A stretch of DNA of 64,000 bases from Sodalis ligni (GTDB lineage Bacteria > Pseudomonadota > Gammaproteobacteria > Enterobacterales > Enterobacteriaceae): contig NZ_CP075169.1 of assembly GCF_016865525.2 (NCBI RefSeq), positions 5,146,337 to 5,210,336 on the forward strand, read 5' to 3'. The position numbers and the translations under genes were made by a program. The number at the start of each line of letters is the position of its first letter. The first letter of the stretch is position 1. Below are positions 1 through 64,000 of this stretch, piece after piece. Under the pieces are notes generated by a model, which saw only the letters and a program-made list of their open reading frames with translations, was not told the origin of the DNA and did not search any database.

Positions 1-357
1 ATGTCCGTTGCTTTGCTCGATGGCAGCCTGCGCCCGTGATTTGCGGGTCAGGTCCAGCACCAGGCGGATGCTCTGCGGGTCCGGAGCCTGACTGGTACGA
101 ACGCGGCTGATGATATTCTGGCCGTTGAAGTCCAGCGGCAATCCCTGCGGCGGCATGCTCTGACGGATATCCACCACCACCCGTTCAGGATTGTGCAGCG
201 AAAAAAAGGCATAAACCGGCTGTTCGCCAAAACCCAAGGTGACCGTGGATTGCTCGGTTCCGTTTGTCACATTGATATCCGTAAGATTTGCCGCGCCGAC
301 ATGGCCTGCCAGACACATTAGAACGATAACCAAAACCATCCTGATTCTAAGTATCAT
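1..357 (-). CDS. amiB: N-acetylmuramoyl-L-alanine amidase AmiB, N-terminal part
   Basis: The gene runs off the left edge, so only the first 119 codons are seen. The translation opens with a signal peptide ([22 protein letters not shown]) and continues into an AMIN domain (…[16 protein letters not shown]…), the N-terminal peptidoglycan/septum-targeting domain of periplasmic AmiB. The zinc amidase domain lies outside the window. AmiB cleaves the amide bond between muramic acid and the stem peptide during cell separation. The ATG at 357 overlaps the TGA of tsaE by four bases (ATGA), indicating translational coupling in the tsaE-amiB operon, the order seen in E. coli. This frame is supported by the signal peptide and AMIN sequence; competing frames here are shadows. 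Confidence 0.9.
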
Positions 358-833
358 TTATGGGATCCCCGCCAAGACGCCATCCGCGCCGGTATCCCTG
401 CGGCCTTTGCGGACCGGGGCTCTATCAGGGCCTGCCGGCCGGCCGCCGTATAGGCGAGCGTCAGCGCTATATCGGCGTCCGGCAGGATGCCTTCGCCCTT
501 CTGCGGCCACTCCACCAGGCACAGGCTATCCTGGCGGAAATAATCGCGTACCCCCATGAATTCCAGCTCTTCCGCATCAAGCAGCCGGTAGAGATCGAAA
601 TGATAAACGGTACCTGACGCCAATTCATAAGGCTCCACCAGAGTATAGGTGGGGCTTTTCACATTGCCTTCATAGCCCAACGCACGCAGGAAGCCACGGC
701 AAAGCGTGGTTTTACCGGCGCCCAAATCGCCAAAAAGATAAATCACGCATGATTGCGGGCAGGCATCGGCTAAAGCAGCCCCTAACGCGATGGTTGCCGC
801 TTCGTCCGGCAAAGGTATTACACATTTTTCCAT
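354..833 (-). CDS. tsaE: tRNA threonylcarbamoyladenosine biosynthesis ATPase TsaE
   Basis: 159 aa, close to the usual 153. The Walker A motif GDLGAGKTT is at residues 35-43, followed by the family signature [10 protein letters not shown] and HFDLYRL and the conserved VEWPQKGEG segment. TsaE is the ATPase partner of TsaB/TsaD in forming t6A at position 37 of ANN-decoding tRNAs. It lies 35 bp downstream of nnr and overlaps amiB by 4 bp, the same gene order as E. coli. The C-terminal 15 residues are poorly conserved, which is normal for the family. Confidence 0.95.
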
Positions 834-868
834 GTCTGATTTCTATATCTGATTTTAGGGTCTGCTTT

Positions 869-2383
869 TCAGGCGAAATGTTCAGGATTAACAAATCGAT
901 ATAACGCGGGCAATAAATCCGTGGCCAGCATGCCCCGCGTGCCTTTTTCCGCCGCCAGCCAATCGGCGGCCGCGCCGTGGATAACGCAGCCGGCGCACGC
1001 CGCATCATATAACGAGAGTTTCTGCGCCAGCAAACCGCCGATGATGCCCGAAAGCAGATCTCCCATGCCCCCCGAGGCCATACCGGCATTGCCCACATCG
1101 GCAATGGACGTTTGGCCGCCGGCATCGGCGATCAGCGTGCCCGCGCCTTTTAGCACCACCACGCCGCCATAACGTTTTGCGATATTTGCGGCGGCAAGGA
1201 AGCGGTCACTTTCCACCACGCCGGCCTTGCTGTTCAGCAAGCGCGCGGCTTCTCCGGGATGGGGCGTGACAATACGATTGTGACGTTTCTGCGGGTTGAT
1301 TGCCAGCAAGTTCAGCGCGTCGGCGTCCCATAACATGGGTTTATCATAATTTTCCGCGATACGTAGCGCATTTTTACCCCATTCCGACTGCCCCAAACCC
1401 GGACCTATCACAATGACGTCCGCCCATTCCAGACCCTGGCGAAGCGACTGGTCGTTAAGCGGTTCAACCATCAGTTCCGGCCGCGCGGTGAGCAGGGAAC
1501 CCACGTTCTCCTCGCGAGTAAGCACTCGCACCAAACCTGCGCCGGTGCGCAGCGCCGCCTCACCGGTCATGCGAATGGCGCCGGATAAACCGTGATCGCC
1601 GCCGATAATCACCAACCGGCCGTTATCCCCTTTATGCGCGCAGGGATCCCGCGGCGTTAGCCAGCGGGGGAGCAGGTCGGCGGTCAGCCGTTCCAATAGC
1701 GGGGTTTGCTGTTGCAGCCAGTTACCCAGCCCCAAATCGTCATAATGTAATTTCCCGGTGACGCTGCGCGCTTTGCCGGTGAGCAAACCGGGTTTCAACG
1801 CGATAAACGTCACGGTGTGCGCCGCCTTGATCACCGCCGCCGGCGCCGCGCCGGTTTCGGCGTTCAGCCCCGAAGGAAGGTCGAGGGAAACTATCGGCGC
1901 GCCATGGTCGTTGGCCCTGTGGATAAGCCCGGTATAGGGTTCCCGCGGCGCGTCCTTCAATCCGGTTCCCAGCAGGCCGTCAACGATCACATCCACCTGC
2001 GGCGGCCACTCTTCATCCACGCCGGCGATACTGCCTCCGGCATCCAGCCACGCCAGTCGGGCCTGTCGGGCTTCATCGGGCAAAGGCCGGCTGCCGGGGC
2101 ACTCTATTACCGTCACCGCCTTGCCCTGCGCCGCCGCCAGACGGGCCGCCACGTACCCGTCGCCGCCGTTATTGCCGTGCCCGGCCAGGATCAGGTAATG
2201 GCGGGCGTAGGGATAACACCAGTTTATGGTGCGCAAGGCGGCGTCCCCGGCTCGCTCCATTAATTGATACAGCGACAGGCCCGCCAGTTTGGCGGCCTCA
2301 CCTTCCCACCCCCTCAGCCATTCTGCGGAGTAGGCGGAATGTGGTAAACTTGACTTGTTTGTTTTATTCATACGGTCCGCCAT
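869..2383 (-). CDS. nnr: Bifunctional NAD(P)H-hydrate epimerase / ADP-dependent (S)-NAD(P)H-hydrate dehydratase
   Basis: About 504 aa. The N-terminal YjeF epimerase domain carries GHGNNGGDGYVAARL. The C-terminal ribokinase-like dehydratase carries HKGDNGRLVIIGGDHG, the VIGPGLG loop and NAGMASGGMGDLLSGIIGG. Together they repair damaged hydrated NAD(P)H. I place the start at 2383 (MADRMNKTNK…), which matches the E. coli N-terminal length; 2371 is an alternative. The divergent queG ATG begins at 2382, so the two start codons overlap and the promoters must lie within each other's coding region. Confidence 0.95.
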   Translation of the reverse strand: MADRMNKTNKSSLPHSAYSAEWLRGWEGEAAKLAGLSLYQLMERAGDAALRTINWCYPYARHYLILAGHGNNGGDGYVAARLAAAQGKAVTVIECPGSRPLPDEARQARLAWLDAGGSIAGVDEEWPPQVDVIVDGLLGTGLKDAPREPYTGLIHRANDHGAPIVSLDLPSGLNAETGAAPAAVIKAAHTVTFIALKPGLLTGKARSVTGKLHYDDLGLGNWLQQQTPLLERLTADLLPRWLTPRDPCAHKGDNGRLVIIGGDHGLSGAIRMTGEAALRTGAGLVRVLTREENVGSLLTARPELMVEPLNDQSLRQGLEWADVIVIGPGLGQSEWGKNALRIAENYDKPMLWDADALNLLAINPQKRHNRIVTPHPGEAARLLNSKAGVVESDRFLAAANIAKRYGGVVVLKGAGTLIADAGGQTSIADVGNAGMASGGMGDLLSGIIGGLLAQKLSLYDAACAGCVIHGAAADWLAAEKGTRGMLATDLLPALYRFVNPEHFA

Positions 2384-3521
2384 GTCATACCCTTTCGATT
2401 TGATAGAATTAGCCCGGCTCATCAAGGAGTGGGGTCTGGCTCTGGGTTTTCAACAGGTCGGCATCTGCGATACCGATCTTGCCGCTCATGAATCCGTGCT
2501 GCAAGCCTGGCTGGACAACCAATACCACGGCGATATGGAATGGATGGCGCGCCACGGCAGTCTGCGCGCTCGTCCGCATGAGCTCCTGCCCGGCACCCTG
2601 CGCGTCATCAGCGTCAGAATGAATTACCTACCCGCCAACGCCGCTTTTGCCCGCACGCTGAAAAATCCCCGGTTAGGTTATGTTAGCCGTTATGCGCTGG
2701 GACGCGACTATCACAAGGTGTTGCGCCATCGTCTTCAACGGTTGGGCAATAAAATTCGCGAATGGTGCCAAGAAGTTCAATTCCGTCCTTTCGTGGACTC
2801 GGCGCCGATAATGGAACGCCCGCTGGCGGCCAAAGCCGGGATAGGCTGGGTCGGTAAACACTCACTGATATTACACCGCGAAGCCGGCTCCTGGTTTTTT
2901 CTCGGCGAACTGCTGATCAATTTACCCCTGCCCGTGGACCAGCCCCAACAGGATGGGTGCGGACGCTGTGTCGCCTGCATGACCGCCTGCCCCACCGGGG
3001 CGATTGTCGCCCCCTATACCGTCGACGCGCGCCGCTGTATTTCATACCTCACCATTGAGCTGCAGGGTGAAATCCCCGAGGACCTGCGCCCGCTTATCGG
3101 CAATCGGATTTATGGCTGTGATGACTGCCAGCTGATTTGCCCGTGGAATCGTTTTTCGGCGTTAACCGATGAAAAGGACTTCAGCCCGCGCGCGGCGCTT
3201 CACTCGCCGGAACTGCTGGAACTGTACAAATGGGACGAAACCACGTTCCTGCGGGCCACCGAGGGATCGCCCATTCGTCGTATCGGCCACTGGCGCTGGT
3301 TACGCAACATCGCCGTCGCCTTGGGCAACGCACCTTATGAGGAAAGCATCGTTTCGTGCCTGCAGGAAAGTCTGGGTAACGATGCCTTATTGGATAAACA
3401 CATTACCTGGGCGATAGAACGACAACTGCAACAACGGGAAGCCGCAACGGTCAATGTGCAGCCGGCCCGGCAACGGCGATTGATTAATGCAATTGAGAAA
3501 GGATTGGCGCGCGATGCCTGA
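2382..3521 (+). CDS. queG: Epoxyqueuosine reductase QueG
   Basis: 379 aa, collinear with E. coli QueG. It catalyses the last step of queuosine synthesis, cobalamin-dependent reduction of epoxyqueuosine in tRNA. Two [4Fe-4S] clusters are encoded by CGRCVACMTACP and CDDCQLICPW. The conserved stretches LLPGTLRVISVRMNYLP and YALGRDYHK are present. The start at MSYPFDLIE is chosen over an upstream in-frame codon at 2355 because it aligns with the E. coli N-terminus. A HEAT-like C-terminal region (residues about 300-379) contacts tRNA in the family. In E. coli the downstream neighbours are datA and the glyVXY tRNAs; here the same flank opens into the accessory island. Confidence 0.96.
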   Translation: MSYPFDLIELARLIKEWGLALGFQQVGICDTDLAAHESVLQAWLDNQYHGDMEWMARHGSLRARPHELLPGTLRVISVRMNYLPANAAFARTLKNPRLGYVSRYALGRDYHKVLRHRLQRLGNKIREWCQEVQFRPFVDSAPIMERPLAAKAGIGWVGKHSLILHREAGSWFFLGELLINLPLPVDQPQQDGCGRCVACMTACPTGAIVAPYTVDARRCISYLTIELQGEIPEDLRPLIGNRIYGCDDCQLICPWNRFSALTDEKDFSPRAALHSPELLELYKWDETTFLRATEGSPIRRIGHWRWLRNIAVALGNAPYEESIVSCLQESLGNDALLDKHITWAIERQLQQREAATVNVQPARQRRLINAIEKGLARDA

Positions 3522-3565
3522 AAATCGATGTGTAAAATTTGCCCGCGAACAAGAGACTAAAGGAC

Positions 3566-4068
3566 TGTGGATAAAATAAAAAAACCTTTGACAATCAATT
3601 GACACAAAAAAGACAAGCAATACAGAAAAAGTTTTTTAAGAGAAAAATATCCGCTATATCAATAGATTAAAATCTTATGCTGTAGCCATCACGATTTTGG
3701 AAAAAATATTATTGCCCACCAGCGTTGTGGATAAGTCTGTTTAAAACCTTTTTTTTGCTCAATAAGGGCAATCGATAAGGCGGAAAATAGCATGGGGATT
3801 GTCAATAAGATATTTCCTAGTCCCACCCCTTGAGAACATACATTTGTTGCATGCCTACTCCCTTGAAAGCGTGGGGGTTTTCCAGGGCTGGTAAAACCGG
3901 GGAAGGCATTATCCTTTAGTTTTAAGCCCCAGGCAAGCCGGATTTTCATAAAAAAATGGTGACAGTGGCATCTGTGCCGCCAATACATAAGCAGCCCTAT
4001 TGTTTAGTCAACAAGCGTAGCGCATAAATCAACCTGGCGCCAAGGCGGAAATGACCTTTTTATCCACA
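3566..4068. other. datA: Probable datA locus (DnaA-box cluster between queG and tRNA-Gly)
   Basis: Three perfect 9-bp DnaA boxes lie in 500 bp of A+T-rich non-coding DNA: TGTGGATAA at 3566-3574 and 3726-3734, and TTATCCACA at 4060-4068. A consensus IHF site (3657-3669) lies between the first two. In E. coli, datA is a DnaA-titrating and DnaA-ATP-hydrolysing locus next to the glyVXY tRNAs and queG, and its essential core is an IHF site flanked by two DnaA boxes over roughly 180 bp. The layout here (boxes 1-IHF-2 over 169 bp) matches. The third box touches the 3' end of the GH88 gene. Function is inferred from position and motif arrangement. This is also the content of the otherwise gene-free stretch 3522-4059. 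Confidence 0.75.
3657..3669 (+). promoter_or_regulatory. Consensus IHF-binding site in datA
   Basis: TATCAATAGATTA fits the WATCAANNNNTTR consensus at every fixed position. It sits between the DnaA boxes at 3566 and 3726, where IHF binds in E. coli datA. Confidence 0.65.
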
Positions 4069-5136
4069 CAAAGTCACGTCCTTAAGCTCCAGCAGCGCCT
4101 TGAGAAAATAATAATCGCCATAGGCCGTGGCCTGATCGATACCCAGCCCGTGCGGCAAATCGGCGGTGGCATGGGCCAGCAAGCCTTCATTGTCATCCAG
4201 CATGCAGTGGCGGCTCAGGGCGTGCAGAACGCTCACCGCGCTGTCCTTGAACATCACTTCACCCGTGAGGCGGTACAGACGCAGCAGTCCGTAGGCGCTA
4301 ATGGCTCCCGCCGAGGCGTCCTTGGGCGCCTCTTTGTCGGGGTCAAGATAGTCCCAGGGCGGAATACCGTCGGCGGGCAAATGGCCGATGATGTAGCGGG
4401 CCACCCGCACGGCGGATGCCAGCCACAGGGGATTGCTCCGCTGGCCGGCGAGGATGGCAAGGCCGGTCAGCGCCCACCCCTGGCCCCGCGACCAGGCGCT
4501 GTCCGCCGACAGGCCTTGCCAGGTATCGCCGCGCACCGGCTGTCCGTCAGGGGTGAAATGGAAACGGTGATAGACCGACCCATCCGCGCGCAGATGGTTC
4601 GCCAGCGTTTTCTCCACATGGCGGTTCGCCACCTGCAGCAGCCTATCTTCACCGCTTTGTTCCGCCGCCCATAGCAACAGGGGAAGATTCATCAGCGTAT
4701 CGATAAGCACCGCCCCGGACCACTCCTCCTGGCCGAAAAATCCCCAGCCCGGAATATATCCGCCGGCCGGGTTGAACTGCGCCGCCAGACTGCGGGCGGC
4801 GGCCAATGCCCCCTGGCGCCAGGACTCATTGCCGGTGATCCGCCAGCCGGTAATGGCGCTGGGATAAAACATAAACCCCAAATCGTGGTTACGGCTGTCT
4901 TGGGCGCGGGGCAAAATACGCTGGGTAAAATGTTCAGCCGCAGCGCGCAGCGCGGGATCGCCGCTGTGTCCATACGACAGCCACAGCTGCCCGACCCAAA
5001 AACCGCCGGTCCAGACGCCGTCCCGGGTGAATATATACTTGCCGTTTTCGGTAATATGGGGAAAATCGATAAACGTCACGCTGCTCTTTTTCACTTTCTC
5101 AACGCAGCCAGTGATTGCCGCCGTCAGCCAGTCCAT
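4060..5136 (-). CDS. Glycoside hydrolase family 88 unsaturated glucuronyl hydrolase
   Basis: 358 aa, the usual GH88 length. The family hydrolyses the unsaturated uronic acid at the non-reducing end of lyase-generated oligosaccharides (chondroitin, gellan, xanthan or pectin-derived). Recognisable pieces are GVWTGGFWVGQLWL, HDLGFMFYPS, LIDTLMNLPLL, WSRGQGWALTGL, DASAGAISAYGLLRL and YGDYYFLKALLEL. Asp85 and Asp146 align with the two catalytic aspartates (88 and 149) of Bacillus UGL. No signal peptide is visible, as expected for a cytoplasmic UGL. It is the last gene of the minus-strand run IclR-CoA transferase-crotonase-MFS, 141 bp downstream of the broken MFS gene, so it may depend on that transporter for substrate. 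The stop codon overlaps the third DnaA box. Confidence 0.85.
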   Translation of the reverse strand: MDWLTAAITGCVEKVKKSSVTFIDFPHITENGKYIFTRDGVWTGGFWVGQLWLSYGHSGDPALRAAAEHFTQRILPRAQDSRNHDLGFMFYPSAITGWRITGNESWRQGALAAARSLAAQFNPAGGYIPGWGFFGQEEWSGAVLIDTLMNLPLLLWAAEQSGEDRLLQVANRHVEKTLANHLRADGSVYHRFHFTPDGQPVRGDTWQGLSADSAWSRGQGWALTGLAILAGQRSNPLWLASAVRVARYIIGHLPADGIPPWDYLDPDKEAPKDASAGAISAYGLLRLYRLTGEVMFKDSAVSVLHALSRHCMLDDNEGLLAHATADLPHGLGIDQATAYGDYYFLKALLELKDVTLCG

Positions 5137-5277
5137 ACTATTCCTCTGTTATAAGTTGATTTTTTTCTCACCAGGACGAACCCGATTCGCAGGGGATGGC
5201 AGGATCATGCCCCCCCTGCAGGGCTTACTTTGGCAGGTGCCGGCGGCGGAAATTGCGTCGGCCGGCGCCGCCCGACG

Positions 5278-6554
5278 CTACGCCACGCTGGAATTACCGG
5301 CTAACTTTCCCGCTTCGGCGGCTTTTTTGGGTTTGATGGTCAAGGCAAACAGCACGGCGATACCCAGGCAGGCCGACATCATAAAATAGGAGGAATTGGT
5401 TGAATGGGTGACGCTGTTGAGCATGCCCACCAGATACGAACCGATAAACGCCCCCACCGCGGCCATGCTGTTGATCATCCCGCCGGCGCCCCCCACCATG
5501 GAAGCCGGCAATACGTCGTGCACCAGCGCGAAGAACGGCCCGAACGGGATATAAAGGCAGGCCCCGGTAATCACCAGCAGCAGGTAAGAGAGCCAGAAAT
5601 GGTTCGTGCCGAGGAACGGCAGCAGCAGGAAACAGCAGCCGGCTATCAATATCGGGAAAGCGACAAAACCCACCCGTTTTTGATATTTGTCGCTCAGCCA
5701 GGCGGCAATCATCATTAATATCGCCGCCAGGCCGTACGGCAGCGAGGACAGCAGGCCGGTTTGGGCCATGGAGATGGCGCCCGAGTGCAGAATGGAGGGC
5801 AGCCACATCAGGAAACCGTAAAAACCGATGCTCTGGAAAAACATCCAGCCCGCCAGCTTGATAACGTTGGCGGAACGGAAAACCTGTCCCCAGTTGGTCA
5901 TGGTCTCTTTATGCTGCTGCTCATTGGCCAGTTCGCTTATCACCGCCGCTTTCTCTTCCTTGCTCAGCCAGTTGGCCTGCTCCGGCCTGTCGCGGATAAC
6001 CACCCACCACACCACCGCCCAGATCACGGCGGGGATGCCTTCCACCACGAACATATGGCGCCATCCCCAGTTTTGCACCAGCCAGCCCGAAAGAATGGAC
6101 ATCCACAATACGGTAACCGGGTTGCCGAGCAGGAACAGCGTGTTGGCTTTGGAACGTTCGGAATGGGTGAACCAGCGTGATACCAAGATTAAAAGACTCG
6201 GCGTCACAATGGCTTCCACCACCCCAAGGGCGAAACGGATAATAATCAGCGAGGTGATATTGGTCACCAGCCCGGTTAACGTGGCGCAGATCCCCCACAG
6301 CACCAGGCTCCAGGTCAGCAGCTTGCGCACGCTCCACTTTTCCGCCAGCATCCCGCCCGGTATTTGCAGGGTAAAATAACCCAGAAAAAAAAGTGCTCCT
6401 ATCAAGGACGCCAGAGAGGATTAATACCCAGATCGTTACCGATGCCGGCGGCGGAGGCAAAACTGTAATTAGCCTTATCAAGGTAAGACAGGCTGTAAGT
6501 AATAAATATCGTCGGCATTAAATAGAGCCAACGGCGTACAGGCAGTTTGTTCAT
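5278..6554 (-). pseudogene. MFS transporter (ACS family), frameshifted
   Basis: Reading from ATG 6554 gives MNKLPVRRWLYLMPTIF… for about 50 codons and then stops. The remainder (MIGALFFLGYFTLQIPGGM… to the stop at 5278) continues in another frame. Compared with the intact paralogue at 36093-37370, one T is missing around 6415-6422 on the coding strand. Apart from this indel the two proteins are about 90 % identical by eye over 375 residues. The break removes TM1 from the larger open fragment. This family imports organic anions such as hexonates or glucarate. The gene lies between a crotonase and a GH88 gene on the same strand. It is either decaying or the result of an assembly error. Confidence 0.85.
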
Positions 6555-6697
6555 CTTGACTTACCTCAATAGGATTTATGTAGGCACCGAAATTAATTGC
6601 TTTATTTTTAAGTCAATACGTATCGTTGAATTGTCATTATTATGATGGCCTGCATTAATGCCGGCCACCCTACCGTAATTTCAAAGAGTATTTATTT

Positions 6698-7477
6698 TTA
6701 TAGAAATTTCGCCTCTCTTTTTTCTAAAAAAGCCGCTACGCCTTCCGCACAATCCCTGGTTTGGAAAATTTCCTGGCTGAACCGCAGATTTTGATAAAAG
6801 CAGTGTTCCGTGGACTGCATGCCGATGGAGCGTACGCCCTGTTTTATTAATCTTATGGCCTCAAAAGGTTTCAGCGCAATTTCCCGCGCCAGCTCCAGCG
6901 CCGCTTCCACCGTGGTGCCCGCCGGCGCCAGACGATTGACCATGCCCCATTCCAGGCAGCGCTTTGCCTCGACAAAGCTGCCGGTCATCATCAGTTCCAT
7001 GGCCTTTGCCGTCCCCACCAGCTTCGGCAAGCGGAATAATCCGCCGCTGCCGGGGAAGACGCCCAAATTGATTTCCGGCAGGGCGATTTTCCCGCTGTCG
7101 GATAGAATTCGCATATCGCAGGCCATGGCCATTTCAAAGCCACCGCCGCAGACCACGCCTTCCAAGGCGGCAATGACCGGTTTATTCAGAAATTCAATGG
7201 CATTAAAGGTTTCATTTTCTTTCTGCAGCTTTTTACTGATAACGTCATCCCAGACTTCCGGGAATTCTTTGATATCGGACCCAACGCAAAATGCTTTTTT
7301 TCCCGAACCGGTTAATACCACTACTCTTACATCGTCGTCCCGATCCAGCTGCTTCAATAAAGACCGTAATTCCCTGGACAGAGAAAGGGTTACCAGGTTA
7401 AGTGGCGGATTATTTAATGTCAGCAGCGCAACGGCGTTATTTATTTCCAATGTAACAAGGGAGTCGCTTGTGGTCAT
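6698..7477 (-). CDS. Enoyl-CoA hydratase/isomerase (crotonase) family protein
   Basis: 259 aa, typical for crotonases. The oxyanion-hole segments are visible: KAFCVGSDIKEFPE near residue 62 and EGVVCGGGFEMAMACDMRI near 105. The LPEINLGVFPGSGGLFRLP active-site loop follows. The usual GGTQRL is GGLFRL here, so hydration versus isomerisation cannot be assigned. It starts 8 bp after the CoA-transferase stop, so the two are probably co-translated; together they suggest activation of a carboxylic acid to its CoA thioester followed by alpha/beta chemistry, as in carnitine or mesaconate-type pathways. The substrate is unknown. Confidence 0.85.
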   Translation of the reverse strand: MTTSDSLVTLEINNAVALLTLNNPPLNLVTLSLSRELRSLLKQLDRDDDVRVVVLTGSGKKAFCVGSDIKEFPEVWDDVISKKLQKENETFNAIEFLNKPVIAALEGVVCGGGFEMAMACDMRILSDSGKIALPEINLGVFPGSGGLFRLPKLVGTAKAMELMMTGSFVEAKRCLEWGMVNRLAPAGTTVEAALELAREIALKPFEAIRLIKQGVRSIGMQSTEHCFYQNLRFSQEIFQTRDCAEGVAAFLEKREAKFL

Positions 7478-7485
7478 AATATGCC

Positions 7486-8670
7486 TCAGTGTTTGTTAAC
7501 CGATATAATGTTGTCTGAAATAAGCCGGCGGATAACCTCCTGGCTGTAGCCCAGTTCGGCGAGTATTTCCGCGCTGTGCTCACCCAGTTCGGGGGGGAGG
7601 CGGCGCAGCGGCAGCGGCTGTCCGTCATACTGATTCGGGTGGCCCAGCACCCGTACCGTGCCGGCCACCGGATGTTCCATTTCGATAAAGGCCTGGTTGT
7701 ACTTCACCTGTTCGTCTTCCACCACATCCGCATATTCATTCACCGGCGCATGCCATATCCCCTCCCGCTTGAAAATAGCCAGCCATTCCGCCGTACTTTT
7801 GCTCAGCATTTCCGACGCGACGCGGGCATCGAAATCAAGGCGCGCCGACATCTGGTCGGCGGCGGTGAATCCCTCCAGCGCTCCCGGACGGAAGGCCGCC
7901 CTCAGTTTGTCAAAGGGGGTCAGCGACAGCGTAATGTAGCCGTCGGCGGTGGCGTAAATACCATAGGGGCTTTGGTGAAAACGGCTGGACAGCCCGGTAT
8001 CCGCGCGGGGCGTCAGTTTGCCGCCGTTGAGGAAATAGTTGAGGGGCTCAATCTGTAGATCCAGCGCCGAGTGCAGCAGGCAGGCGTCCACCTTATGCCC
8101 CTGCCCGGTTTTTTCGCGGTGGAAAACGGCGGCGATGATGCCCAGCGCCGCCAGCGCGGCGCCATGCTGATCCACCAGAGCGGTCCCCACCGGCATCGGC
8201 GGATGCGAACCGGGACCGTTAAGGGCGGCCAGCCCGCTGATGCTTTGCGCCATCAAATCCTGGCCTGGCTCTTTCGCTTTCGGTCCGCTGGAGCCGTAGC
8301 CGGTACAGGAACAGTAGACGATACGGGGATTGATCTTACGGATATCCTCATATCCCAGGCCGAGACGGTCCATCACGCCCGGCTTAAAGTTTTCAATAAT
8401 CACGTCATACTCTTGCAGCAGATCGTAAATAATCTGCCGACCCTCGGCGGACTTGAGGTCGATGGCCATGGCGCGCTGGTTGCGGTTTGCCAGCAGGAAA
8501 AACACGCTGACGCCGTTGAGGTAGGTATCGCACCCTGACCAGGATCGTTCATAGGCCCCTTTCGGCGACTCGATTTTCACCACATCGGCGCCTAAATCCG
8601 CCAGCGTTTGCGCTGCGGAGGGCCCTTGCAAATAGTGGGTAAAGCTCAATACCTTGACGCCTTCTAACAT
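7486..8670 (-). CDS. CaiB/BaiF (family III) CoA-transferase
   Basis: 394 aa, full length. It starts MLEGVKVLSFTHYLQGPSAAQTLADLGADVVKIESP, the canonical N-terminus of formyl-CoA transferase, CaiB and Bbs-type enzymes. It continues with NRNQRAMAIDLKSAEGR, IENFKPGVMDRLGLGYEDI, PRIVYCSCTGYGSSGP and QDLMAQSISGLAALNG, the segment holding the catalytic Asp. It moves CoA between acyl donors and acceptors without ATP. It is preceded by an inverted-repeat operator candidate (8691-8713) and followed at 8 bp by the crotonase gene. The acyl substrate cannot be named. Confidence 0.88.
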   Translation of the reverse strand: MLEGVKVLSFTHYLQGPSAAQTLADLGADVVKIESPKGAYERSWSGCDTYLNGVSVFFLLANRNQRAMAIDLKSAEGRQIIYDLLQEYDVIIENFKPGVMDRLGLGYEDIRKINPRIVYCSCTGYGSSGPKAKEPGQDLMAQSISGLAALNGPGSHPPMPVGTALVDQHGAALAALGIIAAVFHREKTGQGHKVDACLLHSALDLQIEPLNYFLNGGKLTPRADTGLSSRFHQSPYGIYATADGYITLSLTPFDKLRAAFRPGALEGFTAADQMSARLDFDARVASEMLSKSTAEWLAIFKREGIWHAPVNEYADVVEDEQVKYNQAFIEMEHPVAGTVRVLGHPNQYDGQPLPLRRLPPELGEHSAEILAELGYSQEVIRRLISDNIISVNKH

Positions 8671-8690
8671 ATACGTTTCCTTTGTTCTAT

Positions 8691-8713
8691 ATTATCGAAC
8701 GAGGTTCGGTAAT
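8691..8713. promoter_or_regulatory. Inverted-repeat operator candidate for IclR regulator
   Basis: Arms ATTATCGAAC and GTTCGGTAAT (one mismatch) are separated by GAG and lie 21 bp upstream of the CoA-transferase ATG. The core GAAC-N3-GTTC recurs at 9544-9554 in front of the iclR gene that precedes this operon. Shared half-sites at two promoters next to an IclR gene suggest an IclR operator. Confidence 0.5.
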
Positions 8714-8758
8714 ATTACACATCAAATCACCGCCAATGGGATGACCGTCAGATGGTGA

Positions 8759-9529
8759 TTAATTGAAATTCCGCGGTTCCTGGTAAAGACGCAGGCCTTT
8801 GTAGCCCATTTGCCGCGATGCCCCCAGCGCCGCCACTTCGATTTTATTGCCTAACCGCCGCTGTTCTGCGGCATCCAGTCTGAACGTAAAATCAATAATG
8901 CATAAAGATACCAGCGGCACACCGTCGGCCTGTAATACCGGCGCGGCGATGGAGCACAGCTCCGGCAGCTCGTGGCTTATGGCATACCCGCTGGCGGCGA
9001 CCTGCGCCAGCTCGGCGAAAATGCCCGCGCCCCTATCCTCATCCCCCGGAGCGCTGTTTTTATCCAGCAGCCACTGCAGACGATCCTGCCGGCTGGCGGC
9101 GAGAATCGCCTTACCGCTGGCGCTCTCCCGCAGGGAAAACTTCGGCATGGTGTTAAGCTGTGGCTGCATCGGCTCCACGCCGCCTATCTTCTCGAACGGT
9201 ACAATCTCGTCGCCGTTGAACAGCGACATGCAAACCATTTTGCCCGTTTCTTTCGCCAATGCGACGCCGGCTTCGCTGCTGACGGTGATTAAATCGTTTT
9301 TGCCGATAAAGCTGGCGCTAATCTCATAAAGCCGGGTTCCCGCCGACAGCGTGGCGTAATCCTGATTACCGATCTTTAGAATATCCATATCAATCAATGT
9401 ATTAAGAATCTCCGACGCGGTACTTTTCGGGAGTCCCAGCGCATTGCGCACGTCCGCCATGGTCACCGGCTGTTTACTTTTCGCGATGTATTCCAGGGCC
9501 AGGATGGCGCGTTCCACCGTTTTATTCAT
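8759..9529 (-). CDS. IclR family transcriptional regulator (first copy)
   Basis: 256 aa. N-terminal winged HTH (residues about 1-60: ERAILALEYIAKSKQPVTMADVRNALGLPKSTASEILNTL), then an IclR effector domain with SASGKAILAAS and ISHELPELCSIAAPVLQADGVPLVSLCI. It is 88 bp upstream of the CoA-transferase gene on the same strand and probably controls the operon 8670-4060. GAAC-N3-GTTC repeats lie before both this gene and the transferase gene, suggesting autoregulation. The effector is unknown. Confidence 0.88.
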   Translation of the reverse strand: MNKTVERAILALEYIAKSKQPVTMADVRNALGLPKSTASEILNTLIDMDILKIGNQDYATLSAGTRLYEISASFIGKNDLITVSSEAGVALAKETGKMVCMSLFNGDEIVPFEKIGGVEPMQPQLNTMPKFSLRESASGKAILAASRQDRLQWLLDKNSAPGDEDRGAGIFAELAQVAASGYAISHELPELCSIAAPVLQADGVPLVSLCIIDFTFRLDAAEQRRLGNKIEVAALGASRQMGYKGLRLYQEPRNFN

Positions 9530-9540
9530 AAATCCACTTT

Positions 9541-9561
9541 TCCGAACTTCGTTCCGTATTA
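9541..9561. promoter_or_regulatory. Second GAAC-N3-GTTC operator candidate
   Basis: GAAC TTC GTTC at 9544-9554, followed by CGTATTAC, lies 15 bp upstream of the iclR start at 9529. It resembles the site at 8691-8713 (GAAC GAG GTTC then GGTAAT). The rest of 9530-9782 is the divergent promoter region of the two iclR genes, where I see no other convincing signal. Confidence 0.45.
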
Positions 9562-9782
9562 CCGTACATTCTATTTACATCGACTCAATACTTTTTACCA
9601 GCCGTTTTCCCATCGTCATCTCGGATCTGTGATTGTGGTCAAAATAAAGACACGTGTTACCGGGTTAGAGGTGCCGGAAGCGCCTGGGTCCGCCGCAGCG
9701 CGTCCCTGGATGATGCCGTTCCTGCCCTGCCCCGGCGCCATATAAGGCATACCGCCTGTATTTAACGGAGGTTATTGTTATA

Positions 9783-10580
9783 ATGCAGAAATTCTTGGGA
9801 GATAACATGACCATTCAAAGCGTAGCCAGGGCCTGTGCCATATTGAAGTTATTTCAACAGCACGAAAAACTCTCCATTGCCAAAATGTCCCAGTTTATGG
9901 GGCTGAGCAAAACCACCGTGCACGGTCTGGTGAAAACCCTTGAAGCGGAAAAGCTGCTGCAGCAGGATGAAAAATCACGGCTTTATTCCCTAGGTCACGT
10001 CAATTATGAACTGGGGATGCTTTATCAGTCGCGTATCGTCACCCATGCGGTGGTGTTGCCCTGGATGAAAAAGCTCAGTGAACAGGTGGAGGAGACGGTT
10101 CAGCTGGCGACGCTTACGGATCAGGATGTGATTTATCTGTCGCGCGTCACCACGCAGGATTTTTATGGTTTCTCCATTGCCGAAGGCCTGCGCATGCCTG
10201 CGCACTGTACCTCCACCGGTAAATGCATGCTGTCCAGCCTGTCCCGTGAACGCCTGCTGGAACTCTATCCCCGAGAAGAGCTGCCGACCCGCACCGCCCA
10301 TACCATTCCCACGCGCAGCCGGCTGTTCGCCGCGCTGGAACAGATTGCCCGGGCGGGTTACGCCATCGATGATGAAGAGGCCGAACCTGAATTGCGGGGC
10401 GTGGCGGTGCCGATCATCGCCGCCGCCAGCAAGGTGCCGCTGGCCATATGCATTTCCGGCACGGTCAGGCATATGACCGATGCGCGCATCGAACAATATC
10501 TGCCCGCGCTGCAGCAGACCAAAGAAGAGATCGTCAAGTTCCTCGGCACCGGCGGGCTGCATGCTGCGGCGATGTATTAG
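9783..10580 (+). CDS. IclR family transcriptional regulator (second copy)
   Basis: 265 aa from the ATG at 9783 (ACGGAGG 11 bp upstream), or 257 aa from MTIQSVARACAILKLFQQHE at 9807, which matches usual IclR N-termini. The HTH is SIAKMSQFMGLSKTTVHGLVKTLEAE. The effector domain has RMPAHCTSTGKCMLSSLSRERL and YAIDDEEAEPELRGVAVPI, close to KdgR/YiaJ-type members. It is divergent from the other iclR gene and convergent with the PhyH gene, overlapping its 3' end by 4 bp. Its targets are unclear. KdgR-like regulators often respond to sugar acids, which would suit the GH88 gene, but this is inference. Confidence 0.87.
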   Translation: MQKFLGDNMTIQSVARACAILKLFQQHEKLSIAKMSQFMGLSKTTVHGLVKTLEAEKLLQQDEKSRLYSLGHVNYELGMLYQSRIVTHAVVLPWMKKLSEQVEETVQLATLTDQDVIYLSRVTTQDFYGFSIAEGLRMPAHCTSTGKCMLSSLSRERLLELYPREELPTRTAHTIPTRSRLFAALEQIARAGYAIDDEEAEPELRGVAVPIIAAASKVPLAICISGTVRHMTDARIEQYLPALQQTKEEIVKFLGTGGLHAAAMY

Positions 10581-11383
10581 CCGCCGGCCCGCCAGACCAC
10601 CGGGAATGCCGGGCAATCCAGCACGCCGCCGTTCTTTGGACCGTCGCGGGACGGCTCTGGGGGAGACATCTTCCCGCTGCGCCGACGGAATACCGCGTCA
10701 TCGCCGGTCCAGCGCGTGGATAGTACCCGTCGCGGCAGCGGCGTAATATTGCCGGCGGCGCCGTGCAGGGTCAACCCATGGAATACCAGGCAATCGCCGG
10801 GCTCAAGGGCCCAGCGGAGAATGGGGTAGTCGCCGCGGCGCCCTTCAATATCGGGTAGTATGTCCCACTGTTCGTTGTCACCGGGCCGCAGCTCGCCGGT
10901 GGCGAACACCTGCGGACGGAACCATTTTCCCCAACGGTGGGAACCGGCGACAAATTCCAATGCGGTTTCATTCGCCACCGGGTCAATGGGCAGCCAGATT
11001 GTACAAAAATCCCTGCCGTCCACCGGGCTGTAGGGTTGGTCCTGATGCCAGAGCGTGCGTTGCGAGGCACCGGGCTGTTTGGACAAAACGTGATCGTGCA
11101 GAAAATTGATTTTTGAAGAACCCAGCAGGGCGGCGGCTATCTCTTTGGCCGGTGAATGAAAGACAAAATCCTGGAAATGTTCAATGCGCCGCCAGTTGTC
11201 GCTATCCTGAAAAAACGTTTTGGTGTCAGGATCGGTATAACGGCCATGATCGCTGGGGAATGCGATATTATAGTTGATACCCTGTTCAACGCTATCCAGC
11301 CATTGCCTTGAGAATGCGCCGCGGATAATCACCGCGCCGTCGCGGGCGAATGCCTCTTTGTCATGGGGGGAAATGTCAATCAT
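10577..11383 (-). CDS. Phytanoyl-CoA dioxygenase (PhyH) family Fe(II)/2-oxoglutarate oxygenase
   Basis: About 268 aa from MIDISPHDKEAFARDG; the start at 11383 is favoured over 11386 by a GGAG about 5 bp upstream. The His-X-Asp iron motif is in TLWHQDQPYSP and the distal His in CLVFHGLTLHGAAGN. The C-terminal LSTRWTGDD is typical of PhyH. These enzymes hydroxylate or oxidatively demethylate small molecules. It is the last gene of the minus-strand set binding protein-permease-ATPase-two-domain protein, so it probably acts on what that ABC system imports. It ends convergently with the second iclR gene, overlapping by 4 bp and leaving no room for a terminator. Confidence 0.85.
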   Translation of the reverse strand: MIDISPHDKEAFARDGAVIIRGAFSRQWLDSVEQGINYNIAFPSDHGRYTDPDTKTFFQDSDNWRRIEHFQDFVFHSPAKEIAAALLGSSKINFLHDHVLSKQPGASQRTLWHQDQPYSPVDGRDFCTIWLPIDPVANETALEFVAGSHRWGKWFRPQVFATGELRPGDNEQWDILPDIEGRRGDYPILRWALEPGDCLVFHGLTLHGAAGNITPLPRRVLSTRWTGDDAVFRRRSGKMSPPEPSRDGPKNGGVLDCPAFPVVWRAGG

Positions 11384-11498
11384 CATATCTCCACGGGAAA
11401 TATACCCTGGATAATTCAAGCTGCGGGCAAGCCAGCGCGCCTGCAACCAGAAGTATGCCAGGGTTAGCGGATTAATATTCCGCTCTATTAATCTATAT

Positions 11499-12458
11499 TC
11501 AGACCTTTTCCGGATTCCAGCGCCCCGGGAATTCCTGGCCGCCCAGCTGGCGGTTATAGAACATGCCCAGATACCAGGGGAAATATTGATAAGACCAGGC
11601 GCACAGCCGGTTGCCGTATTTCAGGAAAGCCCGCAGCAGTTCCTGCACCTCTTCTTTACTTTTAGCGGCGGCGATAGCGGGACGCAGTAACCCGGCAAAT
11701 TCTTCCAATTTATATAATCCGCTGACGCCAAGATAGCTGGAATAAGGCACATCGAATTCATTCAGCGTGATGGAGAAATCTTCCAGGGACAGCCTATTGC
11801 TCAAGGTCAGCAACGGATACATGGTATACATGATATAATCACGCAGCATGCCGTTGGCGAAATCCCAGGCGGTAAAATACTGCCCGTAGGTGCCCGTTGA
11901 TTCCACGCGGCCCAGGCGAATATCCCGTAAATCCTCAGGCTCGGTTAATGAAATACGCTCGGCTTCGGCTAAAAAGGTCTTCGCCACGTCGGAGGTTACG
12001 TTGACGGCTTTCGGTACGCCGGGGTGGGCCGCTTTATCATGGGCCGAAACCTCAACGAACAATAAATCTTTTTGCCAGAACAGATTATTCCATACCGCTT
12101 TACCCACGTCGGGCAATAAATGGCAATACTCCTGCAATACCTGTCCCAGCACCGGCTGCGCCAGCGGCTCCAGCCCCACGCCGTACTGAATGGACATTTT
12201 ATTGCCGGTTGACTGGGAATAACGCAGCCGGCCCACCGGGCAATCGGTGATCAATTCACGATGATGTACCGGCGCGCTGCTGACAATCGGCGTCCAGGCA
12301 TACATGGACGCGCCGGATACCACCGGATGCGCCTGTAAAATCTTGAACGGCAAATGCTGCCAGAACTCTTCACACAGCTCCGGGTTTTTTTCATCATTTA
12401 ATTCGGCCACCACGGTCACACCCAGGGATGGCCAGCTAATATCGATCAAACGTCCCAT
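11499..12458 (-). CDS. Two-domain protein: cyclophilin-like (DUF3830-type) domain then an unknown domain
   Basis: 319 aa from MGRLIDISWPSLG (GAGG about 7 bp upstream). Residues about 5-140 look like a DUF3830/cyclophilin-like fold: SLGVTVVAELNDEKNPELCEE, LPFKILQAHPVVSGASMYAW and GRLRYSQSTGNKM. Residues about 190-305 form a second, conserved unit: TYGQYFTAWDFANGMLRDY, YTMYPLLTL, FDVPYSSYLGVSG and CAWSYQYFPWYLG. The gene at 26496 carries the same two units in reversed order. I know no function for either. No signal peptide or membrane segment is seen. It lies between the amino-acid ABC genes and PhyH on the same strand; an ERIC element separates it from the ATPase gene. A catalytic or substrate-binding role in the pathway is only inferred. 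Confidence 0.75.
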   Translation of the reverse strand: MGRLIDISWPSLGVTVVAELNDEKNPELCEEFWQHLPFKILQAHPVVSGASMYAWTPIVSSAPVHHRELITDCPVGRLRYSQSTGNKMSIQYGVGLEPLAQPVLGQVLQEYCHLLPDVGKAVWNNLFWQKDLLFVEVSAHDKAAHPGVPKAVNVTSDVAKTFLAEAERISLTEPEDLRDIRLGRVESTGTYGQYFTAWDFANGMLRDYIMYTMYPLLTLSNRLSLEDFSITLNEFDVPYSSYLGVSGLYKLEEFAGLLRPAIAAAKSKEEVQELLRAFLKYGNRLCAWSYQYFPWYLGMFYNRQLGGQEFPGRWNPEKV

Positions 12459-12491
12459 CTTCACACCTCATCTGTCATTACATCATGGTCC

Positions 12492-12614
12492 TACCCGTCA
12501 TACTTCAAGTTGCAGATGCGTTGGCTTTCCTCGCTCACCCCAGTCACTTACTTGAGTAAGCTCCTGGGGACTCGCTGCGTCGCCGCCTTCCTGCAACTCG
12601 AATTATTTAGGGTA
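12492..12614. repeat. ERIC element
   Basis: A 123-bp imperfect palindrome begins TACCCGTCATACTTCAAGTT and ends with its near-complement at 12614. The centre contains CGCTCACCCCAGTCACTTAC and GTAAGCTCCTGGGGA, which match the classic ERIC2 and ERIC1R primer cores. It lies between the ATPase gene and the two-domain gene of one apparent operon, so its transcript would fold into a long hairpin. Confidence 0.92.
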
Positions 12615-12637
12615 TTTATACATGCCGTCCGGCATGG

Positions 12638-13432
12638 TTATATTTTATGCAAAACCTTATTCAAAAATATCCTGGTACGGGGATTGTCCGGCGAGGTGAA
12701 TATTTTTTGCGGCGGCCCTTGTTCAATAATTTCCCCGCCATCCATAATGACCACCCTATCGGCGACATTGCGGGCGAATTCCATTTCATGGGTCACGACT
12801 ATCATGGTCATCCCTTGGGAGGCCAAGCCCTGCATAACGCTCAGCACTTCCCCCACCATTTCCGGATCCAGGGCGCTGGTGGGTTCATCAAACAGCATTA
12901 CCTCCGGATTCATTGCCAATGCGCGGGCAATGGCGACGCGTTGCTGCTGGCCGCCGGATAATTGCGATGGGTAGTGCGTTAATTTGTCTCCCAGCCCGAC
13001 CCGTGCCAATAATTCCATCGCCCGGCGCTCCGCCTGCGGTTTATCCTGATGCAATACGCTTACCGGCGCCTGCATGACATTCTCCAGGGCGGTCATGTGA
13101 GGGAACAAATTAAAGCGCTGAAATACCATGCCGATGCGGCGGCGCAGCAGGGCGATATTTTTCTCGCTGTCCTCAATCAGCCGACCGTTTTTTACCCGGT
13201 AGCCAATCAGGTTGCCCCCCACATGAATGGTGCCCTGCTGAATTTTTTCCAGATGATTGATGCAGCGGATCAACGTGGTTTTACCTGAACCCGACGGACC
13301 GATAATCACCAATGTTTCACCGGTTTTCACCGTTAACGACACGTTGCGCAGCACCGGCGTCTCGCCATAAAATTTCATCACATCCCGGCAAACCACCGCA
13401 TCGGACGGCGTAGACAGCTCATCAAGACTCAT
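12638..13432 (-). CDS. Polar amino acid ABC transporter ATP-binding protein
   Basis: 264 aa. Walker [10 protein letters not shown] (residues about 45-53), Q-loop FQRFNLFPH, signature LSGGQQQR, Walker [15 protein letters not shown] and H-loop THEMEFA. The sequence is of the HisP/GlnQ class that powers uptake of polar or basic amino acids. It overlaps the 3' end of the permease gene by 11 bp, indicating translational coupling. Its cognate binding protein gene upstream is broken, so the importer is probably inactive unless another binding protein substitutes. Confidence 0.93.
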
Positions 13433-14219
13433 CGGCCAACTCCGCCAGCTGATTTGTGGGTGTATTTTTGGCCCGCTTGACAGTTTTTGCCGATAAATGC
13501 CGGCTCATATTTCTTTCCAGCAGCATCTGGATAAGGGTCCAGCCGGCGGTCAGCAATAAATAATATACCGACACACCTAAATACACTTCGAAGGTCATAA
13601 AGGTCGCCGCCTGCAATTGCTCCGCGACGCGGAACATTTCCGACACGCCGATAATGCTTAACAGCGCGGTGGTTTTAAGCATGTTATTAAACTGATTGCC
13701 CAACGCGGGAAATATGACCGGAATAGTCTGTGGCAAAATAATTTTTCGCATCAATAATCCGGGGGTCATCCCCAGCGCTTTGGCCGCTTCCGACTGGCCT
13801 TTGTCGATAGATATAATTCCCGAACGGGTAATTTCACTCATGTAGGCGGCCTCGTGCAGACCGAAAGAAAATATGCCTGCCACCAGCGCCCCTGAAACAG
13901 CCAGCGGCCCCAGGCTTAATACCGAAGGAAAGAGATCAAAGCCCAATAAATAGGGCAGGCCGAAATAAATCAGCACCAATTGAACCAATACCGGGGTGCC
14001 GCGAAAAAACCAGATATATAGCTGATTCAATGACCGGAATATCAAAAAGCGGCTCATTCCGGACACCGCCAGCAGGATACCCAGCGCCATGCCGATCAAT
14101 TGCGCGACGATGGCGGCAATAACGGTCAACACCAGCCCTTCCAATAAAACGGGTTGCGGGTGAAAGACAAAATTAAGGAAAAAACCCGTATTGAACTGCA
14201 GCTGAATATGTGTGAACAC
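13422..14219 (-). CDS. Polar amino acid ABC transporter permease
   Basis: 265 aa of the HisM/GlnP (HEAT) type, with about five membrane segments. Visible: [42 protein letters not shown] and the EAA loop [44 protein letters not shown]. It is one subunit of the importer encoded at 12638-15094. It starts 34 bp downstream of the broken binding-protein gene. A single permease gene suggests a homodimeric pore. Confidence 0.92.
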
Positions 14220-14253
14220 GTTTTTATCCTCACCGAACGAATATCATGATCGC

Positions 14254-15094
14254 TTAATCGGCACAGGGGTGGCTGCTGCTGCAGAGATCAACGCCTTTAT
14301 CGATACCCCATTTTTTGACGATTTTCGTCATGGCGCCGGACGTATTCAATTCGTCTATGCCGGCCTGGACGGCCTGCCGCAGGGCGGTATTATTTTTAAG
14401 CGTGGCGATGACCCAGGTCTTGGCGGGTACCGGCATGTCCACGGTCTGGAATTTATTCGGCGCCTTGGACATATAGAAATTGATCACCACATTATCCCCA
14501 CCATGGCATCCGCCCGCCCCCGCAGCAAATCATGGAAAGCGGCGACATTGGTGCCCAGGGATACCAGGGTTATGCCGGGCTTGCCCTCTTTACCAGCTGG
14601 TCGCTGAACTGTTTAACCACCGTTTCGTTGCGGCTGCCCAGCAAAGCGGCTACCCGCCGGCCGGAGAGATCTTCAAAGGTGTGGAATTTAAGCGGATTGC
14701 CCTTGGTCACCAGCAGTCCGGATTTTACCCGCCAGTAATCAATCAGCCCGTAGCGTTCGGCCCGCTCCGGGGTTTTACCCAGGCTCGCCATCACCAAATC
14801 GCATTTACCGGTATCCAGCGCGGCAAAAATGCCGGAAAACTGATAATTATCGATATGCGTTTTAACCCCCATCAAGGGGCCCAGCGCGTTCATGATATCC
14901 ACCGCGACGCCGCTTGGGGTTTTACCATCCTCCGCCATTCCTTCAGCCGGCGGGTTTTCCAGGTCGGAACAAAAAGTCAGCTGCCCCTTGGCTTTGATGT
15001 CAGCCGGAGCGGTAACCGCTGAAAAGGCGAACTGCGATGCCATGGACAACGACATGCTCAACGCCGCACCGATAAACAATTGCTTTTTATTCAC
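14254..15094 (-). pseudogene. Polar amino acid ABC transporter substrate-binding protein, two frameshifts
   Basis: The N-terminal piece starts MNKKQLFIGAALSMSLSMAS (signal peptide) and follows a SBP-3 fold to QFSDQLVK, then shifts near 14593-14597, where one G seems lost (…CTGGTAAAG…). The frame GKEGKPGITLVSLGTNVAAF… then runs to about 14497, where another G is missing from a G run. The third frame VINFYMSKAPNKFQTVDMP… ends at 14254. Restoring both bases gives one continuous family-3 solute-binding protein of about 280 aa. Two separate indels in one gene favour genuine decay over a single read error. It is the first gene of the operon and lies 125 bp downstream of a TGTATATACA operator. Confidence 0.88.
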
Positions 15095-15219
15095 CCTATT
15101 CTCCCGCAGGTCTTGTTCGCATTAAGAACGATTGTTTTTTGAGAATGGCATCCGGGCTGTTAACACTTCCGTTACTCACTATCAGCAACATACAGCCAGC
15201 CTGCGCGGTCGTCAATATA

Positions 15220-15229
15220 TGTATATACA
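15220..15229. promoter_or_regulatory. HutC-type operator (TGTATATACA), site 1
   Basis: Perfect palindrome in the promoter region of the amino-acid ABC operon. It matches the core of known HutC operators (TTGTATATACAA-like), and a HutC-like GntR regulator is encoded at 15578-16381. The gene-free stretch 15095-15577 is otherwise A+T-rich around 15230-15340; an 8-bp inverted repeat (TATGGTTT/AAACCATA) lies at about 15242-15270. The G+C-rich tail 15360-15577 shows nothing convincing. Confidence 0.7.
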
Positions 15230-15577
15230 AATAAGATAATTGTATGGTTTAATTGGACATGAAAAACCATAATTTTTATCAACTAATTGATATATAACTA
15301 ATATATTTATATTTTTATGAATATACCTATCCATTTATAACCGATATTCAGTGAATTACCCGGCTATGGACGGCACGGGGCGGCCGGGGAAGAGACCATG
15401 GGATGTTTAGCGCAGCGGGGAGTGATAAAGGGAACAGCCCTAAAAAAGGAACTGGGGCAGCAGGATGGCGGCGGCATCCCGCCCGAGCCCGGCAGGGCGT
15501 TTTTCATGCCCGCGGACGGCGTCTTGGCAGCGACCGGCCGATGAAAGAGCCGTTGTTCGGGATGAGGTAAACGGCTA

Positions 15578-16381
15578 TCAGGCCGGGTTCGGGCCGGGCC
15601 CGAAGCGCACCAGAAAGCGGTGCCGCTCGCCGGGATAGATGAGACGCACAAAGGTGATTAATTCACCCGACAGCCAGGTTCGGCGCGCAATGGAGATACA
15701 GGCGGTGCCGGGGGATACGGAGAGCTGCCTGGCCAGGACATCATCGGCGGAAATGGCGCGCAAGGAGTGCTCCCCTTCCGACCAGGGGATATTGCTTAAC
15801 AGCCAGCTTCCCGGCGGAATATCGGTGAACTCCTCTTCCGCCGCTTCGGGCACCACCGCCAGGTTTATCTGGCGCGCTTCCAGGGCGAACGGCAGATTAT
15901 CCGCGTAATGCATCACATCAATGCACAGCATGCGGGCATTAACCGGGATACCGATATGGGTGGCCTCCACCGCATCGGTGATGGTACGGATGCCGCGATA
16001 CAGCAGCGTAAAGCTATACATTCCGTCGGTGGCCAGCACCTCGGCGCGGATATCCTGGATAGCCAGCAGCGGTTCTTCAACCCTGGGCATGGCCACAAAC
16101 GAACCCTTCCTGCGCTTGCGGACAATCATCCCCGCCGCCACCAGCGTTGAAAGCGCCTTGTTTACCGTCATGCGCGAGCAGTTATAAATCTCCATCAACG
16201 CCTGTTCGGTGGGGACACGATCGCCGGGATGCCACTCGTTACTCAGAATTTTATTTTTGATATCGCTCTGAATACTCTGATGAATCGGCAAGGGTTTGAC
16301 CCGGACGCGTCTGATGGTTTCACTCTTGAACTCGGGTTCCGACAGCGAGGGTTTAGTGGTATTGGGTCTATTTTGGTCCAT
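15578..16381 (-). CDS. HutC-like GntR family repressor
   Basis: 267 aa from MDQNRPNTTKPS (AGGGACGTT before the ATG); an upstream codon at 16408 is less likely. The GntR winged HTH is at residues about 35-105: HQSIQSDIKNKILSNEWHPGDRVPTEQALMEIYNCSRMTVNKALSTLVAAGMIVR. The UTRA effector domain ends with EARQINLAVVPEA, WSEGEHSLRAI, ISIARRTWLSGELITFVRLIYPGERHRF, the pattern of the histidine-utilisation repressor HutC. HutC senses urocanate in characterised bacteria. Copies of TGTATATACA flank this gene and the hutH operon, supporting local repression of the whole 10.6-29 kb cluster. About 30 N-terminal residues before the HTH are an extra extension. Confidence 0.87.
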   Translation of the reverse strand: MDQNRPNTTKPSLSEPEFKSETIRRVRVKPLPIHQSIQSDIKNKILSNEWHPGDRVPTEQALMEIYNCSRMTVNKALSTLVAAGMIVRKRRKGSFVAMPRVEEPLLAIQDIRAEVLATDGMYSFTLLYRGIRTITDAVEATHIGIPVNARMLCIDVMHYADNLPFALEARQINLAVVPEAAEEEFTDIPPGSWLLSNIPWSEGEHSLRAISADDVLARQLSVSPGTACISIARRTWLSGELITFVRLIYPGERHRFLVRFGPGPNPA

Positions 16382-16512
16382 AACGTCCCTTTTCAATAGC
16401 TTGTTCAATAACTTGCAAAATAATGATAAGCGATATCATACAGCCAAAACACACACCCATCTGCCAATGCCTAACGCCGAACGGTTGAACGTAGCGCCGG
16501 ACATGGCACCGG

Positions 16513-16538
16513 AAGATGATAAAACATCCTATCATCTT
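16513..16538. promoter_or_regulatory. 9-bp perfect inverted repeat between regulator and hyuA
   Basis: AAGATGATA, 8-bp spacer, TATCATCTT. It lies about 130 bp upstream of the HutC-like gene. It could be a regulatory site; as a hairpin it has no T-tract. Function unknown. Confidence 0.35.
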
Positions 16539-16633
16539 TAACCGCTGTTAGGCGGTGTCCGGCACAGGCTTTTCGCCGGGGCAGGCATTTCTTTTTCTTA
16601 TTAATCCCCTGCCGTTAAAACTCGCCTACTTTA

Positions 16634-16643
16634 TGTATATACA
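16634..16643. promoter_or_regulatory. HutC-type operator (TGTATATACA), site 2
   Basis: Perfect decamer within ATGTATATACAAAA in the divergent region between the HutC-like gene and hyuA. It is placed to repress the hyuAB-ABC operon and perhaps the regulator itself. Confidence 0.7.
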
Positions 16644-16718
16644 AAATTAGAATGCCGTTAGCGTCAGCGTAAAAGCCGCCGGTGGAAAAAATAATCCCCT
16701 GTTTTAACGCGTATTTAT

Positions 16719-16735
16719 CATAGGATTATCCTATG
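16719..16735. promoter_or_regulatory. 17-bp perfect palindrome upstream of hyuA
   Basis: CATAGGAT-T-ATCCTATG, about 140 bp before hyuA. It is distinct from the TGTATATACA sites and could bind a second regulator. Confidence 0.4.
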
Positions 16736-16790
16736 CAGAAAGCCGTGATTTTCGTCTGTACGGGCTTTACTTCCCCCCTTGATATTATAT

Positions 16791-16800
16791 GGTATATACC
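16791..16800. promoter_or_regulatory. Variant HutC-like operator GGTATATACC
   Basis: Palindrome sharing the GTATATAC core with the perfect sites, about 72 bp upstream of the hyuA ATG, where it could overlap the promoter. Confidence 0.4.
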
Positions 16801-16872
16801 AATCAATTAAAACCAGCTTTTCCCTTATCTTTCCTGCGGATTAAGGGAAACCGCGATTGACGGGTGAACGGG

Positions 16873-18924
16873 ATGATAAGAATAGGGGTTGATATCGGCG
16901 GAACCTTCACCGATTTCGTCGTCTGGCGCAGCGGCGGGCGGCAGGAACAATGGCAATCCTTTAAGGTACCCTCCACCCCGCCGAATTTCGCCCGGGGTTT
17001 TCAGGACGGATTCGAAAAACTGCTGGCTGAACTGGCCATCGGGCCGCAAGAGCCTGTGGTGATAATGCACGGCACAACCGTCAGCACCAATGCGGTGATT
17101 GAACGCTCCCAGCCGCCGGTGGCCCTGCTGGTTACCCAGGGATTTCGGGATATTTTGGAATTGCAGCGGCTGCGCCTGATTGATCCCACCAATCTGCTGG
17201 GCACGCGCAGGCTGCCGCTGATTGAACGCCACCAGGTCTTTGAAATAGGGGAACGCCTGGGGGCGGACGGCGCTATCGTTGAACCGCTGTCGGCGGATTC
17301 GGTGGCCCTGGCCGTTGAACAGGTGCGCGCCGCCGGCATGACGGGCATAGCCGTCGCCTTTATGAACAGTTACCAGAATCCCGCCCATGAACAGCAGACC
17401 CGCGCATTGATTAACCGGCTGGCGCCGGAGCTGGATGTTTGCCTGTCAAGTGATGTCTGGCCGCGTCCGGGAGAGTATGAACGGGCCATCAATGCGCTGC
17501 TGAACGTCTACGTTAAACCCTGCATGTCCTCCTATCTGCAGCAGATTGAAAGCTATCTCGCCAGCCGCCTGCGGCACGTCCAGCTGTTTATCACCCGCTC
17601 CAACGGCGGCGCCATGTCGGCGCGGGAAGCGCGGGATTTCCCGGTGCATACCCTGCTTTCCGGCCCCGCCTCGGGGGTCACGGCGGCGCAGCTGATGGCC
17701 CGCGCCGCGCCGGAACGGCACTATCTCACCATGGATATGGGGGGCACCAGCACCGATATTTCCCTTATCCGCGAGGGCATGGCGGCGGTAGTGGATCAGA
17801 CGGAAGTGGGCGAGTTTCCCCTTACCATGCCGGTGACCGGCATTGAAGCCATCGGGGCGGGAGGCGGTTCCATCGGCCGCTTTGACGGACCGGTATTCCG
17901 TATCGGCCCGATGAGCGCCGGCGCCTGGCCCGGACCCGCCTGCTTCGGCCGGGGAGGAAACCGGCCCACCGTCACCGATGCCTACCTGCTGTGCGGCTAC
18001 CTGTCCGCCGATGCCTTTCTCGGCGGCGCCATGATCCTGGATCGGGACGCGGCCCATCAGGCGTTTATGCCCCTGGCCCAACGCATGGGGGAGACGGTGA
18101 CCGGCGCGGCCAGCGCCGCGATTTCCATCGCCACCTCCAATATGGTGGCCAGCGTCTTGCCCTACCTGGCCCGCCACGGCGTTGACCCTCAGGATGTCAC
18201 CCTGGTGACGTTCGGCGGCAACGGCGCCATCCACGGACCGCTGCTGGCGGCGGAAATCGGTATCCCCTCCCTTATCGTGCCCAATACCCCTTCGGTTTTT
18301 TGCGCCGTGGGCGGCGTGGTGGCGGAGCTGACCCACGACATGGTGGCCATTGTGCAACAGGGGGCCATGGACACCACCCGGTTACGGCAGGTTTTCACCG
18401 CCTTGCAGGATGAGGCCGCCGCATGGCTGGCGCGGCAGACCGATGCGACCAATATAGAGGCCGTCGTGCTGGAATACTGGGCGGATCTGCGCTATCGCGG
18501 CCAATCATTTCAGATACCGGTGATAATCGCCGCCGACGCGCCAGACCACATGACCACCGAGATGGCCGTTAGCGCCTTTCACGGCGAGCATCTGCGTTTG
18601 CATGCCCATGCCGATCCCCAGGGACGGGTGGAATTTATCGAACTACGGGTGCGTATCCGCGGCGCGCTGGCTACCCCCGACAGCCATGCGCCGGCGGAGT
18701 TGAAATCCGTTGCCGCCCCGAGTCCCTGCGGCCACCGGCAGCTGCACATCGGCGCCGCGCATTTCGACCACTGCCCGGTCTATGCCAGGTCAGGCCTCGG
18801 CGTCGGCGCGAGCGTTTTTGGACCCTGTATCATCAGCCAGAGCGACGCGACAGTACTGGTTCCACAGCATTTCACCGCCCGGGTGCAGCCCGACGGCGCC
18901 CTTTTTATGATGCAGGAGCGTTGA
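16873..18924 (+). CDS. hyuA: Hydantoinase/oxoprolinase subunit A (HyuA family)
   Basis: About 683 aa from MIRIGVDIGGTFTDFV; a GTG at 16864 is an alternative. The ASKHA-type ATP-binding motif DIGGTFTDF opens the protein. HGTTVSTNAVIERSQ, SNGGAMSAREARDFPVHTLLSGPASGV and TMDMGGTSTDISLI follow, and the C-terminus is normal for the family. With subunit B it performs ATP-dependent opening of a hydantoin or 5-oxoproline-like lactam ring. The gene heads a seven-gene operon with hyuB and a peptide-type ABC importer, preceded by HutC-like operators. The true substrate within this broad family cannot be read from sequence. Confidence 0.9.
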   Translation: MIRIGVDIGGTFTDFVVWRSGGRQEQWQSFKVPSTPPNFARGFQDGFEKLLAELAIGPQEPVVIMHGTTVSTNAVIERSQPPVALLVTQGFRDILELQRLRLIDPTNLLGTRRLPLIERHQVFEIGERLGADGAIVEPLSADSVALAVEQVRAAGMTGIAVAFMNSYQNPAHEQQTRALINRLAPELDVCLSSDVWPRPGEYERAINALLNVYVKPCMSSYLQQIESYLASRLRHVQLFITRSNGGAMSAREARDFPVHTLLSGPASGVTAAQLMARAAPERHYLTMDMGGTSTDISLIREGMAAVVDQTEVGEFPLTMPVTGIEAIGAGGGSIGRFDGPVFRIGPMSAGAWPGPACFGRGGNRPTVTDAYLLCGYLSADAFLGGAMILDRDAAHQAFMPLAQRMGETVTGAASAAISIATSNMVASVLPYLARHGVDPQDVTLVTFGGNGAIHGPLLAAEIGIPSLIVPNTPSVFCAVGGVVAELTHDMVAIVQQGAMDTTRLRQVFTALQDEAAAWLARQTDATNIEAVVLEYWADLRYRGQSFQIPVIIAADAPDHMTTEMAVSAFHGEHLRLHAHADPQGRVEFIELRVRIRGALATPDSHAPAELKSVAAPSPCGHRQLHIGAAHFDHCPVYARSGLGVGASVFGPCIISQSDATVLVPQHFTARVQPDGALFMMQER

Positions 18925-18926
18925 CC

Positions 18927-20889
18927 GTGGATCCCATACAAACCGTTATCATGAATAACCGCTTTAACGCCATCGTCGAAGAAGCGTCGGTCACGTTGTA
19001 TCGCACCGCCCATACCACCTTCGTCAAGCTGGTGCAGGATTTCCAGTGCGCCCTGGCCACGCCTCAAGGGGAAGTGTTCGCCTACCCCAGCCATTCCGGC
19101 GTCAATGCCTTTATCGGCCTGTCGGTATCCGGCGGACTGGCGGGCATCGGCCTGGAAAATCTGGAGCCGGGCGACTGCATCATTACCAACGATCCGTTCA
19201 GCACCGACGGCATGGTGACGCATATTATGGATGTCTCAATGGTTCGGCCGATTTTTCGGCAATGAACTTATCGCCCTGGCCTGGTCGTTTGTCCACGCCT
19301 CCGATATCGGCGGCGCGGTGCCGGGCAGCATTTCACCGGCCTTTACCGAGGTGTTCCAGGAAGGACTGCGGGTCAGGCCCACCAAGCTCTACAAGCGCGG
19401 CCAACTGGATACCGCCATTCGCAACATTTTTATCGATAACAGCCGTATTGCCGATGAGCTGTGGGGGGATTTCCAGGCGATGATCTCAGCCCTCACCAGT
19501 ATGGATAACCGGCTGAATCAATTATGCCGGCGCTACGGCATCCAGCAGGTGCGGGCGGGGATGGATGCGTCCCTGGCCCTGTCCGAGGTGAAGACCCGCG
19601 AGATCATTCGCCGCATTCCCAACGGGGACTATCCCTTTGCGGATTATATCGAAGGCATGACGGAAGGGGATTTTATTCATATCAACGCCGTGATGCGCGT
19701 CAGCGACGAACACATTGTGTTCGACTTCAGCGGCACCGACCCGCAGGTGGCGGCGGCCTTTAATTATGTCACCGGCGCCCGCGCCCATCCTTATACCCTG
19801 CAGGCGTTTATCTATTACATTTTGACCCTGGAACCGGAAGCTCCGCGTAACTCCGGCCTGCTGCGGGCGCTGGAGGTCATCGCCCCGCGCGGGACCATCA
19901 TCAATGCCGAATTTCCGGCGGCGGGCGGTTCCCGCGTCACCACCAGCACCCGGGTCTACGACGTGATTCTGGGCTGCCTGAACGCCGCGCTGCCGGACGG
20001 GCTGACCGCCGCCGGCCCCGGCATGTCGGGGGTGATTGTCGTCTCCGCCAAAGATCCCCGCGGCGACGGCAACCGTGTCAGCGTCATCAATCCCCTGTGC
20101 GGCGGCGGCGGCGGACGCTTCGGCATCGACGGCACCGACGGCGTGGATTCCCGATCCGGCTATCTGCGCACCGTGCCCGCCGAAATTATCGAAGCCGAAA
20201 CGGTAATACGGGTCAAACGTTATGCCCTGGTCACCGACAGCCAGGCCCCCGGCCGCTGGCAGAGCGGCGCCGCCATTGCCCTGGAGCTGGAAAATACCGG
20301 GCCGGAGGCGGTAATGACGGTGCGGGGCATGAATCGCTTTTATTTTCGTCCTTGGGGCGCCCGCGGCGGCCAGTGCGGCCATTTGGGATCGGTGGTGCTC
20401 AATCCCGGTACCGACGATGAACGCAACCTGGGCAAGATCGATGTCTTGAAGATGAAACGCCATGACGTGGTACGCCTCACCTCCCCCGCCGGCGGCGGTT
20501 TTGGCGATCCGTTCCTGCGCGACCCGGCGCTTATTGCCCGCGATGTGCGCCGCGGGCTGGTGACGCCCTTCAATGCCAGGAGCAGCTACGGCGTTGCGGT
20601 GGATGAGGAGGGCCGCGTTGACGGCGCCGCCACCCATCGGCTGCGGGCCGGCCATATCCCCGATCAAAGCCGGGTGACGCTGGGCAGCGCCCGGGATCAG
20701 CTGGATGTTGTCTGGCCGCGGGAAATCCGCGGGGCGCTGGCGGCCGGTCTGTTGCAGCAGGAGCGGAACGTTCGCCAGCCGCTGCGCCTGGCGGTGATCA
20801 AGCGCCTGACGGCGGAGAACCGGCCGGTGACGCTGCCGTTGATGAACCGGGTTATTGACGAAGAGTTGCAGTATCTAAAGATGCATTGA
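18927..20889 (+). pseudogene. hyuB: Hydantoinase/oxoprolinase subunit B (HyuB family), frameshifted
   Basis: Frame 1 (VDPIQTVIMNNRFNAIVEEASVTLYRTAH…ITNDPFSTDGMVTHIMDVSMVRPIF) ends at 19265. The rest (FGNELIALAWSFVHASDIGGAVPG… to 20889) is one frame on. The crossing falls in a T5 run at 19252-19256; removing one T restores PIFGNELIAL and a single product of about 654 aa, near the usual length. The remainder is intact, including FPAAGGSRVTTSTRV and the GGGGGRFGIDGTDGVDSR loop. GTG 18927 is a likely start (AGGAG upstream); TTG 18921 overlaps the hyuA stop. The indel could be real decay, an assembly error or, less likely, slippery translation. If inactive, HyuA loses its partner. Confidence 0.85.
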
Positions 20890-20984
20890 ATGAATAGGGC
20901 TCTGCCCGCATCCCCGGGCCAGCGGTTATAAAAAATGGTTTTTTATAGCCTTATAGTGATGTTTTCTCTTGTTGGAGACCAAAC

Positions 20985-22529
20985 ATGCGTCATCTGCTTA
21001 GGCAAATCTTGTTAGCGCCCGTGGGTAAATCCGGCATGCATACATCAAGAATGCGGGGCTGGCTTTTCGCCTTGATGATGTTCAACGCCGTGCCGGCAAG
21101 CGCACTGGCGGATACGGTAAATATCGCCCTATCCGCCGGGCTGACCACTCTCGATCCCCAGCAGGCCACCGTGGTGCAGACGGATCTGAGCGTCATCAGC
21201 CATATCTATACCCCCCTGGTGGTGCGCAATGCCGACCTGAGCATTATCGGCGTGGCGGCCACGTCGTGGAAAGCGCTGGACGATCGGACCTGGGATATCA
21301 AGCTGCGCCCCGGCATCCTGTTTACCAACGGCAAACCCCTGGATGCGGCGGTGGTAAAATGGAATTTTGACCATTTGCTCGATCCCAACCATAAAACCCG
21401 GGTGAAGGAGTGGTACAGCCTGATTGACCATGTGGACGTCGTGGCCCCCGACGAAGTGAAAATTGTCACCAGCGCGCCCTTTCCGGGACTGATTGCCCAG
21501 CTCAGCATGTTTTTCCTGATGGAGCCCACCTGGACCGCCGCCCACGATCCCGGCCGCGAAGCCATGGGCAGCGGACCGTACCAGCTGGCGCAGTACGTGC
21601 CGGGGGAGCGGGTGGTGCTGACGCCCAATCCGCATTATTTCGGCCCGAAAGCCGCCCACGACCAGGTGATTTTCCGCATGATCAGCGATCCGGCGGTACG
21701 GGTTTCGGCGCTGCTGTCCGGCGAGCTTGACCTGGCGCTGGATATTCCGCCCACCGACATCGACCGGATCAATAAAAGCAGCGTGGCCCATGCCGGCTGG
21801 GGTGAAAGCAGCCGCGCCATGATAATCAAGCTCAACAGCCTGAAAAAGCCCTTCGCCGATAACCTGAAATTGCGCCAGGCGATGAATTACGCCATCGACC
21901 GCCAGGGGATTATCGATGCCATCTATAACGGCCACGGGGCCATGAGCAAGGGCCAGCTATTGTCCCCCATGTACTTCGGCTACAACGATAAGCTGCAGCC
22001 CTATCCTTACGACCCGGACAAAGCCCGGCAGCTCATTGCCCAATCGGGCCTGCCGCAGCCCATCTCGTTTGAACTGCAGGTTCCGCTGGGACGCTATTTG
22101 CTGAGCCAGGAAATCGGCCAGATCATCGCCGCCCAATTGCAGGACGTGGGGCTGGATGTGAAAATCAGGGAGATGGAATACGCCAACTGGTCCAATGCCT
22201 ACACCCGCGGCGATATGGGCCAGGCCTCCTTCCTGGGCCAGGCCTGGCCGACCCTGGATGCCGACGGTCTGCTGGGGCTCTATCTGCCCACCGATCCCGG
22301 CGCGTACTGGAAAGACCCGGCATTTGCCGATTTGGTGCTGAAAGCCCGTTCAACGGTGGATAAGCAAAAGCGCATCGTCTATTACCAGCAGGCGACGGAG
22401 CGGATGCGCGATCAGGCCCCGGTGGTGTTTTTGTTCAACCAGCCCCTGACCTACGCCACGTCCAATAAATTCAGTTGGAAAGTCCGGGGCGATGACTGGG
22501 TCCGCGTCGATGATTTAGTGGCAAAATAA
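20985..22529 (+). CDS. Peptide/opine-type ABC transporter substrate-binding protein (SBP family 5)
   Basis: 514 aa with a long N-terminal signal region ending near VPASALA. SBP-5 landmarks are GLTTLDPQQAT, LRPGILFTNGKPLDAAVVKWNFDHLLDP, MGSGPYQLAQYVPGERVVLTPNPHYFG, LRQAMNYAIDRQGII and DPDKARQLIAQSGL. It captures a periplasmic ligand for the downstream permeases and ATPases. ATG at 20985 follows TTGGAGACC. It lies 95 bp after hyuB, so the imported ligand is probably the source of the hydantoinase substrate (inference). Confidence 0.93.
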   Translation: MRHLLRQILLAPVGKSGMHTSRMRGWLFALMMFNAVPASALADTVNIALSAGLTTLDPQQATVVQTDLSVISHIYTPLVVRNADLSIIGVAATSWKALDDRTWDIKLRPGILFTNGKPLDAAVVKWNFDHLLDPNHKTRVKEWYSLIDHVDVVAPDEVKIVTSAPFPGLIAQLSMFFLMEPTWTAAHDPGREAMGSGPYQLAQYVPGERVVLTPNPHYFGPKAAHDQVIFRMISDPAVRVSALLSGELDLALDIPPTDIDRINKSSVAHAGWGESSRAMIIKLNSLKKPFADNLKLRQAMNYAIDRQGIIDAIYNGHGAMSKGQLLSPMYFGYNDKLQPYPYDPDKARQLIAQSGLPQPISFELQVPLGRYLLSQEIGQIIAAQLQDVGLDVKIREMEYANWSNAYTRGDMGQASFLGQAWPTLDADGLLGLYLPTDPGAYWKDPAFADLVLKARSTVDKQKRIVYYQQATERMRDQAPVVFLFNQPLTYATSNKFSWKVRGDDWVRVDDLVAK

Positions 22530-22541
22530 CAGGCGACCCGC

Positions 22542-23462
22542 GTGGCTAAATATATTCTGTCCAGAGTAGTAGAAGTGCTGATTGCCCTGTTCGGCCTGGT
22601 GACCATCATCTTTCTGGTATCGCGCATGCTGGGGGATCCGGTATCGCTGCTGCTGCCCCAGGGCGCCAGCGCCGCCGACCTCCAGGCCATGCGGGAGCAG
22701 TTGGGGTTGCAGCGCCCGCTGCTGGATCAATATCTCGGTTTCCTGCGCCATGTGCTGTCGGGGGATCTGGGCACCTCCTTTTTTTATCAGCGCCCGGCGC
22801 TGCAGGTGGTGCTGGAACGCATGCCGGCCACCCTGGCGCTGACGGCGCTCTCCGCCCTGTTCGGTCTGGCGATAGGCTGCCTGGCCGGCCTGGTGGCGGC
22901 CCTGTACCGCAACTCCGTCTGGGAATTTCTGGTGCTCACCCTGGCCATGCTGGGGCAGGCCACTCCGGCGTTCTGGCTGGCCATTATGCTGATCCTGCTG
23001 TTTTCAGTCCACCTGGGCTGGCTGCCCACCGGCGGCACCGGCAGCGTGCTGCATCTGGTGATGCCCACCGCCGTCATGTCGATTTTCATCGCCGCCAATA
23101 TCGCCCGCCTGTTTCGATCCAGCCTGCTGGAGGTCATGGGCGAGGACTATGTGCGCACCGCCTGGGCCAAGGGCCTGCCGCCGCGGACGGTTATCAGCTG
23201 GCATATGGCGCGCAACGCCGTCCTGCCGGTGGTGACCATGAGCGGGCTGCTGGTGGGGGAGATGCTGGGGGGATCGGTGGTGGTGGAAACCATTTTTTCC
23301 TGGCCGGGGGTGGGCCGGCTTATCGTCGAGGCGGTGGCTAACCGGGATTTCCCGTTGATCCAGGCGGGGGTGGCGGTGGTGTCCGGCCTGTTTTTACTGG
23401 TGAGCCTGGCGGTAGACCTGCTGTACAGCCTGCTGGATCCGCGCGTGAGGCAATCCCCATGA
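22542..23462 (+). CDS. Peptide-type ABC transporter permease (DppB-like)
   Basis: 306 aa, GTG start (GTGGCTAAATATATTCTG). N-terminal TM and large periplasmic loop with QLGLQRPLLDQYLGFLRHVLSGDLGTSF. The EAA-type loop is LLEVMGEDYVRTAWAKGLPPRTVISWHMARNAVLPVVTMSG, followed by EMLGGSVVVETIFSWPGVGRLIVEAV and DPRVR at the C-terminus. Six TM segments are expected. It pairs with the next permease, which it overlaps by 4 bp (ATGA). Confidence 0.94.
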   Translation: MAKYILSRVVEVLIALFGLVTIIFLVSRMLGDPVSLLLPQGASAADLQAMREQLGLQRPLLDQYLGFLRHVLSGDLGTSFFYQRPALQVVLERMPATLALTALSALFGLAIGCLAGLVAALYRNSVWEFLVLTLAMLGQATPAFWLAIMLILLFSVHLGWLPTGGTGSVLHLVMPTAVMSIFIAANIARLFRSSLLEVMGEDYVRTAWAKGLPPRTVISWHMARNAVLPVVTMSGLLVGEMLGGSVVVETIFSWPGVGRLIVEAVANRDFPLIQAGVAVVSGLFLLVSLAVDLLYSLLDPRVRQSP

Positions 23463-24334
23463 TCAGGGCTGACGGCTTGCGAAGCCTGGGCCGCAGCCTG
23501 GCGGCCAGCAAAATCGGCCTGATTGGCTGGGTGGTGCTGCTCCTGCTGCTGCTGGGGGCATTGAGCACGTCTCTGCTGCCCCTGCCCGACCCGGTGCACG
23601 GCAATCTTTTACAGCGGTTAAAGCCGCCCTCCTATCGGTTTTTCACGCTGTCGTCCCATCCCCTGGGCACCGATCAACTGGGACGGGATATGTTCAGCCG
23701 CCTGCTGTTCGGCAGCCGGGTATCCATTACCGTGGGCTGCGCCGCGGTGCTGATGGGCGGGGTGGTGGGCGTGCTGGTGGGCATGATCTCCGGCTATGCC
23801 GGCGGTATCACCGATCGGGTATTGATGCGTTTAGTGGATATGCAGCTTTCCATCCCGCTGATTTTGCTGGCGCTGATGGTTATCGCCGCCGCCGGGCCCA
23901 GCCTGGGCAATCTGATTATCGTGCTGGCGCTTACCAGCTGGATCCGCTACGCCCGCCTGGTGCGCGGCCAGGTATTGGCCCTGCGGCGCCAGGAGTTTGT
24001 CCTGTCGGCCACCGCCGTGGGAGCGGGACCCTGGCATATCCTGCGCTATTATCTGCTGCCGAATGTTCTCACCCCGATCCTGGTTATCGCCACGCTGGAG
24101 TTTTCCCGGGTTATCTTGCTGGAAGCCAGTTTAAGCTTTCTGGGGCTGGGCGTTCAGCCGCCCTGGCCGAGCTGGGGCAGAATGCTGGCGGAAGGGCGCA
24201 CCTATATCGCCACCGCATGGTGGGTCACCACCTTTCCGGGGCTGGCTATCGTATTAACGGTGATGAGCGCCAACTTTGTCGGTGACTGGCTGCGCGATTT
24301 TTTTGATCCCAAACTGCATTCCACCGGAGAATGA
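23459..24334 (+). CDS. Peptide-type ABC transporter permease (DppC-like)
   Basis: 291 aa. HPLGTDQLGRDMFSRLLFGSRVS is the classic DppC/OppC motif. The cytoplasmic coupling loop is FVLSATAVGAGPWHILRYYLLPNVLTPILVIATLEFSRVILLEASLSFLGLGVQPPWPSWGRML. It overlaps both neighbours by 4 bp (ATGA), so the four transporter genes after the binding protein are translationally coupled. Confidence 0.94.
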   Translation: MIRADGLRSLGRSLAASKIGLIGWVVLLLLLLGALSTSLLPLPDPVHGNLLQRLKPPSYRFFTLSSHPLGTDQLGRDMFSRLLFGSRVSITVGCAAVLMGGVVGVLVGMISGYAGGITDRVLMRLVDMQLSIPLILLALMVIAAAGPSLGNLIIVLALTSWIRYARLVRGQVLALRRQEFVLSATAVGAGPWHILRYYLLPNVLTPILVIATLEFSRVILLEASLSFLGLGVQPPWPSWGRMLAEGRTYIATAWWVTTFPGLAIVLTVMSANFVGDWLRDFFDPKLHSTGE

Positions 24335-25359
24335 AGCCTATGCCGCCGCTGCTGGAAGTGCGTAATCTCACCGTTGAGGTACCCGCTAAACGGGGACGGC
24401 CCCCGGTGCGTATCATCGAGGATATCAGCTATGATCTGGATTACCATCAGACTCTGGGCATCGTGGGAGAGAGCGGCAGCGGTAAAAGCATGCAGGCCCT
24501 GGCGATGCTGGGGCTGCTGCCCCTGCGCAAGGGCGGGCGGATTCAGGGGGAAGTGCTGTTCCAGGGCAAGGACCTGTTGACCCTGTCCCCTAAAGCGCTC
24601 AGGGAGATTCGCGGCGGCCAGATAGGCATGATCTTCCAGGAGCCGATGACCTCCCTCAATCCGGTGCTGACCATTGGCCGCCAGCTGGCGGAACCCCTGG
24701 TGCATCATATGGGCATGAGCTACGGCAAGGCGCGCCGGCATGCCGTCGACCTTTTGGGGCTGGTGGGCATTCCCGATGCCGCTGAACGGATCAGGCAGTA
24801 CCCGTTCCAGTTTTCCGGCGGTATGCGCCAGCGCGCCATGATCGCCATGGCCATTGCCTGTAAGCCGAAGCTGCTGATCGGCGACGAACCCACCACCGCC
24901 CTCGATGTCACCATCCAGGCGCAGATTATCCAGCTGATTCGGGATCTGCGCGACGAGATGCGGATGTCCATTATCTGGATCACCCATGATATGGGGGTGG
25001 TGGCCGCCATGGCGGACCGGGTGCAGGTGCTGTACGCCGGTAAAATCATGGAAACGGGGCCGGTGGAACAGGTTTTCGGCCAGCCCTATAGCGCCTATAC
25101 CTGGGCACTGCTGCAATCCCTGCCCAAACGCGGCCAGCGCCCCAGGGAACCGCTGTTTCAAATCGCCGGGCAACCCATCAACCCGGCCCTGCGGCCGCCG
25201 GGGGATCCCTTTGCGCCGCGCAATCCCTTCGCCACCCCGCGCTGCCATCTGGAAATGCCGCCACTGCGACCGGTGTCCGACGCCGCACCGCAGCACCGGG
25301 TGGCCGCCTGGTACGATCTGCCCCGCTGTCTGGAACAACAACAGGAAAATAACCCATGA
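24331..25359 (+). CDS. Peptide-type ABC transporter ATP-binding protein (DppD-like)
   Basis: 342 aa. Walker A GESGSGKSM, Q-loop FQEPMTSLNPVLTIG, signature FSGGMRQRAMIAMAI, Walker B LLIGDEPTTALDVT and H-loop THDMGVVA. The C-terminal oligopeptide/dipeptide extension (ALLQSLPKRGQRP…) is present but lacks the usual Fe-S cysteine pattern. It forms a heterodimer with the next ATPase. Confidence 0.94.
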   Translation: MKPMPPLLEVRNLTVEVPAKRGRPPVRIIEDISYDLDYHQTLGIVGESGSGKSMQALAMLGLLPLRKGGRIQGEVLFQGKDLLTLSPKALREIRGGQIGMIFQEPMTSLNPVLTIGRQLAEPLVHHMGMSYGKARRHAVDLLGLVGIPDAAERIRQYPFQFSGGMRQRAMIAMAIACKPKLLIGDEPTTALDVTIQAQIIQLIRDLRDEMRMSIIWITHDMGVVAAMADRVQVLYAGKIMETGPVEQVFGQPYSAYTWALLQSLPKRGQRPREPLFQIAGQPINPALRPPGDPFAPRNPFATPRCHLEMPPLRPVSDAAPQHRVAAWYDLPRCLEQQQENNP

Positions 25360-26330
25360 ACCATGCCCCGCCGCCCGCTACGGCAACAGAAAGGCAGGCT
25401 ACGAGCCACGCCCCATCGCCCCCGGCCCGGCCGCCGCTATTGCAGGTTGAGGGCTTAAGCAAAGAGTATCCGGTCAATAGTCCGTGGTTCGGCCGGCGCG
25501 GGGTGTTCACTGCGGTGGGGGGCGTGAGCTTTTCCCTGGCGAAAGGAGAAACCCTGGGATTGGTGGGCGAATCCGGATCGGGGAAAAGCACCGTGGCGCG
25601 CTGTCTGATGCAGCTGGAACGGCCCACCGGCGGCCGGGTCTTACTTGAGGGACAGGATCTGGCGCAGCTCGGCCAAAGCGAGCTGCGGCCGCTGCGCAGA
25701 GTTATGCAGATCATCTTTCAAGACCCCTACTCCGCCCTCAACCCCCGCATGACCGCCGGCCGGTTTGTGGCGGACCCTATTATTATCCACGAGGGAAGGC
25801 AGCCCCGACAGGCTTTAGAGCAGCGGGTAGAGGCACTGTTCGCCAAGGTGGGGCTGGACAACAGCCATATCCATCGATATCCCCATGAATTTTCAGGCGG
25901 CCAGCGCCAGCGCATCTGTATCGCCCGGGCCCTGGCGCTGTCGCCCCGGTTAATCGTGGCGGATGAGCCGATTACCGCCCTGGATGTCTCCATTCAGGCG
26001 CAAATAATCAACCTGCTGCAGCAGTTGCAGGATGAACAGGGACTCTCTTACCTGTTTATTTCCCACGATCTGGGCATGGTCCGCCATATCTGCCATCGGG
26101 TCGCGGTGATGCTGCGCGGCATGATTGTGGAAACCGGTTCCGTGGAGGACATTTTCAACGACCCGCGCCATCTTTATACCCAGGCGCTGCTCAGCGCCAC
26201 TCTTGAAGCCGATCCGGCCCTGGAGCGCAGTAAAAAGCGGACGTTTTATAGCCCAACCCCCGCCGGAAGGTTGACCGCCGGCTATATGCGCGAAGTATCG
26301 CCGGGACATTTTGTCCGGGAAGAGCTGTAA
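25356..26330 (+). CDS. Peptide-type ABC transporter ATP-binding protein (DppF-like)
   Basis: 324 aa. Walker A GESGSGKST, FQDPYSALNPRMTAG, signature FSGGQRQRICIARAL, Walker B IVADEPITALDVS, H-loop SHDLGMVRHICHRVAVM, and C-terminal YTQALLSATLEADP. About 25 N-terminal residues (PPPATATERQATSHAPSPPARPP) form a low-complexity Pro/Ala/Thr extension. It is the last gene of the hyu-ABC operon; the next 165 bp hold two HutC-type operators. Confidence 0.94.
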   Translation: MNHAPPPATATERQATSHAPSPPARPPLLQVEGLSKEYPVNSPWFGRRGVFTAVGGVSFSLAKGETLGLVGESGSGKSTVARCLMQLERPTGGRVLLEGQDLAQLGQSELRPLRRVMQIIFQDPYSALNPRMTAGRFVADPIIIHEGRQPRQALEQRVEALFAKVGLDNSHIHRYPHEFSGGQRQRICIARALALSPRLIVADEPITALDVSIQAQIINLLQQLQDEQGLSYLFISHDLGMVRHICHRVAVMLRGMIVETGSVEDIFNDPRHLYTQALLSATLEADPALERSKKRTFYSPTPAGRLTAGYMREVSPGHFVREEL

Positions 26331-26384
26331 GGTGAGGTAAAACAGCCCCGGTTCCGAATGCCGGTTGTCGTTTCAAACCACAAA

Positions 26385-26394
26385 TGTATATACA
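26385..26394. promoter_or_regulatory. HutC-type operator (TGTATATACA), site 3
   Basis: Perfect copy within AATGTATATACATAAT, 21 bp (two helical turns) centre-to-centre from site 4 and about 100 bp upstream of the two-domain/hutH operon. The spacing suits cooperative binding. Confidence 0.75.
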
Positions 26395-26405
26395 TAATAT
26401 TATAT

Positions 26406-26415
26406 TGTATATACA
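26406..26415. promoter_or_regulatory. HutC-type operator (TGTATATACA), site 4
   Basis: Perfect copy within the longer palindrome ATTGTATATACAAT, the closest to the published HutC consensus. It forms a tandem pair with site 3. Confidence 0.75.
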
Positions 26416-26495
26416 ATAATCCTGTCATGATTATGACGCCCCTTTTTACGGCGGCGTAGCCGTTAGGTTGTTTTTTGACGACAGGAGTAAGTGGT

Positions 26496-27449
26496 ATGAG
26501 TTATACGAGCCTTGGCGATGTGATTAACGACATCCACAGCCATACCGGGCTAATCGCCCATGATGAACCCGCCGAGATCCACGCCTTTCGCACCGGCACG
26601 CTGGACAATCAGGCGGGAAGCTACGGTCAGTATTTCGGGACCTGGGATATCGCGGCCGGCATGATGCGCGATTACTCCATGTATACCTATTATCCGCTGC
26701 TGCAGATCGTTGAAAATCCGGCCATCGATCTGTCCCAGTTCGCCTTTATCCTCGACAGCTTCGATCACCCCTACAGCAACTATCTGCGCTACAGCGGTTT
26801 TCCGAAAATGGGCAAGCTGGCCTTCGCCATGCGGGAATGGCTGCCGCAGGCCGAGTCGCGCCGGCAGGCGGTTGAAGCCATCAGGGCGTTTTGTATATAC
26901 ACCAACAAAATGGCCGCCTGGTCTTTCCACTACTTTCCGTGGCGCCTGGGTAAAGAGTTTACCTATAGCCAGCCCGAAGCGGCCGCCCCTTCCCTCGCCG
27001 ACCCGGCGCTGCGGGTAAAAATCAACCAGGGCCGCAAGATTCGCCTCACCTGGCAGCCGCTGGGCATCACCGTGGACGCCTATCTGGCGGTGAATGAAAA
27101 CCCGGAGCTGTGCCAGGATGTGATCAACGCCCTGCCCTTTACCATTTTGCAGGATCACGCCGTGGTCACCGGCGAGTCCATGTATGCCTGGTGCCCGCTG
27201 GTATCCACCGCCCCTATCCATGTGCGGGAAAGAATCTGCGATGCCCCGAAAGGGCGGCTGCGTTTTTCCCAGTCCACCGGACAAAAATTCATCGTCCAGT
27301 ACGGCCCCACCACCGAGGATTTGGCCCAGCCGGTATTGGGGGAAGTGGTGCCGGAACATACCGATCGTCTCGACGCGGTGGGTATCGAGGTCTGGAAAAG
27401 CACCTTTGAAACCAAAACCCCTATCTGGCTGCGGGTAGAACTGGCCTGA
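26496..27449 (+). CDS. Two-domain protein: unknown domain then cyclophilin-like (DUF3830-type) domain (swapped order)
   Basis: 317 aa from MSYTSLGDVINDI (AGGAG 8 bp upstream). Residues about 43-155 are the unknown domain: SYGQYFGTWDIAAGMMRDYSM, YTYYPLLQI, FDHPYSNYLRYSGF, AAWSFHYFPWRLG. Residues about 180-317 are the cyclophilin-like unit: KIRLTWQPLGITVDAYLAVNE, LPFTILQDHAVVTGESMYAW, RLRFSQSTGQKFIVQYG, EDLAQPVLGEV. Both units align with the 11499-12458 protein but in the opposite order. No function is known to me. It starts about 80 bp after a tandem pair of HutC-type operators and is followed 57 bp later by hutH, so a role in the same pathway is likely. Confidence 0.78.
   Translation: MSYTSLGDVINDIHSHTGLIAHDEPAEIHAFRTGTLDNQAGSYGQYFGTWDIAAGMMRDYSMYTYYPLLQIVENPAIDLSQFAFILDSFDHPYSNYLRYSGFPKMGKLAFAMREWLPQAESRRQAVEAIRAFCIYTNKMAAWSFHYFPWRLGKEFTYSQPEAAAPSLADPALRVKINQGRKIRLTWQPLGITVDAYLAVNENPELCQDVINALPFTILQDHAVVTGESMYAWCPLVSTAPIHVRERICDAPKGRLRFSQSTGQKFIVQYGPTTEDLAQPVLGEVVPEHTDRLDAVGIEVWKSTFETKTPIWLRVELA
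26892..26901. promoter_or_regulatory. HutC-type operator decamer inside the two-domain gene, site 5
   Basis: Perfect TGTATATACA about 400 bp into the coding region (TTTTGTATATACACC). It may act as a roadblock or looping site with sites 3 and 4, or be a chance result of the codons for CIYT. Confidence 0.4.
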
Positions 27450-27506
27450 CCGTATTATCTATCCCTAAATAGGGATAGAGGTAATCCACTCCACAGGAAT
27501 GACAGC

Positions 27507-29048
27507 ATGATTATCTTAAAACCCGGCAAGGTGACCTTGCCGGAGCTGGAGCAAATTTACCGCTCCGACGTGGGCGTCCGGCTCGATCCGGCGATGGAAG
27601 GGGCAATACAGCACAGCGCGGCGCGGGTGGCGCAGATTGTGGCGGGGGATGCGGCGGTCTACGGCATCAATACCGGGTTCGGCAAGCTGGCGTCGGTGCG
27701 CATTCCCACCGAAGACGTAGCCACCTTGCAGCGCAACCTGATTTTATCCCACTGCTGCGGCGTGGGGGAAGCGCTGGCCAGGCCGGTGGTGCGCCTGATC
27801 ATGGCCCTTAAGCTTATTTCCCTGGGACGGGGCGCCTCCGGGGTGCGCTATGACATTATTCGTCTTATCGAAGGAATGCTGGCCTGCGACGTCATACCGG
27901 TGATTCCCGGCCAGGGCTCGGTGGGCGCCTCGGGAGATTTGGCGCCCCTGGCGCACATGGTGGCGGTGATGATAGGCGAAGGCGAGGCGGTGATGCTCGG
28001 ACAAAGAATGCCCGCCCGGCAGGCGCTGCAGCTGGCGGGGCTGAAACCGGTGGTGCTGGCGGCCAAAGAGGGCCTGGCGCTGATCAACGGCACGCAGGTT
28101 TCCACCGCCCTGGCCCTGGCCGGACTGTTCGGCGCTCATCGGGCGCTGCAAACCACGCTCATCTCCGGCGCCCTCACCACCGACGCCATCATGGGCTCCA
28201 CCGCCCCGCTGCATGATGAAATCCATCAACTGCGCGGGCACCGGGGACAGATAGACACCGCCCGAAGCCTCAGCCGTTTGCTGGCAACGTCAGAAATACG
28301 CCAAAGCCATTTGGAAAACGACCCGCGCGTGCAGGATCCCTATTGCATCCGCTGCCAGCCGCAGGTGGCCGGCGCCGCCCTTGATTTGATCCGCCAGGTG
28401 GCGGCCACGTTATGCACCGAAGCCAACGCCGTCACCGACAATCCGCTGCTGCTGTCCGATAATACCGTGGTGTCCGGGGGAAATTTTCATGCCGAGCCGG
28501 TGGCGTTCGCGGCGGATATCCTGGCCCTGGCCATTGCCGAGATAGGTTCCATCGCCCAGCGGCGCATTGCCCTGATGGTGGATCCCGCCTTGAGCTTCGG
28601 CCTGCCGGCATTTCTGGTGGCCGCTCCCGGGCTTAACTCCGGCATGATGATCGCCGAAGTGACCTCAGCCGCCCTGATGAGCGAAAACAAGCAAATGACC
28701 CATCCCGCCTCGGTGGACTCCACACCCACCTCCGCCAACCAGGAGGATCATGTCTCCATGGCCTGCCACGGCGCGCGCCGCCTGCTCAAAATGCTTGATA
28801 ACCTCAATGCTATCTTAGGGATTGAAATCATGGCCGCCACCCAGGGCATTGAATTCCGCGCGCCCCTCGCCACCAGCCCTGAGCTGCTCAAGGTAACGCG
28901 GCAGGTGAGAAAACAGGTAGCCCCGCTGACCACCGATCGCTACATGGCGACGGATATCGCCAATGCCGCGCAGATGGTTGCCTCCGGCGCCATCATCGGC
29001 GCCCTTGGCAGCGACGGATTGTTACCGCCGCTGGCGGGAGGGAATTAG
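27507..29048 (+). CDS. hutH: Histidine ammonia-lyase
   Basis: 513 aa, the normal HutH length. The MIO prosthetic group forms from Ala141-Ser142-Gly143 in [15 protein letters not shown]. Other active-site residues are visible: Tyr52 ([11 protein letters not shown]), His82 (SHCCGVGE, the histidine-selecting position), Asn194 (LINGTQVS), Tyr279 and Arg282 ([10 protein letters not shown]), Phe327 (GGNFHAEP) and Glu413 (NQEDHVSM). It converts histidine, or a close analogue, to urocanate and ammonia. No hutU, hutI or hutG is in the window. It is instead coupled to a two-domain unknown protein and controlled by HutC-type sites, so an analogue such as a modified histidine is possible. ATG at 27507 follows CCACAGGAATGACAGC. 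Confidence 0.9.
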
Positions 29049-29064
29049 CCCAGCCGCTATTGCG

Positions 29065-30537
29065 TTAATTCAAGGTTCGATAGTGTTTGGCCTGCCAGGC
29101 GGAAAACTGCGCGGGCCGTAACCGGTATCGGGCTATTGACCCCTCGTGCAGCTGCCGCAGCTCTTCTATCACCAGCGCTTTCACCACGGCCTGTTCCTCC
29201 GGTTTCACTTCAGCGGCAACCATTGCCTCGATCAGTTCGAGGGCGTCTTGATCCGCAGCCGCCACCACCTGATAAACCATACCCTTAACGATTAGGCGAT
29301 AACGCAGCCTCAGCGGATCGGGCTCGCTTAATTCCTGCCTCAACGACCGGTATTCCTCCACGGAACGTTCATAGGCCCACAGATAAAGATCCCGCAGCAA
29401 TTCGACCCGGGTCACTTCATACACCCCCAATATCGAGCGGCAGTAGGCTTGTTCCGGCACACCCAAAAACGCCAGCGGGCACAAATTGGCCCGCAGCAGC
29501 GGCAGATTGGCCGCCAGGCGGGAGGTACGTTTATTGACGTCGCCGAAAGGCTGCAGGTAGGGCAGATGGACCATAATAAAAAAAGACTGTTCGAAAGGAT
29601 CGGTTATGGCCCGCGCCTTGATCAACAGTGAATCCAATACTTCACTGATGTGCGCCTCTCCTATAAGCGGCCGGTAGACACTTTTGCCGATGCCCACCGC
29701 GTGCTGGCGGATACGCCCGCCTTCGATGAATTTGGGTAACAGGTTTTCGGAAAGTATACTGTGTAAATTCAGCAGGGTATAGCGGTTGAAATCGGCCTCC
29801 TTGATACTCTCCAGCAGGAATTCGATGGCGGCTTTGTGATTGAGGATCATCTGGGTTTCCATCACCGTTTTGCCGCTAGCGGCTTGGCCATGCTCAATAA
29901 GCTTAACGGTGTCCAGACGGCTGTAGGTATTCCCTTCCAGATGACTGGATGCCCAGGACAAATCAATCATCAAACGACTTAATATTCCCCGGCCATAGGT
30001 GCCTGCGATCTTGGAAGCCTGCTCCATATCCCCCATCCGCCAAAGCTGGTTTCTGATGGGTTCGGGCAGGTAAAAAGTCACATTGGGTTCATAGGCATCG
30101 AGAAAATCACGCTGGTACCCCACGGGTATCCTGACGTGCACCGGCCGCTCAATATATCCGAGAATATCCTTACTGTCCTCGGACAGGGGAATCTTCGGGG
30201 GGTCGGTATCGCGATCTTCGTCGGAAAAAAGCCAGTACCGGGGATAGTCATCACGCAGAATCAGCCCATGGGCCGCAGAGTGATTAAGGTCGACCACATA
30301 GTGCCGTCCCCGCCCCTCCCCCCGCGCCCGCACTTTGCCATCAGCGACAAGCTGCTTCAGCCAGCGCTGAAGGGTCCGTCGCGCAATGGCCGGATGTTCC
30401 GCCGACAAATCGGCCACCGTCAGAGGCTGGAATGTGTTGAAGAACGTCTGATAGACGTTATTTATTGAGTTCACAGGGGTAACCGAGAGCAACGGAAGAA
30501 TGGCGCGATTATGGCGTGATTGATAAATTTGCGCCAT
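29065..30537 (-). CDS. Fic-fold protein with N-terminal HTH and non-canonical active site
   Basis: 490 aa from MAQIYQSRHNRA (GGAG 5 bp upstream); an in-frame ATG at 30582 lacks a good ribosome site. Residues about 25-85 look like a winged HTH (LTVADLSAEHPAIARRTLQRWLKQLVADGKVRARG). An inhibitory-type motif SSHLEGN at 197-203 fits the (S/T)xxxE(G/N) rule of Fic self-inhibition. The Fic loop at 329-340 reads QPFGDVNKRTSR instead of HPFx(D/E)GN(G/K)R, so the catalytic His is Gln and the anion-hole Gly is Val. AMPylation is therefore doubtful; DNA binding or regulation is a reasonable alternative. It is convergent with hutH and carries an 11-bp repeat array over its promoter and start. Confidence 0.8.
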   Translation of the reverse strand: MAQIYQSRHNRAILPLLSVTPVNSINNVYQTFFNTFQPLTVADLSAEHPAIARRTLQRWLKQLVADGKVRARGEGRGRHYVVDLNHSAAHGLILRDDYPRYWLFSDEDRDTDPPKIPLSEDSKDILGYIERPVHVRIPVGYQRDFLDAYEPNVTFYLPEPIRNQLWRMGDMEQASKIAGTYGRGILSRLMIDLSWASSHLEGNTYSRLDTVKLIEHGQAASGKTVMETQMILNHKAAIEFLLESIKEADFNRYTLLNLHSILSENLLPKFIEGGRIRQHAVGIGKSVYRPLIGEAHISEVLDSLLIKARAITDPFEQSFFIMVHLPYLQPFGDVNKRTSRLAANLPLLRANLCPLAFLGVPEQAYCRSILGVYEVTRVELLRDLYLWAYERSVEEYRSLRQELSEPDPLRLRYRLIVKGMVYQVVAAADQDALELIEAMVAAEVKPEEQAVVKALVIEELRQLHEGSIARYRLRPAQFSAWQAKHYRTLN

Positions 30538-30559
30538 AAACGCTCCATAAACGCGCCAT
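30500..30559. repeat. Array of five 11-bp repeats over the Fic gene start
   Basis: Two tandem plus-strand units (ATGGCGCGATT 30500-30510, ATGGCGTGATT 30511-30521), a 5-bp gap, then three tandem minus-strand units (ATGGCGCAAAT 30537-30527, ATGGAGCGTTT 30548-30538, ATGGCGCGTTT 30559-30549). The array covers the start codon and ribosome site of the HTH-Fic gene. The 11-bp phase puts every unit on one helix face, as expected for an autoregulatory operator. Confidence 0.65.
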
Positions 30560-30664
30560 CGACATGACGCCATTGACCTCATAGCGCCTTATTGCGCCAC
30601 GTTGAACCATGCCTGCGGCGCGATGGGGAGCGCCGTTCCCCGCGCCCCCGCACGAATACTCTTC

Positions 30665-31543
30665 TCAGGCGTACACTCCGCGGTTCTTCTCGATAAAAGC
30701 CTGAACAGTAAGTGCCGGGGCGCCGGTGATTGTCTCTACGTTATCATTGGTGCCGGCAAAAATGCCCGCTTGGTAGTTTCGCGCCACTTCGGTGAGATGC
30801 TGAACGAGAAAGGGCGGGAAATGGTAAACCTGTTCCATTTTTTGCCTAAAGGCATCAATGGAGGCCGGAGCATAGTCGATTTTCACCCCCAGCACCTCAC
30901 TCATGGCGGCGGCAATTTCCGTATGGTTCATTTCGACGGGACCGTGCAGGGTATAGATTTTGCCCTCGTGGCCGGCGGGGTTGGCAAGAATGTGCGCGAT
31001 AACCCGCCCCTGATCCTCCGCGCTGACAGGCGCATGACGCCCGTCGCCAAAGGGGAATTCGATTTTTTTCCTGGCCTGTATCTCCTTGGCGAAGTGATCA
31101 TAGACCAGCCAGTCGGCAAAAAAGGTTGGGCGCAGATGCGTCGTCGCTACCCCCGACCAGTCAAAGACCCGCTCGGAAATCCAGTGATCCTGCGCGGCAT
31201 GGCTTGCGGATTCCCGCCGCGCCGATATTTGCGACATATTGACGATGGCGGTTACGCCGGCTTCCTTGGCCGCCTGCGCAAAAAAAGCAGCGGCGCTGAT
31301 AATGCCCGGCGCTATGGGATAGAGGAAGTAAGCGGAGTCGATACCCTCCATCGCGGCGCGTATAGCGTCAATGTTGGTGAAATCACCCAAGGCGATCTCC
31401 ACCCCGCGTTTGCGCAACGCCGCGGCCTTTTCGCTATCCGATCGCACATAGGCCCGTACGCGTTTACCCATGTTCAACAGTTGTTCAATGGCCGCGCCGC
31501 CGGTACGTCCGGTTGCGCCGCTTACCAGGATGTTTGCCTTAGT
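30665..31543 (-). CDS. NmrA-type NAD(P)-binding oxidoreductase
   Basis: About 292 aa from MTKANILVSGATGRTGG (AAGG 8 bp upstream); the longer upstream reading overlaps the preceding SDR gene and is unlikely. The atypical Rossmann motif GATGRTGGAAI is at the N-terminus. LRPTFFADWL and VSAEDQGRVIAHILANPAGHEGKIYTLHGP are typical of the NmrA/QOR2 (azoreductase or quinone reductase-like) group. It forms a pair with the SDR at 31615 downstream of an HxlR-controlled promoter, suggesting a response to quinones or aldehydes. Confidence 0.85.
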   Translation of the reverse strand, partial: TKANILVSGATGRTGGAAIEQLLNMGKRVRAYVRSDSEKAAALRKRGVEIALGDFTNIDAIRAAMEGIDSAYFLYPIAPGIISAAAFFAQAAKEAGVTAIVNMSQISARRESASHAAQDHWISERVFDWSGVATTHLRPTFFADWLVYDHFAKEIQARKKIEFPFGDGRHAPVSAEDQGRVIAHILANPAGHEGKIYTLHGPVEMNHTEIAAAMSEVLGVKIDYAPASIDAFRQKMEQVYHFPPFLVQHLTEVARNYQAGIFAGTNDNVETITGAPALTVQAFIEKNRGVYA

Positions 31544-31614
31544 CATTTTCATCACCTTTGCCAAGCGCGAACCGGCCGCGAAACACGTCTGCCGCGGGCG
31601 GTTTTTGCCGTTGA

Positions 31615-32340
31615 TCAGCCCGCCATAGCGGCGAAGAATTGTTCCAAGCCCTTGGGGTTGCCGCCCCACAGTACGGAAAGCTGTTTTGAGGTAGGATCGG
31701 GATAGATATCTTCCTGGTCGGCAATAATGCCCTTGACGATATCTTCAGCCGCGTCCGCGGGAGAGGCCTTGTCCAACGGCAGGTTTTTCGCCATGTCGGT
31801 ATCTATGGGGCCGGGAAAAACGCCGATGACCCGGATGTTCTTGGACTTCAACGCCGTTCGCGCCGCCTGCGTGGCTGAGAACAGCGCCGCTTTCGATACC
31901 GAATAGCCCTCAATGCCCGGCACCGACGCCAGGCCGACCACGCTGACGACGTTGGCGATTACGCCGCCGCGCTTTTCCATCAGGGGCGCAAAGGCCTGCA
32001 TCATGCGAACGGTGCCATAGTAGTTTACGTCCATGTCCGCCGACAGCTCGGCGGTTGTGGCAGTGAGAATATGGCTGTAGTTCATGGTGCCGGCATTGTT
32101 CAGCAGGATATCCACCGCGTCAATCTGACGGGCGGCGGCGGACACGTCGTCGGGCTTGGTGATATCAAGCTGTACGGGAATCACTCGCGCATCGTTGAAA
32201 TCAGGCAGGGACGAAAGAGTGCGTACGCCCGCATACACCTTGCCGATGCCGTATTTCAGGAATTCGCGCACGATTTCGGCGCCGATGCCGCGATTGGCGC
32301 CGGTGATCAATACTGATTTTTCTTGGATATTCATCGTCAT
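31615..32340 (-). CDS. Short-chain dehydrogenase/reductase
   Basis: 241 aa (a start at 32334, MNIQEKSVL, is equally possible). Classical SDR features: VLITGANRGIGAEI cofactor motif, NNAGT, and catalytic Ser/Tyr/Lys in VVSVVGLASVPGIEGYSVSKAAL. It is divergent from the HxlR regulator across a perfect inverted repeat and upstream of the NmrA gene. Substrate unknown. Confidence 0.9.
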   Translation of the reverse strand: MTMNIQEKSVLITGANRGIGAEIVREFLKYGIGKVYAGVRTLSSLPDFNDARVIPVQLDITKPDDVSAAARQIDAVDILLNNAGTMNYSHILTATTAELSADMDVNYYGTVRMMQAFAPLMEKRGGVIANVVSVVGLASVPGIEGYSVSKAALFSATQAARTALKSKNIRVIGVFPGPIDTDMAKNLPLDKASPADAAEDIVKGIIADQEDIYPDPTSKQLSVLWGGNPKGLEQFFAAMAG

Positions 32341-32419
32341 GATCCTTACGTTGGTTACAGCGGTGATTATTCAATGCACCAGCATTGACTTGACATGGGC
32401 GCGTGCTCTCGCCATAGTT

Positions 32420-32462
32420 ACTTGCATGATGATAGTATATACGAAACTATCATCATGCAAGT
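32420..32462. promoter_or_regulatory. Long inverted repeat operator between SDR and hxlR-type genes
   Basis: Perfect 17-bp arms (32420-32436 and 32446-32462) around the spacer ATATACGAA; arms start ACTTGCATG and end CATGCAAGT. Three more pairs match beyond one mismatch. Placed 40 bp before the HxlR ATG and about 80 bp before the SDR start, it is a likely HxlR operator for both promoters. Confidence 0.75.
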
Positions 32463-32501
32463 GACTTTTAATACCTGTGGTTTTTTTAACCGGGAGCAAG
32501 T

Positions 32502-32999
32502 ATGAAACATAAGAGTTTTGACGAGCTGGTGTGCCCCATCGCCCGCAGCCTTGATCAGGTGGGGGAGTGGTGGAGCATCCTGATTCTGCGCGAAGCTTTT
32601 TATGGGGCCAGGAAATTCGATGAGTTTCAAAAAGGCGTGGAAGGCATTGCGCCGAATACGCTGACGCGCCGCCTTAAAGAACTGGTGGGCTCCGGTCTTC
32701 TTGAACGCCGCCGCTACAGTGAACGTCCGGAGCGCTATGAATATATCCTGACGCAGTGCGGTCGCGATTTTTATCCGGTTTTGTGGGCATTACTGGATTG
32801 GGGCAATAAATATTTCGCCCCGGAAGGGGACATTGTCCAACTGGAAAATCTCAAAACCAAAAAATTGGCGGCGCCTTTCCTGGCCGACAGAAATACCGGC
32901 GAGGAAATATCACCGGGGAATTACCAGATTGTCGCCGGTCCCGGCGCCACCGACGCCGTCCGCGGTAAAATCGCCGCATCCCGGCAAAACCTGGATTAA
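32502..32999 (+). CDS. HxlR family transcriptional regulator
   Basis: 165 aa. HxlR winged HTH: CPIARSLDQVGEWWSILILREAFYGARKFDEFQKGVEGIAPNTLTRRLKELVGSGLLERR, then RPERYEYILTQCGRDF and a C-terminal tail of about 50 residues. The single Cys at residue 11 is the redox- or electrophile-sensing position in YodB/HypR-type members. It faces the SDR-NmrA pair and probably controls it through the repeat at 32420-32462. Confidence 0.9.
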   Translation: MKHKSFDELVCPIARSLDQVGEWWSILILREAFYGARKFDEFQKGVEGIAPNTLTRRLKELVGSGLLERRRYSERPERYEYILTQCGRDFYPVLWALLDWGNKYFAPEGDIVQLENLKTKKLAAPFLADRNTGEEISPGNYQIVAGPGATDAVRGKIAASRQNLD

Positions 33000-33030
33000 G
33001 CGCTCAAACATAAGGCGGCGGCTATCCGCT

Positions 33031-33507
33031 TTATTCCCCGGGCAGCAGCGACGCATCGATTTTCGCCACCACTTTACGCAGCCGTCCCGGAATGCCGAGG
33101 GTAGCCATAGGACGATGCAGCTCACCGGGAAACAGCAAGACGATGTCTCCGGGACGCAGGCGGATGAGACTCTCCTCACCCATGCCCCGGTAGAACCCGA
33201 TATCCCCTTCTTCGTTGAAGGGGCCGTCGGAAAGCTGCCGGCTATCCAGCGGCGACGCGCCGATGACCTCCTCGCCTACCAGCAACAGGTGCACGTCCAC
33301 ATAGCGGCGATGCAACTCCGGCCGCTGCTCGTGCAACGGCCGGCTCCTACCTTCGATAACCGAAAAAAACAGGGCGTCGCCGTCGATGGCATAGCGGCCC
33401 GTGGCCAGTTGCGCCAGCGGATGTTGCTCAAGCGCCTGCAACAGCCGCCGAATAATGGCCGGATAGAGCGGATTCACCGCCGCCCGCGCCAGTGTATCGA
33501 TAATCAT
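33031..33507 (-). CDS. YhcH/YjgK/YiaL (DUF386) family protein
   Basis: 158 aa from MIIDTLARAAV. Cupin-like beta fold with ELHRRYVDVHLLLVGEEVIG, GDIGFYRG and LRPGDIVLLFPGELHRPM, where His and Glu side chains bind a metal in the family. Members occur in sialic acid, 2,3-diketo-L-gulonate and hexonate clusters, probably as sugar-acid epimerases or anomerases. Here it follows idnO by 76 bp on the same strand, so a role in keto-hexonate metabolism is inferred. Confidence 0.85.
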   Translation of the reverse strand: MIIDTLARAAVNPLYPAIIRRLLQALEQHPLAQLATGRYAIDGDALFFSVIEGRSRPLHEQRPELHRRYVDVHLLLVGEEVIGASPLDSRQLSDGPFNEEGDIGFYRGMGEESLIRLRPGDIVLLFPGELHRPMATLGIPGRLRKVVAKIDASLLPGE

Positions 33508-33583
33508 GACAATTCCTTGATGGATAGGGGGATGCCGCGCCATGGCGGCGCCGGCGGAGTCTCAGGGCAACGCCTTTGCGCCT

Positions 33584-34345
33584 TTACACCGCCACCAGCA
33601 TGCCGCCGTCCACAAACAGCAGATGTCCGTTGACGAAGTCCGACGCGGCGGAGGATAAAAATACCGCGGCGCCGATGAGCTCACGCGGATCGCCCCAGCG
33701 GGCCGCCGGCGTGCGTTTGCACAGCCATTCGGTAAATACCGGATCCTGCACCAGCGCCTGGGTCATTTCCGTTTTGAAATAGCCCGGCGCAATGCCGTTG
33801 ACCTGGATGTTATAGCGCGCCAGCTCCACGCACATACCACGCGTGAGCATTTTCACCGCCCCCTTGGCGGCGGCATAAGGGGTAATGGTGTCGCGCCCCA
33901 GTTCGCTCTGCATGGAACAGATATTGACGATTTTACCGGCGCGGCGCTGAACCATGCGGCGTGATACCGATTGGGAAACCAGGAACACCGCGGTCTGGTT
34001 AACGGCAATGATGTCATTCCAATCTTTGAGGGGAAATTCGGTGAACGGATGGCGGCGTTGAATGCCGGCGTTATTGAACAGCACATCAATGGCGCCGATA
34101 TCCCGCTCGATATGCTCCACGGCGGATTCCACCGCCTGCGCGTCAGTCACGTCGAATGCGGCGGCGTGGGCGTTAAACCCCATATCGCGCAGCTTCAGCG
34201 CCGCAATTTCCGCCCGCTCCTGGGTGATATCATTGATGATAATTTCCGCGCCATATTCCGCCAACCCCTGCGCGGTGAGAAAACCGATTCCCCGGGCAGA
34301 ACCGGTAATCAATATTTTTTTATTTTCAAGGCTAAATAAATTCAT
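33584..34345 (-). CDS. idnO: Gluconate 5-dehydrogenase IdnO
   Basis: 253 aa and nearly collinear with E. coli IdnO: ILITGSARGIGF, AEIIINDITQERAE, LFNNAGIQRRHPFTEFPLKDWNDIIAVNQTAVFLVSQ, NICSMQSELGRDTITPYAAAKGAVKMLTRGMCVEL, and the C-terminus ASDFVNGHLLFVDGGMLVAV. It reduces 5-keto-D-gluconate to D-gluconate in idonate/ketogluconate catabolism. The catalytic Ser/Tyr/Lys are present. It is divergent from an IdnR-like LacI regulator, with a CRP-like site between them. No idnD, idnK or idnT is nearby; MFS and 2-hydroxyacid dehydrogenase genes to the right may supply transport and the 2-keto step. Confidence 0.92.
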   Translation of the reverse strand: MNLFSLENKKILITGSARGIGFLTAQGLAEYGAEIIINDITQERAEIAALKLRDMGFNAHAAAFDVTDAQAVESAVEHIERDIGAIDVLFNNAGIQRRHPFTEFPLKDWNDIIAVNQTAVFLVSQSVSRRMVQRRAGKIVNICSMQSELGRDTITPYAAAKGAVKMLTRGMCVELARYNIQVNGIAPGYFKTEMTQALVQDPVFTEWLCKRTPAARWGDPRELIGAAVFLSSAASDFVNGHLLFVDGGMLVAV

Positions 34346-34603
34346 TATTTTTTCCTACAGATTGGGCTTACGGTATTTAGCGTGCTGCTGGCTATTCGTC
34401 CGGCGACAATTAATACGATGTGAAAGTATTTATTTATCGTTCAGATGAAATACCCACATTCCTGGCTATTTAATTTCGCCAGCGAAAAACGTTTGTACTC
34501 TTGTGCTGTGCGACGCACCTTGCTTTGTCATTGTCATTGCTGGAACGGCATCGCCCTGTGCCGCCGGATAACGAGTATGAAAGCGATTTAAGGCCGCTGA
34601 AAC

Positions 34604-34619
34604 TGTGATGAAGATCACT
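34604..34619. promoter_or_regulatory. CRP-like site between idnO and idnR-like genes
   Basis: TGTGATGAAGATCACT matches TGTGA-N6-TCACA with one mismatch. It lies about 260 bp from idnO and 200 bp from the LacI gene in the gene-free region 34346-34812, consistent with catabolite control. I see no convincing LacI-type palindrome in the rest of that region. Confidence 0.55.
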
Positions 34620-34812
34620 TTAAATAGTGTTACGTCAACCTGTTACCTTTGCTGTGATCCAACCGGGATAACGTTTTCGCTGCCGGGGAGAAACGCAGGG
34701 AATGCCTGGCGACGGCGGCATGTTATCGATGGGGGAGAGACGGTAATACCCTTTTCTTTTACCGTTGCCCGGGGGCATAATCAATTCAATCAGATAGGAC
34801 CGGAAATAATCA

Positions 34813-35805
34813 ATGAAACCACAGCGGGTGACATTACAGGATATCGCCGCCCTGGCCGGCGTGACAAAAATGACGGTAAGCCGTTATTTACGCACGCCGG
34901 AAAAAGTGGCGCCGGATACCGCAGCGCGCATTGCGGCCATCCTGGCGGAGGTGAATTACCAGCCCGACCCGGAAAATCGCTCGCTGGCCAGTAATCAATT
35001 GCCGCGCATCGGCGTCTTGATCCCCTCATTCAATAATCAGATTTTTGCGGACCTGCTGGCCGGCATTGAATCGGTAACGACCCCGCAAGGCTTCCGCACC
35101 CTGGTGGTGAATTATGATTACGACCGCGATCGTGAAGAAGAGCAAATCGCCAATATCCTGAATTTCCCGGTGGCCGGACTCATCTTGACGGAAACAATCC
35201 ACACTTTGCGGGCGGAAAAATATTTGCACGCCGCGGATATCCCGGTGGCCGAAGTGATGGATATGACCGCCGGCAGCGGCAGGATCAACGTGGGCTTTGA
35301 CAACAAGCAGGCCGCCCATGACATGACCCGTATGCTGCTGGCCAGCGGCAAGCGCCGCATCATCTATTTCGGTTCCATGTCCGACGACCGCGATCAAAAG
35401 CGGTACCACGGATACTGCCAGGCCATGGCCGATGCGTGCCTGCCCACCGGACGGCTGATACCCAACAAGGTATCCTCGGTGTCGATGGGCACCGGCATGA
35501 TGACCATGGCCCGCCAGATGTATCCGGATCTGGACGGTATCCTGTGCACCAATGACGATCTGGCGGTAGGCGTGTTACAGGAATGCCTGGCCTCAGGTAT
35601 CCACGTTCCCGAGGAAATAGGCATAGCCGGCTTTCACGGCCTGGATATCGGCCAGGTGACCCAGCCGAAGCTGGCAAGCGTAGTCACCCCGCGCTTTGAG
35701 ATGGGACGGGTATCCACCGAAATACTAATACGTAAAATCAAAGGGATATCCACAATAGAACAAATAGATCTGCACTATCGGCTCTCTCCCGGCGGTACCC
35801 TGTAA
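34813..35805 (+). CDS. LacI family regulator, IdnR/GntR-like
   Basis: 330 aa. HTH and hinge: VTLQDIAALAGVTKMTVSRYLRTPEKVAPDTAARIAAILAEVNYQP. The effector domain resembles E. coli IdnR: GVLIPSFNNQIFADLLAGIESVT, VNYDYDRDREEEQIANIL, VGFDNKQAAHDM, YFGSMSDDRDQKRYHGYCQAM, LDGILCTNDDLAVGVLQ, IGIAGFHGLDIGQ. IdnR responds to 5-ketogluconate or idonate. It probably controls idnO-yhcH on its left and perhaps the MFS/dehydrogenase operon on its right. Confidence 0.88.
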   Translation: MKPQRVTLQDIAALAGVTKMTVSRYLRTPEKVAPDTAARIAAILAEVNYQPDPENRSLASNQLPRIGVLIPSFNNQIFADLLAGIESVTTPQGFRTLVVNYDYDRDREEEQIANILNFPVAGLILTETIHTLRAEKYLHAADIPVAEVMDMTAGSGRINVGFDNKQAAHDMTRMLLASGKRRIIYFGSMSDDRDQKRYHGYCQAMADACLPTGRLIPNKVSSVSMGTGMMTMARQMYPDLDGILCTNDDLAVGVLQECLASGIHVPEEIGIAGFHGLDIGQVTQPKLASVVTPRFEMGRVSTEILIRKIKGISTIEQIDLHYRLSPGGTL

Positions 35806-36010
35806 GGCGGGCCGTCAGTACCGAACCGAACTCTCCCCTCCCGCCCGGCCGGCCACCCTCCGTGCCGGCCGCGTCCGATAAAACCCGCTGAATATGTCAT
35901 ACCCGTCACGCACCGGGTAACAGGATTTGTTAACACGATTCAGCGTGATCTATGTCTCAATTTTTCACTGTGAAAACCGTTCTGATAATACCCACAGGAG
36001 AGGAGCGGTA

Positions 36011-36052
36011 ATGACAATGATGAATACGCTATTAGCCTATAAAAAAATCTAA
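36011..36052 (+). CDS. Possible 13-codon leader ORF upstream of MFS gene
   Basis: ATGACAATGATGAATACG… encodes MTMMNTLLAYKKI and is preceded by ACAGGAGAGGAGCGGTA, a stronger ribosome site than that of the MFS gene 40 bp downstream. It could be a leader peptide or the remnant of a deleted gene. The odd palindrome TTTTCACTGTGAAAA lies about 45 bp before it. The rest of 35806-36092 is promoter-like, with no other gene seen. Confidence 0.3.
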   Translation: MTMMNTLLAYKKI

Positions 36053-36092
36053 GAATGCAGTGATTACATAAACCATATTGAGACCAGTCAAC

Positions 36093-37370
36093 ATGAATAC
36101 ATTGCCCAAACGCCGTTGGCTCTATTTAATGCCGACGATATTTATTACCTACAGCCTGTCTTACCTTGATAAGGCTAATTACAGTTTTGCCTCCGCCGCC
36201 GGCATCGGTAACGATCTGGGTATTGATCCTTCTCTGGCGTCCTTGATTGGCGCGCTGTTTTTCCTGGGGTATTTTACCCTGCAAATTCCGGGCGGGATGC
36301 TGGCGGAAAAATGGAGCGTGCGCAAACTGCTGACGCTGAGCCTGGTGCTGTGGGGCATCTGCGCCACGCTTACGGGGCTTGTCACCAATGTCGCCTCGCT
36401 GGTCGTCATCCGCTTTGTCCTCGGGGTGGTGGAAGCCATCGTGACGCCAAGCCTGTTACTGTTGATTTCACGCTGGTTTACCCATACCGAACGCTCCAAA
36501 GCCAATACGCTGTTCCTGCTCGGCAACCCGGTTACCGTATTGTGGATGTCCATTCTTTCCGGCTGGCTGGTGCAGAACTGGGGATGGCGCCATATGTTTG
36601 TGGTGGAAGGCATTCCCGCCGTCATCTGGGCGGTGGTGTGGTGGGTGGTTATCCGCGACAGGCCGGAACAGGCCGCTTGGCTGAATAAGCAGGAGAAAGC
36701 GGCGCTTATCGGCGAACTGGCCAATGAGCAGCGTCGTAAAGAGACCATGACCAACTGGAGCCAAGTCCTTCGCTCCGCCAACGTTATCAAGCTGGCGGGC
36801 TGGATGTTTTTCCAGAGCATCGGCTTTTTTGGTTTCCTGATGTGGCTGCCCTCCATTCTGCACTCGGGCGCCATCTCCATGGCCCAAACCGGCCTGCTGT
36901 CCTCGCTGCCTTACGGCCTGGCGGCGATATTAATGATGATTGCCGCCTGGCTAAGCGACAAATATCAAAAACGGGTGGGTTTTATCGCCTATCCGATCTT
37001 GATAGCCGGCTGCTGTTTCCTGCTGCTGCCCTTCCTTGGCACCGATCATTTCTGGCTCTCTTACCTGCTGCTGGTGATTACCGGGGCCTGCCTTTATATC
37101 CCGTTCGGGCCGTTCTTCGCGCTGGTGCACGACGTATTGCCGGCGTCCATGGTGGGCGGCGCCGGCGGGATGATCAACAGCATGGCCGCCGTCGGGGCGT
37201 TTATCGGCTCGTATCTGGTGGGCATGCTCAACAGCGTCACCCATTCAACCAATTCATCCTATTTTATGATGGCGGCCTGCCTGGGCATCGCCGTGGTCTT
37301 CGCCCTTTCCATCAAGCCGCAACAAGAGGCTGAAACGGGGAAGTTAGCCGGTGGTTCCAGCGTGGCGTAA
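36093..37370 (+). CDS. MFS transporter, anion:cation symporter (ACS) family
   Basis: 425 aa from MNTLPKRRWLYLMPTIFITYSLSYLDKANYSFA. Twelve TM segments; the signature GALFFLGYFTLQIPGGMLAEKWSVRKLLT and RFVLGVVEAIVTPSLLLLISRWF are typical of the glucarate/galactonate/phthalate permease group. It probably imports a sugar acid together with proton. It is the intact paralogue of the frameshifted copy at 5278-6554, both ending KLAG(G/N)SSVA. It precedes a 2-hydroxyacid dehydrogenase by 20 bp in an apparent operon. Confidence 0.92.
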   Translation: MNTLPKRRWLYLMPTIFITYSLSYLDKANYSFASAAGIGNDLGIDPSLASLIGALFFLGYFTLQIPGGMLAEKWSVRKLLTLSLVLWGICATLTGLVTNVASLVVIRFVLGVVEAIVTPSLLLLISRWFTHTERSKANTLFLLGNPVTVLWMSILSGWLVQNWGWRHMFVVEGIPAVIWAVVWWVVIRDRPEQAAWLNKQEKAALIGELANEQRRKETMTNWSQVLRSANVIKLAGWMFFQSIGFFGFLMWLPSILHSGAISMAQTGLLSSLPYGLAAILMMIAAWLSDKYQKRVGFIAYPILIAGCCFLLLPFLGTDHFWLSYLLLVITGACLYIPFGPFFALVHDVLPASMVGGAGGMINSMAAVGAFIGSYLVGMLNSVTHSTNSSYFMMAACLGIAVVFALSIKPQQEAETGKLAGGSSVA

Positions 37371-37390
37371 CGCCGTACAGGGGTAATAAC

Positions 37391-38341
37391 ATGACAGTAA
37401 GAAATTTGCGTACCGTTTTGCTGATAGCACCGGTAATGGACCAACTGCAAAAACGTCTTGAGGCCGGCTACGTAGTGCATAAGCTGTACGAACAAGCCGA
37501 TCCGGCGGCCTATCTGGCGCAAAACGGCGCCGGCATTTTAGTCGTGGTGACGCGCGGGGACGTAGGGGTGAGCACGCCGGTGCTGGAGGCGCTGCCGTCG
37601 GTGGGACTGGTGGCTGTTTTCGGCGTTGGCACCGACGGGGTTGACCTGAACTATGCGCGTCGACGCGGCATCGACATCACCATTACCTCCGGCGCGCTGA
37701 CCGAGGATGTGGCGGATATGGCGCTGGGCCTGCTGCTCAGCACCGCCCGCCGGCTGTGCCAGGGAGATCGCTTCGTGCGCGAGGGACGCTGGCCGCTGGA
37801 AACGCCGCCGTTAAGCAGCCAGGTCAGCGGCAAACGCATCGGCATCCTCGGCATGGGCAATATCGGACGGGCCATTGCCCGCCGCGCCGGCGGCTTCGAT
37901 ATGCAAATCCGCTACACCGACCGTAAACGTAACGACGCCCTGCCCTATCTCTTCTGCCCCGATTTACCCGCCCTGGCCCGCGACAGCGATTTTCTGGTGA
38001 TTGCGGCCTCAGGCGGCAAAGAGAGCCAGGGAATGGTGAATCGCTTGATCTTCCAGGCGTTGCCGGACCATGCGCTGGTTATCAATATCGCCCGCGGCAG
38101 CATCGTTAACGAGCCGGATCTCATTAGCGCGCTGCAACAGGGCGATATCGCCGGGGCCGGGCTGGACGTCTATGCCGACGAGCCCAACGTGCCGCCGGCC
38201 CTGCTGGCGATGGACAATGTCGTGTTACAGCCCCATACGGCCAGCGCAACATGGGAAACCCGGCGCAAAATGAGCGACATAGTCTTCGCCAACGTGGAGG
38301 CTTTCTTCAGCCAGCGCCCGCTGCCGAATAAACTGGAATAA
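37391..38341 (+). CDS. D-isomer-specific 2-hydroxyacid dehydrogenase
   Basis: 316 aa. NAD(P)-binding motif GILGMGNIGRAIARRA, then INIARGSIVNEPDLISALQQGDIAGAGLDVYADEPNVP and LQPHTASATWETRRKM, giving the catalytic Arg/Glu/His set. Arg rather than Asp after the dinucleotide fold (YTDRKRN) suggests NADPH. Such enzymes reduce glyoxylate, hydroxypyruvate or 2-ketogluconate (GhrB/TkrA-like). Next to a hexonate-type MFS and IdnO, a 2-keto-sugar-acid reductase is the best guess. Confidence 0.88.
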   Translation: MTVRNLRTVLLIAPVMDQLQKRLEAGYVVHKLYEQADPAAYLAQNGAGILVVVTRGDVGVSTPVLEALPSVGLVAVFGVGTDGVDLNYARRRGIDITITSGALTEDVADMALGLLLSTARRLCQGDRFVREGRWPLETPPLSSQVSGKRIGILGMGNIGRAIARRAGGFDMQIRYTDRKRNDALPYLFCPDLPALARDSDFLVIAASGGKESQGMVNRLIFQALPDHALVINIARGSIVNEPDLISALQQGDIAGAGLDVYADEPNVPPALLAMDNVVLQPHTASATWETRRKMSDIVFANVEAFFSQRPLPNKLE

Positions 38342-38489
38342 CATTAAGGGGGGTGATGGCTGTTTATTTCACGGCACCGGCTTTTCTGACAATCATTATT
38401 CAATGACGATAGCCGGATATAAAAATAATACTGATTCCTCTTTTTATGATTAAAAAGGGGTGGCTAACCTTATTGTCGGACATTTCGCT

Positions 38490-39803
38490 ATGGATGATAA
38501 AATACCTCATACCCGTTGGCTGCGAGTGGTCGCGCCAATATTAATCGCTTGTATCATTTCCTTTATGGATCGGGTGAATATCAGTTTCGCCCTGCCGGGA
38601 GGCATGGAAAGCGATTTAGGCATAAACAGCCGGATGGCAGGTCTCGCCAGCGGCATATTTTTTATCGGCTATCTCTTCTTGCAGGTGCCCGGCGGCCGTA
38701 CCGCGGTTCACGGCAGCGGTAAGCGTTTCATCGCCTGGTCGCTGGCGGTATGGGCCGTGGTGTCCATCGCCACCGGATTTGTCACCGGCCACTATCAGCT
38801 GCTGGCGCTGCGTTTTCTGCTGGGCGTGTCGGAGGGCGGCATGCTGCCGGTGGTCTTGACCATGCTGAGCAACTGGTTCCCGGAAAAAGAAATCGGGCGG
38901 GCCAATGCGTTTGTCATGATGTTCGCGCCCATCGGCGGCATGGTCACCGCCCCCATCTCCGGTACCATTATCAACCTGCTGAATTGGCGCTGGCTGTTTC
39001 TTATCGAAGGCATGTTATCGCTGGTGGTGCTGGCGGTATGGTGGTGCCTGATAAGCGATCGTCCCCAGGAAGCGCGCTGGCTGCCTGAAAGAGAACGTGA
39101 GTACTTACGCAGGGAGCTGGCCCAGGATGCCGAAAACCGCCAGAACCTCACGCCGGTCAGCAATGCTCCGCTGCGGGACGTATTCCGCAACAGCGGACTG
39201 ATAAAGCTGGTGGTGCTGAATTTCTTTTATCAAACCGGTGATTATGGCTATACCCTGTGGCTGCCCACCATATTGAAAAATCTCACCGGCGCCAATATGG
39301 CAGGGGTGGGGTTGCTGGCGATATTGCCGTTTATCGCCACTATCGCCGGCATCTATCTTATCTCGGTGTTGAGCGATAAAACCGGCAAACGGCGGCTATG
39401 GGTACGGGTTTCGCTGCTGTGTTTCGCCGCCGCGCTGCTGGCATCGGTCATTCTTAAACAGAATGTGATCGCGTCCTATATCGCCCTGGTGATTTGCGGC
39501 TTCTTCCTCAAAGCGGCCACCAGCCCGTTCTGGTCGATCCCGATGCGTATCGCCTCGGCGGAAGTTGCCGGCAGCGCCCGCGGGGTGATAAACGGACTGG
39601 GCAACCTCGGCGGTTTTTGCGGTCCCTACCTGGTAGGCGTCGTGATGTTTCTTTACGGACAAAACCTGGCGGTTTGCGCGCTGGCGGCTTCACTTATCAT
39701 CGCCGGCCTCCTCACGTTCCTGTTGCCGAAGAGCTGCGACCTGACGTCGGTCGCGACCCCGTCGGACGAAAGCATGAGGCTGCGCAAAGCCCCTCGCCCT
39801 TGA
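38490..39803 (+). CDS. MFS transporter, ACS family (second type)
   Basis: 437 aa from [17 protein letters not shown]; a GTG at 38460 would add ten residues. TM1-TM2: [51 protein letters not shown]. The family segment [43 protein letters not shown] follows. It is clearly different from the 36093 paralogue. Related proteins carry aromatic acids, tartrate or hexuronates. It is separated by 148 bp from the dehydrogenase gene and is the last gene of the large island. Confidence 0.88.
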
Positions 39804-39887
39804 GGCAATCATCCCGTTATCCGGCGGAGCGGCAATAGGCTGTCCTGCCGGAAATTCCCCGCCAGGAAAATGACCGGAAGATTTTTT

Positions 39888-39916
39888 CCAAAAAAACGGA
39901 CGCTGCTGGGCGTCCG
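39888..39916 (-). terminator. Rho-independent terminator of first tRNA-Gly
   Basis: On the minus strand CGGACGCCC-AG-CAGCGTCCG-type stem (39897-39916) is followed by a run of T. It starts 11 bp after the tRNA CCA end. Confidence 0.85.
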
Positions 39917-39927
39917 AAATTTTGAAT

Positions 39928-40002
39928 TGGAGCGGGAAACGAGGCTCGAACTCGCGACCCCAACCTTGGCAAGGTTGTGCTCTACCACTGAGCTATTCCC
40001 GC
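39928..40002 (-). tRNA. tRNA-Gly (GCC), first copy
   Basis: 75 nt including encoded CCA. Starts GCGGGAATAGCTCAGTGGTA, anticodon loop TTGCCAA (GCC), T loop TTCGAGC, acceptor end TTCCCGC then TCCA. It is identical to the copy at 42060. It has its own terminator but only weak promoter-like sequence immediately upstream, since 2 kb of foreign DNA separates it from the other copy. It marks the right edge of the accessory island. Confidence 0.97.
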
Positions 40003-40218
40003 ATTATGTCCCGCATTATGCTTTCCCGGCACATCTTTCCGGCAACGCGTTTGCACAGTCTATGCGCAATATCCATCCGCGGTACCATCAACACAATCAA
40101 TTGATTCCGTTGATATTTATGTGTCAATTGAAAGGCGGATTGCATTATGGACCAGATGTTTAAAACTGACAAGTTTTTTTTAAACGCCGGGGCACCAAGC
40201 GTTCAGAACGGCAGCATA

Positions 40219-41214
40219 TTATCTCACCGAGTCCCCGCGCCGATATTCAATGGTAAGCTCATCAAACCGGACCTTGAGATCCGCCGTAAGGCTGTAATCC
40301 ACCGCGGCCAGGGAATCGGACAGCTGCTCCGCCCGGCTTGCGCCAAGAATAACCGAGGTGATGGCGGGATTTGCCAGGATCCAGGCGATGGAAAGCTTGG
40401 TCAGCGGCTGGCCGATTCCCCCGGCGGCCTCTTGCAGCCGAGCGATGGTCTCGAACTCGCGCTGATGCCAATAGCGCGCCTGATACATGGCGCCGAACTG
40501 CCCGACTTCCGCCGAGAAACGTCCCTTTTCCGGCGTCTCATCCTGCCGGTAACGGCCCGTCAGCAATCCTCCGGCCAGAGGATTAAAGGGGATCACCGCC
40601 AGGTTTTCCTCTGTGGCCAAGGGCAACAGTTCGCGTTCGATTTCACGATACAGCAGGTTATAGCGCGGCTGCACCGAAACGAACCCCACCAGTTTCAACG
40701 TTTCCTGGCGGCCGATGGCGCGTGCGAGCCGATAGGCCAGGAAGTTCGATACGCCGACATAACGCGCCTTGCCCGAGCGGACAATGGCGTCAAGGGCTTC
40801 GAGGGTCTCATCCAAGGGGGTAGCCGCATCGTCCAAATGAAGCTGATAGAGATCGACATATTCAACGTTCAATCGACGCAGTGACCCATCGATTGCATCA
40901 AGCAAATGTTTGCGCGAGGTGCCCTGGTCCCAGGGGGAAGGCCCCATGGGGCCGCCCGCCTTGGTGGCAAGAATAAAGCGGTCGCGCTTGCCTGCCAGCC
41001 AACGGCCGGTAATCTCTTCGGTGAGCCCCATTCCGGAAGCGCCGATGCCGGCCGGGTACATATCCGCGGTGTCGATAAAGTTAACGCCGGCTTCCGATGC
41101 GATGTCAAAGATCCGCCTCGATTCCGCTTCGTCGGTTTGTTTACCGAAGGTTCCGGTGCCCAGGCAAAGACGGGATACGGTCAGACCGGTCCGGCCGAAT
41201 GTTGTAAATTGCAT
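40219..41214 (-). CDS. Aldo/keto reductase
   Basis: 331 aa, TIM-barrel AKR related to the YajO/PhdYeFN group. Motifs: GRTGLTVSRLCLGTGTFG, IDTADMYPAG (catalytic Asp and Tyr), ATKAGGP (Lys), LYQLHLDDAATPLDETLEALDAIVRSGKARYVGVSNF and VIPFNPLAGGLLTGRY. It reduces carbonyls with NADPH. Divergent from the TetR gene across a perfect 24-bp palindrome. The pair sits between two tRNA-Gly genes. Confidence 0.92.
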   Translation of the reverse strand: MQFTTFGRTGLTVSRLCLGTGTFGKQTDEAESRRIFDIASEAGVNFIDTADMYPAGIGASGMGLTEEITGRWLAGKRDRFILATKAGGPMGPSPWDQGTSRKHLLDAIDGSLRRLNVEYVDLYQLHLDDAATPLDETLEALDAIVRSGKARYVGVSNFLAYRLARAIGRQETLKLVGFVSVQPRYNLLYREIERELLPLATEENLAVIPFNPLAGGLLTGRYRQDETPEKGRFSAEVGQFGAMYQARYWHQREFETIARLQEAAGGIGQPLTKLSIAWILANPAITSVILGASRAEQLSDSLAAVDYSLTADLKVRFDELTIEYRRGDSVR

Positions 41215-41287
41215 AGAGACTCCACAGTTGCTAAAGACAGGTCAGCCGTAGCCCACCCTCACCGCCCGCCAAACGCGCGGGCCAGCC

Positions 41288-41311
41288 GTAATATAGTGAT
41301 CACTATATTAC
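41288..41311. promoter_or_regulatory. 24-bp perfect palindrome, TetR operator candidate
   Basis: Half-site GTAATATAGTGA followed by its exact complement TCACTATATTAC, between the divergent aldo/keto reductase and TetR genes. Confidence 0.8.
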
Positions 41312-41385
41312 GATATAAGGCCTTGTCAAGATGATGTATAATAGTCGCTACATGAGGAAACAATGCAGGATGAGGTAAGCGGCAA

Positions 41386-41967
41386 ATGGCGCGCGCGCGG
41401 GTATTCGACGTTGACAGGGCAATTGAGGCGGCAACCGAGCTTTTCTGGCGTAACGGCTATGAACGGACATCCCTGGCCGACCTGACCAAAGCGATGGGCA
41501 TTACGCCCCCCAGCTTCTACTTTGCCTTCGGCAGCAAGGACGGTCTGTTCAAGACGGTCCTGGAACGCTATGCGAAAATCCGTCTTGGCTACGCGGAAGA
41601 AGCCTTAAGCCAACCCACTGCCCGCGGCGTCGCGGAGCATATGCTGTACCGGATGGCGGATCTTTATACCGATCCCGCCAGTCCGCCAGGTTGCCTTGCG
41701 GTGAATTGCGCCTTGCCCTGTTTTGACGATTCGGGTCCGGTACGGCAGGCGCTCTCGTCAATACGCGAGGGCCGCCGGGCCAAGCTGCGGGAGCGGTTTC
41801 AACAGGCCCGGGCAAGCGGCGATCTGCCCGCTGACCAGGATCCGGACGAACTTGCGCGGTTTATTATGGTGGTGGGCTGGGGCATGGCGTTCGATGCGCA
41901 GTCCGGCGCGACCCGGGCCGACCTGTATCGTACCGTCGCCAGGGCGCTGAAGGCCTGGCCGGACTGA
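41386..41967 (+). CDS. TetR family transcriptional regulator
   Basis: 193 aa. N-terminal HTH: FDVDRAIEAATELFWRNGYERTSLADLTKAMGITPPSFYFAFGSKDGLFKTVLERY. The C-terminal domain with SPPGCLAVNCALPCFDDSGPVRQAL resembles the TetR_C subgroup that controls AKR/SDR genes, and its Cys residues may sense electrophiles. It likely represses itself and the divergent reductase via 41288-41311. Confidence 0.9.
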   Translation: MARARVFDVDRAIEAATELFWRNGYERTSLADLTKAMGITPPSFYFAFGSKDGLFKTVLERYAKIRLGYAEEALSQPTARGVAEHMLYRMADLYTDPASPPGCLAVNCALPCFDDSGPVRQALSSIREGRRAKLRERFQQARASGDLPADQDPDELARFIMVVGWGMAFDAQSGATRADLYRTVARALKAWPD

Positions 41968-42022
41968 TATATATACAGCGCCCGACAAGGCGCTACGCGC
42001 CGTGCCCGCCGCAGGCAGAAAG

Positions 42023-42047
42023 AAAAACGGACGCCCTGGGGCGTCCG
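42023..42047 (-). terminator. Rho-independent terminator of second tRNA-Gly
   Basis: Minus-strand stem CGGACGCC/GGCGTCCG (42028-42047) followed by TTTTT. It lies 12 bp after the tRNA and is nearly the same hairpin as after the first copy. Confidence 0.85.
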
Positions 42048-42059
42048 CAAATCAAAATT

Positions 42060-42134
42060 TGGAGCGGGAAACGAGGCTCGAACTCGCGACCCCAACCTTG
42101 GCAAGGTTGTGCTCTACCACTGAGCTATTCCCGC
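42060..42134 (-). tRNA. tRNA-Gly (GCC), second copy
   Basis: 75 nt with encoded CCA, identical to 39928-40002. Located next to orn, as glyVXY is in E. coli. A strong promoter lies 40-70 bp upstream. Confidence 0.97.
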
Positions 42135-42174
42135 TTTGCCGACAGTGAAAAAACGCTATCGGTATGGGGAGCGC

Positions 42175-42202
42175 ATTATACGAGAAAACATTTTCCCTGC
42201 AA
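42175..42202 (-). promoter_or_regulatory. Promoter of tRNA-Gly
   Basis: On the minus strand TTGCAG (42202-42197), 16 bp, TATAAT (42180-42175), then a G+C-rich discriminator GCGCTCCCC typical of stringently controlled tRNA promoters. Confidence 0.75.
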
Positions 42203-42296
42203 GCCCCCCGGCGCCAAAAAATCCTTCTTTTCGTTTGATTGATTAATTAATCATCGATGTGCTGGTTTTCCCGGCGGCCCGCGCGCGGTCAACCCC

Positions 42297-42842
42297 TCAT
42301 AGCCGGATAAAATGTTCGCGGTAATAGGCCAGCTCGGCCACCGACTCGCGAATATCATCCAGGGCCTGATGGGTGCTTTTCTTGGTCAGGCCTTCCAGGA
42401 TTTCCGGTTTCCAGCGGCGCGCCAGCTCTTTCAGGGTACTGACATCCAGATAACGGTAGTGGAAATAGGCTTCCAGCGCCGGCATATAACGGAACAGGAA
42501 GCGTCGATCCTGGCCGATGCTGTTGCCGCAAATGGGGGATTTGCCTTCCGGCACCCATTGGCGCAGGAATTCCAGGGTTTGCTCCACCGCGGCGTCTTCG
42601 TCCACCGTGCTGGCCTTGACCCGGTCCACCAGCCCGCTGGCGGTATGGGTGCGGACATTCCACTCATCCATCAGGGCCAGCTGTTCATCGGACTGGCGCA
42701 CCGCCAGAACCGGACCTTCCGCGAGGACGTTCAGGTTGGCGTCCGTCACCAGGGTGGCGATTTCAATGATGCGATCGCGCTCCGGATCCAGCCCGGTCAT
42801 TTCCAGGTCGATCCATATTAGGTTGTTCTCGTTTACCGACAT
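42297..42842 (-). CDS. orn: Oligoribonuclease
   Basis: 181 aa, as in E. coli. DEDDh exonuclease motifs: [33 protein letters not shown] and [20 protein letters not shown]. It degrades 2-5 nt RNAs and pGpG in the cytoplasm. Divergent from rsgA with about 100 bp between, the conserved enterobacterial arrangement. Confidence 0.97.
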
Positions 42843-42945
42843 GTTTTTCTCGATGTAAAGGGTTTTACGGCGTATCTGATAGAATACTGTGTATCATAGA
42901 CGTTTTAGTCGCCCCAGGCGATCCATGTGCTACAAGTGAGGCGCA

Positions 42946-43992
42946 GTGAGCAAAAATAAACTGTCCAAAGGCCAGCAACGCCGCGTACAGGCCAACCACC
43001 AGCGCCGTCTGAAAAAAGACCGCGGCGTCGATGTGGATGATGCTCTGCTGGGGGAAGCCCAGGAAGGCATCGTGATCAGCCGCTTTGGCATGCACGCCGA
43101 CGTGGAATCCGCCGAGGGTACCCTGCACCGCTGTAATATCCGCCGCACCCTTACCTCGCTGGTCACCGGCGATCGCGTGGTATGGCGACCCGGCACCGAA
43201 GCGCTGGCGGGCATCAGCGGTATCGTCGAAGCGGTTCATCCCCGCACCTCGGTGCTTACCCGCCCCGATTTTTACGACGGGGTCAAACCCATCGCGGCAA
43301 ACATGGATCAAATAGTCATCGTCTCGGCGATCCTGCCGGAATTATCGGTGAATATCATCGATCGCTACCTGGTGGCCTGCGAGACGGTAGAGGTTGAGCC
43401 GCTTATCGTCCTGAATAAAATCGATTTGCTGGATAAGGAAGCCCGGCTGTGGGTGGATAAAACCATGGCTATCTACAGCCGCATCGGCTACCGGGTCATC
43501 ATGGTCTCCAGCCAAACCCTGGAAGGCATGGATGCGTTCAAAACCGCGCTGACGGATCGCATCAGCATCTTCGCCGGACAGTCCGGGGTGGGTAAATCCA
43601 GCCTGTTGAACGCCCTGCTTCCCGACGAACTGGCCCCTATCGTCGTCAATAATGTCTCCGATAACTCCGGTCTCGGTCAGCACACCACCACCGCCGCCCG
43701 CATGTACCACTTCAAGCACGGCGGCCTGCTTATCGATTCCCCAGGGGTACGGGAATTCGGTTTATGGCATCTGGAGCCGGAACAAATCACCCGCGGCTAT
43801 GTCGAATTCAGAGAGTATTTAGGCAGTTGTAAATTCCGTGACTGTCGCCATAATACCGATCCCGGCTGCGCCATTCGCGCCGCCGTGGATGCGGGGGAAA
43901 TATCGGCGGTGCGTTTCGAAAATTATCATCAGATACTGGAAAGCATGTCGCAGGTAAAGACGCGTAAATCCTTTTCCGAAACCGATCGCTGA
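42946..43992 (+). CDS. rsgA: Ribosome small-subunit GTPase RsgA
   Basis: 348 aa with GTG start (GTGAGCAAAAATAAACTG). Circularly permuted GTPase: NKID (G4) precedes [12 protein letters not shown] (G1) and [12 protein letters not shown] (G3). An OB fold is at the N-terminus and a zinc finger at the C-terminus ([14 protein letters not shown]). It helps maturation of the 30S subunit. Upstream of psd as in E. coli. Confidence 0.97.
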
Positions 43993-44060
43993 CATTTATC
44001 CTTGCCGCCGGTACACTTTTCCCTCTTTTTTTCTTCAACCACTCACGTACGAGGTTTTAG

Positions 44061-44951
44061 GTGCTGGATAGGATGAAAATAGCATTGCAGTATTTACTGC
44101 CCAAACGCGCCCTGACCCTGCTGGCCGGCAGGGGAGCGGGCTACCGGGGCGGCTGGCTGACCAAGATGGCGATCGGCCTGTTCGTGCGCTACTACCGGGT
44201 GGATATGCAGGAAGCGCAGCAGCCGGAAATCTCGGCTTACCCCACCTTCAACGCGTTTTTTGTACGCCCGCTGCGTGACGACGCACGGCCCATCGATGCC
44301 GACCCGAACGTCCTGACGATGCCGGCGGACGGCATCATTTCCCAGTCCGGCCCCATCCTGGACGACCGCATTTTCCAGGCCAAGGGCCACGATTACAGCC
44401 TGGAAGCGCTGCTGGCCGGCAACGAGCGGCTGATAGAAGAATTCCGCGACGGGACGTTTGTCACCACCTATCTTGCCCCAAGGGATTATCATCGGGTGCA
44501 TATGCCCTGCAACGGCATTCTGCGGGAGATGATTTATGTGCCTGGGGAGCTGTTTTCCGTGAATCCGCTGACGGCGGCCTCGATCCCGAATCTATTCGCC
44601 CGCAATGAACGGGTCATTTGCCTGTTTTCCACCGATTTCGGACCGATGGCGCAAATCCTGGTGGGCGCCACCATCGTCGGCAGCATTGAGACCGTCTGGT
44701 CCGGCACCGTCACCCCGCCGCGCGAGGGCATCATCAAGCGCTGGCATTACCCGCAGGCAAACGACGATAACGCGGTGGTCCTGCTGAAAGGCCAGGAGAT
44801 GGGCCGTTTCAAGCTGGGATCCACCGTGATCAATTTGTTCGCCAAGGGCGGCGTGACGCTCAACGATCGCCTGCATGCCCGTGCCATCACCCGCGTCGGC
44901 GAACGTCTGGCCGACGGCATCCCGCACGCGGCCGACAGCCCGCAGCCCTGA
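44061..44951 (+). CDS. psd: Phosphatidylserine decarboxylase proenzyme
   Basis: 296 aa from GTG (GTGCTGGATAGG). It is slightly shorter than E. coli Psd (322 aa) because the acidic C-terminal tail is short. The self-cleavage motif LGST (in [11 protein letters not shown]) yields the pyruvoyl alpha chain. Asp and His residues of the protease triad are in MPADGIISQ and [10 protein letters not shown]. It makes phosphatidylethanolamine at the inner membrane. Followed by mscM 32 bp later. Confidence 0.97.
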
Positions 44952-44983
44952 GCTGCCCCCCCGGCGCGTAAAGAGGGAAAAGC

Positions 44984-47900
44984 GTGCGTATAACCATAAT
45001 CATACTGCTGGGGTGGATGTTATCCGCCCCGCTTTTTGCCGCCGCCTTCCCCGATGAAGCGCAGGTCCGAAAAGAGCTGCAACAGGCCGAATCCAACAAA
45101 GCCGTCCCTCACCAGGGGGAAATCGTTGAATCCCTGCAGGGCGCGCTGGACTTCATCACCGAGGGCAAGGTCTCCGCCGAGCGCGGCCGGCAATACCAGA
45201 ACGCCATTGACGATTTTCCCAAGCTCACCGCCGCGCTGCGCCAACAGTTGGAGACCGAGCCGGAAAAACCCGCCGAGGTCAGCGGCAAACTGTCCGCAAG
45301 CGCCCTGGAGCAGCAAATCGTGCAAACCAGCAGCCAGCTGCTGGAGCTCAGCCGGCAATTGCAGCAGGAGCAGGAGCAGGCGCGGGAGATCAGCGAATCG
45401 TTAAGCCTGCTGCCCCAGCAGCAAACGCAGGCGAGGAAAGCCCTGCGGGACGCCGAACAGCGTCTGCAGTCGCGAAACGGCGTCCCCTCGTCGCCGTTGG
45501 CGCAGGCGCAAAGCCGGCGGCTTCAGGCAGAGGCCGCCGCCCGGCGCGCCCGGGTGGATGAGCTGGAGCTGGCGCAGCTCAGCGCCAATAATCGCCAGGA
45601 ATTGTCGCGCCTGCGCGCCGATGTGCTGAGAAAACGCCATGACGGCGTCGACCTGTATTTGCAGGCGCTGCGCAATCGGCTCAACGCCTTACGCCAGCAA
45701 GAAGCGGAACGGGTGTTGGAGAACACTGAACTGCTGGCCGGACAGAGCGGTAATTTACCCCAGGCCATCAGCGGCCCGTTGCAAATCAATCGCGAACTGT
45801 CCGTTGCGCTCAACGAGCAGGCCCAGCGCATGGATCTTATCGCCTCGCAGCAGCGCCAGGCCGCCGCCCAAACCCTGCAGGTCAGGCAGGCGCTGAACAC
45901 CCTGCGGGAACAGGCGCAGTGGATAGGAGACTCGCCGGCGCTGGGGGAAACGCTGCGCGCCCAGATATCCCGCCTGCCCGATTTACCCAAACCGCAGCAG
46001 TTGAACAGCGATATGGCGCAGCTGCGCGTCAGCCGGCTGCATTACGAGGATCTGCTGAACAAATTGCCGCAGCCGGCGCAGGGCAAGCAAGACGACGGAA
46101 AACCCCTGACCGCGGAACAAAGCAGGATCCTGGCGGCGCAGCTGCGCACCCAGCGGGAATTGCTGACCTCCCTGCTATCGGGCTACGATACCCAGATTCT
46201 GGAACTCACCAAGCTCAAGGTCGCCAACGGCCAGTTGGTGGAAGCCATGAGTGAAATCAGGGAGGCCGCCCACCGCTACCTGTTCTGGGTGGCGGATTTC
46301 GGTCCCCTTAGCCTCGATTTTCCGCTGCAGCTGCTGCGGGATCTCAGGGGCTTGCTGTCCATCGACACCTTCACCCAGCTCAGCCACGCGCTCATCATGA
46401 TGCTCACCAGCCAGGAGACTCTGATACCGCTGTTTTGCGCGGTATTGCTGGTGGGGTTCAGCATCAGTTCCCGCCATCACTACCATGCCTTCCTCGACCG
46501 CGCGGCCGGCAAGGTGGGCAAAGTCAACCAGGACTATTTTTACCTTACCCTGCGCACGGTATTCTGGTCCATCGTGCTGGCGCTGCCCCTGCCGGTGCTG
46601 TGGGCCGCCCTGGGCTTCGGGCTGCAGCATGCCTGGCCCTATCCGGTGGCGGTGGCCCTTGGCGACGGCCTGATAGCCACGGTTCCGGTATTATGGCTGT
46701 TTATGATCAGCGCCCACTTTGCCCAGCCCCGCGGCTTATTCATCGCCCACCTCGGCTGGCCGGCGCATCGGGTGGCGCGGGCGATGCGGTATTACCGCCT
46801 GTCCATCTGGCTTATCGTGCCGCTTATCATGGCGTTAATCGCCTTCGATAATCTCAATGACCGGGAATTTTCCGGCACCTTGGGCCGCTTATGCTTCGTG
46901 CTGCTGTGCGCCGCCCTGAGCCTGGTGACCAACAGCCTGAAACGATCCGGCATTCCCCTCTATCTGGATAAATCCGGTTCGGGAGATAACGGAGTTAACC
47001 GCACGCTGTGGAATTTACTGCAGTGCGCGCCCCTGGCGGCGGCGGCGGCGGCCTGCCTCGGGCATCTGGCCACCGCCCAGGCGCTGCTGGCACGGCTGGA
47101 GACCTCAGTGGCAATCTGGTTCTTCTTGCTGGTTATCTACCATATCATTCGCCGGTGGATGTTTATCCAGCGGCGCCGTATCGCCTTCGATCGCGCCAAG
47201 CAGCGGCGGTCGGAGATCCTGGCGCAGCGGGCGCGCAGCGAAGAGGATTTGTCGCCTTCCCAGCAAAACGACGCCGCGGCGGAAATGGACGAACCGTTAG
47301 TGGACCTGGACGCCATCAGCGCCCAGTCGCTGCGCCTGGTACGCTCGATATTGACCCTGGTCGCCTTTATATCGGTGCTCTGGCTGTGGTCGGAAATCCA
47401 TTCGGCGTTCGGCTTCCTGGAAAATATCCGGCTATGGGATGTGAGTTCCACCGTCAAGGGCGTGGAAAGCATTCAGCCCATCACCCTGGCGTCGGTTCTG
47501 ATCGCGGTGCTGGTGGTTATCATCACCGCGCAGCTGGTGCGCAACCTGCCGGCGCTGCTGGAGCTGGCGCTGTTGCAGCATCTGGATTTAACGCCGGGCA
47601 CTGGCTACGCCATTACCACCGTCACCAAGTATCTGCTGATGCTGGTCGGCGGGCTGATCGGCTTCTCATGGATAGGCATTGAATGGGCGAAACTGCAGTG
47701 GCTGGTGGCCGCGCTCGGCGTCGGGCTCGGTTTCGGCCTGCAGGAGATCTTTGCCAATTTTTTTTCCGGCCTGATGATCCTGTTTGAAAAACCCATCCGT
47801 ATCGGCGATACCGTCACCATCCGGGAGCTTACCGGCAGCATTACCCGCATCAACACCCGCGCCACGACCATTACCGACTGGGATCGCAAAGAGATCATCG

Positions 47901-48289
47901 TGCCCAACAAGGCCTTTATCACCGAGCAGTTTATCAACTGGTCCCTGTCGGATTCGGTTACGCGCATCGTGCTGACCATTCCCGCCCCGGCCGACGCCGA
48001 CAGCGAAACGGTCACCCTGCTGCTTAAACACGCGGCGCAGCGCTGTCCCCTGGTGCTGGCCAATCCTCAGCCCGAGGCGTTTCTGGTGGATTTGCAACAG
48101 GGGATCATGCTGTTTGAATTGCGGGTACACGCGGCGGAAATGGGCCATCGCATGCCGCTGCGGCATCAGCTCAATCATCTGATTCTCGAGGGGTACCGTG
48201 AACACGGCCTGGAAATGCCGTTCCCGCCGTTCCAGGTCAGGATGGGGATAGTGAAACGGCCCGCCGGCTTTGAAGCCGGCTCGCGATAG
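44984..48289 (+). CDS. mscM: Miniconductance mechanosensitive channel MscM (YjeP)
   Basis: 1101 aa, GTG start, with signal peptide MRITIIILLGWMLSAPLFAAA. The long periplasmic coiled-coil (residues about 30-480) is rich in Gln/Glu/Arg. Several membrane segments follow. The C-terminal MscS core is GFSWIGIEWAKLQWLVAALGVGLGFGLQEIFANFFSGLMILFEKPIRIGDTVTI then the beta domain with WDRKEIIVPNKAFITEQFINWSLSD. It protects against hypo-osmotic shock. It forms a psd-mscM operon as in E. coli and is convergent with epmA. Confidence 0.96.
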   Translation: MRITIIILLGWMLSAPLFAAAFPDEAQVRKELQQAESNKAVPHQGEIVESLQGALDFITEGKVSAERGRQYQNAIDDFPKLTAALRQQLETEPEKPAEVSGKLSASALEQQIVQTSSQLLELSRQLQQEQEQAREISESLSLLPQQQTQARKALRDAEQRLQSRNGVPSSPLAQAQSRRLQAEAAARRARVDELELAQLSANNRQELSRLRADVLRKRHDGVDLYLQALRNRLNALRQQEAERVLENTELLAGQSGNLPQAISGPLQINRELSVALNEQAQRMDLIASQQRQAAAQTLQVRQALNTLREQAQWIGDSPALGETLRAQISRLPDLPKPQQLNSDMAQLRVSRLHYEDLLNKLPQPAQGKQDDGKPLTAEQSRILAAQLRTQRELLTSLLSGYDTQILELTKLKVANGQLVEAMSEIREAAHRYLFWVADFGPLSLDFPLQLLRDLRGLLSIDTFTQLSHALIMMLTSQETLIPLFCAVLLVGFSISSRHHYHAFLDRAAGKVGKVNQDYFYLTLRTVFWSIVLALPLPVLWAALGFGLQHAWPYPVAVALGDGLIATVPVLWLFMISAHFAQPRGLFIAHLGWPAHRVARAMRYYRLSIWLIVPLIMALIAFDNLNDREFSGTLGRLCFVLLCAALSLVTNSLKRSGIPLYLDKSGSGDNGVNRTLWNLLQCAPLAAAAAACLGHLATAQALLARLETSVAIWFFLLVIYHIIRRWMFIQRRRIAFDRAKQRRSEILAQRARSEEDLSPSQQNDAAAEMDEPLVDLDAISAQSLRLVRSILTLVAFISVLWLWSEIHSAFGFLENIRLWDVSSTVKGVESIQPITLASVLIAVLVVIITAQLVRNLPALLELALLQHLDLTPGTGYAITTVTKYLLMLVGGLIGFSWIGIEWAKLQWLVAALGVGLGFGLQEIFANFFSGLMILFEKPIRIGDTVTIRELTGSITRINTRATTITDWDRKEIIVPNKAFITEQFINWSLSDSVTRIVLTIPAPADADSETVTLLLKHAAQRCPLVLANPQPEAFLVDLQQGIMLFELRVHAAEMGHRMPLRHQLNHLILEGYREHGLEMPFPPFQVRMGIVKRPAGFEAGSR

Positions 48290-48304
48290 CGGTTCAGACG
48301 GGTC

Positions 48305-49282
48305 TTAAGCCCTCTCCACCGTAAAGGCGATGACATCCGCCAGGCTGTCCGCCTTGAGCGCCAGCATCACCAGCCGATCCACCCCCAGCGCGACCCCTGA
48401 ACACTCAGGGATACCGTGCGCCAGGGCCGCCAGCAGGTGCTCATCAATGGGTTGCTCCGGCAGCGACATGGCGGCACGCTTGCGGTTATCCTGCACAAAA
48501 CGCTGGCGCTGCTCGGTAGCGTCGGATAACTCACGAAAGCCATTGGCCAATTCCACCCCTTTGAAATAGGCTTCGAAACGATCGGCGACCCGGTGGTCCT
48601 CGGAGCTGATTTCCGCCAGCGCCGCCTGGGTGGCGGGAAAGTGATAAACAAAGGTCGGTTTATCGCGGCCGATATTCGGCTCCACGCCCATGGCAAACAG
48701 CATCTGCAAAAGCGTATCGCGATCTTCATCCGGCGTGCATACATCCGCCAAATCAAGCTTTGCCGCGGCGTCGCACAGCTGCGCCTTATCGGCTGAAAGA
48801 GGATCGATGCCGATATGCCGGATAAAGACCTGCTGATAGGAAACGGTCTCCGCGCTGTCGCAATCCAGCGTCTGCTGTAATAAATCATCCACTTCGTTCA
48901 TCAGCCGGTACATATCGTAATGGGGCCGGTACCACTCAAGCATGGTGAACTCGGGATTATGATGCCGCCCGGCCTCTTCGTTGCGAAAACTGCGGCCAAT
49001 CTGGAAAATCGGTCCGCTTCCGGCCGCCAGCAGGCGTTTCATATGATACTCGGGGCTGGTCATCAGATAGAGCGTCAGGCCCTGCGCCGCACCCGGCCCG
49101 ACAAAACGGGTCTGGAAAGGAGAAAGATGCACGTCCGTCACCGTCGCCTGGCTCATGGCGGGAGTTTCCACTTCCAGTAAGCCGCGATCGGTAAAAAACT
49201 GCCGGATCTGCGTCATAATAGCCGCGCGTTTTAATAGATTGGCGATGGAGGCGCTGGGTTGCCAGCTTGCCGTTTCGCTCAT
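48305..49282 (-). CDS. epmA: Elongation factor P lysine ligase EpmA (PoxA/YjeA)
   Basis: 325 aa from [21 protein letters not shown], identical in start and length to E. coli EpmA. Class II LysRS-like: [30 protein letters not shown] (motif 2), [16 protein letters not shown] (motif 3), and no N-terminal anticodon domain. It attaches (R)-beta-lysine to Lys34 of EF-P; efp and epmB are also in this window. Confidence 0.97.
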
Positions 49283-49406
49283 GTTCAGTCCCTCCTGATT
49301 CAAACCGGGGATGCAGTCTACCCGTATCCCGCCGGGTAAACAAATTCATCGTCACACCCGAAGAGAGGTATAGCCCATTGCACGCCGTTCGATAAGGTGT
49401 CAGGTC

Positions 49407-49508
49407 GGGGCAGAATGATAGATCGTAAACACGCCGTAAATCCGTCCCTGGAAGCTCGATCCACGCCATCCCTGGCGTGGACGGTTTACTCTTCTATCAT
49501 CCTGCCCC
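49407..49508. repeat. 102-bp structured inverted repeat between epmA and frdB
   Basis: Outer arms at 49407-49430 (GGGGCAGAATGATAGA…GTAAAC) and 49484-49508 (GTTTAC…CATCCTGCCCC) are nearly complementary. An inner hairpin CCACGCC-ATCCCT-GGCGTGG is at 49461-49480. It looks like a MITE or REP-like dispersed element; no coding potential is seen. A further small palindrome, TTTCACAT-G-ATGTGAAA, lies at about 49582-49598. Confidence 0.6.
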
Positions 49509-49607
49509 TCCCCATTGGCTTCACTCAAACTTTCAGCAATCGTGCCCATGAACTGACAATGCCAGAATGCGGTAGTCCCGTTTTCACATGATGTGAAACC
49601 GGGCGTG

Positions 49608-49940
49608 TTAAAGGGAGAGCGTGCCGATGGGGTCGAAGCAGGCGTGGTTTTCCCGCCTGCCCGAGCGCCCCATGGCACGATAGGCCCGCGATCATCGAAC
49701 GTGCAACGAGCCGGTTAAAGGGAGAGCGTGCCGATGGGGTCGAAGCAGGCGTGGTTTTCCCGCCTGCCCGAGCGCCCCATGGCACGATAGGCCCGCGATC
49801 ATCGAACGTGCAACGAACGTATTAAAGGGAGACCGTGCCGGTGGGGTCGAAGCAGGCGTGGTTTTCCCGCCTGCCCGAGCGCCCCATGGCACGATAGGCC
49901 CGCGATCATCGGACGCGCAGCGAACGTGTCAAAGGGAGAC
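49608..49940. repeat. Three tandem 107-bp hairpin repeats plus partial fourth
   Basis: Units start at 49608, 49715 and 49822; a fourth begins at 49929 and breaks off at 49940, 17 bp from the frdB stop. Each holds an imperfect hairpin (49621-49678, 49728-49785, 49835-49892) with GTGCC…GGGG…GCAGGCG pairing CGCCTGC…CCCC…GGCAC. The units differ by only a few bases. Short reading frames crossing them repeat the same translation and are not genes. The position downstream of frdB suggests transcript-end or REP-like function. With 49407-49508 this accounts for the gene-free stretch 49283-49956. Confidence 0.9.
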
Positions 49941-49956
49941 CACCCCTCCTCCGCGG

Positions 49957-50763
49957 CTAAGCGATGGTCGCCATCTTCCTGCGCAGATAGGCTATCTGGC
50001 TTTGCAGCGGCAGCTGTTTCGGGCAGACATCATGGCAGGCCAGCAGCGACATGCAGCCGAACACGCCGTTATCATCGCCGATAACCTCATAATAATCGTC
50101 ATCGGTGCGATCGTCCCGTGGATCCATCCGGAAACGGGCTATTTTACCCATGCCCACCGCGCCGATAAAATCGTGCCGCATCTGTGCGGTACCGCAGGCG
50201 GCAACGCACGAACCGCATTCGATACAGCGGTCAAGCTCATAGATTTTCTCGGCCAGCGTGGGATCCATCCGCTCTTCCGCCTTGCTCAGATTGATCTCCT
50301 GCTCCTTGATATGCACCCAGGTTTGCAGCCGCTCGCTCATGCCGTGCATCCACTTGCCGGTATTCACGGACAAATCGCCAATCAGCTCAAAGAACGGCAG
50401 CGGGGTCAAAGAGATCTCGGTCCCCAAGGATTTGGTCAGGGTACGACAGGCCAGACCGGGCCGGCCGTTGATGGTCATCGCACAGCTGCCGCAAATACCC
50501 GCGCGGCAGACAAAATCGAATTGCAGGGTCGGATCCTGATGCTGCCGTATCTCATTCAAGGCGATAAACAGGGTCATGCCTACCGCTTCTTCCACCTGAT
50601 AGCTTTGCATATGCGGCTTACTGGCGGGATCCTGCGGGTTATAGCGCAAAACGCGCAACGTCAGCAAACGATTCGGCGCCTGCTTCTCATTGTTACCATT
50701 ACCGGTATAAGCAGCGACCTGGGCCGGGGTAAGCGGTACGTCATTATTTTGATTTTCGTTCAT
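49957..50763 (-). CDS. frdB: Fumarate reductase iron-sulfur subunit, Wolinella type
   Basis: 268 aa from MNENQNNDVPLTPAQV, a little longer than Wolinella FrdB (239). The [2Fe-2S] ligands are in FVCRAGICGSCAMTINGRPGLAC. The C-terminal clusters are CIECGSCVAAC and CMSLLACHDVCPK. Electrons pass from cytochrome b to the flavoprotein through these. It starts 7 bp after the frdA stop. The gene is intact although both partners are frameshifted. Confidence 0.92.
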   Translation of the reverse strand: MNENQNNDVPLTPAQVAAYTGNGNNEKQAPNRLLTLRVLRYNPQDPASKPHMQSYQVEEAVGMTLFIALNEIRQHQDPTLQFDFVCRAGICGSCAMTINGRPGLACRTLTKSLGTEISLTPLPFFELIGDLSVNTGKWMHGMSERLQTWVHIKEQEINLSKAEERMDPTLAEKIYELDRCIECGSCVAACGTAQMRHDFIGAVGMGKIARFRMDPRDDRTDDDYYEVIGDDNGVFGCMSLLACHDVCPKQLPLQSQIAYLRRKMATIA

Positions 50764-50770
50764 AATCAGC

Positions 50771-52755
50771 TCATCTATCCAGTGGCTCATCAATGCGTTC
50801 ATTAAGCCCGCGCAATTTGGCTGGCAGCTTATCGGTGTAAGACATGATCGCGTCCTGAACGGCATATCGATCCTGACCGGCCATGCGCTGCTTGATTTCT
50901 TCCACTTCGGCGGCGCGCTTGGGGGTATCGGGATGATCGATATAGTCTTTGGCGCCATAACCACGCCATCCCGGCGGGAGCTCCATTTTCATCACGTCCA
51001 GGTCTTCGTATTCCAGCTCCGGCAGCGTGGCGTTGTCATCCCGCCAGAAAGAGAGGGTACGCTTGAGCCACTGCTGGTCATTACGGTGCGGGAAGTCCCT
51101 GCGGAAATGGGCGCCGCGACTCTCGGTACGCTGCAGGGCGCCATAGGAAACGGTGAGCGCCAGCTTGATCATTTTCTGCACCCGATACGCCATCACCAGC
51201 TCGGGGTTCACGCCGGGAACCCGATTGCTCACGCCGATATTGCGGCTGCGCACCAACAGCTCCTGCAGCTTCGCCACCCCTTCCTGCAAGGCCTCGCCGC
51301 TGCGGAAAATCCCCACGCAGCGGGTCATGGTGTCCTGCATTTCCATATTGAGCTTAAAGGCGTTTTCAGTACCGCCGCCGTTTAGCAAGACCTTAAGCTT
51401 CGCCTCTTCCCGCCGGCCGAACTCATTCACCAGCCCCATGGGAATATCAAAATTGCTGCCGATGTTATCGCAAAAATCAGCGATGAATTCGCCGACGATC
51501 ATGCCGGCCACCACGGTTTCCGCCACCGAGTTGCCCCCCAGGCGGTTAAAGCCGTGCATATCCCAGCAGGCGGCTTCCCCGGCGGCAAACAGGCCCTTCA
51601 ATTTACGGGACTCGCCGGTGGGATTGGTACGTACCCCGCCCATGGTGTAGTGCTGCGCCGGGCGGACCGGGATCCATTTTTCCGCCGGGTCGATGCCAAG
51701 AAAGCTTTCGCAGATTTCTTTGACTTCACGCAGGTTGTGCTCGATGTGATGGCGCCCCAGCAGGGTGATATCCAGCCACAGGTGATCGCCGAAGCGGGAT
51801 TTGGCCCCCTTGCCCTTGAGGATATGCTCCTCCATACGACGCGATACCACATCCCGGGAAGCCAGCTCCTTTTCTCCGGTTCATAGTCCGGCATAAAACG
51901 GTGGCCGTCCACATCCCGCAACAGCCCGCCGTCGCCGCGGCAGCCTTCCGTCACCAGGATGCCCGCCGGTACGATGGCGGTAGGATGGAACTGCACGGCC
52001 TCCATATTGCCCAGCGGCGCAACGCCGGTTTCCAGCGCCAGCGCATGTCCCATGCCTTCGCAAATCACGGCGTTGGTGGACACCCGGTACAGCCTGCCGG
52101 CCCCGCCGGTGGCGATGGCGGTGGCCTTGGCCACATAGGCAACCAGTTCACCGGTGATAAGATCCCGCACAATGGCCCCATAGCAGCGGGAACCGTCGTG
52201 GATCAGCGCTAGGGCTTCCTTACGCTCGTGGATATCGATTTTTTCCGCAATGGCGCGATCGCTGGCGGTAAAGAGCATGGCATGGCCGGTACCGTCGGAA
52301 ACGTAGCAGGTGCGCCATTTTTTCGTACCGCCGAAGTCGCGCTGGGCAATCAGACCCTGCGCCTCGTCACGTTCGGTAATGGTGACCTTTTGGCTGTTGA
52401 TGATAACCTCGCGATCGCCCTTGGTAATCCGGCTCCAAGGACAGCCCCAGGCGGCCAGCTCACGCACGGCCTTGGGGGAAGTATTCACAAACATGCGCAC
52501 CACATCCTGGTCCGCGCCCCAGTCGCTGCCGCGCACCGTGTCTTCAAAATGAATGTCTTCGGTATCTCCCTGCCCCTTGATGACGTTAGCCAGCGACGCC
52601 TGCATACCGCCCTGTGCTGCGGCGGAGTGGGAGCGCTTCGGCGGAACCAGTGAAAGAAGGGTGACATCATGTCCGCGGCGTTTCGCGCCAACGCCTAAAC
52701 GCAAGCCCGCCAAACCGCCGCCGATAACCAGTACATCCGTTACGATAGTTTTCAT
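50771..52755 (-). pseudogene. frdA: Fumarate reductase flavoprotein subunit, Wolinella type, frameshifted
   Basis: The N-terminal frame ([21 protein letters not shown]…PDYEPEK) carries the FAD motif and the flavin-linking [11 protein letters not shown]. It leaves frame near 51874, where GAGAAAAGGAG has one A fewer than the expected GAGAAAAAGGAG ([14 protein letters not shown]). The rest continues in the next frame to 50771. Restored, the product is about 661 aa versus 656 in Wolinella, with [21 protein letters not shown] and RVAETVVAG-type regions intact. The single indel would abolish activity. The start overlaps the frdC stop (ATGA). Confidence 0.88.
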
Positions 52756-53523
52756 TTACCACCCTCATTTACTGATTGAACAGCCCAGGTTGGGGTGTAG
52801 GTTTCATTAGGATTATGCCTGTGTTCATAGCCGATTTTCATATAAGCGACCAGCGTGAGTAAGCCGATAATCATGAAAAATGCGGTCAAACCCCATTTTA
52901 TTTTTCAGAGTTTTGCGCGGAGCATTGGGAATACACCATTTGATCGCCAGGCGATAAATACCGATACCGCCGTGTAATTCAATGGCTATCAGCATAATCA
53001 GGTAAAAGGGCCATAGCATATCGCTCCACATGCGCGCGCCGGATCCGTAAGGACCGATGAGCTGAGGCCAGAAAAACATCTGGTACAGATGGGCAGACGC
53101 CAGGAAGAAGAGGGCGAAGCCAGTATACACCTGCCATATCCACAGCGTGGTGTCTTCGTGATGCATGCCTTTCATATGAACGCGATAGGCGCGATATTGC
53201 TTATAGCTGCCGGGAAATTTACGCACTGCCAGCAGGGCATGGAACACAAAAAGAAAGGCCACGCAGCCTACGACGATGGACACGATCCAGGGATAGCTTT
53301 TTCCGCCGAAAAAGAAATAGCCTTCAAAAAACTTGGTGATGGTCCACATCGCATCGCGGCCCAGCAGAATGGATGCGACAAAAAACATATGCCCGCACAT
53401 GAACAGAAATAATAACAGGCCGGATAAGCTTTGCAGCAAATCCAGCCGGGCGGGCAGACGCGACTTCTTAGCCTTATCGGCTAAACCTGCTCGGTCTATC
53501 AGTACATCTTCTTCGTTTGACAT
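52752..53523 (-). pseudogene. frdC: Fumarate reductase dihaem cytochrome b subunit, Wolinella type, frameshifted
   Basis: The frame from MSNEEDVLIDRAG carries the four haem-b histidines His45, His95, His145 and His184, aligning with 44, 93, 143 and 182 of Wolinella FrdC, and Glu67 and Glu182 matching its proton-pathway Glu66 and Glu180. After PNAPRKTL the frame turns to nonsense. Dropping one A from the A5 run near 52907 restores KWGLTAFFMIIGLLTLVAY, the last TM helix, and a stop that overlaps the frdA ATG. The open fragment (232 aa, stop at 52825) lacks that helix and tail. GGAGGGAGTC precedes the ATG. Confidence 0.88.
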
Positions 53524-53578
53524 GGAGTCCCTCCATTGGAACCAAGAAAAAGCTAAAAGGCCTTTCGTTGAACTGCAG

Positions 53579-53618
53579 ATTATAAGGGTTGGAATAGTGT
53601 GGTCTTGATTTCTGTCAA
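53579..53618 (-). promoter_or_regulatory. FNR-type anaerobic promoter of frdCAB
   Basis: TTGAT-TTCT-GTCAA at 53605-53618 matches the FNR consensus at 9 of 10 positions. On the minus strand a perfect TATAAT lies at 53584-53579, putting the FNR centre near -40, the class II activator position. It is about 60-95 bp upstream of frdC. Confidence 0.7.
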
Positions 53619-53911
53619 TTCATAGAAGAAGCATAAGAAAAGTATTATTTTTTTTGAGTAAATTAATTATTTTTTCCAATATTTAATTTGCTCAAACCTC
53701 AGAGTATAGCGGAGTATATTGAAGTAACTTTTGACGCAGGTATCAAATATCGTTAAACGGCGGGTTTATGAAAATTCGGTATAGCCGGCTTGTGTTATTG
53801 ATCGATTCAGCATGCCGTCGCTACGGATGGTACGACGGTTCCACTCGGGGGGACGATAAAGGGATACAACTCTTTTCCCTATCACGCTTCTTCACGGCAT
53901 ACATAAAATAA

Positions 53912-53933
53912 GGCTCCACAAAACCAGGGAGCC
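53912..53933 (-). terminator. Possible terminator downstream of ecnB
   Basis: Stem GGCTCC/GGAGCC with a 10-nt loop, followed on the minus strand by TTATTTTAT. The T-tract is imperfect. Apart from this and the frd promoter, 53524-54062 shows no gene; sugE, blc and ampC, found here in E. coli, are absent. Confidence 0.5.
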
Positions 53934-54062
53934 ATTGACGCTGTTTAACACGCCAAAGAGCCGGCATCATCGGGATAAATCCGGCGCGATCGCGCTAAGA
54001 GGCAAGGTGCCTGTGCCAGAATCAAGACCGGCAAAGATACGCAGCCGCGACACATCAACTAT

Positions 54063-54194
54063 TTATTGCGCAGTGCGCTGAATAGCCTGGCCACCGGCAG
54101 AGACATCTTCCCCTACCCCGCGCGTGGTATTGCACGCCGCGAGTGAGGAAAGGATCAGCAGGGCAGCGACGGCCAAAACACTTTTTTTCAGCAT
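54063..54194 (-). CDS. ecnB: Entericidin B lipoprotein
   Basis: 43 aa: lipoprotein signal peptide MLKKSVLAVAALLILSSLAAC with lipobox LAAC, then NTTRGVGEDVSAGGQAIQRTAQ, the diagnostic entericidin core. Ecn proteins are small inner- or outer-membrane lipoproteins; EcnB is the toxin-like member, linked to stationary-phase lysis. It lies tandemly downstream of ecnA, as in E. coli, between efp and frd. Confidence 0.92.
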   Translation of the reverse strand: MLKKSVLAVAALLILSSLAACNTTRGVGEDVSAGGQAIQRTAQ

Positions 54195-54305
54195 AACAAT
54201 TTCCTTTTTAGTGAGCTTTAGAAGTACGTCTCTTTAAGCTTAGTAAAAAAAGTGTATAGCGCTCGCCTTTCTCTGAAATATTCTGTAATAGTGCTGCCAG
54301 CCGGC

Positions 54306-54431
54306 CTATTTGGAAGCGGCGTGGGAGATTTTCCCGCCCAGATGCTGCACATCCTCGCCAAAACCGCGGGTGGTGTTACAGCCGCTCAGCGTCGCCAACG
54401 TCAAAAAAGTAATAACGATCAGTTTTGTCAT
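54306..54431 (-). CDS. ecnA: Entericidin A lipoprotein
   Basis: 41 aa from MTKLIVITFLTLATLSGC (lipobox LSGC); an in-frame ATG at 54443 would add four residues. The mature part NTTRGFGEDVQHLGGKISHAASK matches EcnA. It is the antidote member in the E. coli scheme. Located just upstream of ecnB, downstream of efp. Confidence 0.92.
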   Translation of the reverse strand: MTKLIVITFLTLATLSGCNTTRGFGEDVQHLGGKISHAASK

Positions 54432-54514
54432 TCTGGATAACATAATCGCCGTATTCCTTGCTTGCCTGGAAAACACCGGAAAAACCGTCTATTGACAGCA
54501 TTCCCGGCCTGCCT

Positions 54515-55081
54515 TTATTTCACGCGGGAGACATAAGCGCCGGAGCGGGTATCTACCTTGATCACTTCGCCAATCTGCACGAACAGCGGCACTTTCACCA
54601 CCGCGCCGGTGCTCAGCGTGGCGGGTTTGCCGCCGGTGCCGGCGGTGTCGCCCTTCAGGCCCGGATCGGTATCGGTGATTTCCAGCTCGACAAAATTGGG
54701 CGGCGTCACGGCGATGGGCTGGCCGTTCCACAGCGTTAGAACACACTCGGCCTGCTCTACCAGCCACTTGGCGCTATCGCCTACGGCTTTGACATCGGCG
54801 GCCAGCTGGTCGAAGGTTTCATTATTCATGAAATGCCAGAATTCACCGTCGTTATAAAGGTAAGTCAGGTTCACATCCATCACATCCGCCGCTTCAACGG
54901 AGTCGCCGGATTTAAACGTTTTTTCATACTCCCTTCCGGAGAGCAGCTTACGAATCCTTACGCGGTTGAACGCCTGGCCTTTGCCTGGTTTTACAAACTC
55001 ATTATCAACGATCGCACAGGGCTCATCGTCTTGCATGATTTTGAGACCGGAACGGAATTCGTTGGTACTATAAGACGCCAT
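54515..55081 (-). CDS. efp: Elongation factor P
   Basis: 188 aa from [14 protein letters not shown], the E. coli length. Three beta-barrel domains; Lys34 in [11 protein letters not shown] is the beta-lysylation site used by EpmA/EpmB, and both enzymes are encoded nearby. The C-terminus [18 protein letters not shown] is canonical. It rescues ribosomes stalled at polyproline. Divergent from epmB with about 40 bp between starts. Confidence 0.98.
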
Positions 55082-55122
55082 GGTGGTCCTCTTAATATAA
55101 ACTTGGTAATTAAGCCAAAAAA

Positions 55123-56151
55123 ATGGCAGACATTGTAACCCGAAATACCCCAACTAGAGAAGATTGGTTGCTGCAACTTGCTGATGTCGTCACCGATCCC
55201 ATAGAACTGCTGCAACAACTCCATCTCGACAACCACAAGGAATTACGTGAAGGGGCCGCCGCGCGGCGACTGTTCCCTTTTCGAGTGCCAAGAGCCTTTG
55301 TCAAGCGCATGGAACCGGGCAACCCCCACGACCCCTTGTTACGGCAAATTTTGACATCCAGGGAGGAATTCCTGGATGTACCGGGTTTTAGCGCCGATCC
55401 GCTGGAAGAACACCAAAGCGTGGTGCCGGGCCTGCTGCACAAATACCATAACCGCGCGTTGCTGCTGGTCAAAGGCGGCTGTGGGGTGAATTGCCGCTAC
55501 TGCTTCAGACGCCATTTCCCCTATCAGGATAACCAGGGCAGCAAGGGCAACTGGGCTGCCGCCCTTGAGTATATCCGCCGTCATCCGGAACTGAACGAAA
55601 TCATTTTTTCCGGCGGCGACCCGCTGATGGCGAAAGATCGCGAACTGGCGGAGCTGATAAGCGGCCTCGAAACCATTGATCATCTTAAAACCCTGCGCAT
55701 TCACACCCGCCTGCCGGTAGTGATACCCGCCCGTATTACGCCGGCGCTGTGCCAACGCCTGGCGGACAGCCGTCTGAAAACGGTGCTGATAACCCACATC
55801 AACCACGCCAACGAAATAGACCGGCCGTTCACGGAAAGTATGGCACAACTGCGCCGGGCGCAGGTGGTTCTGCTCAATCAAAGCGTGCTGCTGCGGGGCG
55901 TCAATGACAGCGCCGATACCCTGGCGGCGCTGAGCGAAGCGCTCTTTGCCGCCGGGATACTGCCCTATTATCTGCATGTCCTGGACCGGGTGCAGGGCGC
56001 GGCACATTTTATGGTGCCCGATGACGAAGCCCGGATAATCATGCAGCAGCTGATGACCAGGGTCTCGGGTTATCTGGTGCCGAAGCTGGCGCGGGAAATC
56101 GGCGGCGAGCGCAGCAAAACACTGATTGACATAGGACTGCGACAGCGGTAA
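55123..56151 (+). CDS. epmB: EF-P (lysine)34 2,3-aminomutase EpmB
   Basis: 342 aa. Radical SAM cluster motif CxxxCxxC in [21 protein letters not shown]-lysine region near the C-terminus, and [14 protein letters not shown]-binding segment. It converts alpha-lysine to (R)-beta-lysine for EF-P modification. Divergent from efp, as in E. coli. Confidence 0.97.
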
Positions 56152-56207
56152 TCGATGTCACCGTCCCGGTTATCGGGACGATGGCTGGCGTGCGGGTGCG
56201 TGAAAGA

Positions 56208-56564
56208 CTAAGGGCAATTATACACTTCGCCCTGAAGCTTGCTGTCCAGCGGCACAAAGCTTGACAGGTAGGTTTCCGTCTTACTTACCGGGCTTGCGGC
56301 CTTGTAAATAACGTTACCGCCCATCGCCGCGGCTTTATTGCGCAGGTCATTGGCCGCGCCGCGCATTGAGCTGTCTTCGCCGCCTTGCCCCGACAGCCAG
56401 TTACTTTGCGTACCGACCACCGTACCCAGCAGACGGCAGTTGGCCGCCGGCTGATCCTCGGTGAATTTAACCGACTGGCCGGCCGCGGACAATGGGTTAC
56501 CGGTACTGCATCCCGCTAATAACAAAGAGCCTGCGCAAAGACAGAGTAGAAATTTGATTCGCAT
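56208..56564 (-). CDS. yjeI: DUF4156 lipoprotein YjeI
   Basis: 118 aa. Signal peptide with lipobox LAGC (MRIKFLLCLCAGSLLLAGC). The mature part has CRLLGTVVGTQSNWLSG and AANDLRNKAAAMGGNVIYKAAS, typical of the RcsF/DUF4156 fold. Function unknown. Located downstream of groL, as in E. coli. Confidence 0.92.
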   Translation of the reverse strand: MRIKFLLCLCAGSLLLAGCSTGNPLSAAGQSVKFTEDQPAANCRLLGTVVGTQSNWLSGQGGEDSSMRGAANDLRNKAAAMGGNVIYKAASPVSKTETYLSSFVPLDSKLQGEVYNCP

Positions 56565-56710
56565 CGTTTTCCTCGAATTTTAATTTGTCCGGCAAAAGTT
56601 TTACTGTGCGCCATGCTTCCCTTGGGCAACCGACAGCGAAAAACCACTGTTAACCTTGCCCATACTGCCCACTGTTTATACCTTAAAAACGTGCCGGTTG
56701 ATAATTTTTT

Positions 56711-56744
56711 GCCAAAAAAACAAAACCCCCGGAGACCGGGGGTT
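56711..56744 (-). terminator. Terminator of groSL
   Basis: Minus-strand stem AACCCCCGG-TCT-CCGGGGGTT (56744-56724) followed by TTGTTTTTTT, 28 bp after the groL stop. Confidence 0.93.
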
Positions 56745-56771
56745 AAGAAAGCTAACGGTGAAGCAGGGGCA

Positions 56772-58442
<1,671 letters not shown>

Positions 58443-58466
58443 TCAGTTCAGATGATTACGCGCGAA

Positions 58467-58772
<306 letters not shown>

Positions 58773-58840
58773 TTAAGAAAGTCCGTATCTGTTTCGGGAT
58801 GAATGCCAGGCATGCCCTCATGCCCGGCCTCGTGGTGTTT

Positions 58841-58873
58841 AAGATGGGGGCGTTCAGTTACGCTTCAAGGGGG
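58841..58873 (-). promoter_or_regulatory. Sigma-32 heat-shock promoter of groSL
   Basis: On the minus strand CCCCCTTGAA (-35), 14 bp, CCCCATCTT (-10). This matches the sigma-32 consensus and the known E. coli groE promoter. Confidence 0.9.
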
Positions 58874-58974
58874 AAATGAAGATTTTTTTTGCCCGAATGG
58901 CCATATTTTACACACTGCGAATGAAACACATTCTAAATCAATCAGTTAAATAACATGTTTCTTCATGTGCGATT

Positions 58975-59445
58975 TTATCTATTTTCATCGTCCGGGTGAT
59001 GCTCGATGCGGTCGCGGGAAACGTCTTTACGCTTGAACTCTCCTTCGAACGTCTCGCCGCCGCCCTGGGAACCGAAGCCGCCGCCGCGCTGAAAATGCAA
59101 ATAGGGCAGCAACCGCAGGGTCAGGGAAGTCTGCACGGGCGGCAGCAGCAGCAGCAGGCCGAGGAAATCGGTAAAAAAGCCCGGCAATAACAGTAAAAAT
59201 CCCGCCAGCAGGACAGACACGCTTTTGATCATTTCCGCCGCCGGGCTTTCGCCATTGGCTATCTTGACCTGCATTTGGGTCAGGATGATCATGCCCTGCG
59301 CCCGAACCAGCGAGACGCCGATAAACGAGGTCAGGATCACCAGCAGCAGGGTAAGCAGCACGCCGATGGCCTGCGCTACCTGGATAAACAGGGTGATTTC
59401 GATATAAACCACCAGAAAAATAACCAGCAAGGGTAACCAACGCAC
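58975..59445 (-). CDS. fxsA: Membrane protein FxsA
   Basis: 156 aa. Three or four hydrophobic helices (LPLLVIFLVVYIEITLFIQVAQAIG, LLTLLLVILTSFIGVSLVRAQG, LLAGFLLLLPGFFTDFLGLLLLLPPV) and a Gly-rich hydrophilic tail, typical of FxsA, a suppressor of F-exclusion of phage T7. Lies between groS and aspA as in E. coli, though yjeH is missing. Confidence 0.93.
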   Translation of the reverse strand: MRWLPLLVIFLVVYIEITLFIQVAQAIGVLLTLLLVILTSFIGVSLVRAQGMIILTQMQVKIANGESPAAEMIKSVSVLLAGFLLLLPGFFTDFLGLLLLLPPVQTSLTLRLLPYLHFQRGGGFGSQGGGETFEGEFKRKDVSRDRIEHHPDDENR

Positions 59446-59737
59446 CAGACTCTCCTCAGAGTAAATTCAACCGCTTAATATAACGCCTTTAATTGTAATG
59501 GCATCAGTGCAGGCGTTATTCAACCCGTGGACCGGGCTTCTTTACCACACTTTACACCTAGTGCGCTTCTGTAATAAAAAGTTAAACATTCGTGATCAAG
59601 TTAATAGCCGATAATGCTTTTCAGCATATAATGACGCACACAATGCGCATTGCCAGTGTAACGCGCTGGATATTAAAATGATTGCGCTATTATCCCTTAG
59701 CACCAGTCCACATCATCGCTTTTTAAGGAAGTACGCC

Positions 59738-61174
59738 ATGGCGAATAACATCCGTATAGAAGAAGACCTGCTAGGCACCCGTGAAGTTCCCTCCGACGCC
59801 TATTATGGCATCCACACCCTGCGCGCCATCGAAAATTTTCGTATCAGCAATACTAAAATCGGCGATATACCGGAATTCGTGCGCGGCATGGTGCTGGTAA
59901 AAAAAGCCGCGGCATTGGCCAACAAAGAGCTTAATACCCTGCCCCCTGCCATCGCCGATGTCATCGTCGCCGCCTGCGATGAAGTCCTGAATAAGGGCCG
60001 CTGCCTGGATCAATTTCCCATTGACGTCTTCCAGGGGGGCGCCGGCACCTCGGTGAACATGAACACCAACGAAGTACTGGCCAATATCGGCTTGGAGCTG
60101 ATGGGGCATCATAAAGGGGACTATCCGTTCCTCAACCCCAACGATCATCTCAATAAATGCCAGTCCACCAACGACGTTTATCCCACCGGCTTTCGCATCG
60201 CGGTCTACAGCTCCATTCTCACCTTGATAGACGCCATCGACCGCCTGGGGGAGGGTTTTGAACGCAAGGCGCGGGAGTTTTCCACTATCCTCAAAATGGG
60301 CCGCACCCAGCTGCAGGACGCGGTGCCCATGACGCTGGGCCAGGAATTCCACGCCTTCGCCGTTCTCTTGAAAGAAGAAAACAAAAACCTGCTGCGCACC
60401 GCCGAACTGCTGCTGGAGGTGAATCTCGGGGCCACCGCCATCGGCACCCGGCTCAATACCCCGGAAGGCTATCAGGTCCTGGCGGTGCAAAAGCTGGCCG
60501 AGGTCAGCGGCCTTCCCTGCATCCCGGCGGAAGACCTGATAGAAGCCACCTCGGACTGCGGCGCTTATGTCATGGTGCACAGCGCATTAAAGCGCCTGGC
60601 GGTAAAACTCTCAAAAATCTGCAATGACCTGCGCCTGCTCTCTTCCGGCCCCCGCGCCGGCCTCAATGAAATCAACCTGCCGCAGCTCCAGGCCGGCTCC
60701 TCCATCATGCCCGCCAAGGTCAACCCGGTCATTCCCGAGGTGGTGAACCAGGTCTGCTTTAAAGTCATCGGCAACGACACCTGCATCACCATGGCGGCGG
60801 AAGCGGGCCAACTGCAGCTTAACGTCATGGAACCGGTTATCGGGCAGGCCATGTTTGAATCCATCCATATCCTGACCCACGCCTGCGACAACCTGCTGGA
60901 AAAATGCATCGGTGGCATCACCGCCAACCGGGAGGTCTGCGAATCCTATGTTTTTAACTCCATCGGCATCGTCACCTTTCTGAACCCGTTTATCGGCCAT
61001 CATAACGGGGATATCGTCGGTAAGATCTGCGCCGAAACCGGTAAAAGCGTCCGCGAAGTGGTGCTGGAGCGCGGACTGCTCACCCCCGCGCAGCTGGATG
61101 ATATTTTCTCGCTGGATAACCTGATGCATCCGACATACAAAGCCCGGCGCTACGACGACGAAAAACAGTTATAA
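59738..61174 (+). CDS. aspA: Aspartate ammonia-lyase
   Basis: 478 aa from [18 protein letters not shown] (AAGGAAG upstream), the E. coli length. Fumarase/aspartase signature [15 protein letters not shown] with the catalytic Ser; TSTDV-like [13 protein letters not shown]. It makes fumarate from aspartate, which would feed fumarate respiration; the frd genes here are, however, broken. The 292-bp region before it holds the fxsA and aspA promoters, but I can define no specific site. Confidence 0.97.
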
Positions 61175-61236
61175 CCGTACGGCCCGCGGCGGGATAACCG
61201 GTTATACTGCGGTGGTCATCATCACAGGAGGCCATC

Positions 61237-61626
61237 ATGGCAGCGCATTCCCCGGACCGGACACATCCCGCCGTCCAGCCTATATCCCCCGGCCATCCCG
61301 GCAGCGCCGCACCGGGAAACGTGGTGGTGCTTTGCACCGCGCCCGATGAAGCCGCGGCCCGCGATTTGGCGGCCAAACTCCTGGATAACAAGCTGGCGGC
61401 CTGTGTTACGATGCTGCCCGGCGCCCTCTCCCTGTATCGTTGGGAAGGCGAACTGGAGCAGCAGCAGGAAGTACAGATGCTGATCAAAAGCCATACCCGG
61501 CATCAACAGGAGCTGATTACGTTGATAAAAACCCACCACCCTTATCAAACCCCTGAACTACTGGTGCTGCCCGTACTGGGCGGGGATGCGGATTATTTGT
61601 CATGGCTCAACGCCTCTTTACGCTGA
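61237..61626 (+). CDS. cutA: Divalent-cation tolerance protein CutA
   Basis: 129 aa with a Pro/His-rich N-terminal extension of about 27 residues beyond the usual core. The core [53 protein letters not shown] and [14 protein letters not shown] is typical. It forms trimers resembling PII proteins. The stop lies inside dsbD (25-bp overlap), the same coupling as in E. coli. Confidence 0.95.
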
Positions 61627-63335
61627 TTTTCCTGGCGCTGCTGCTCGGCTTCCCGCCGGCGCCGGCTTCGGCCGCTCTGTTCGGCGGCAACGCCGCCCCG
61701 GCTTTCGTCAAGGCCGATGAGGCGTTCGCCTTTGATTTCCAGCGGCACGGCACCGATATCCGCCTGAATTGGCGGATTCGTCCGGGTTATTATCTTTATC
61801 GCCAACAGATCAAGCTCGAACCGGTGGATGCGGTGCTGGGCAAGGTGGTCATGCCCGCCGGCGGCAATCACCACGATGAGTTCTTCGGCGATACCGAGAT
61901 TTACCGGAACACATTGCAGATTGGCATCCCCTTGCTGCACGCGGCCGAAGGAGCCACGCTGCGGGTCACCTATCAGGGCTGCGCCGATGCCGGGTTCTGC
62001 TACCCTCCCGAAACCCGCACCGTTCCCCTGCCCATCGCCTCGGGGGACATGTTCGCTTCACTCGCCCCCGCCGGGACCGTTTCACCGGCGCCGGCGACCG
62101 CCGCCGCCTCGCCCTTTTCGCTGTGGTGGGCGCTGCTGATAGGTATCGGCATTGCCTTTACCCCCTGCGTGCTGCCCATGTACCCGCTGATTTCCGGTAT
62201 TATCCTCGGCGGCAATCGGGCGTCCCTCAGCACCGGCCGGGTGCTGCTATTGTCCCTGGTCTATGTCCAGGGCATGGCCATTACCTATACCCTGCTGGGC
62301 ATCGCCGTGGCGGCGGCGGGATTGCCGCTACAGGCGGCATTACAGCAGCCGGCGGTGCTGATTGTCCTCTCGGCGCTGTTTATCGCCCTGGCGCTCTCCA
62401 TGTTCGGTCTGTTCACGTTGCAACTACCCTCCTCGGTGCAAACGCGCCTGACCCTTTGGAGCAACCGGCAACGGTCCGGCTCGCCCTGGGGGGTATTTGT
62501 CATGGGCGCGCTGGCGGCGCTGTTTTGCTCCCCCTGCACCACCGCTCCCCTCAGCGCGATATTGCTGTATATTGCCCAGAGCGGCAATCTCCTGATGGGC
62601 GGCTCCACGCTGTATCTTTATGCCCTGGGCATGGGCATTCCGCTGATCCTGGCGGCGTTGTTCGGCCACAGACTGCTGCCCCGCGGCGGCGCCTGGATGA
62701 AACAGGTTAAAGAAGGGCTTGGTTTTGTTATCCTGGCCCTGCCGATCTTTCTGCTGGAGCGTATGCTGGGGGACCGGTGGGGCGACCGGCTATGGAGCCT
62801 GCTGGCGGTGGCGTTTTTCGGCTGGGGGTTTTTACTGAGCCTCAAAGGCGCCTATCGCGGCAGCCGCATCGTGCAAATCGCCCTGCTGGCCGTTATGCTG
62901 GTAGCGGTGCGGCCCTTGCAGGACTGGGCGTTTCCCGCCGAACGGGGCGCCGGCGCCGAGGCAAATCTTGCCCCTGCGCCGGGATTTAACCGGATCGGCA
63001 CGCTGGATGAATTGACCCGCGAGGTCAATAACCCCGCCGGCAAACCGGTTATGCTGGATTTTTATGCCGACTGGTGCGTGGCCTGCAAAGAATTTGAGAA
63101 ATACACCTTTAACGCCGCCGGGGTACGGCAGGCCATGGACAGGATGACGCTGCTCCAGGCGGACGTCACGGCCAATACCCAGGAACATGCCGCACTGTTG
63201 AAGCAGCTGCGGGTCCTGGGTTTACCGACCATTATGTTTTTTGACGCCCAGGGACGGGAAATCCCCGATTCCCGGGTGACGGGCTTTATGGACGCGGCGG
63301 AGTTTCAGCGGCACTTACAGAAAATTATCCCGTAA
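61602..63335 (+). CDS. dsbD: Thiol:disulfide interchange protein DsbD
   Basis: 577 aa. Signal peptide ([24 protein letters not shown]), periplasmic alpha domain with the redox pair in [11 protein letters not shown], eight TM segments containing [14 protein letters not shown] and [12 protein letters not shown], and a C-terminal thioredoxin-like domain with [13 protein letters not shown]. It passes electrons from cytoplasmic thioredoxin to DsbC and DsbG. Overlaps cutA and precedes yjdC. Confidence 0.97.
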
Positions 63336-63392
63336 ACGACCTGTTTCAACGGGACCAGCCAGCTTTCCGGAGGCTTTTATATGGAGGCATCT

Positions 63393-63968
63393 ATGCAACG
63401 TGAACACGTCCTGAATCGCGCGTTAAACCTGCTGGAGCAAAAAGGGTTTACCCGTGTAACGCTTGAGATGCTGGCGGATGAGCTTTCCATCCCGGTTGCG
63501 CAGCTCCAGCAGTTCTGGCCCGAACGCGAGGCTTTACACTATGACTGCCTGCGTTATCACGCCGATCAGATCGACAGCTGGCGCAGTAAAGTCCTGCTGG
63601 ACAATACCTTAGACCCGCAGCAGAAGCTGCTGGCGCGTTACCGGATTCTGGACGAGCAGGTACGCCAGCAGCGTTATCCCGGCTGCCTGTTTGTGGCCGC
63701 CTGCACGTTTTACCCCGCCGCCGACCACCCGATTCACCAACTGGCCGAGCAGCAAAAACAGGCCTCCTTTACTTACACACACGCGCTACTGACCCAGCTG
63801 GAAGCCGACGACGCCACCATGGTCGCCCATCAAATGGAGCTGATTCTGGAAGGCTGCCTGAGCAAATTACTGGTTAAACACCAATTGCAGGATGTGGCCA
63901 TCGCAAGACGCCTGGCGGAGGATATTCTACGCTTGGCGCTATGCCGTAAAAACGGCGCGCTGGCATGA
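63393..63968 (+). CDS. yjdC: TetR family regulator YjdC
   Basis: 191 aa from MQREHVLNRALNLLEQKGFTRVTLEMLADELSIPVAQLQQFW, matching the E. coli YjdC start; an ATG at 63381 is in frame but upstream of the conserved N-terminus. The C-terminal RYPGCLFVAACTFYPAADHPIHQLAEQQK is distinctive. It follows dsbD by 57 bp, as in E. coli (cutA-dsbD-yjdC). Target genes unknown. Confidence 0.93.
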   Translation: MQREHVLNRALNLLEQKGFTRVTLEMLADELSIPVAQLQQFWPEREALHYDCLRYHADQIDSWRSKVLLDNTLDPQQKLLARYRILDEQVRQQRYPGCLFVAACTFYPAADHPIHQLAEQQKQASFTYTHALLTQLEADDATMVAHQMELILEGCLSKLLVKHQLQDVAIARRLAEDILRLALCRKNGALA

Positions 63969-64000
63969 AGCAGCACGCAAATTTGCCTGAAAAGAGAGCA

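Follow-up and report, generated by a model that had tools for sequence, protein, structure and literature searches.

The 64-kb stretch of the Sodalis ligni chromosome analysed here (the window) probably carries a cluster for the uptake and degradation of a histidine opine of the cucumopine/mikimopine type, which would be controlled by a dedicated repressor of the HutC family. This reading builds on computed sites and their conservation, on protein families and on synteny. Cucumopine is a compound of plant tumours and is used via a gene cluster on Agrobacterium plasmids. The window contains hutC, hutH, two Cus-family proteins, hyuA, hyuB and an amino-acid ABC importer, with hyuB and the gene of the solute-binding protein (SBP) interrupted (Table 1), and the same gene families stand in one block on pRi2659, pAvF25c, pTiLBA1190 and pAtAg67.

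Table 1. Genes and operator-like sites of the cluster (positions within the window).
Feature	Position	Strand	Remarks
PhyH-family dioxygenase	10577..11386	-	domain match
Cus-family protein, cyclophilin-like domain first (McbB order)	11499..12464	-	PF18631 53.6 bits vs cut-off 27
Amino-acid ABC ATP-binding protein	12638..13432	-	domain matches
Amino-acid ABC permease	13422..14219	-	domain matches
Amino-acid ABC solute-binding protein (SBP)	14570..15094	-	frame interrupted
Operator 1	15219..15230	.	ATGTATATACAA; ~125 bp 5' of binding-protein gene, amino-acid ABC operon
HutC-family repressor	15578..16408	-	GntR and UTRA domains; TIGR02018
Operator 2	16633..16644	.	ATGTATATACAA; regulator/hyuA divergent gap
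Operator 2b	16790..16801	.	TGGTATATACCA variant; ~62 bp 5' of hyuA
HyuA-like, hydantoinase/oxoprolinase/caprolactamase alpha	16864..18924	+	domain matches
HyuB-like	18927..20889	+	frame interrupted near 19240
Peptide-type ABC importer: binding protein, two permeases, two ATPases	20985..26330	+	
Operator 3	26384..26395	.	ATGTATATACAT; upstream of Cus-hutH
Operator 4	26405..26416	.	TTGTATATACAA; ~80 bp 5' of Cus ATG; overlaps weak promoter-like match
Cus-family protein, helical bundle first (KslB / T-DNA cucumopine synthase order)	26496..27449	+	PF18631 65.6 bits vs 27
Site 5	26891..26902	.	TTGTATATACAC; within Cus-like coding sequence; judged coincidental
hutH, histidine ammonia-lyase	27507..29048	+	TIGR01225 697 bits vs 539

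Both Cus-family proteins possess the PF18631 helical bundle and a cyclophilin-like domain. What an earlier, sequence-only reading of this DNA had called 'two-domain' proteins are members of the cucumopine-synthase/McbB/KslB family. The protein upstream of hutH has about 50% sequence identity with the Pictet-Spenglerase KslB, the structure of which has been solved with the L-Trp/2-oxoglutarate product, and its counterpart in the amino-acid ABC operon shares 64-67% of its residues with the DUF3830-family protein of the plasmid clusters. An assignment to plain DUF3830 proteins was rejected, as the single DUF3830 match falls below the cut-off (19.6 vs 26). A glutamate, presumably the active-site residue Glu97 of McbB, is aligned in both proteins and invariant in 16 Cus-like sequences. 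The AlphaFold model of the KslB-like protein is middling (pLDDT 74.8, pTM 0.54; rmsd to KslB about 11 Å) and its fold match to KslB concerns the cyclophilin-like half; the weight for this likeness lies on the sequence match and that half, with the domain packing left unmodelled.

The blocks on all four plasmids include hutF/I/G/U and HutD, none of which is present within the window cluster. pRi2659 is a cucumopine plasmid with a matching block, and pAtAg67 is named octopine-cucumopine catabolic, a label for the plasmid as a whole. In the Ri/Ti plasmid records examined the key block proteins are annotated as 'hypothetical' or 'DUF3830'. HyuA and HyuB share the family domains of the caprolactamase/hydantoinase/5-oxoprolinase (HyuAB) type, for which ATP-dependent opening of lactams is described in PMC8453981. 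As their scores remain far below the caprolactamase cut-offs (CapA 447.7 vs 1000; CapB 192.2 vs 1000), their substrate would differ from that of caprolactamase. The open frame of hyuB comprises 556 aa (631-665 in five relatives) and that of the SBP gene 183 aa (294-302 in three relatives). Both genes look frameshifted in this strain, which may reflect loss of the two functions or an error in the assembly. Degradation of ergothioneine or hydantoin, which the combination of hyuAB and hutH might suggest, was dropped given the Cus family and the plasmid synteny.

The substrate might be another histidine-derived compound, such as an adduct with a different keto acid or with an aldehyde, or a lactam or hydantoin arising when histidine is degraded, which we regard as unlikely but worth serious consideration. 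Relatives of the window proteins occur in Chelatococcus, Microvirga, Paraburkholderia and Streptomyces, which to our knowledge are not tumour-associated, and the identity of about 54-56% to the Agrobacterium proteins leaves room for a changed specificity. Against this stands the set of families itself, which is the same as in the cucumopine-plasmid blocks and includes both Cus-family orders and hyuAB.

Five exact copies of the decamer TGTATATACA begin at 15220, 16634, 26385, 26406 and 26892, all where the sequence-only reading had located them, and the variant GTATATAC, reported there at 16791, begins at 16792 as the core of TGGTATATACCA. Four of the five exact copies and the variant are intergenic, site 5 being intragenic, and the two helical turns claimed between sites 3 and 4 amount to 21 bp. 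With one mismatch allowed, the window holds 6 matches, compared with a mean of 0.62 and a largest value of 5 in shuffles. The whole 6.44 Mb genome contains six exact copies, five of them in the window, so the decamer is not common elsewhere; the reversed pattern, used as a control, occurs twice. With 1 to 6 copies per genome taken as background, five sites in 11.7 kb, an interval picked post hoc, have a Poisson probability of about 1e-12 or less. Across the genome, the degenerate pattern TKGTMTATACMA stays close to its background level (5 places vs 3 for its reversed control); a TonB-receptor-like ORF lies near its place at 5962403, and just one ORF of at least 120 aa near that at 6392270. Promoter and terminator scans gave approximately the shuffled expectation, except around operators 3 and 4.

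Comparison with relatives distinguishes among the sites. Operator 1 is kept in Sodalis sp. dw_96 (L052 1897), Acerihabitans (L053 15705) and Martelella alba (L030 8458), which bears out the site proposed before the amino-acid ABC/PhyH operon. The sites proposed for the divergent region between hyuA and the regulator likewise stand: operator 2 is kept in dw_96 (L052 454) and Acerihabitans (L053 17044), and operator 2b resembles TTGTATATACCA of the Acerihabitans gap as well as variants seen in the clusters of Agrobacterium plasmids. Operators 3 and 4 recur as an identical 21-bp pair in dw_96 and Acerihabitans, and operator 4 also in M. alba, so that the corresponding promoters are marked in the former two and, where the genes exist, in M. 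alba. Of the sites assigned to the Cus-hutH operon, those at 26385 and 26406 hold, in contrast to the one at 26892: this lies inside the Cus-like coding sequence, 0.6 kb upstream of hutH, and is probably coincidental, since dw_96, Acerihabitans and M. alba all have other letters at the corresponding position. The sixth genomic copy, 0.37 Mb off, stands about 36 bp 5' of the gene for the binding protein in an ABC/lyase operon and is also conserved in dw_96.

Alphaproteobacterial clusters that encode a similar HutC have variants of the operator. In a chosen set of 16 clusters, and at a two-mismatch threshold fixed after 10 of the 16 and the window had been viewed (hence not blind), we counted 37 near-operators in the nine clusters that carry HutC (simulations: mean 1.46, maximum 6) and none in the seven clusters without HutC (simulated 0.65), 'without' meaning zero tblastn matches in the locus stretch compared. 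On pRi2659 and pAvF25c, six of the seven near-operators are intergenic; the promoters of these two plasmids have no exact decamer, variants appearing once mismatches were allowed. A search for TGTANNTACA in pRi2659, pAvF25c, pSYMBR3459, the genome's own hut locus and its second cluster (L021) gave one match overall, which lies in a coding sequence of L026. Loci left out of the set were scanned afterwards. Those bearing HutC have three sites (L038, L070, L071) or two (L045), all four being A. vitis or A. fabrum loci and near copies of counted clusters; L033, with a distant HutC (28%), has one, as have L040 and L041. Among loci without a HutC match, L047 has one site, which amounts to one chance-like site in a HutC-less locus, and L044, L046, L048, L049, L050 and L051 have none. 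Burkholderia-group clusters have the enzymes without this HutC; control by HutC is thus not universal.

The gene said to encode a HutC-like GntR protein amid the sites is indeed there: its product exceeds the cut-off of the TIGR02018 equivalog model (266.2 bits vs 220) and has both the GntR DNA-binding and the UTRA domain. It scores far below the cut-off of a second HutC model, PRK14999 (140.8 vs 424), under which the HutC of the genome's hut locus also falls (312 vs 424). In the HutC tree it groups with the HutC proteins of the plasmid clusters, although this tree and the Cus tree have long branches and several supports below threshold; in the latter, L032 (stop in the matched stretch) was replaced by P0016. 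The operators, including those at the regulator's own promoters, fit by pattern the HutC consensus TGTA-N2-TACA given in PMC12977541. Together with the phylogenetic footprinting, this agreement makes the proposed single regulon of three transcription units a well-supported reading, with two amendments: the fifth site probably drops out and a fourth operon is probably to be added, as the sixth copy stands before the ABC/lyase operon and is kept in dw_96. One repressor probably switches the parts of the cluster on together via a conserved short DNA signal.

The same sites may be shared by the genome's ordinary HutC. hutI/G/C/F/HutD and hutU are located separately at 2.96-2.97 Mb, which excludes a plain hut operon here; hutU, hutI and hutG do not accompany hutH and hutC in the cluster. 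If that HutC (L019) were the main or an additional binder, the cluster would belong to one general histidine regulon, which we consider rather improbable. The published consensus fits this reading, the hut locus has four operator-like sites with at most two mismatches (among them TTGTATAGACAA, ATGTATAGACAA and TTGTATAGACAG), and TGTATATACA is found in the neighbourhood of further HutC-like genes (M. alba L056, Acerihabitans L061) and of a hutF/hutI region of Neorhizobium (L057). However, in three of these four hut-locus sites the core is TGTATAGACA rather than TGTATATACA, TGTANNTACA is absent from 19.9 kb of the locus, the two regulators are just 32% identical, and in the 16 clusters operators occur only where the local HutC type is encoded.

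In the mechanism that we infer (binding, ligand, substrate, reaction direction and lactam step alike), the dedicated repressor would, without substrate, be bound upstream of the SBP-ABC-Cus2-PhyH operon and between the regulator gene and hyuA, and would sit upstream of Cus-hutH on two operators spaced by two helical turns. The opine would be imported via the ABC system, the lactam of cucumopine, which is a substituted 5-oxoproline, would be opened by HyuAB, a reverse Pictet-Spengler reaction of the Cus-family enzymes would yield L-histidine and 2-oxoglutarate, and HutH would convert histidine to urocanate, which (or a related product) would free the repressor; hutU, hutI, hutF and hutG at their separate locus would complete the breakdown. 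The literature searched holds no documentation of the reverse reaction. Could the cluster instead synthesise a Pictet-Spengler product, e.g. a histidine alkaloid? The names of KslB, McbB and the T-DNA cucumopine synthase are those of biosynthetic enzymes, and the PhyH dioxygenase could tailor a product. But the cluster also encodes HutH, a HutC repressor and two importers, each with a binding protein; this, together with hutF/I/G/U in the block on four plasmids, one of them called opine-catabolic, makes synthesis quite improbable. That the decamers are chance AT-rich palindromes has a negligible probability, because they are clustered and conserved in position and spacing, even if one of the five looks coincidental and the reversed control exists.

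A catabolic cluster of this kind would supply a likely substrate class, an operator and a regulator for genes whose key proteins are recorded as 'hypothetical' or 'DUF3830', and a candidate enzyme for bacterial cucumopine breakdown, for which none was found in the open-licence papers searched. It would also place opine-type catabolism on the chromosomes of Sodalis-like bacteria. More tentatively, and with somewhat more doubt than confidence, we propose that enzymes of the cucumopine synthase family, acting in reverse, degrade cucumopine (a pair of retro-Pictet-Spenglerases with swapped domain orders), that HyuAB is an ATP-dependent opine lactamase, that the T-DNA cucumopine synthase descends from a bacterial catabolic enzyme, a route suggested by the 92% identity between the T-DNA synthase of pRi2659 and the copy in its catabolic block, and that system and HutC switch together circulate far beyond Agrobacterium, including Sodalis-like bacteria.

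With the HutC regulons of Pseudomonas and other Proteobacteria the cluster shares a GntR/UTRA repressor, a TGTA-N2-TACA operator and hutH as a target, but its targets would be genes of opine-type uptake and breakdown, and a second HutC, encoded at a hut locus elsewhere, is present in the genome. Its Cus-family proteins share both domains and the conserved glutamate with KslB, McbB and the T-DNA cucumopine synthase by sequence, and the cyclophilin-like half by fold; they differ in their catabolic surroundings and in the presence of both domain orders in one cluster. With the blocks of pAtAg67, pAvF25c, pTiLBA1190 and pRi2659 it has in common hutC, hutH, DUF3830-type and Cus-type proteins, hyuA, hyuB, the amino-acid ABC importer and related operators. 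In contrast to these blocks it is chromosomal, is divided into three transcription units in a different order, has a peptide-type importer and PhyH, has hyuB and SBP interrupted, lacks hutF/I/G/U, MmgE/PrpD and a LysR gene inside the cluster, and has exact TGTATATACA operators. It appears to be a relative, rather than a member, of the Agrobacterium cucumopine-catabolic block.

Pfam and NCBIfam profiles assign to the window cluster a HutC-family regulator, HutH, a PhyH dioxygenase, two ABC importers (one for amino acids, one of the peptide type), and the hydantoinase/oxoprolinase/caprolactamase-family proteins HyuA and HyuB. The cucumopine-synthase domain PF18631 is present in two proteins with opposite domain orders, the Cus-like protein and its paralogue, and both keep the Glu aligned with the McbB Glu that we take to be catalytic. 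A crystal structure of KslB contains the product formed from L-Trp and 2-oxoglutarate (database entry title). The frames of the solute-binding protein (SBP; 14570-15094) and hyuB (18927-20889) are broken through decay or assembly error, and are longer single frames in relatives. A Fic-domain protein (PF02661; 29065-30582) is encoded on the opposite strand immediately downstream of hutH.

Positions of selected features (bare coordinates within the window; G000:C1, same chromosome)
Feature	Locus position	Chromosome	Remark
Cus-like protein	26496-27449		helical bundle first, as in KslB
Cus paralogue	11499-12464		cyclophilin-like domain first, as in McbB
Sixth-decamer ABC operon	L022 1049-5930	G000:C1:5537048-5541929	
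Second Cus module	L021 8636-19000	G000:C1:744635-754999	
TGTATAGACA-core sites, ordinary hut locus	L019 10713, 13025, 15843		unlike the window's TGTATATACA

The five copies of TGTATATACA named in the sequence-only reading are present at 15220, 16634, 26385, 26406 and 26892, and a genome-wide scan yielded one further copy (reversed control: two). Their supposed placement before genes holds for four, which are intergenic, but not for 26892, which lies within the Cus-like coding sequence, 0.6 kb upstream of hutH; it has no counterpart at the homologous place in the three relatives compared (Sodalis sp. dw_96, Acerihabitans and Martelella alba) and is treated here as a coincidence. TGGTATATACCA (16790-16801) has the GTATATAC variant at its centre as core.

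Both dw_96 and Acerihabitans have the exact decamer at the same three promoters, with an identical 21-bp-spaced pair upstream of Cus, and dw_96 has one additional site immediately upstream of hutC. M. alba carries the decamer upstream of the SBP gene and once between hutC and Cus; the stretch examined contained no hyuAB or peptide-importer match. Other HutC-like genes adjoin TGTATATACA in M. alba (L056 9090-10078) and Acerihabitans (L061 18128-18949), next to HisC-type aminotransferase-like and FMN-dependent dehydrogenase-like genes. In alphaproteobacterial clusters the forms TTGTATATACCA, TGGTCTATACAA, TGGTATATACAA and similar occupy gaps upstream of DUF3830, Cus and hutF/hutI, and importer promoters have weaker operators with three mismatches. 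Among 16 chosen clusters, further loci being left out, 12-mers with at most two mismatches to TTGTATATACAA number 37 in the nine with this HutC type (window 6, three near relatives 14, five alphaproteobacterial clusters 17; simulated mean 1.46, maximum 6) and none in the seven without it (simulated 0.65). On pRi2659 and pAvF25c, 6/7 such near-operators are intergenic.

The window sites might be bound mainly or also by the HutC of the ordinary hut locus (hutG, hutI, hutC, hutF, HutD, hutU). Its 19.9 kb lack TGTANNTACA and contain four 12-mers within two mismatches of the operator, three with the core TGTATAGACA, so that this HutC probably reads a related operator. In the HutC tree, which has long branches, the window regulator groups with plasmid-cluster HutC proteins (fork 94/94) and lies far from the hut-locus HutC. 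The TGTATAGACA versus TGTATATACA cores possibly mean that the two HutC proteins of this cell differ in specificity. Because of these related sites we gave such cross-talk more weight, while still considering it unlikely, and lowered our confidence in the best explanation, a HutC-repressed cluster importing and degrading a cucumopine-type opine, which we regard as fairly probable.

The sixth TGTATATACA (G000:C1:5541919) lies ~36 bp upstream of the SBP gene of an amino-acid ABC operon, a distance kept in dw_96; the last gene encodes a HutH-like lyase (518.6 bits, just below the hutH cut-off of 539). This is probably a fourth operon of the regulon. Each of the two domains has a gene to itself in the second Cus module, which also has a hutH of its own, hyuA/hyuB, ABC permeases and an RpiR-type regulator; no HutC operators were found in it. 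A fourth PF18631 match (174.9 bits; G000:C1:1176727-1177629) falls in another Cus-like gene, which adjoins shikimate-dehydrogenase-like and other ORFs.

Cucumopine and mikimopine are C-4 diastereomers containing a histidine-derived fragment (PMC9103826). A division of the two epimers between the two Cus-family enzymes would be speculation. Gene set and synteny suggest that these enzymes may run the reverse reaction. HyuA/HyuB-type proteins are described as ATP-dependent lactamases (PMC8453981); from this and from opine chemistry, HyuAB may open the cucumopine lactam. HutC operators and regulons are already known (PMC12977541, PMC5343134), the latter without 'opine' in its main text. The open-licence literature searched contained no paper combining cucumopine and HutH, and two papers with a single mention each of cucumopine and 'hutc' (PMC11885899, PMC8747350), the 'hutc' mentions perhaps being author names; the evidence for novelty is accordingly weak.

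The Cus-like protein is 94% identical to its homologue in dw_96, 84% in M. alba, 82% in Acerihabitans and 55-57% on Agrobacterium/Rhizobium plasmids. Strong full-length matches occur in 2/198 genomes sampled from the window's family, its own included, and weak ones in three further genomes, so the distribution is patchy. Sequence sets of plants (Cinchona, Saponaria, Gypsophila) and fungi (Mycena, Amanita) also contain Cus-like proteins (P0050, P0061, P0083, P0085, P0090, P0109), which are included in the Cus tree and would represent transfer or contamination.

The pRi2659 Cus copy adjoining RolB-family genes is 92% identical to the catabolic-block copy and pairs with it in the tree (93/96, just under the star line). 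The enclosing clade (98/99) also includes the block copies of Microvirga and Neorhizobium as well as two whose context is unknown; the second copies of A. vitis (L040, L041) fall in other parts of the tree. The pattern is consistent with the T-DNA synthase having arisen from a gene for catabolism, perhaps on more than one occasion; gene conversion, or descent in the opposite direction, may also account for it.

As a known system, pAtAg67 is reported to be a plasmid for octopine and cucumopine catabolism that carries a cucumopine-catabolic region (PMC10745273, citing Hooykaas et al. 2022). Like pRi2659, pAvF25c and pTiLBA1190, it groups the Cus-like gene and its paralogue with hutC, hutH, hyuA/hyuB and ABC importers in a single block; in contrast to the window cluster, these four blocks also contain hutF/I/G/U/HutD.
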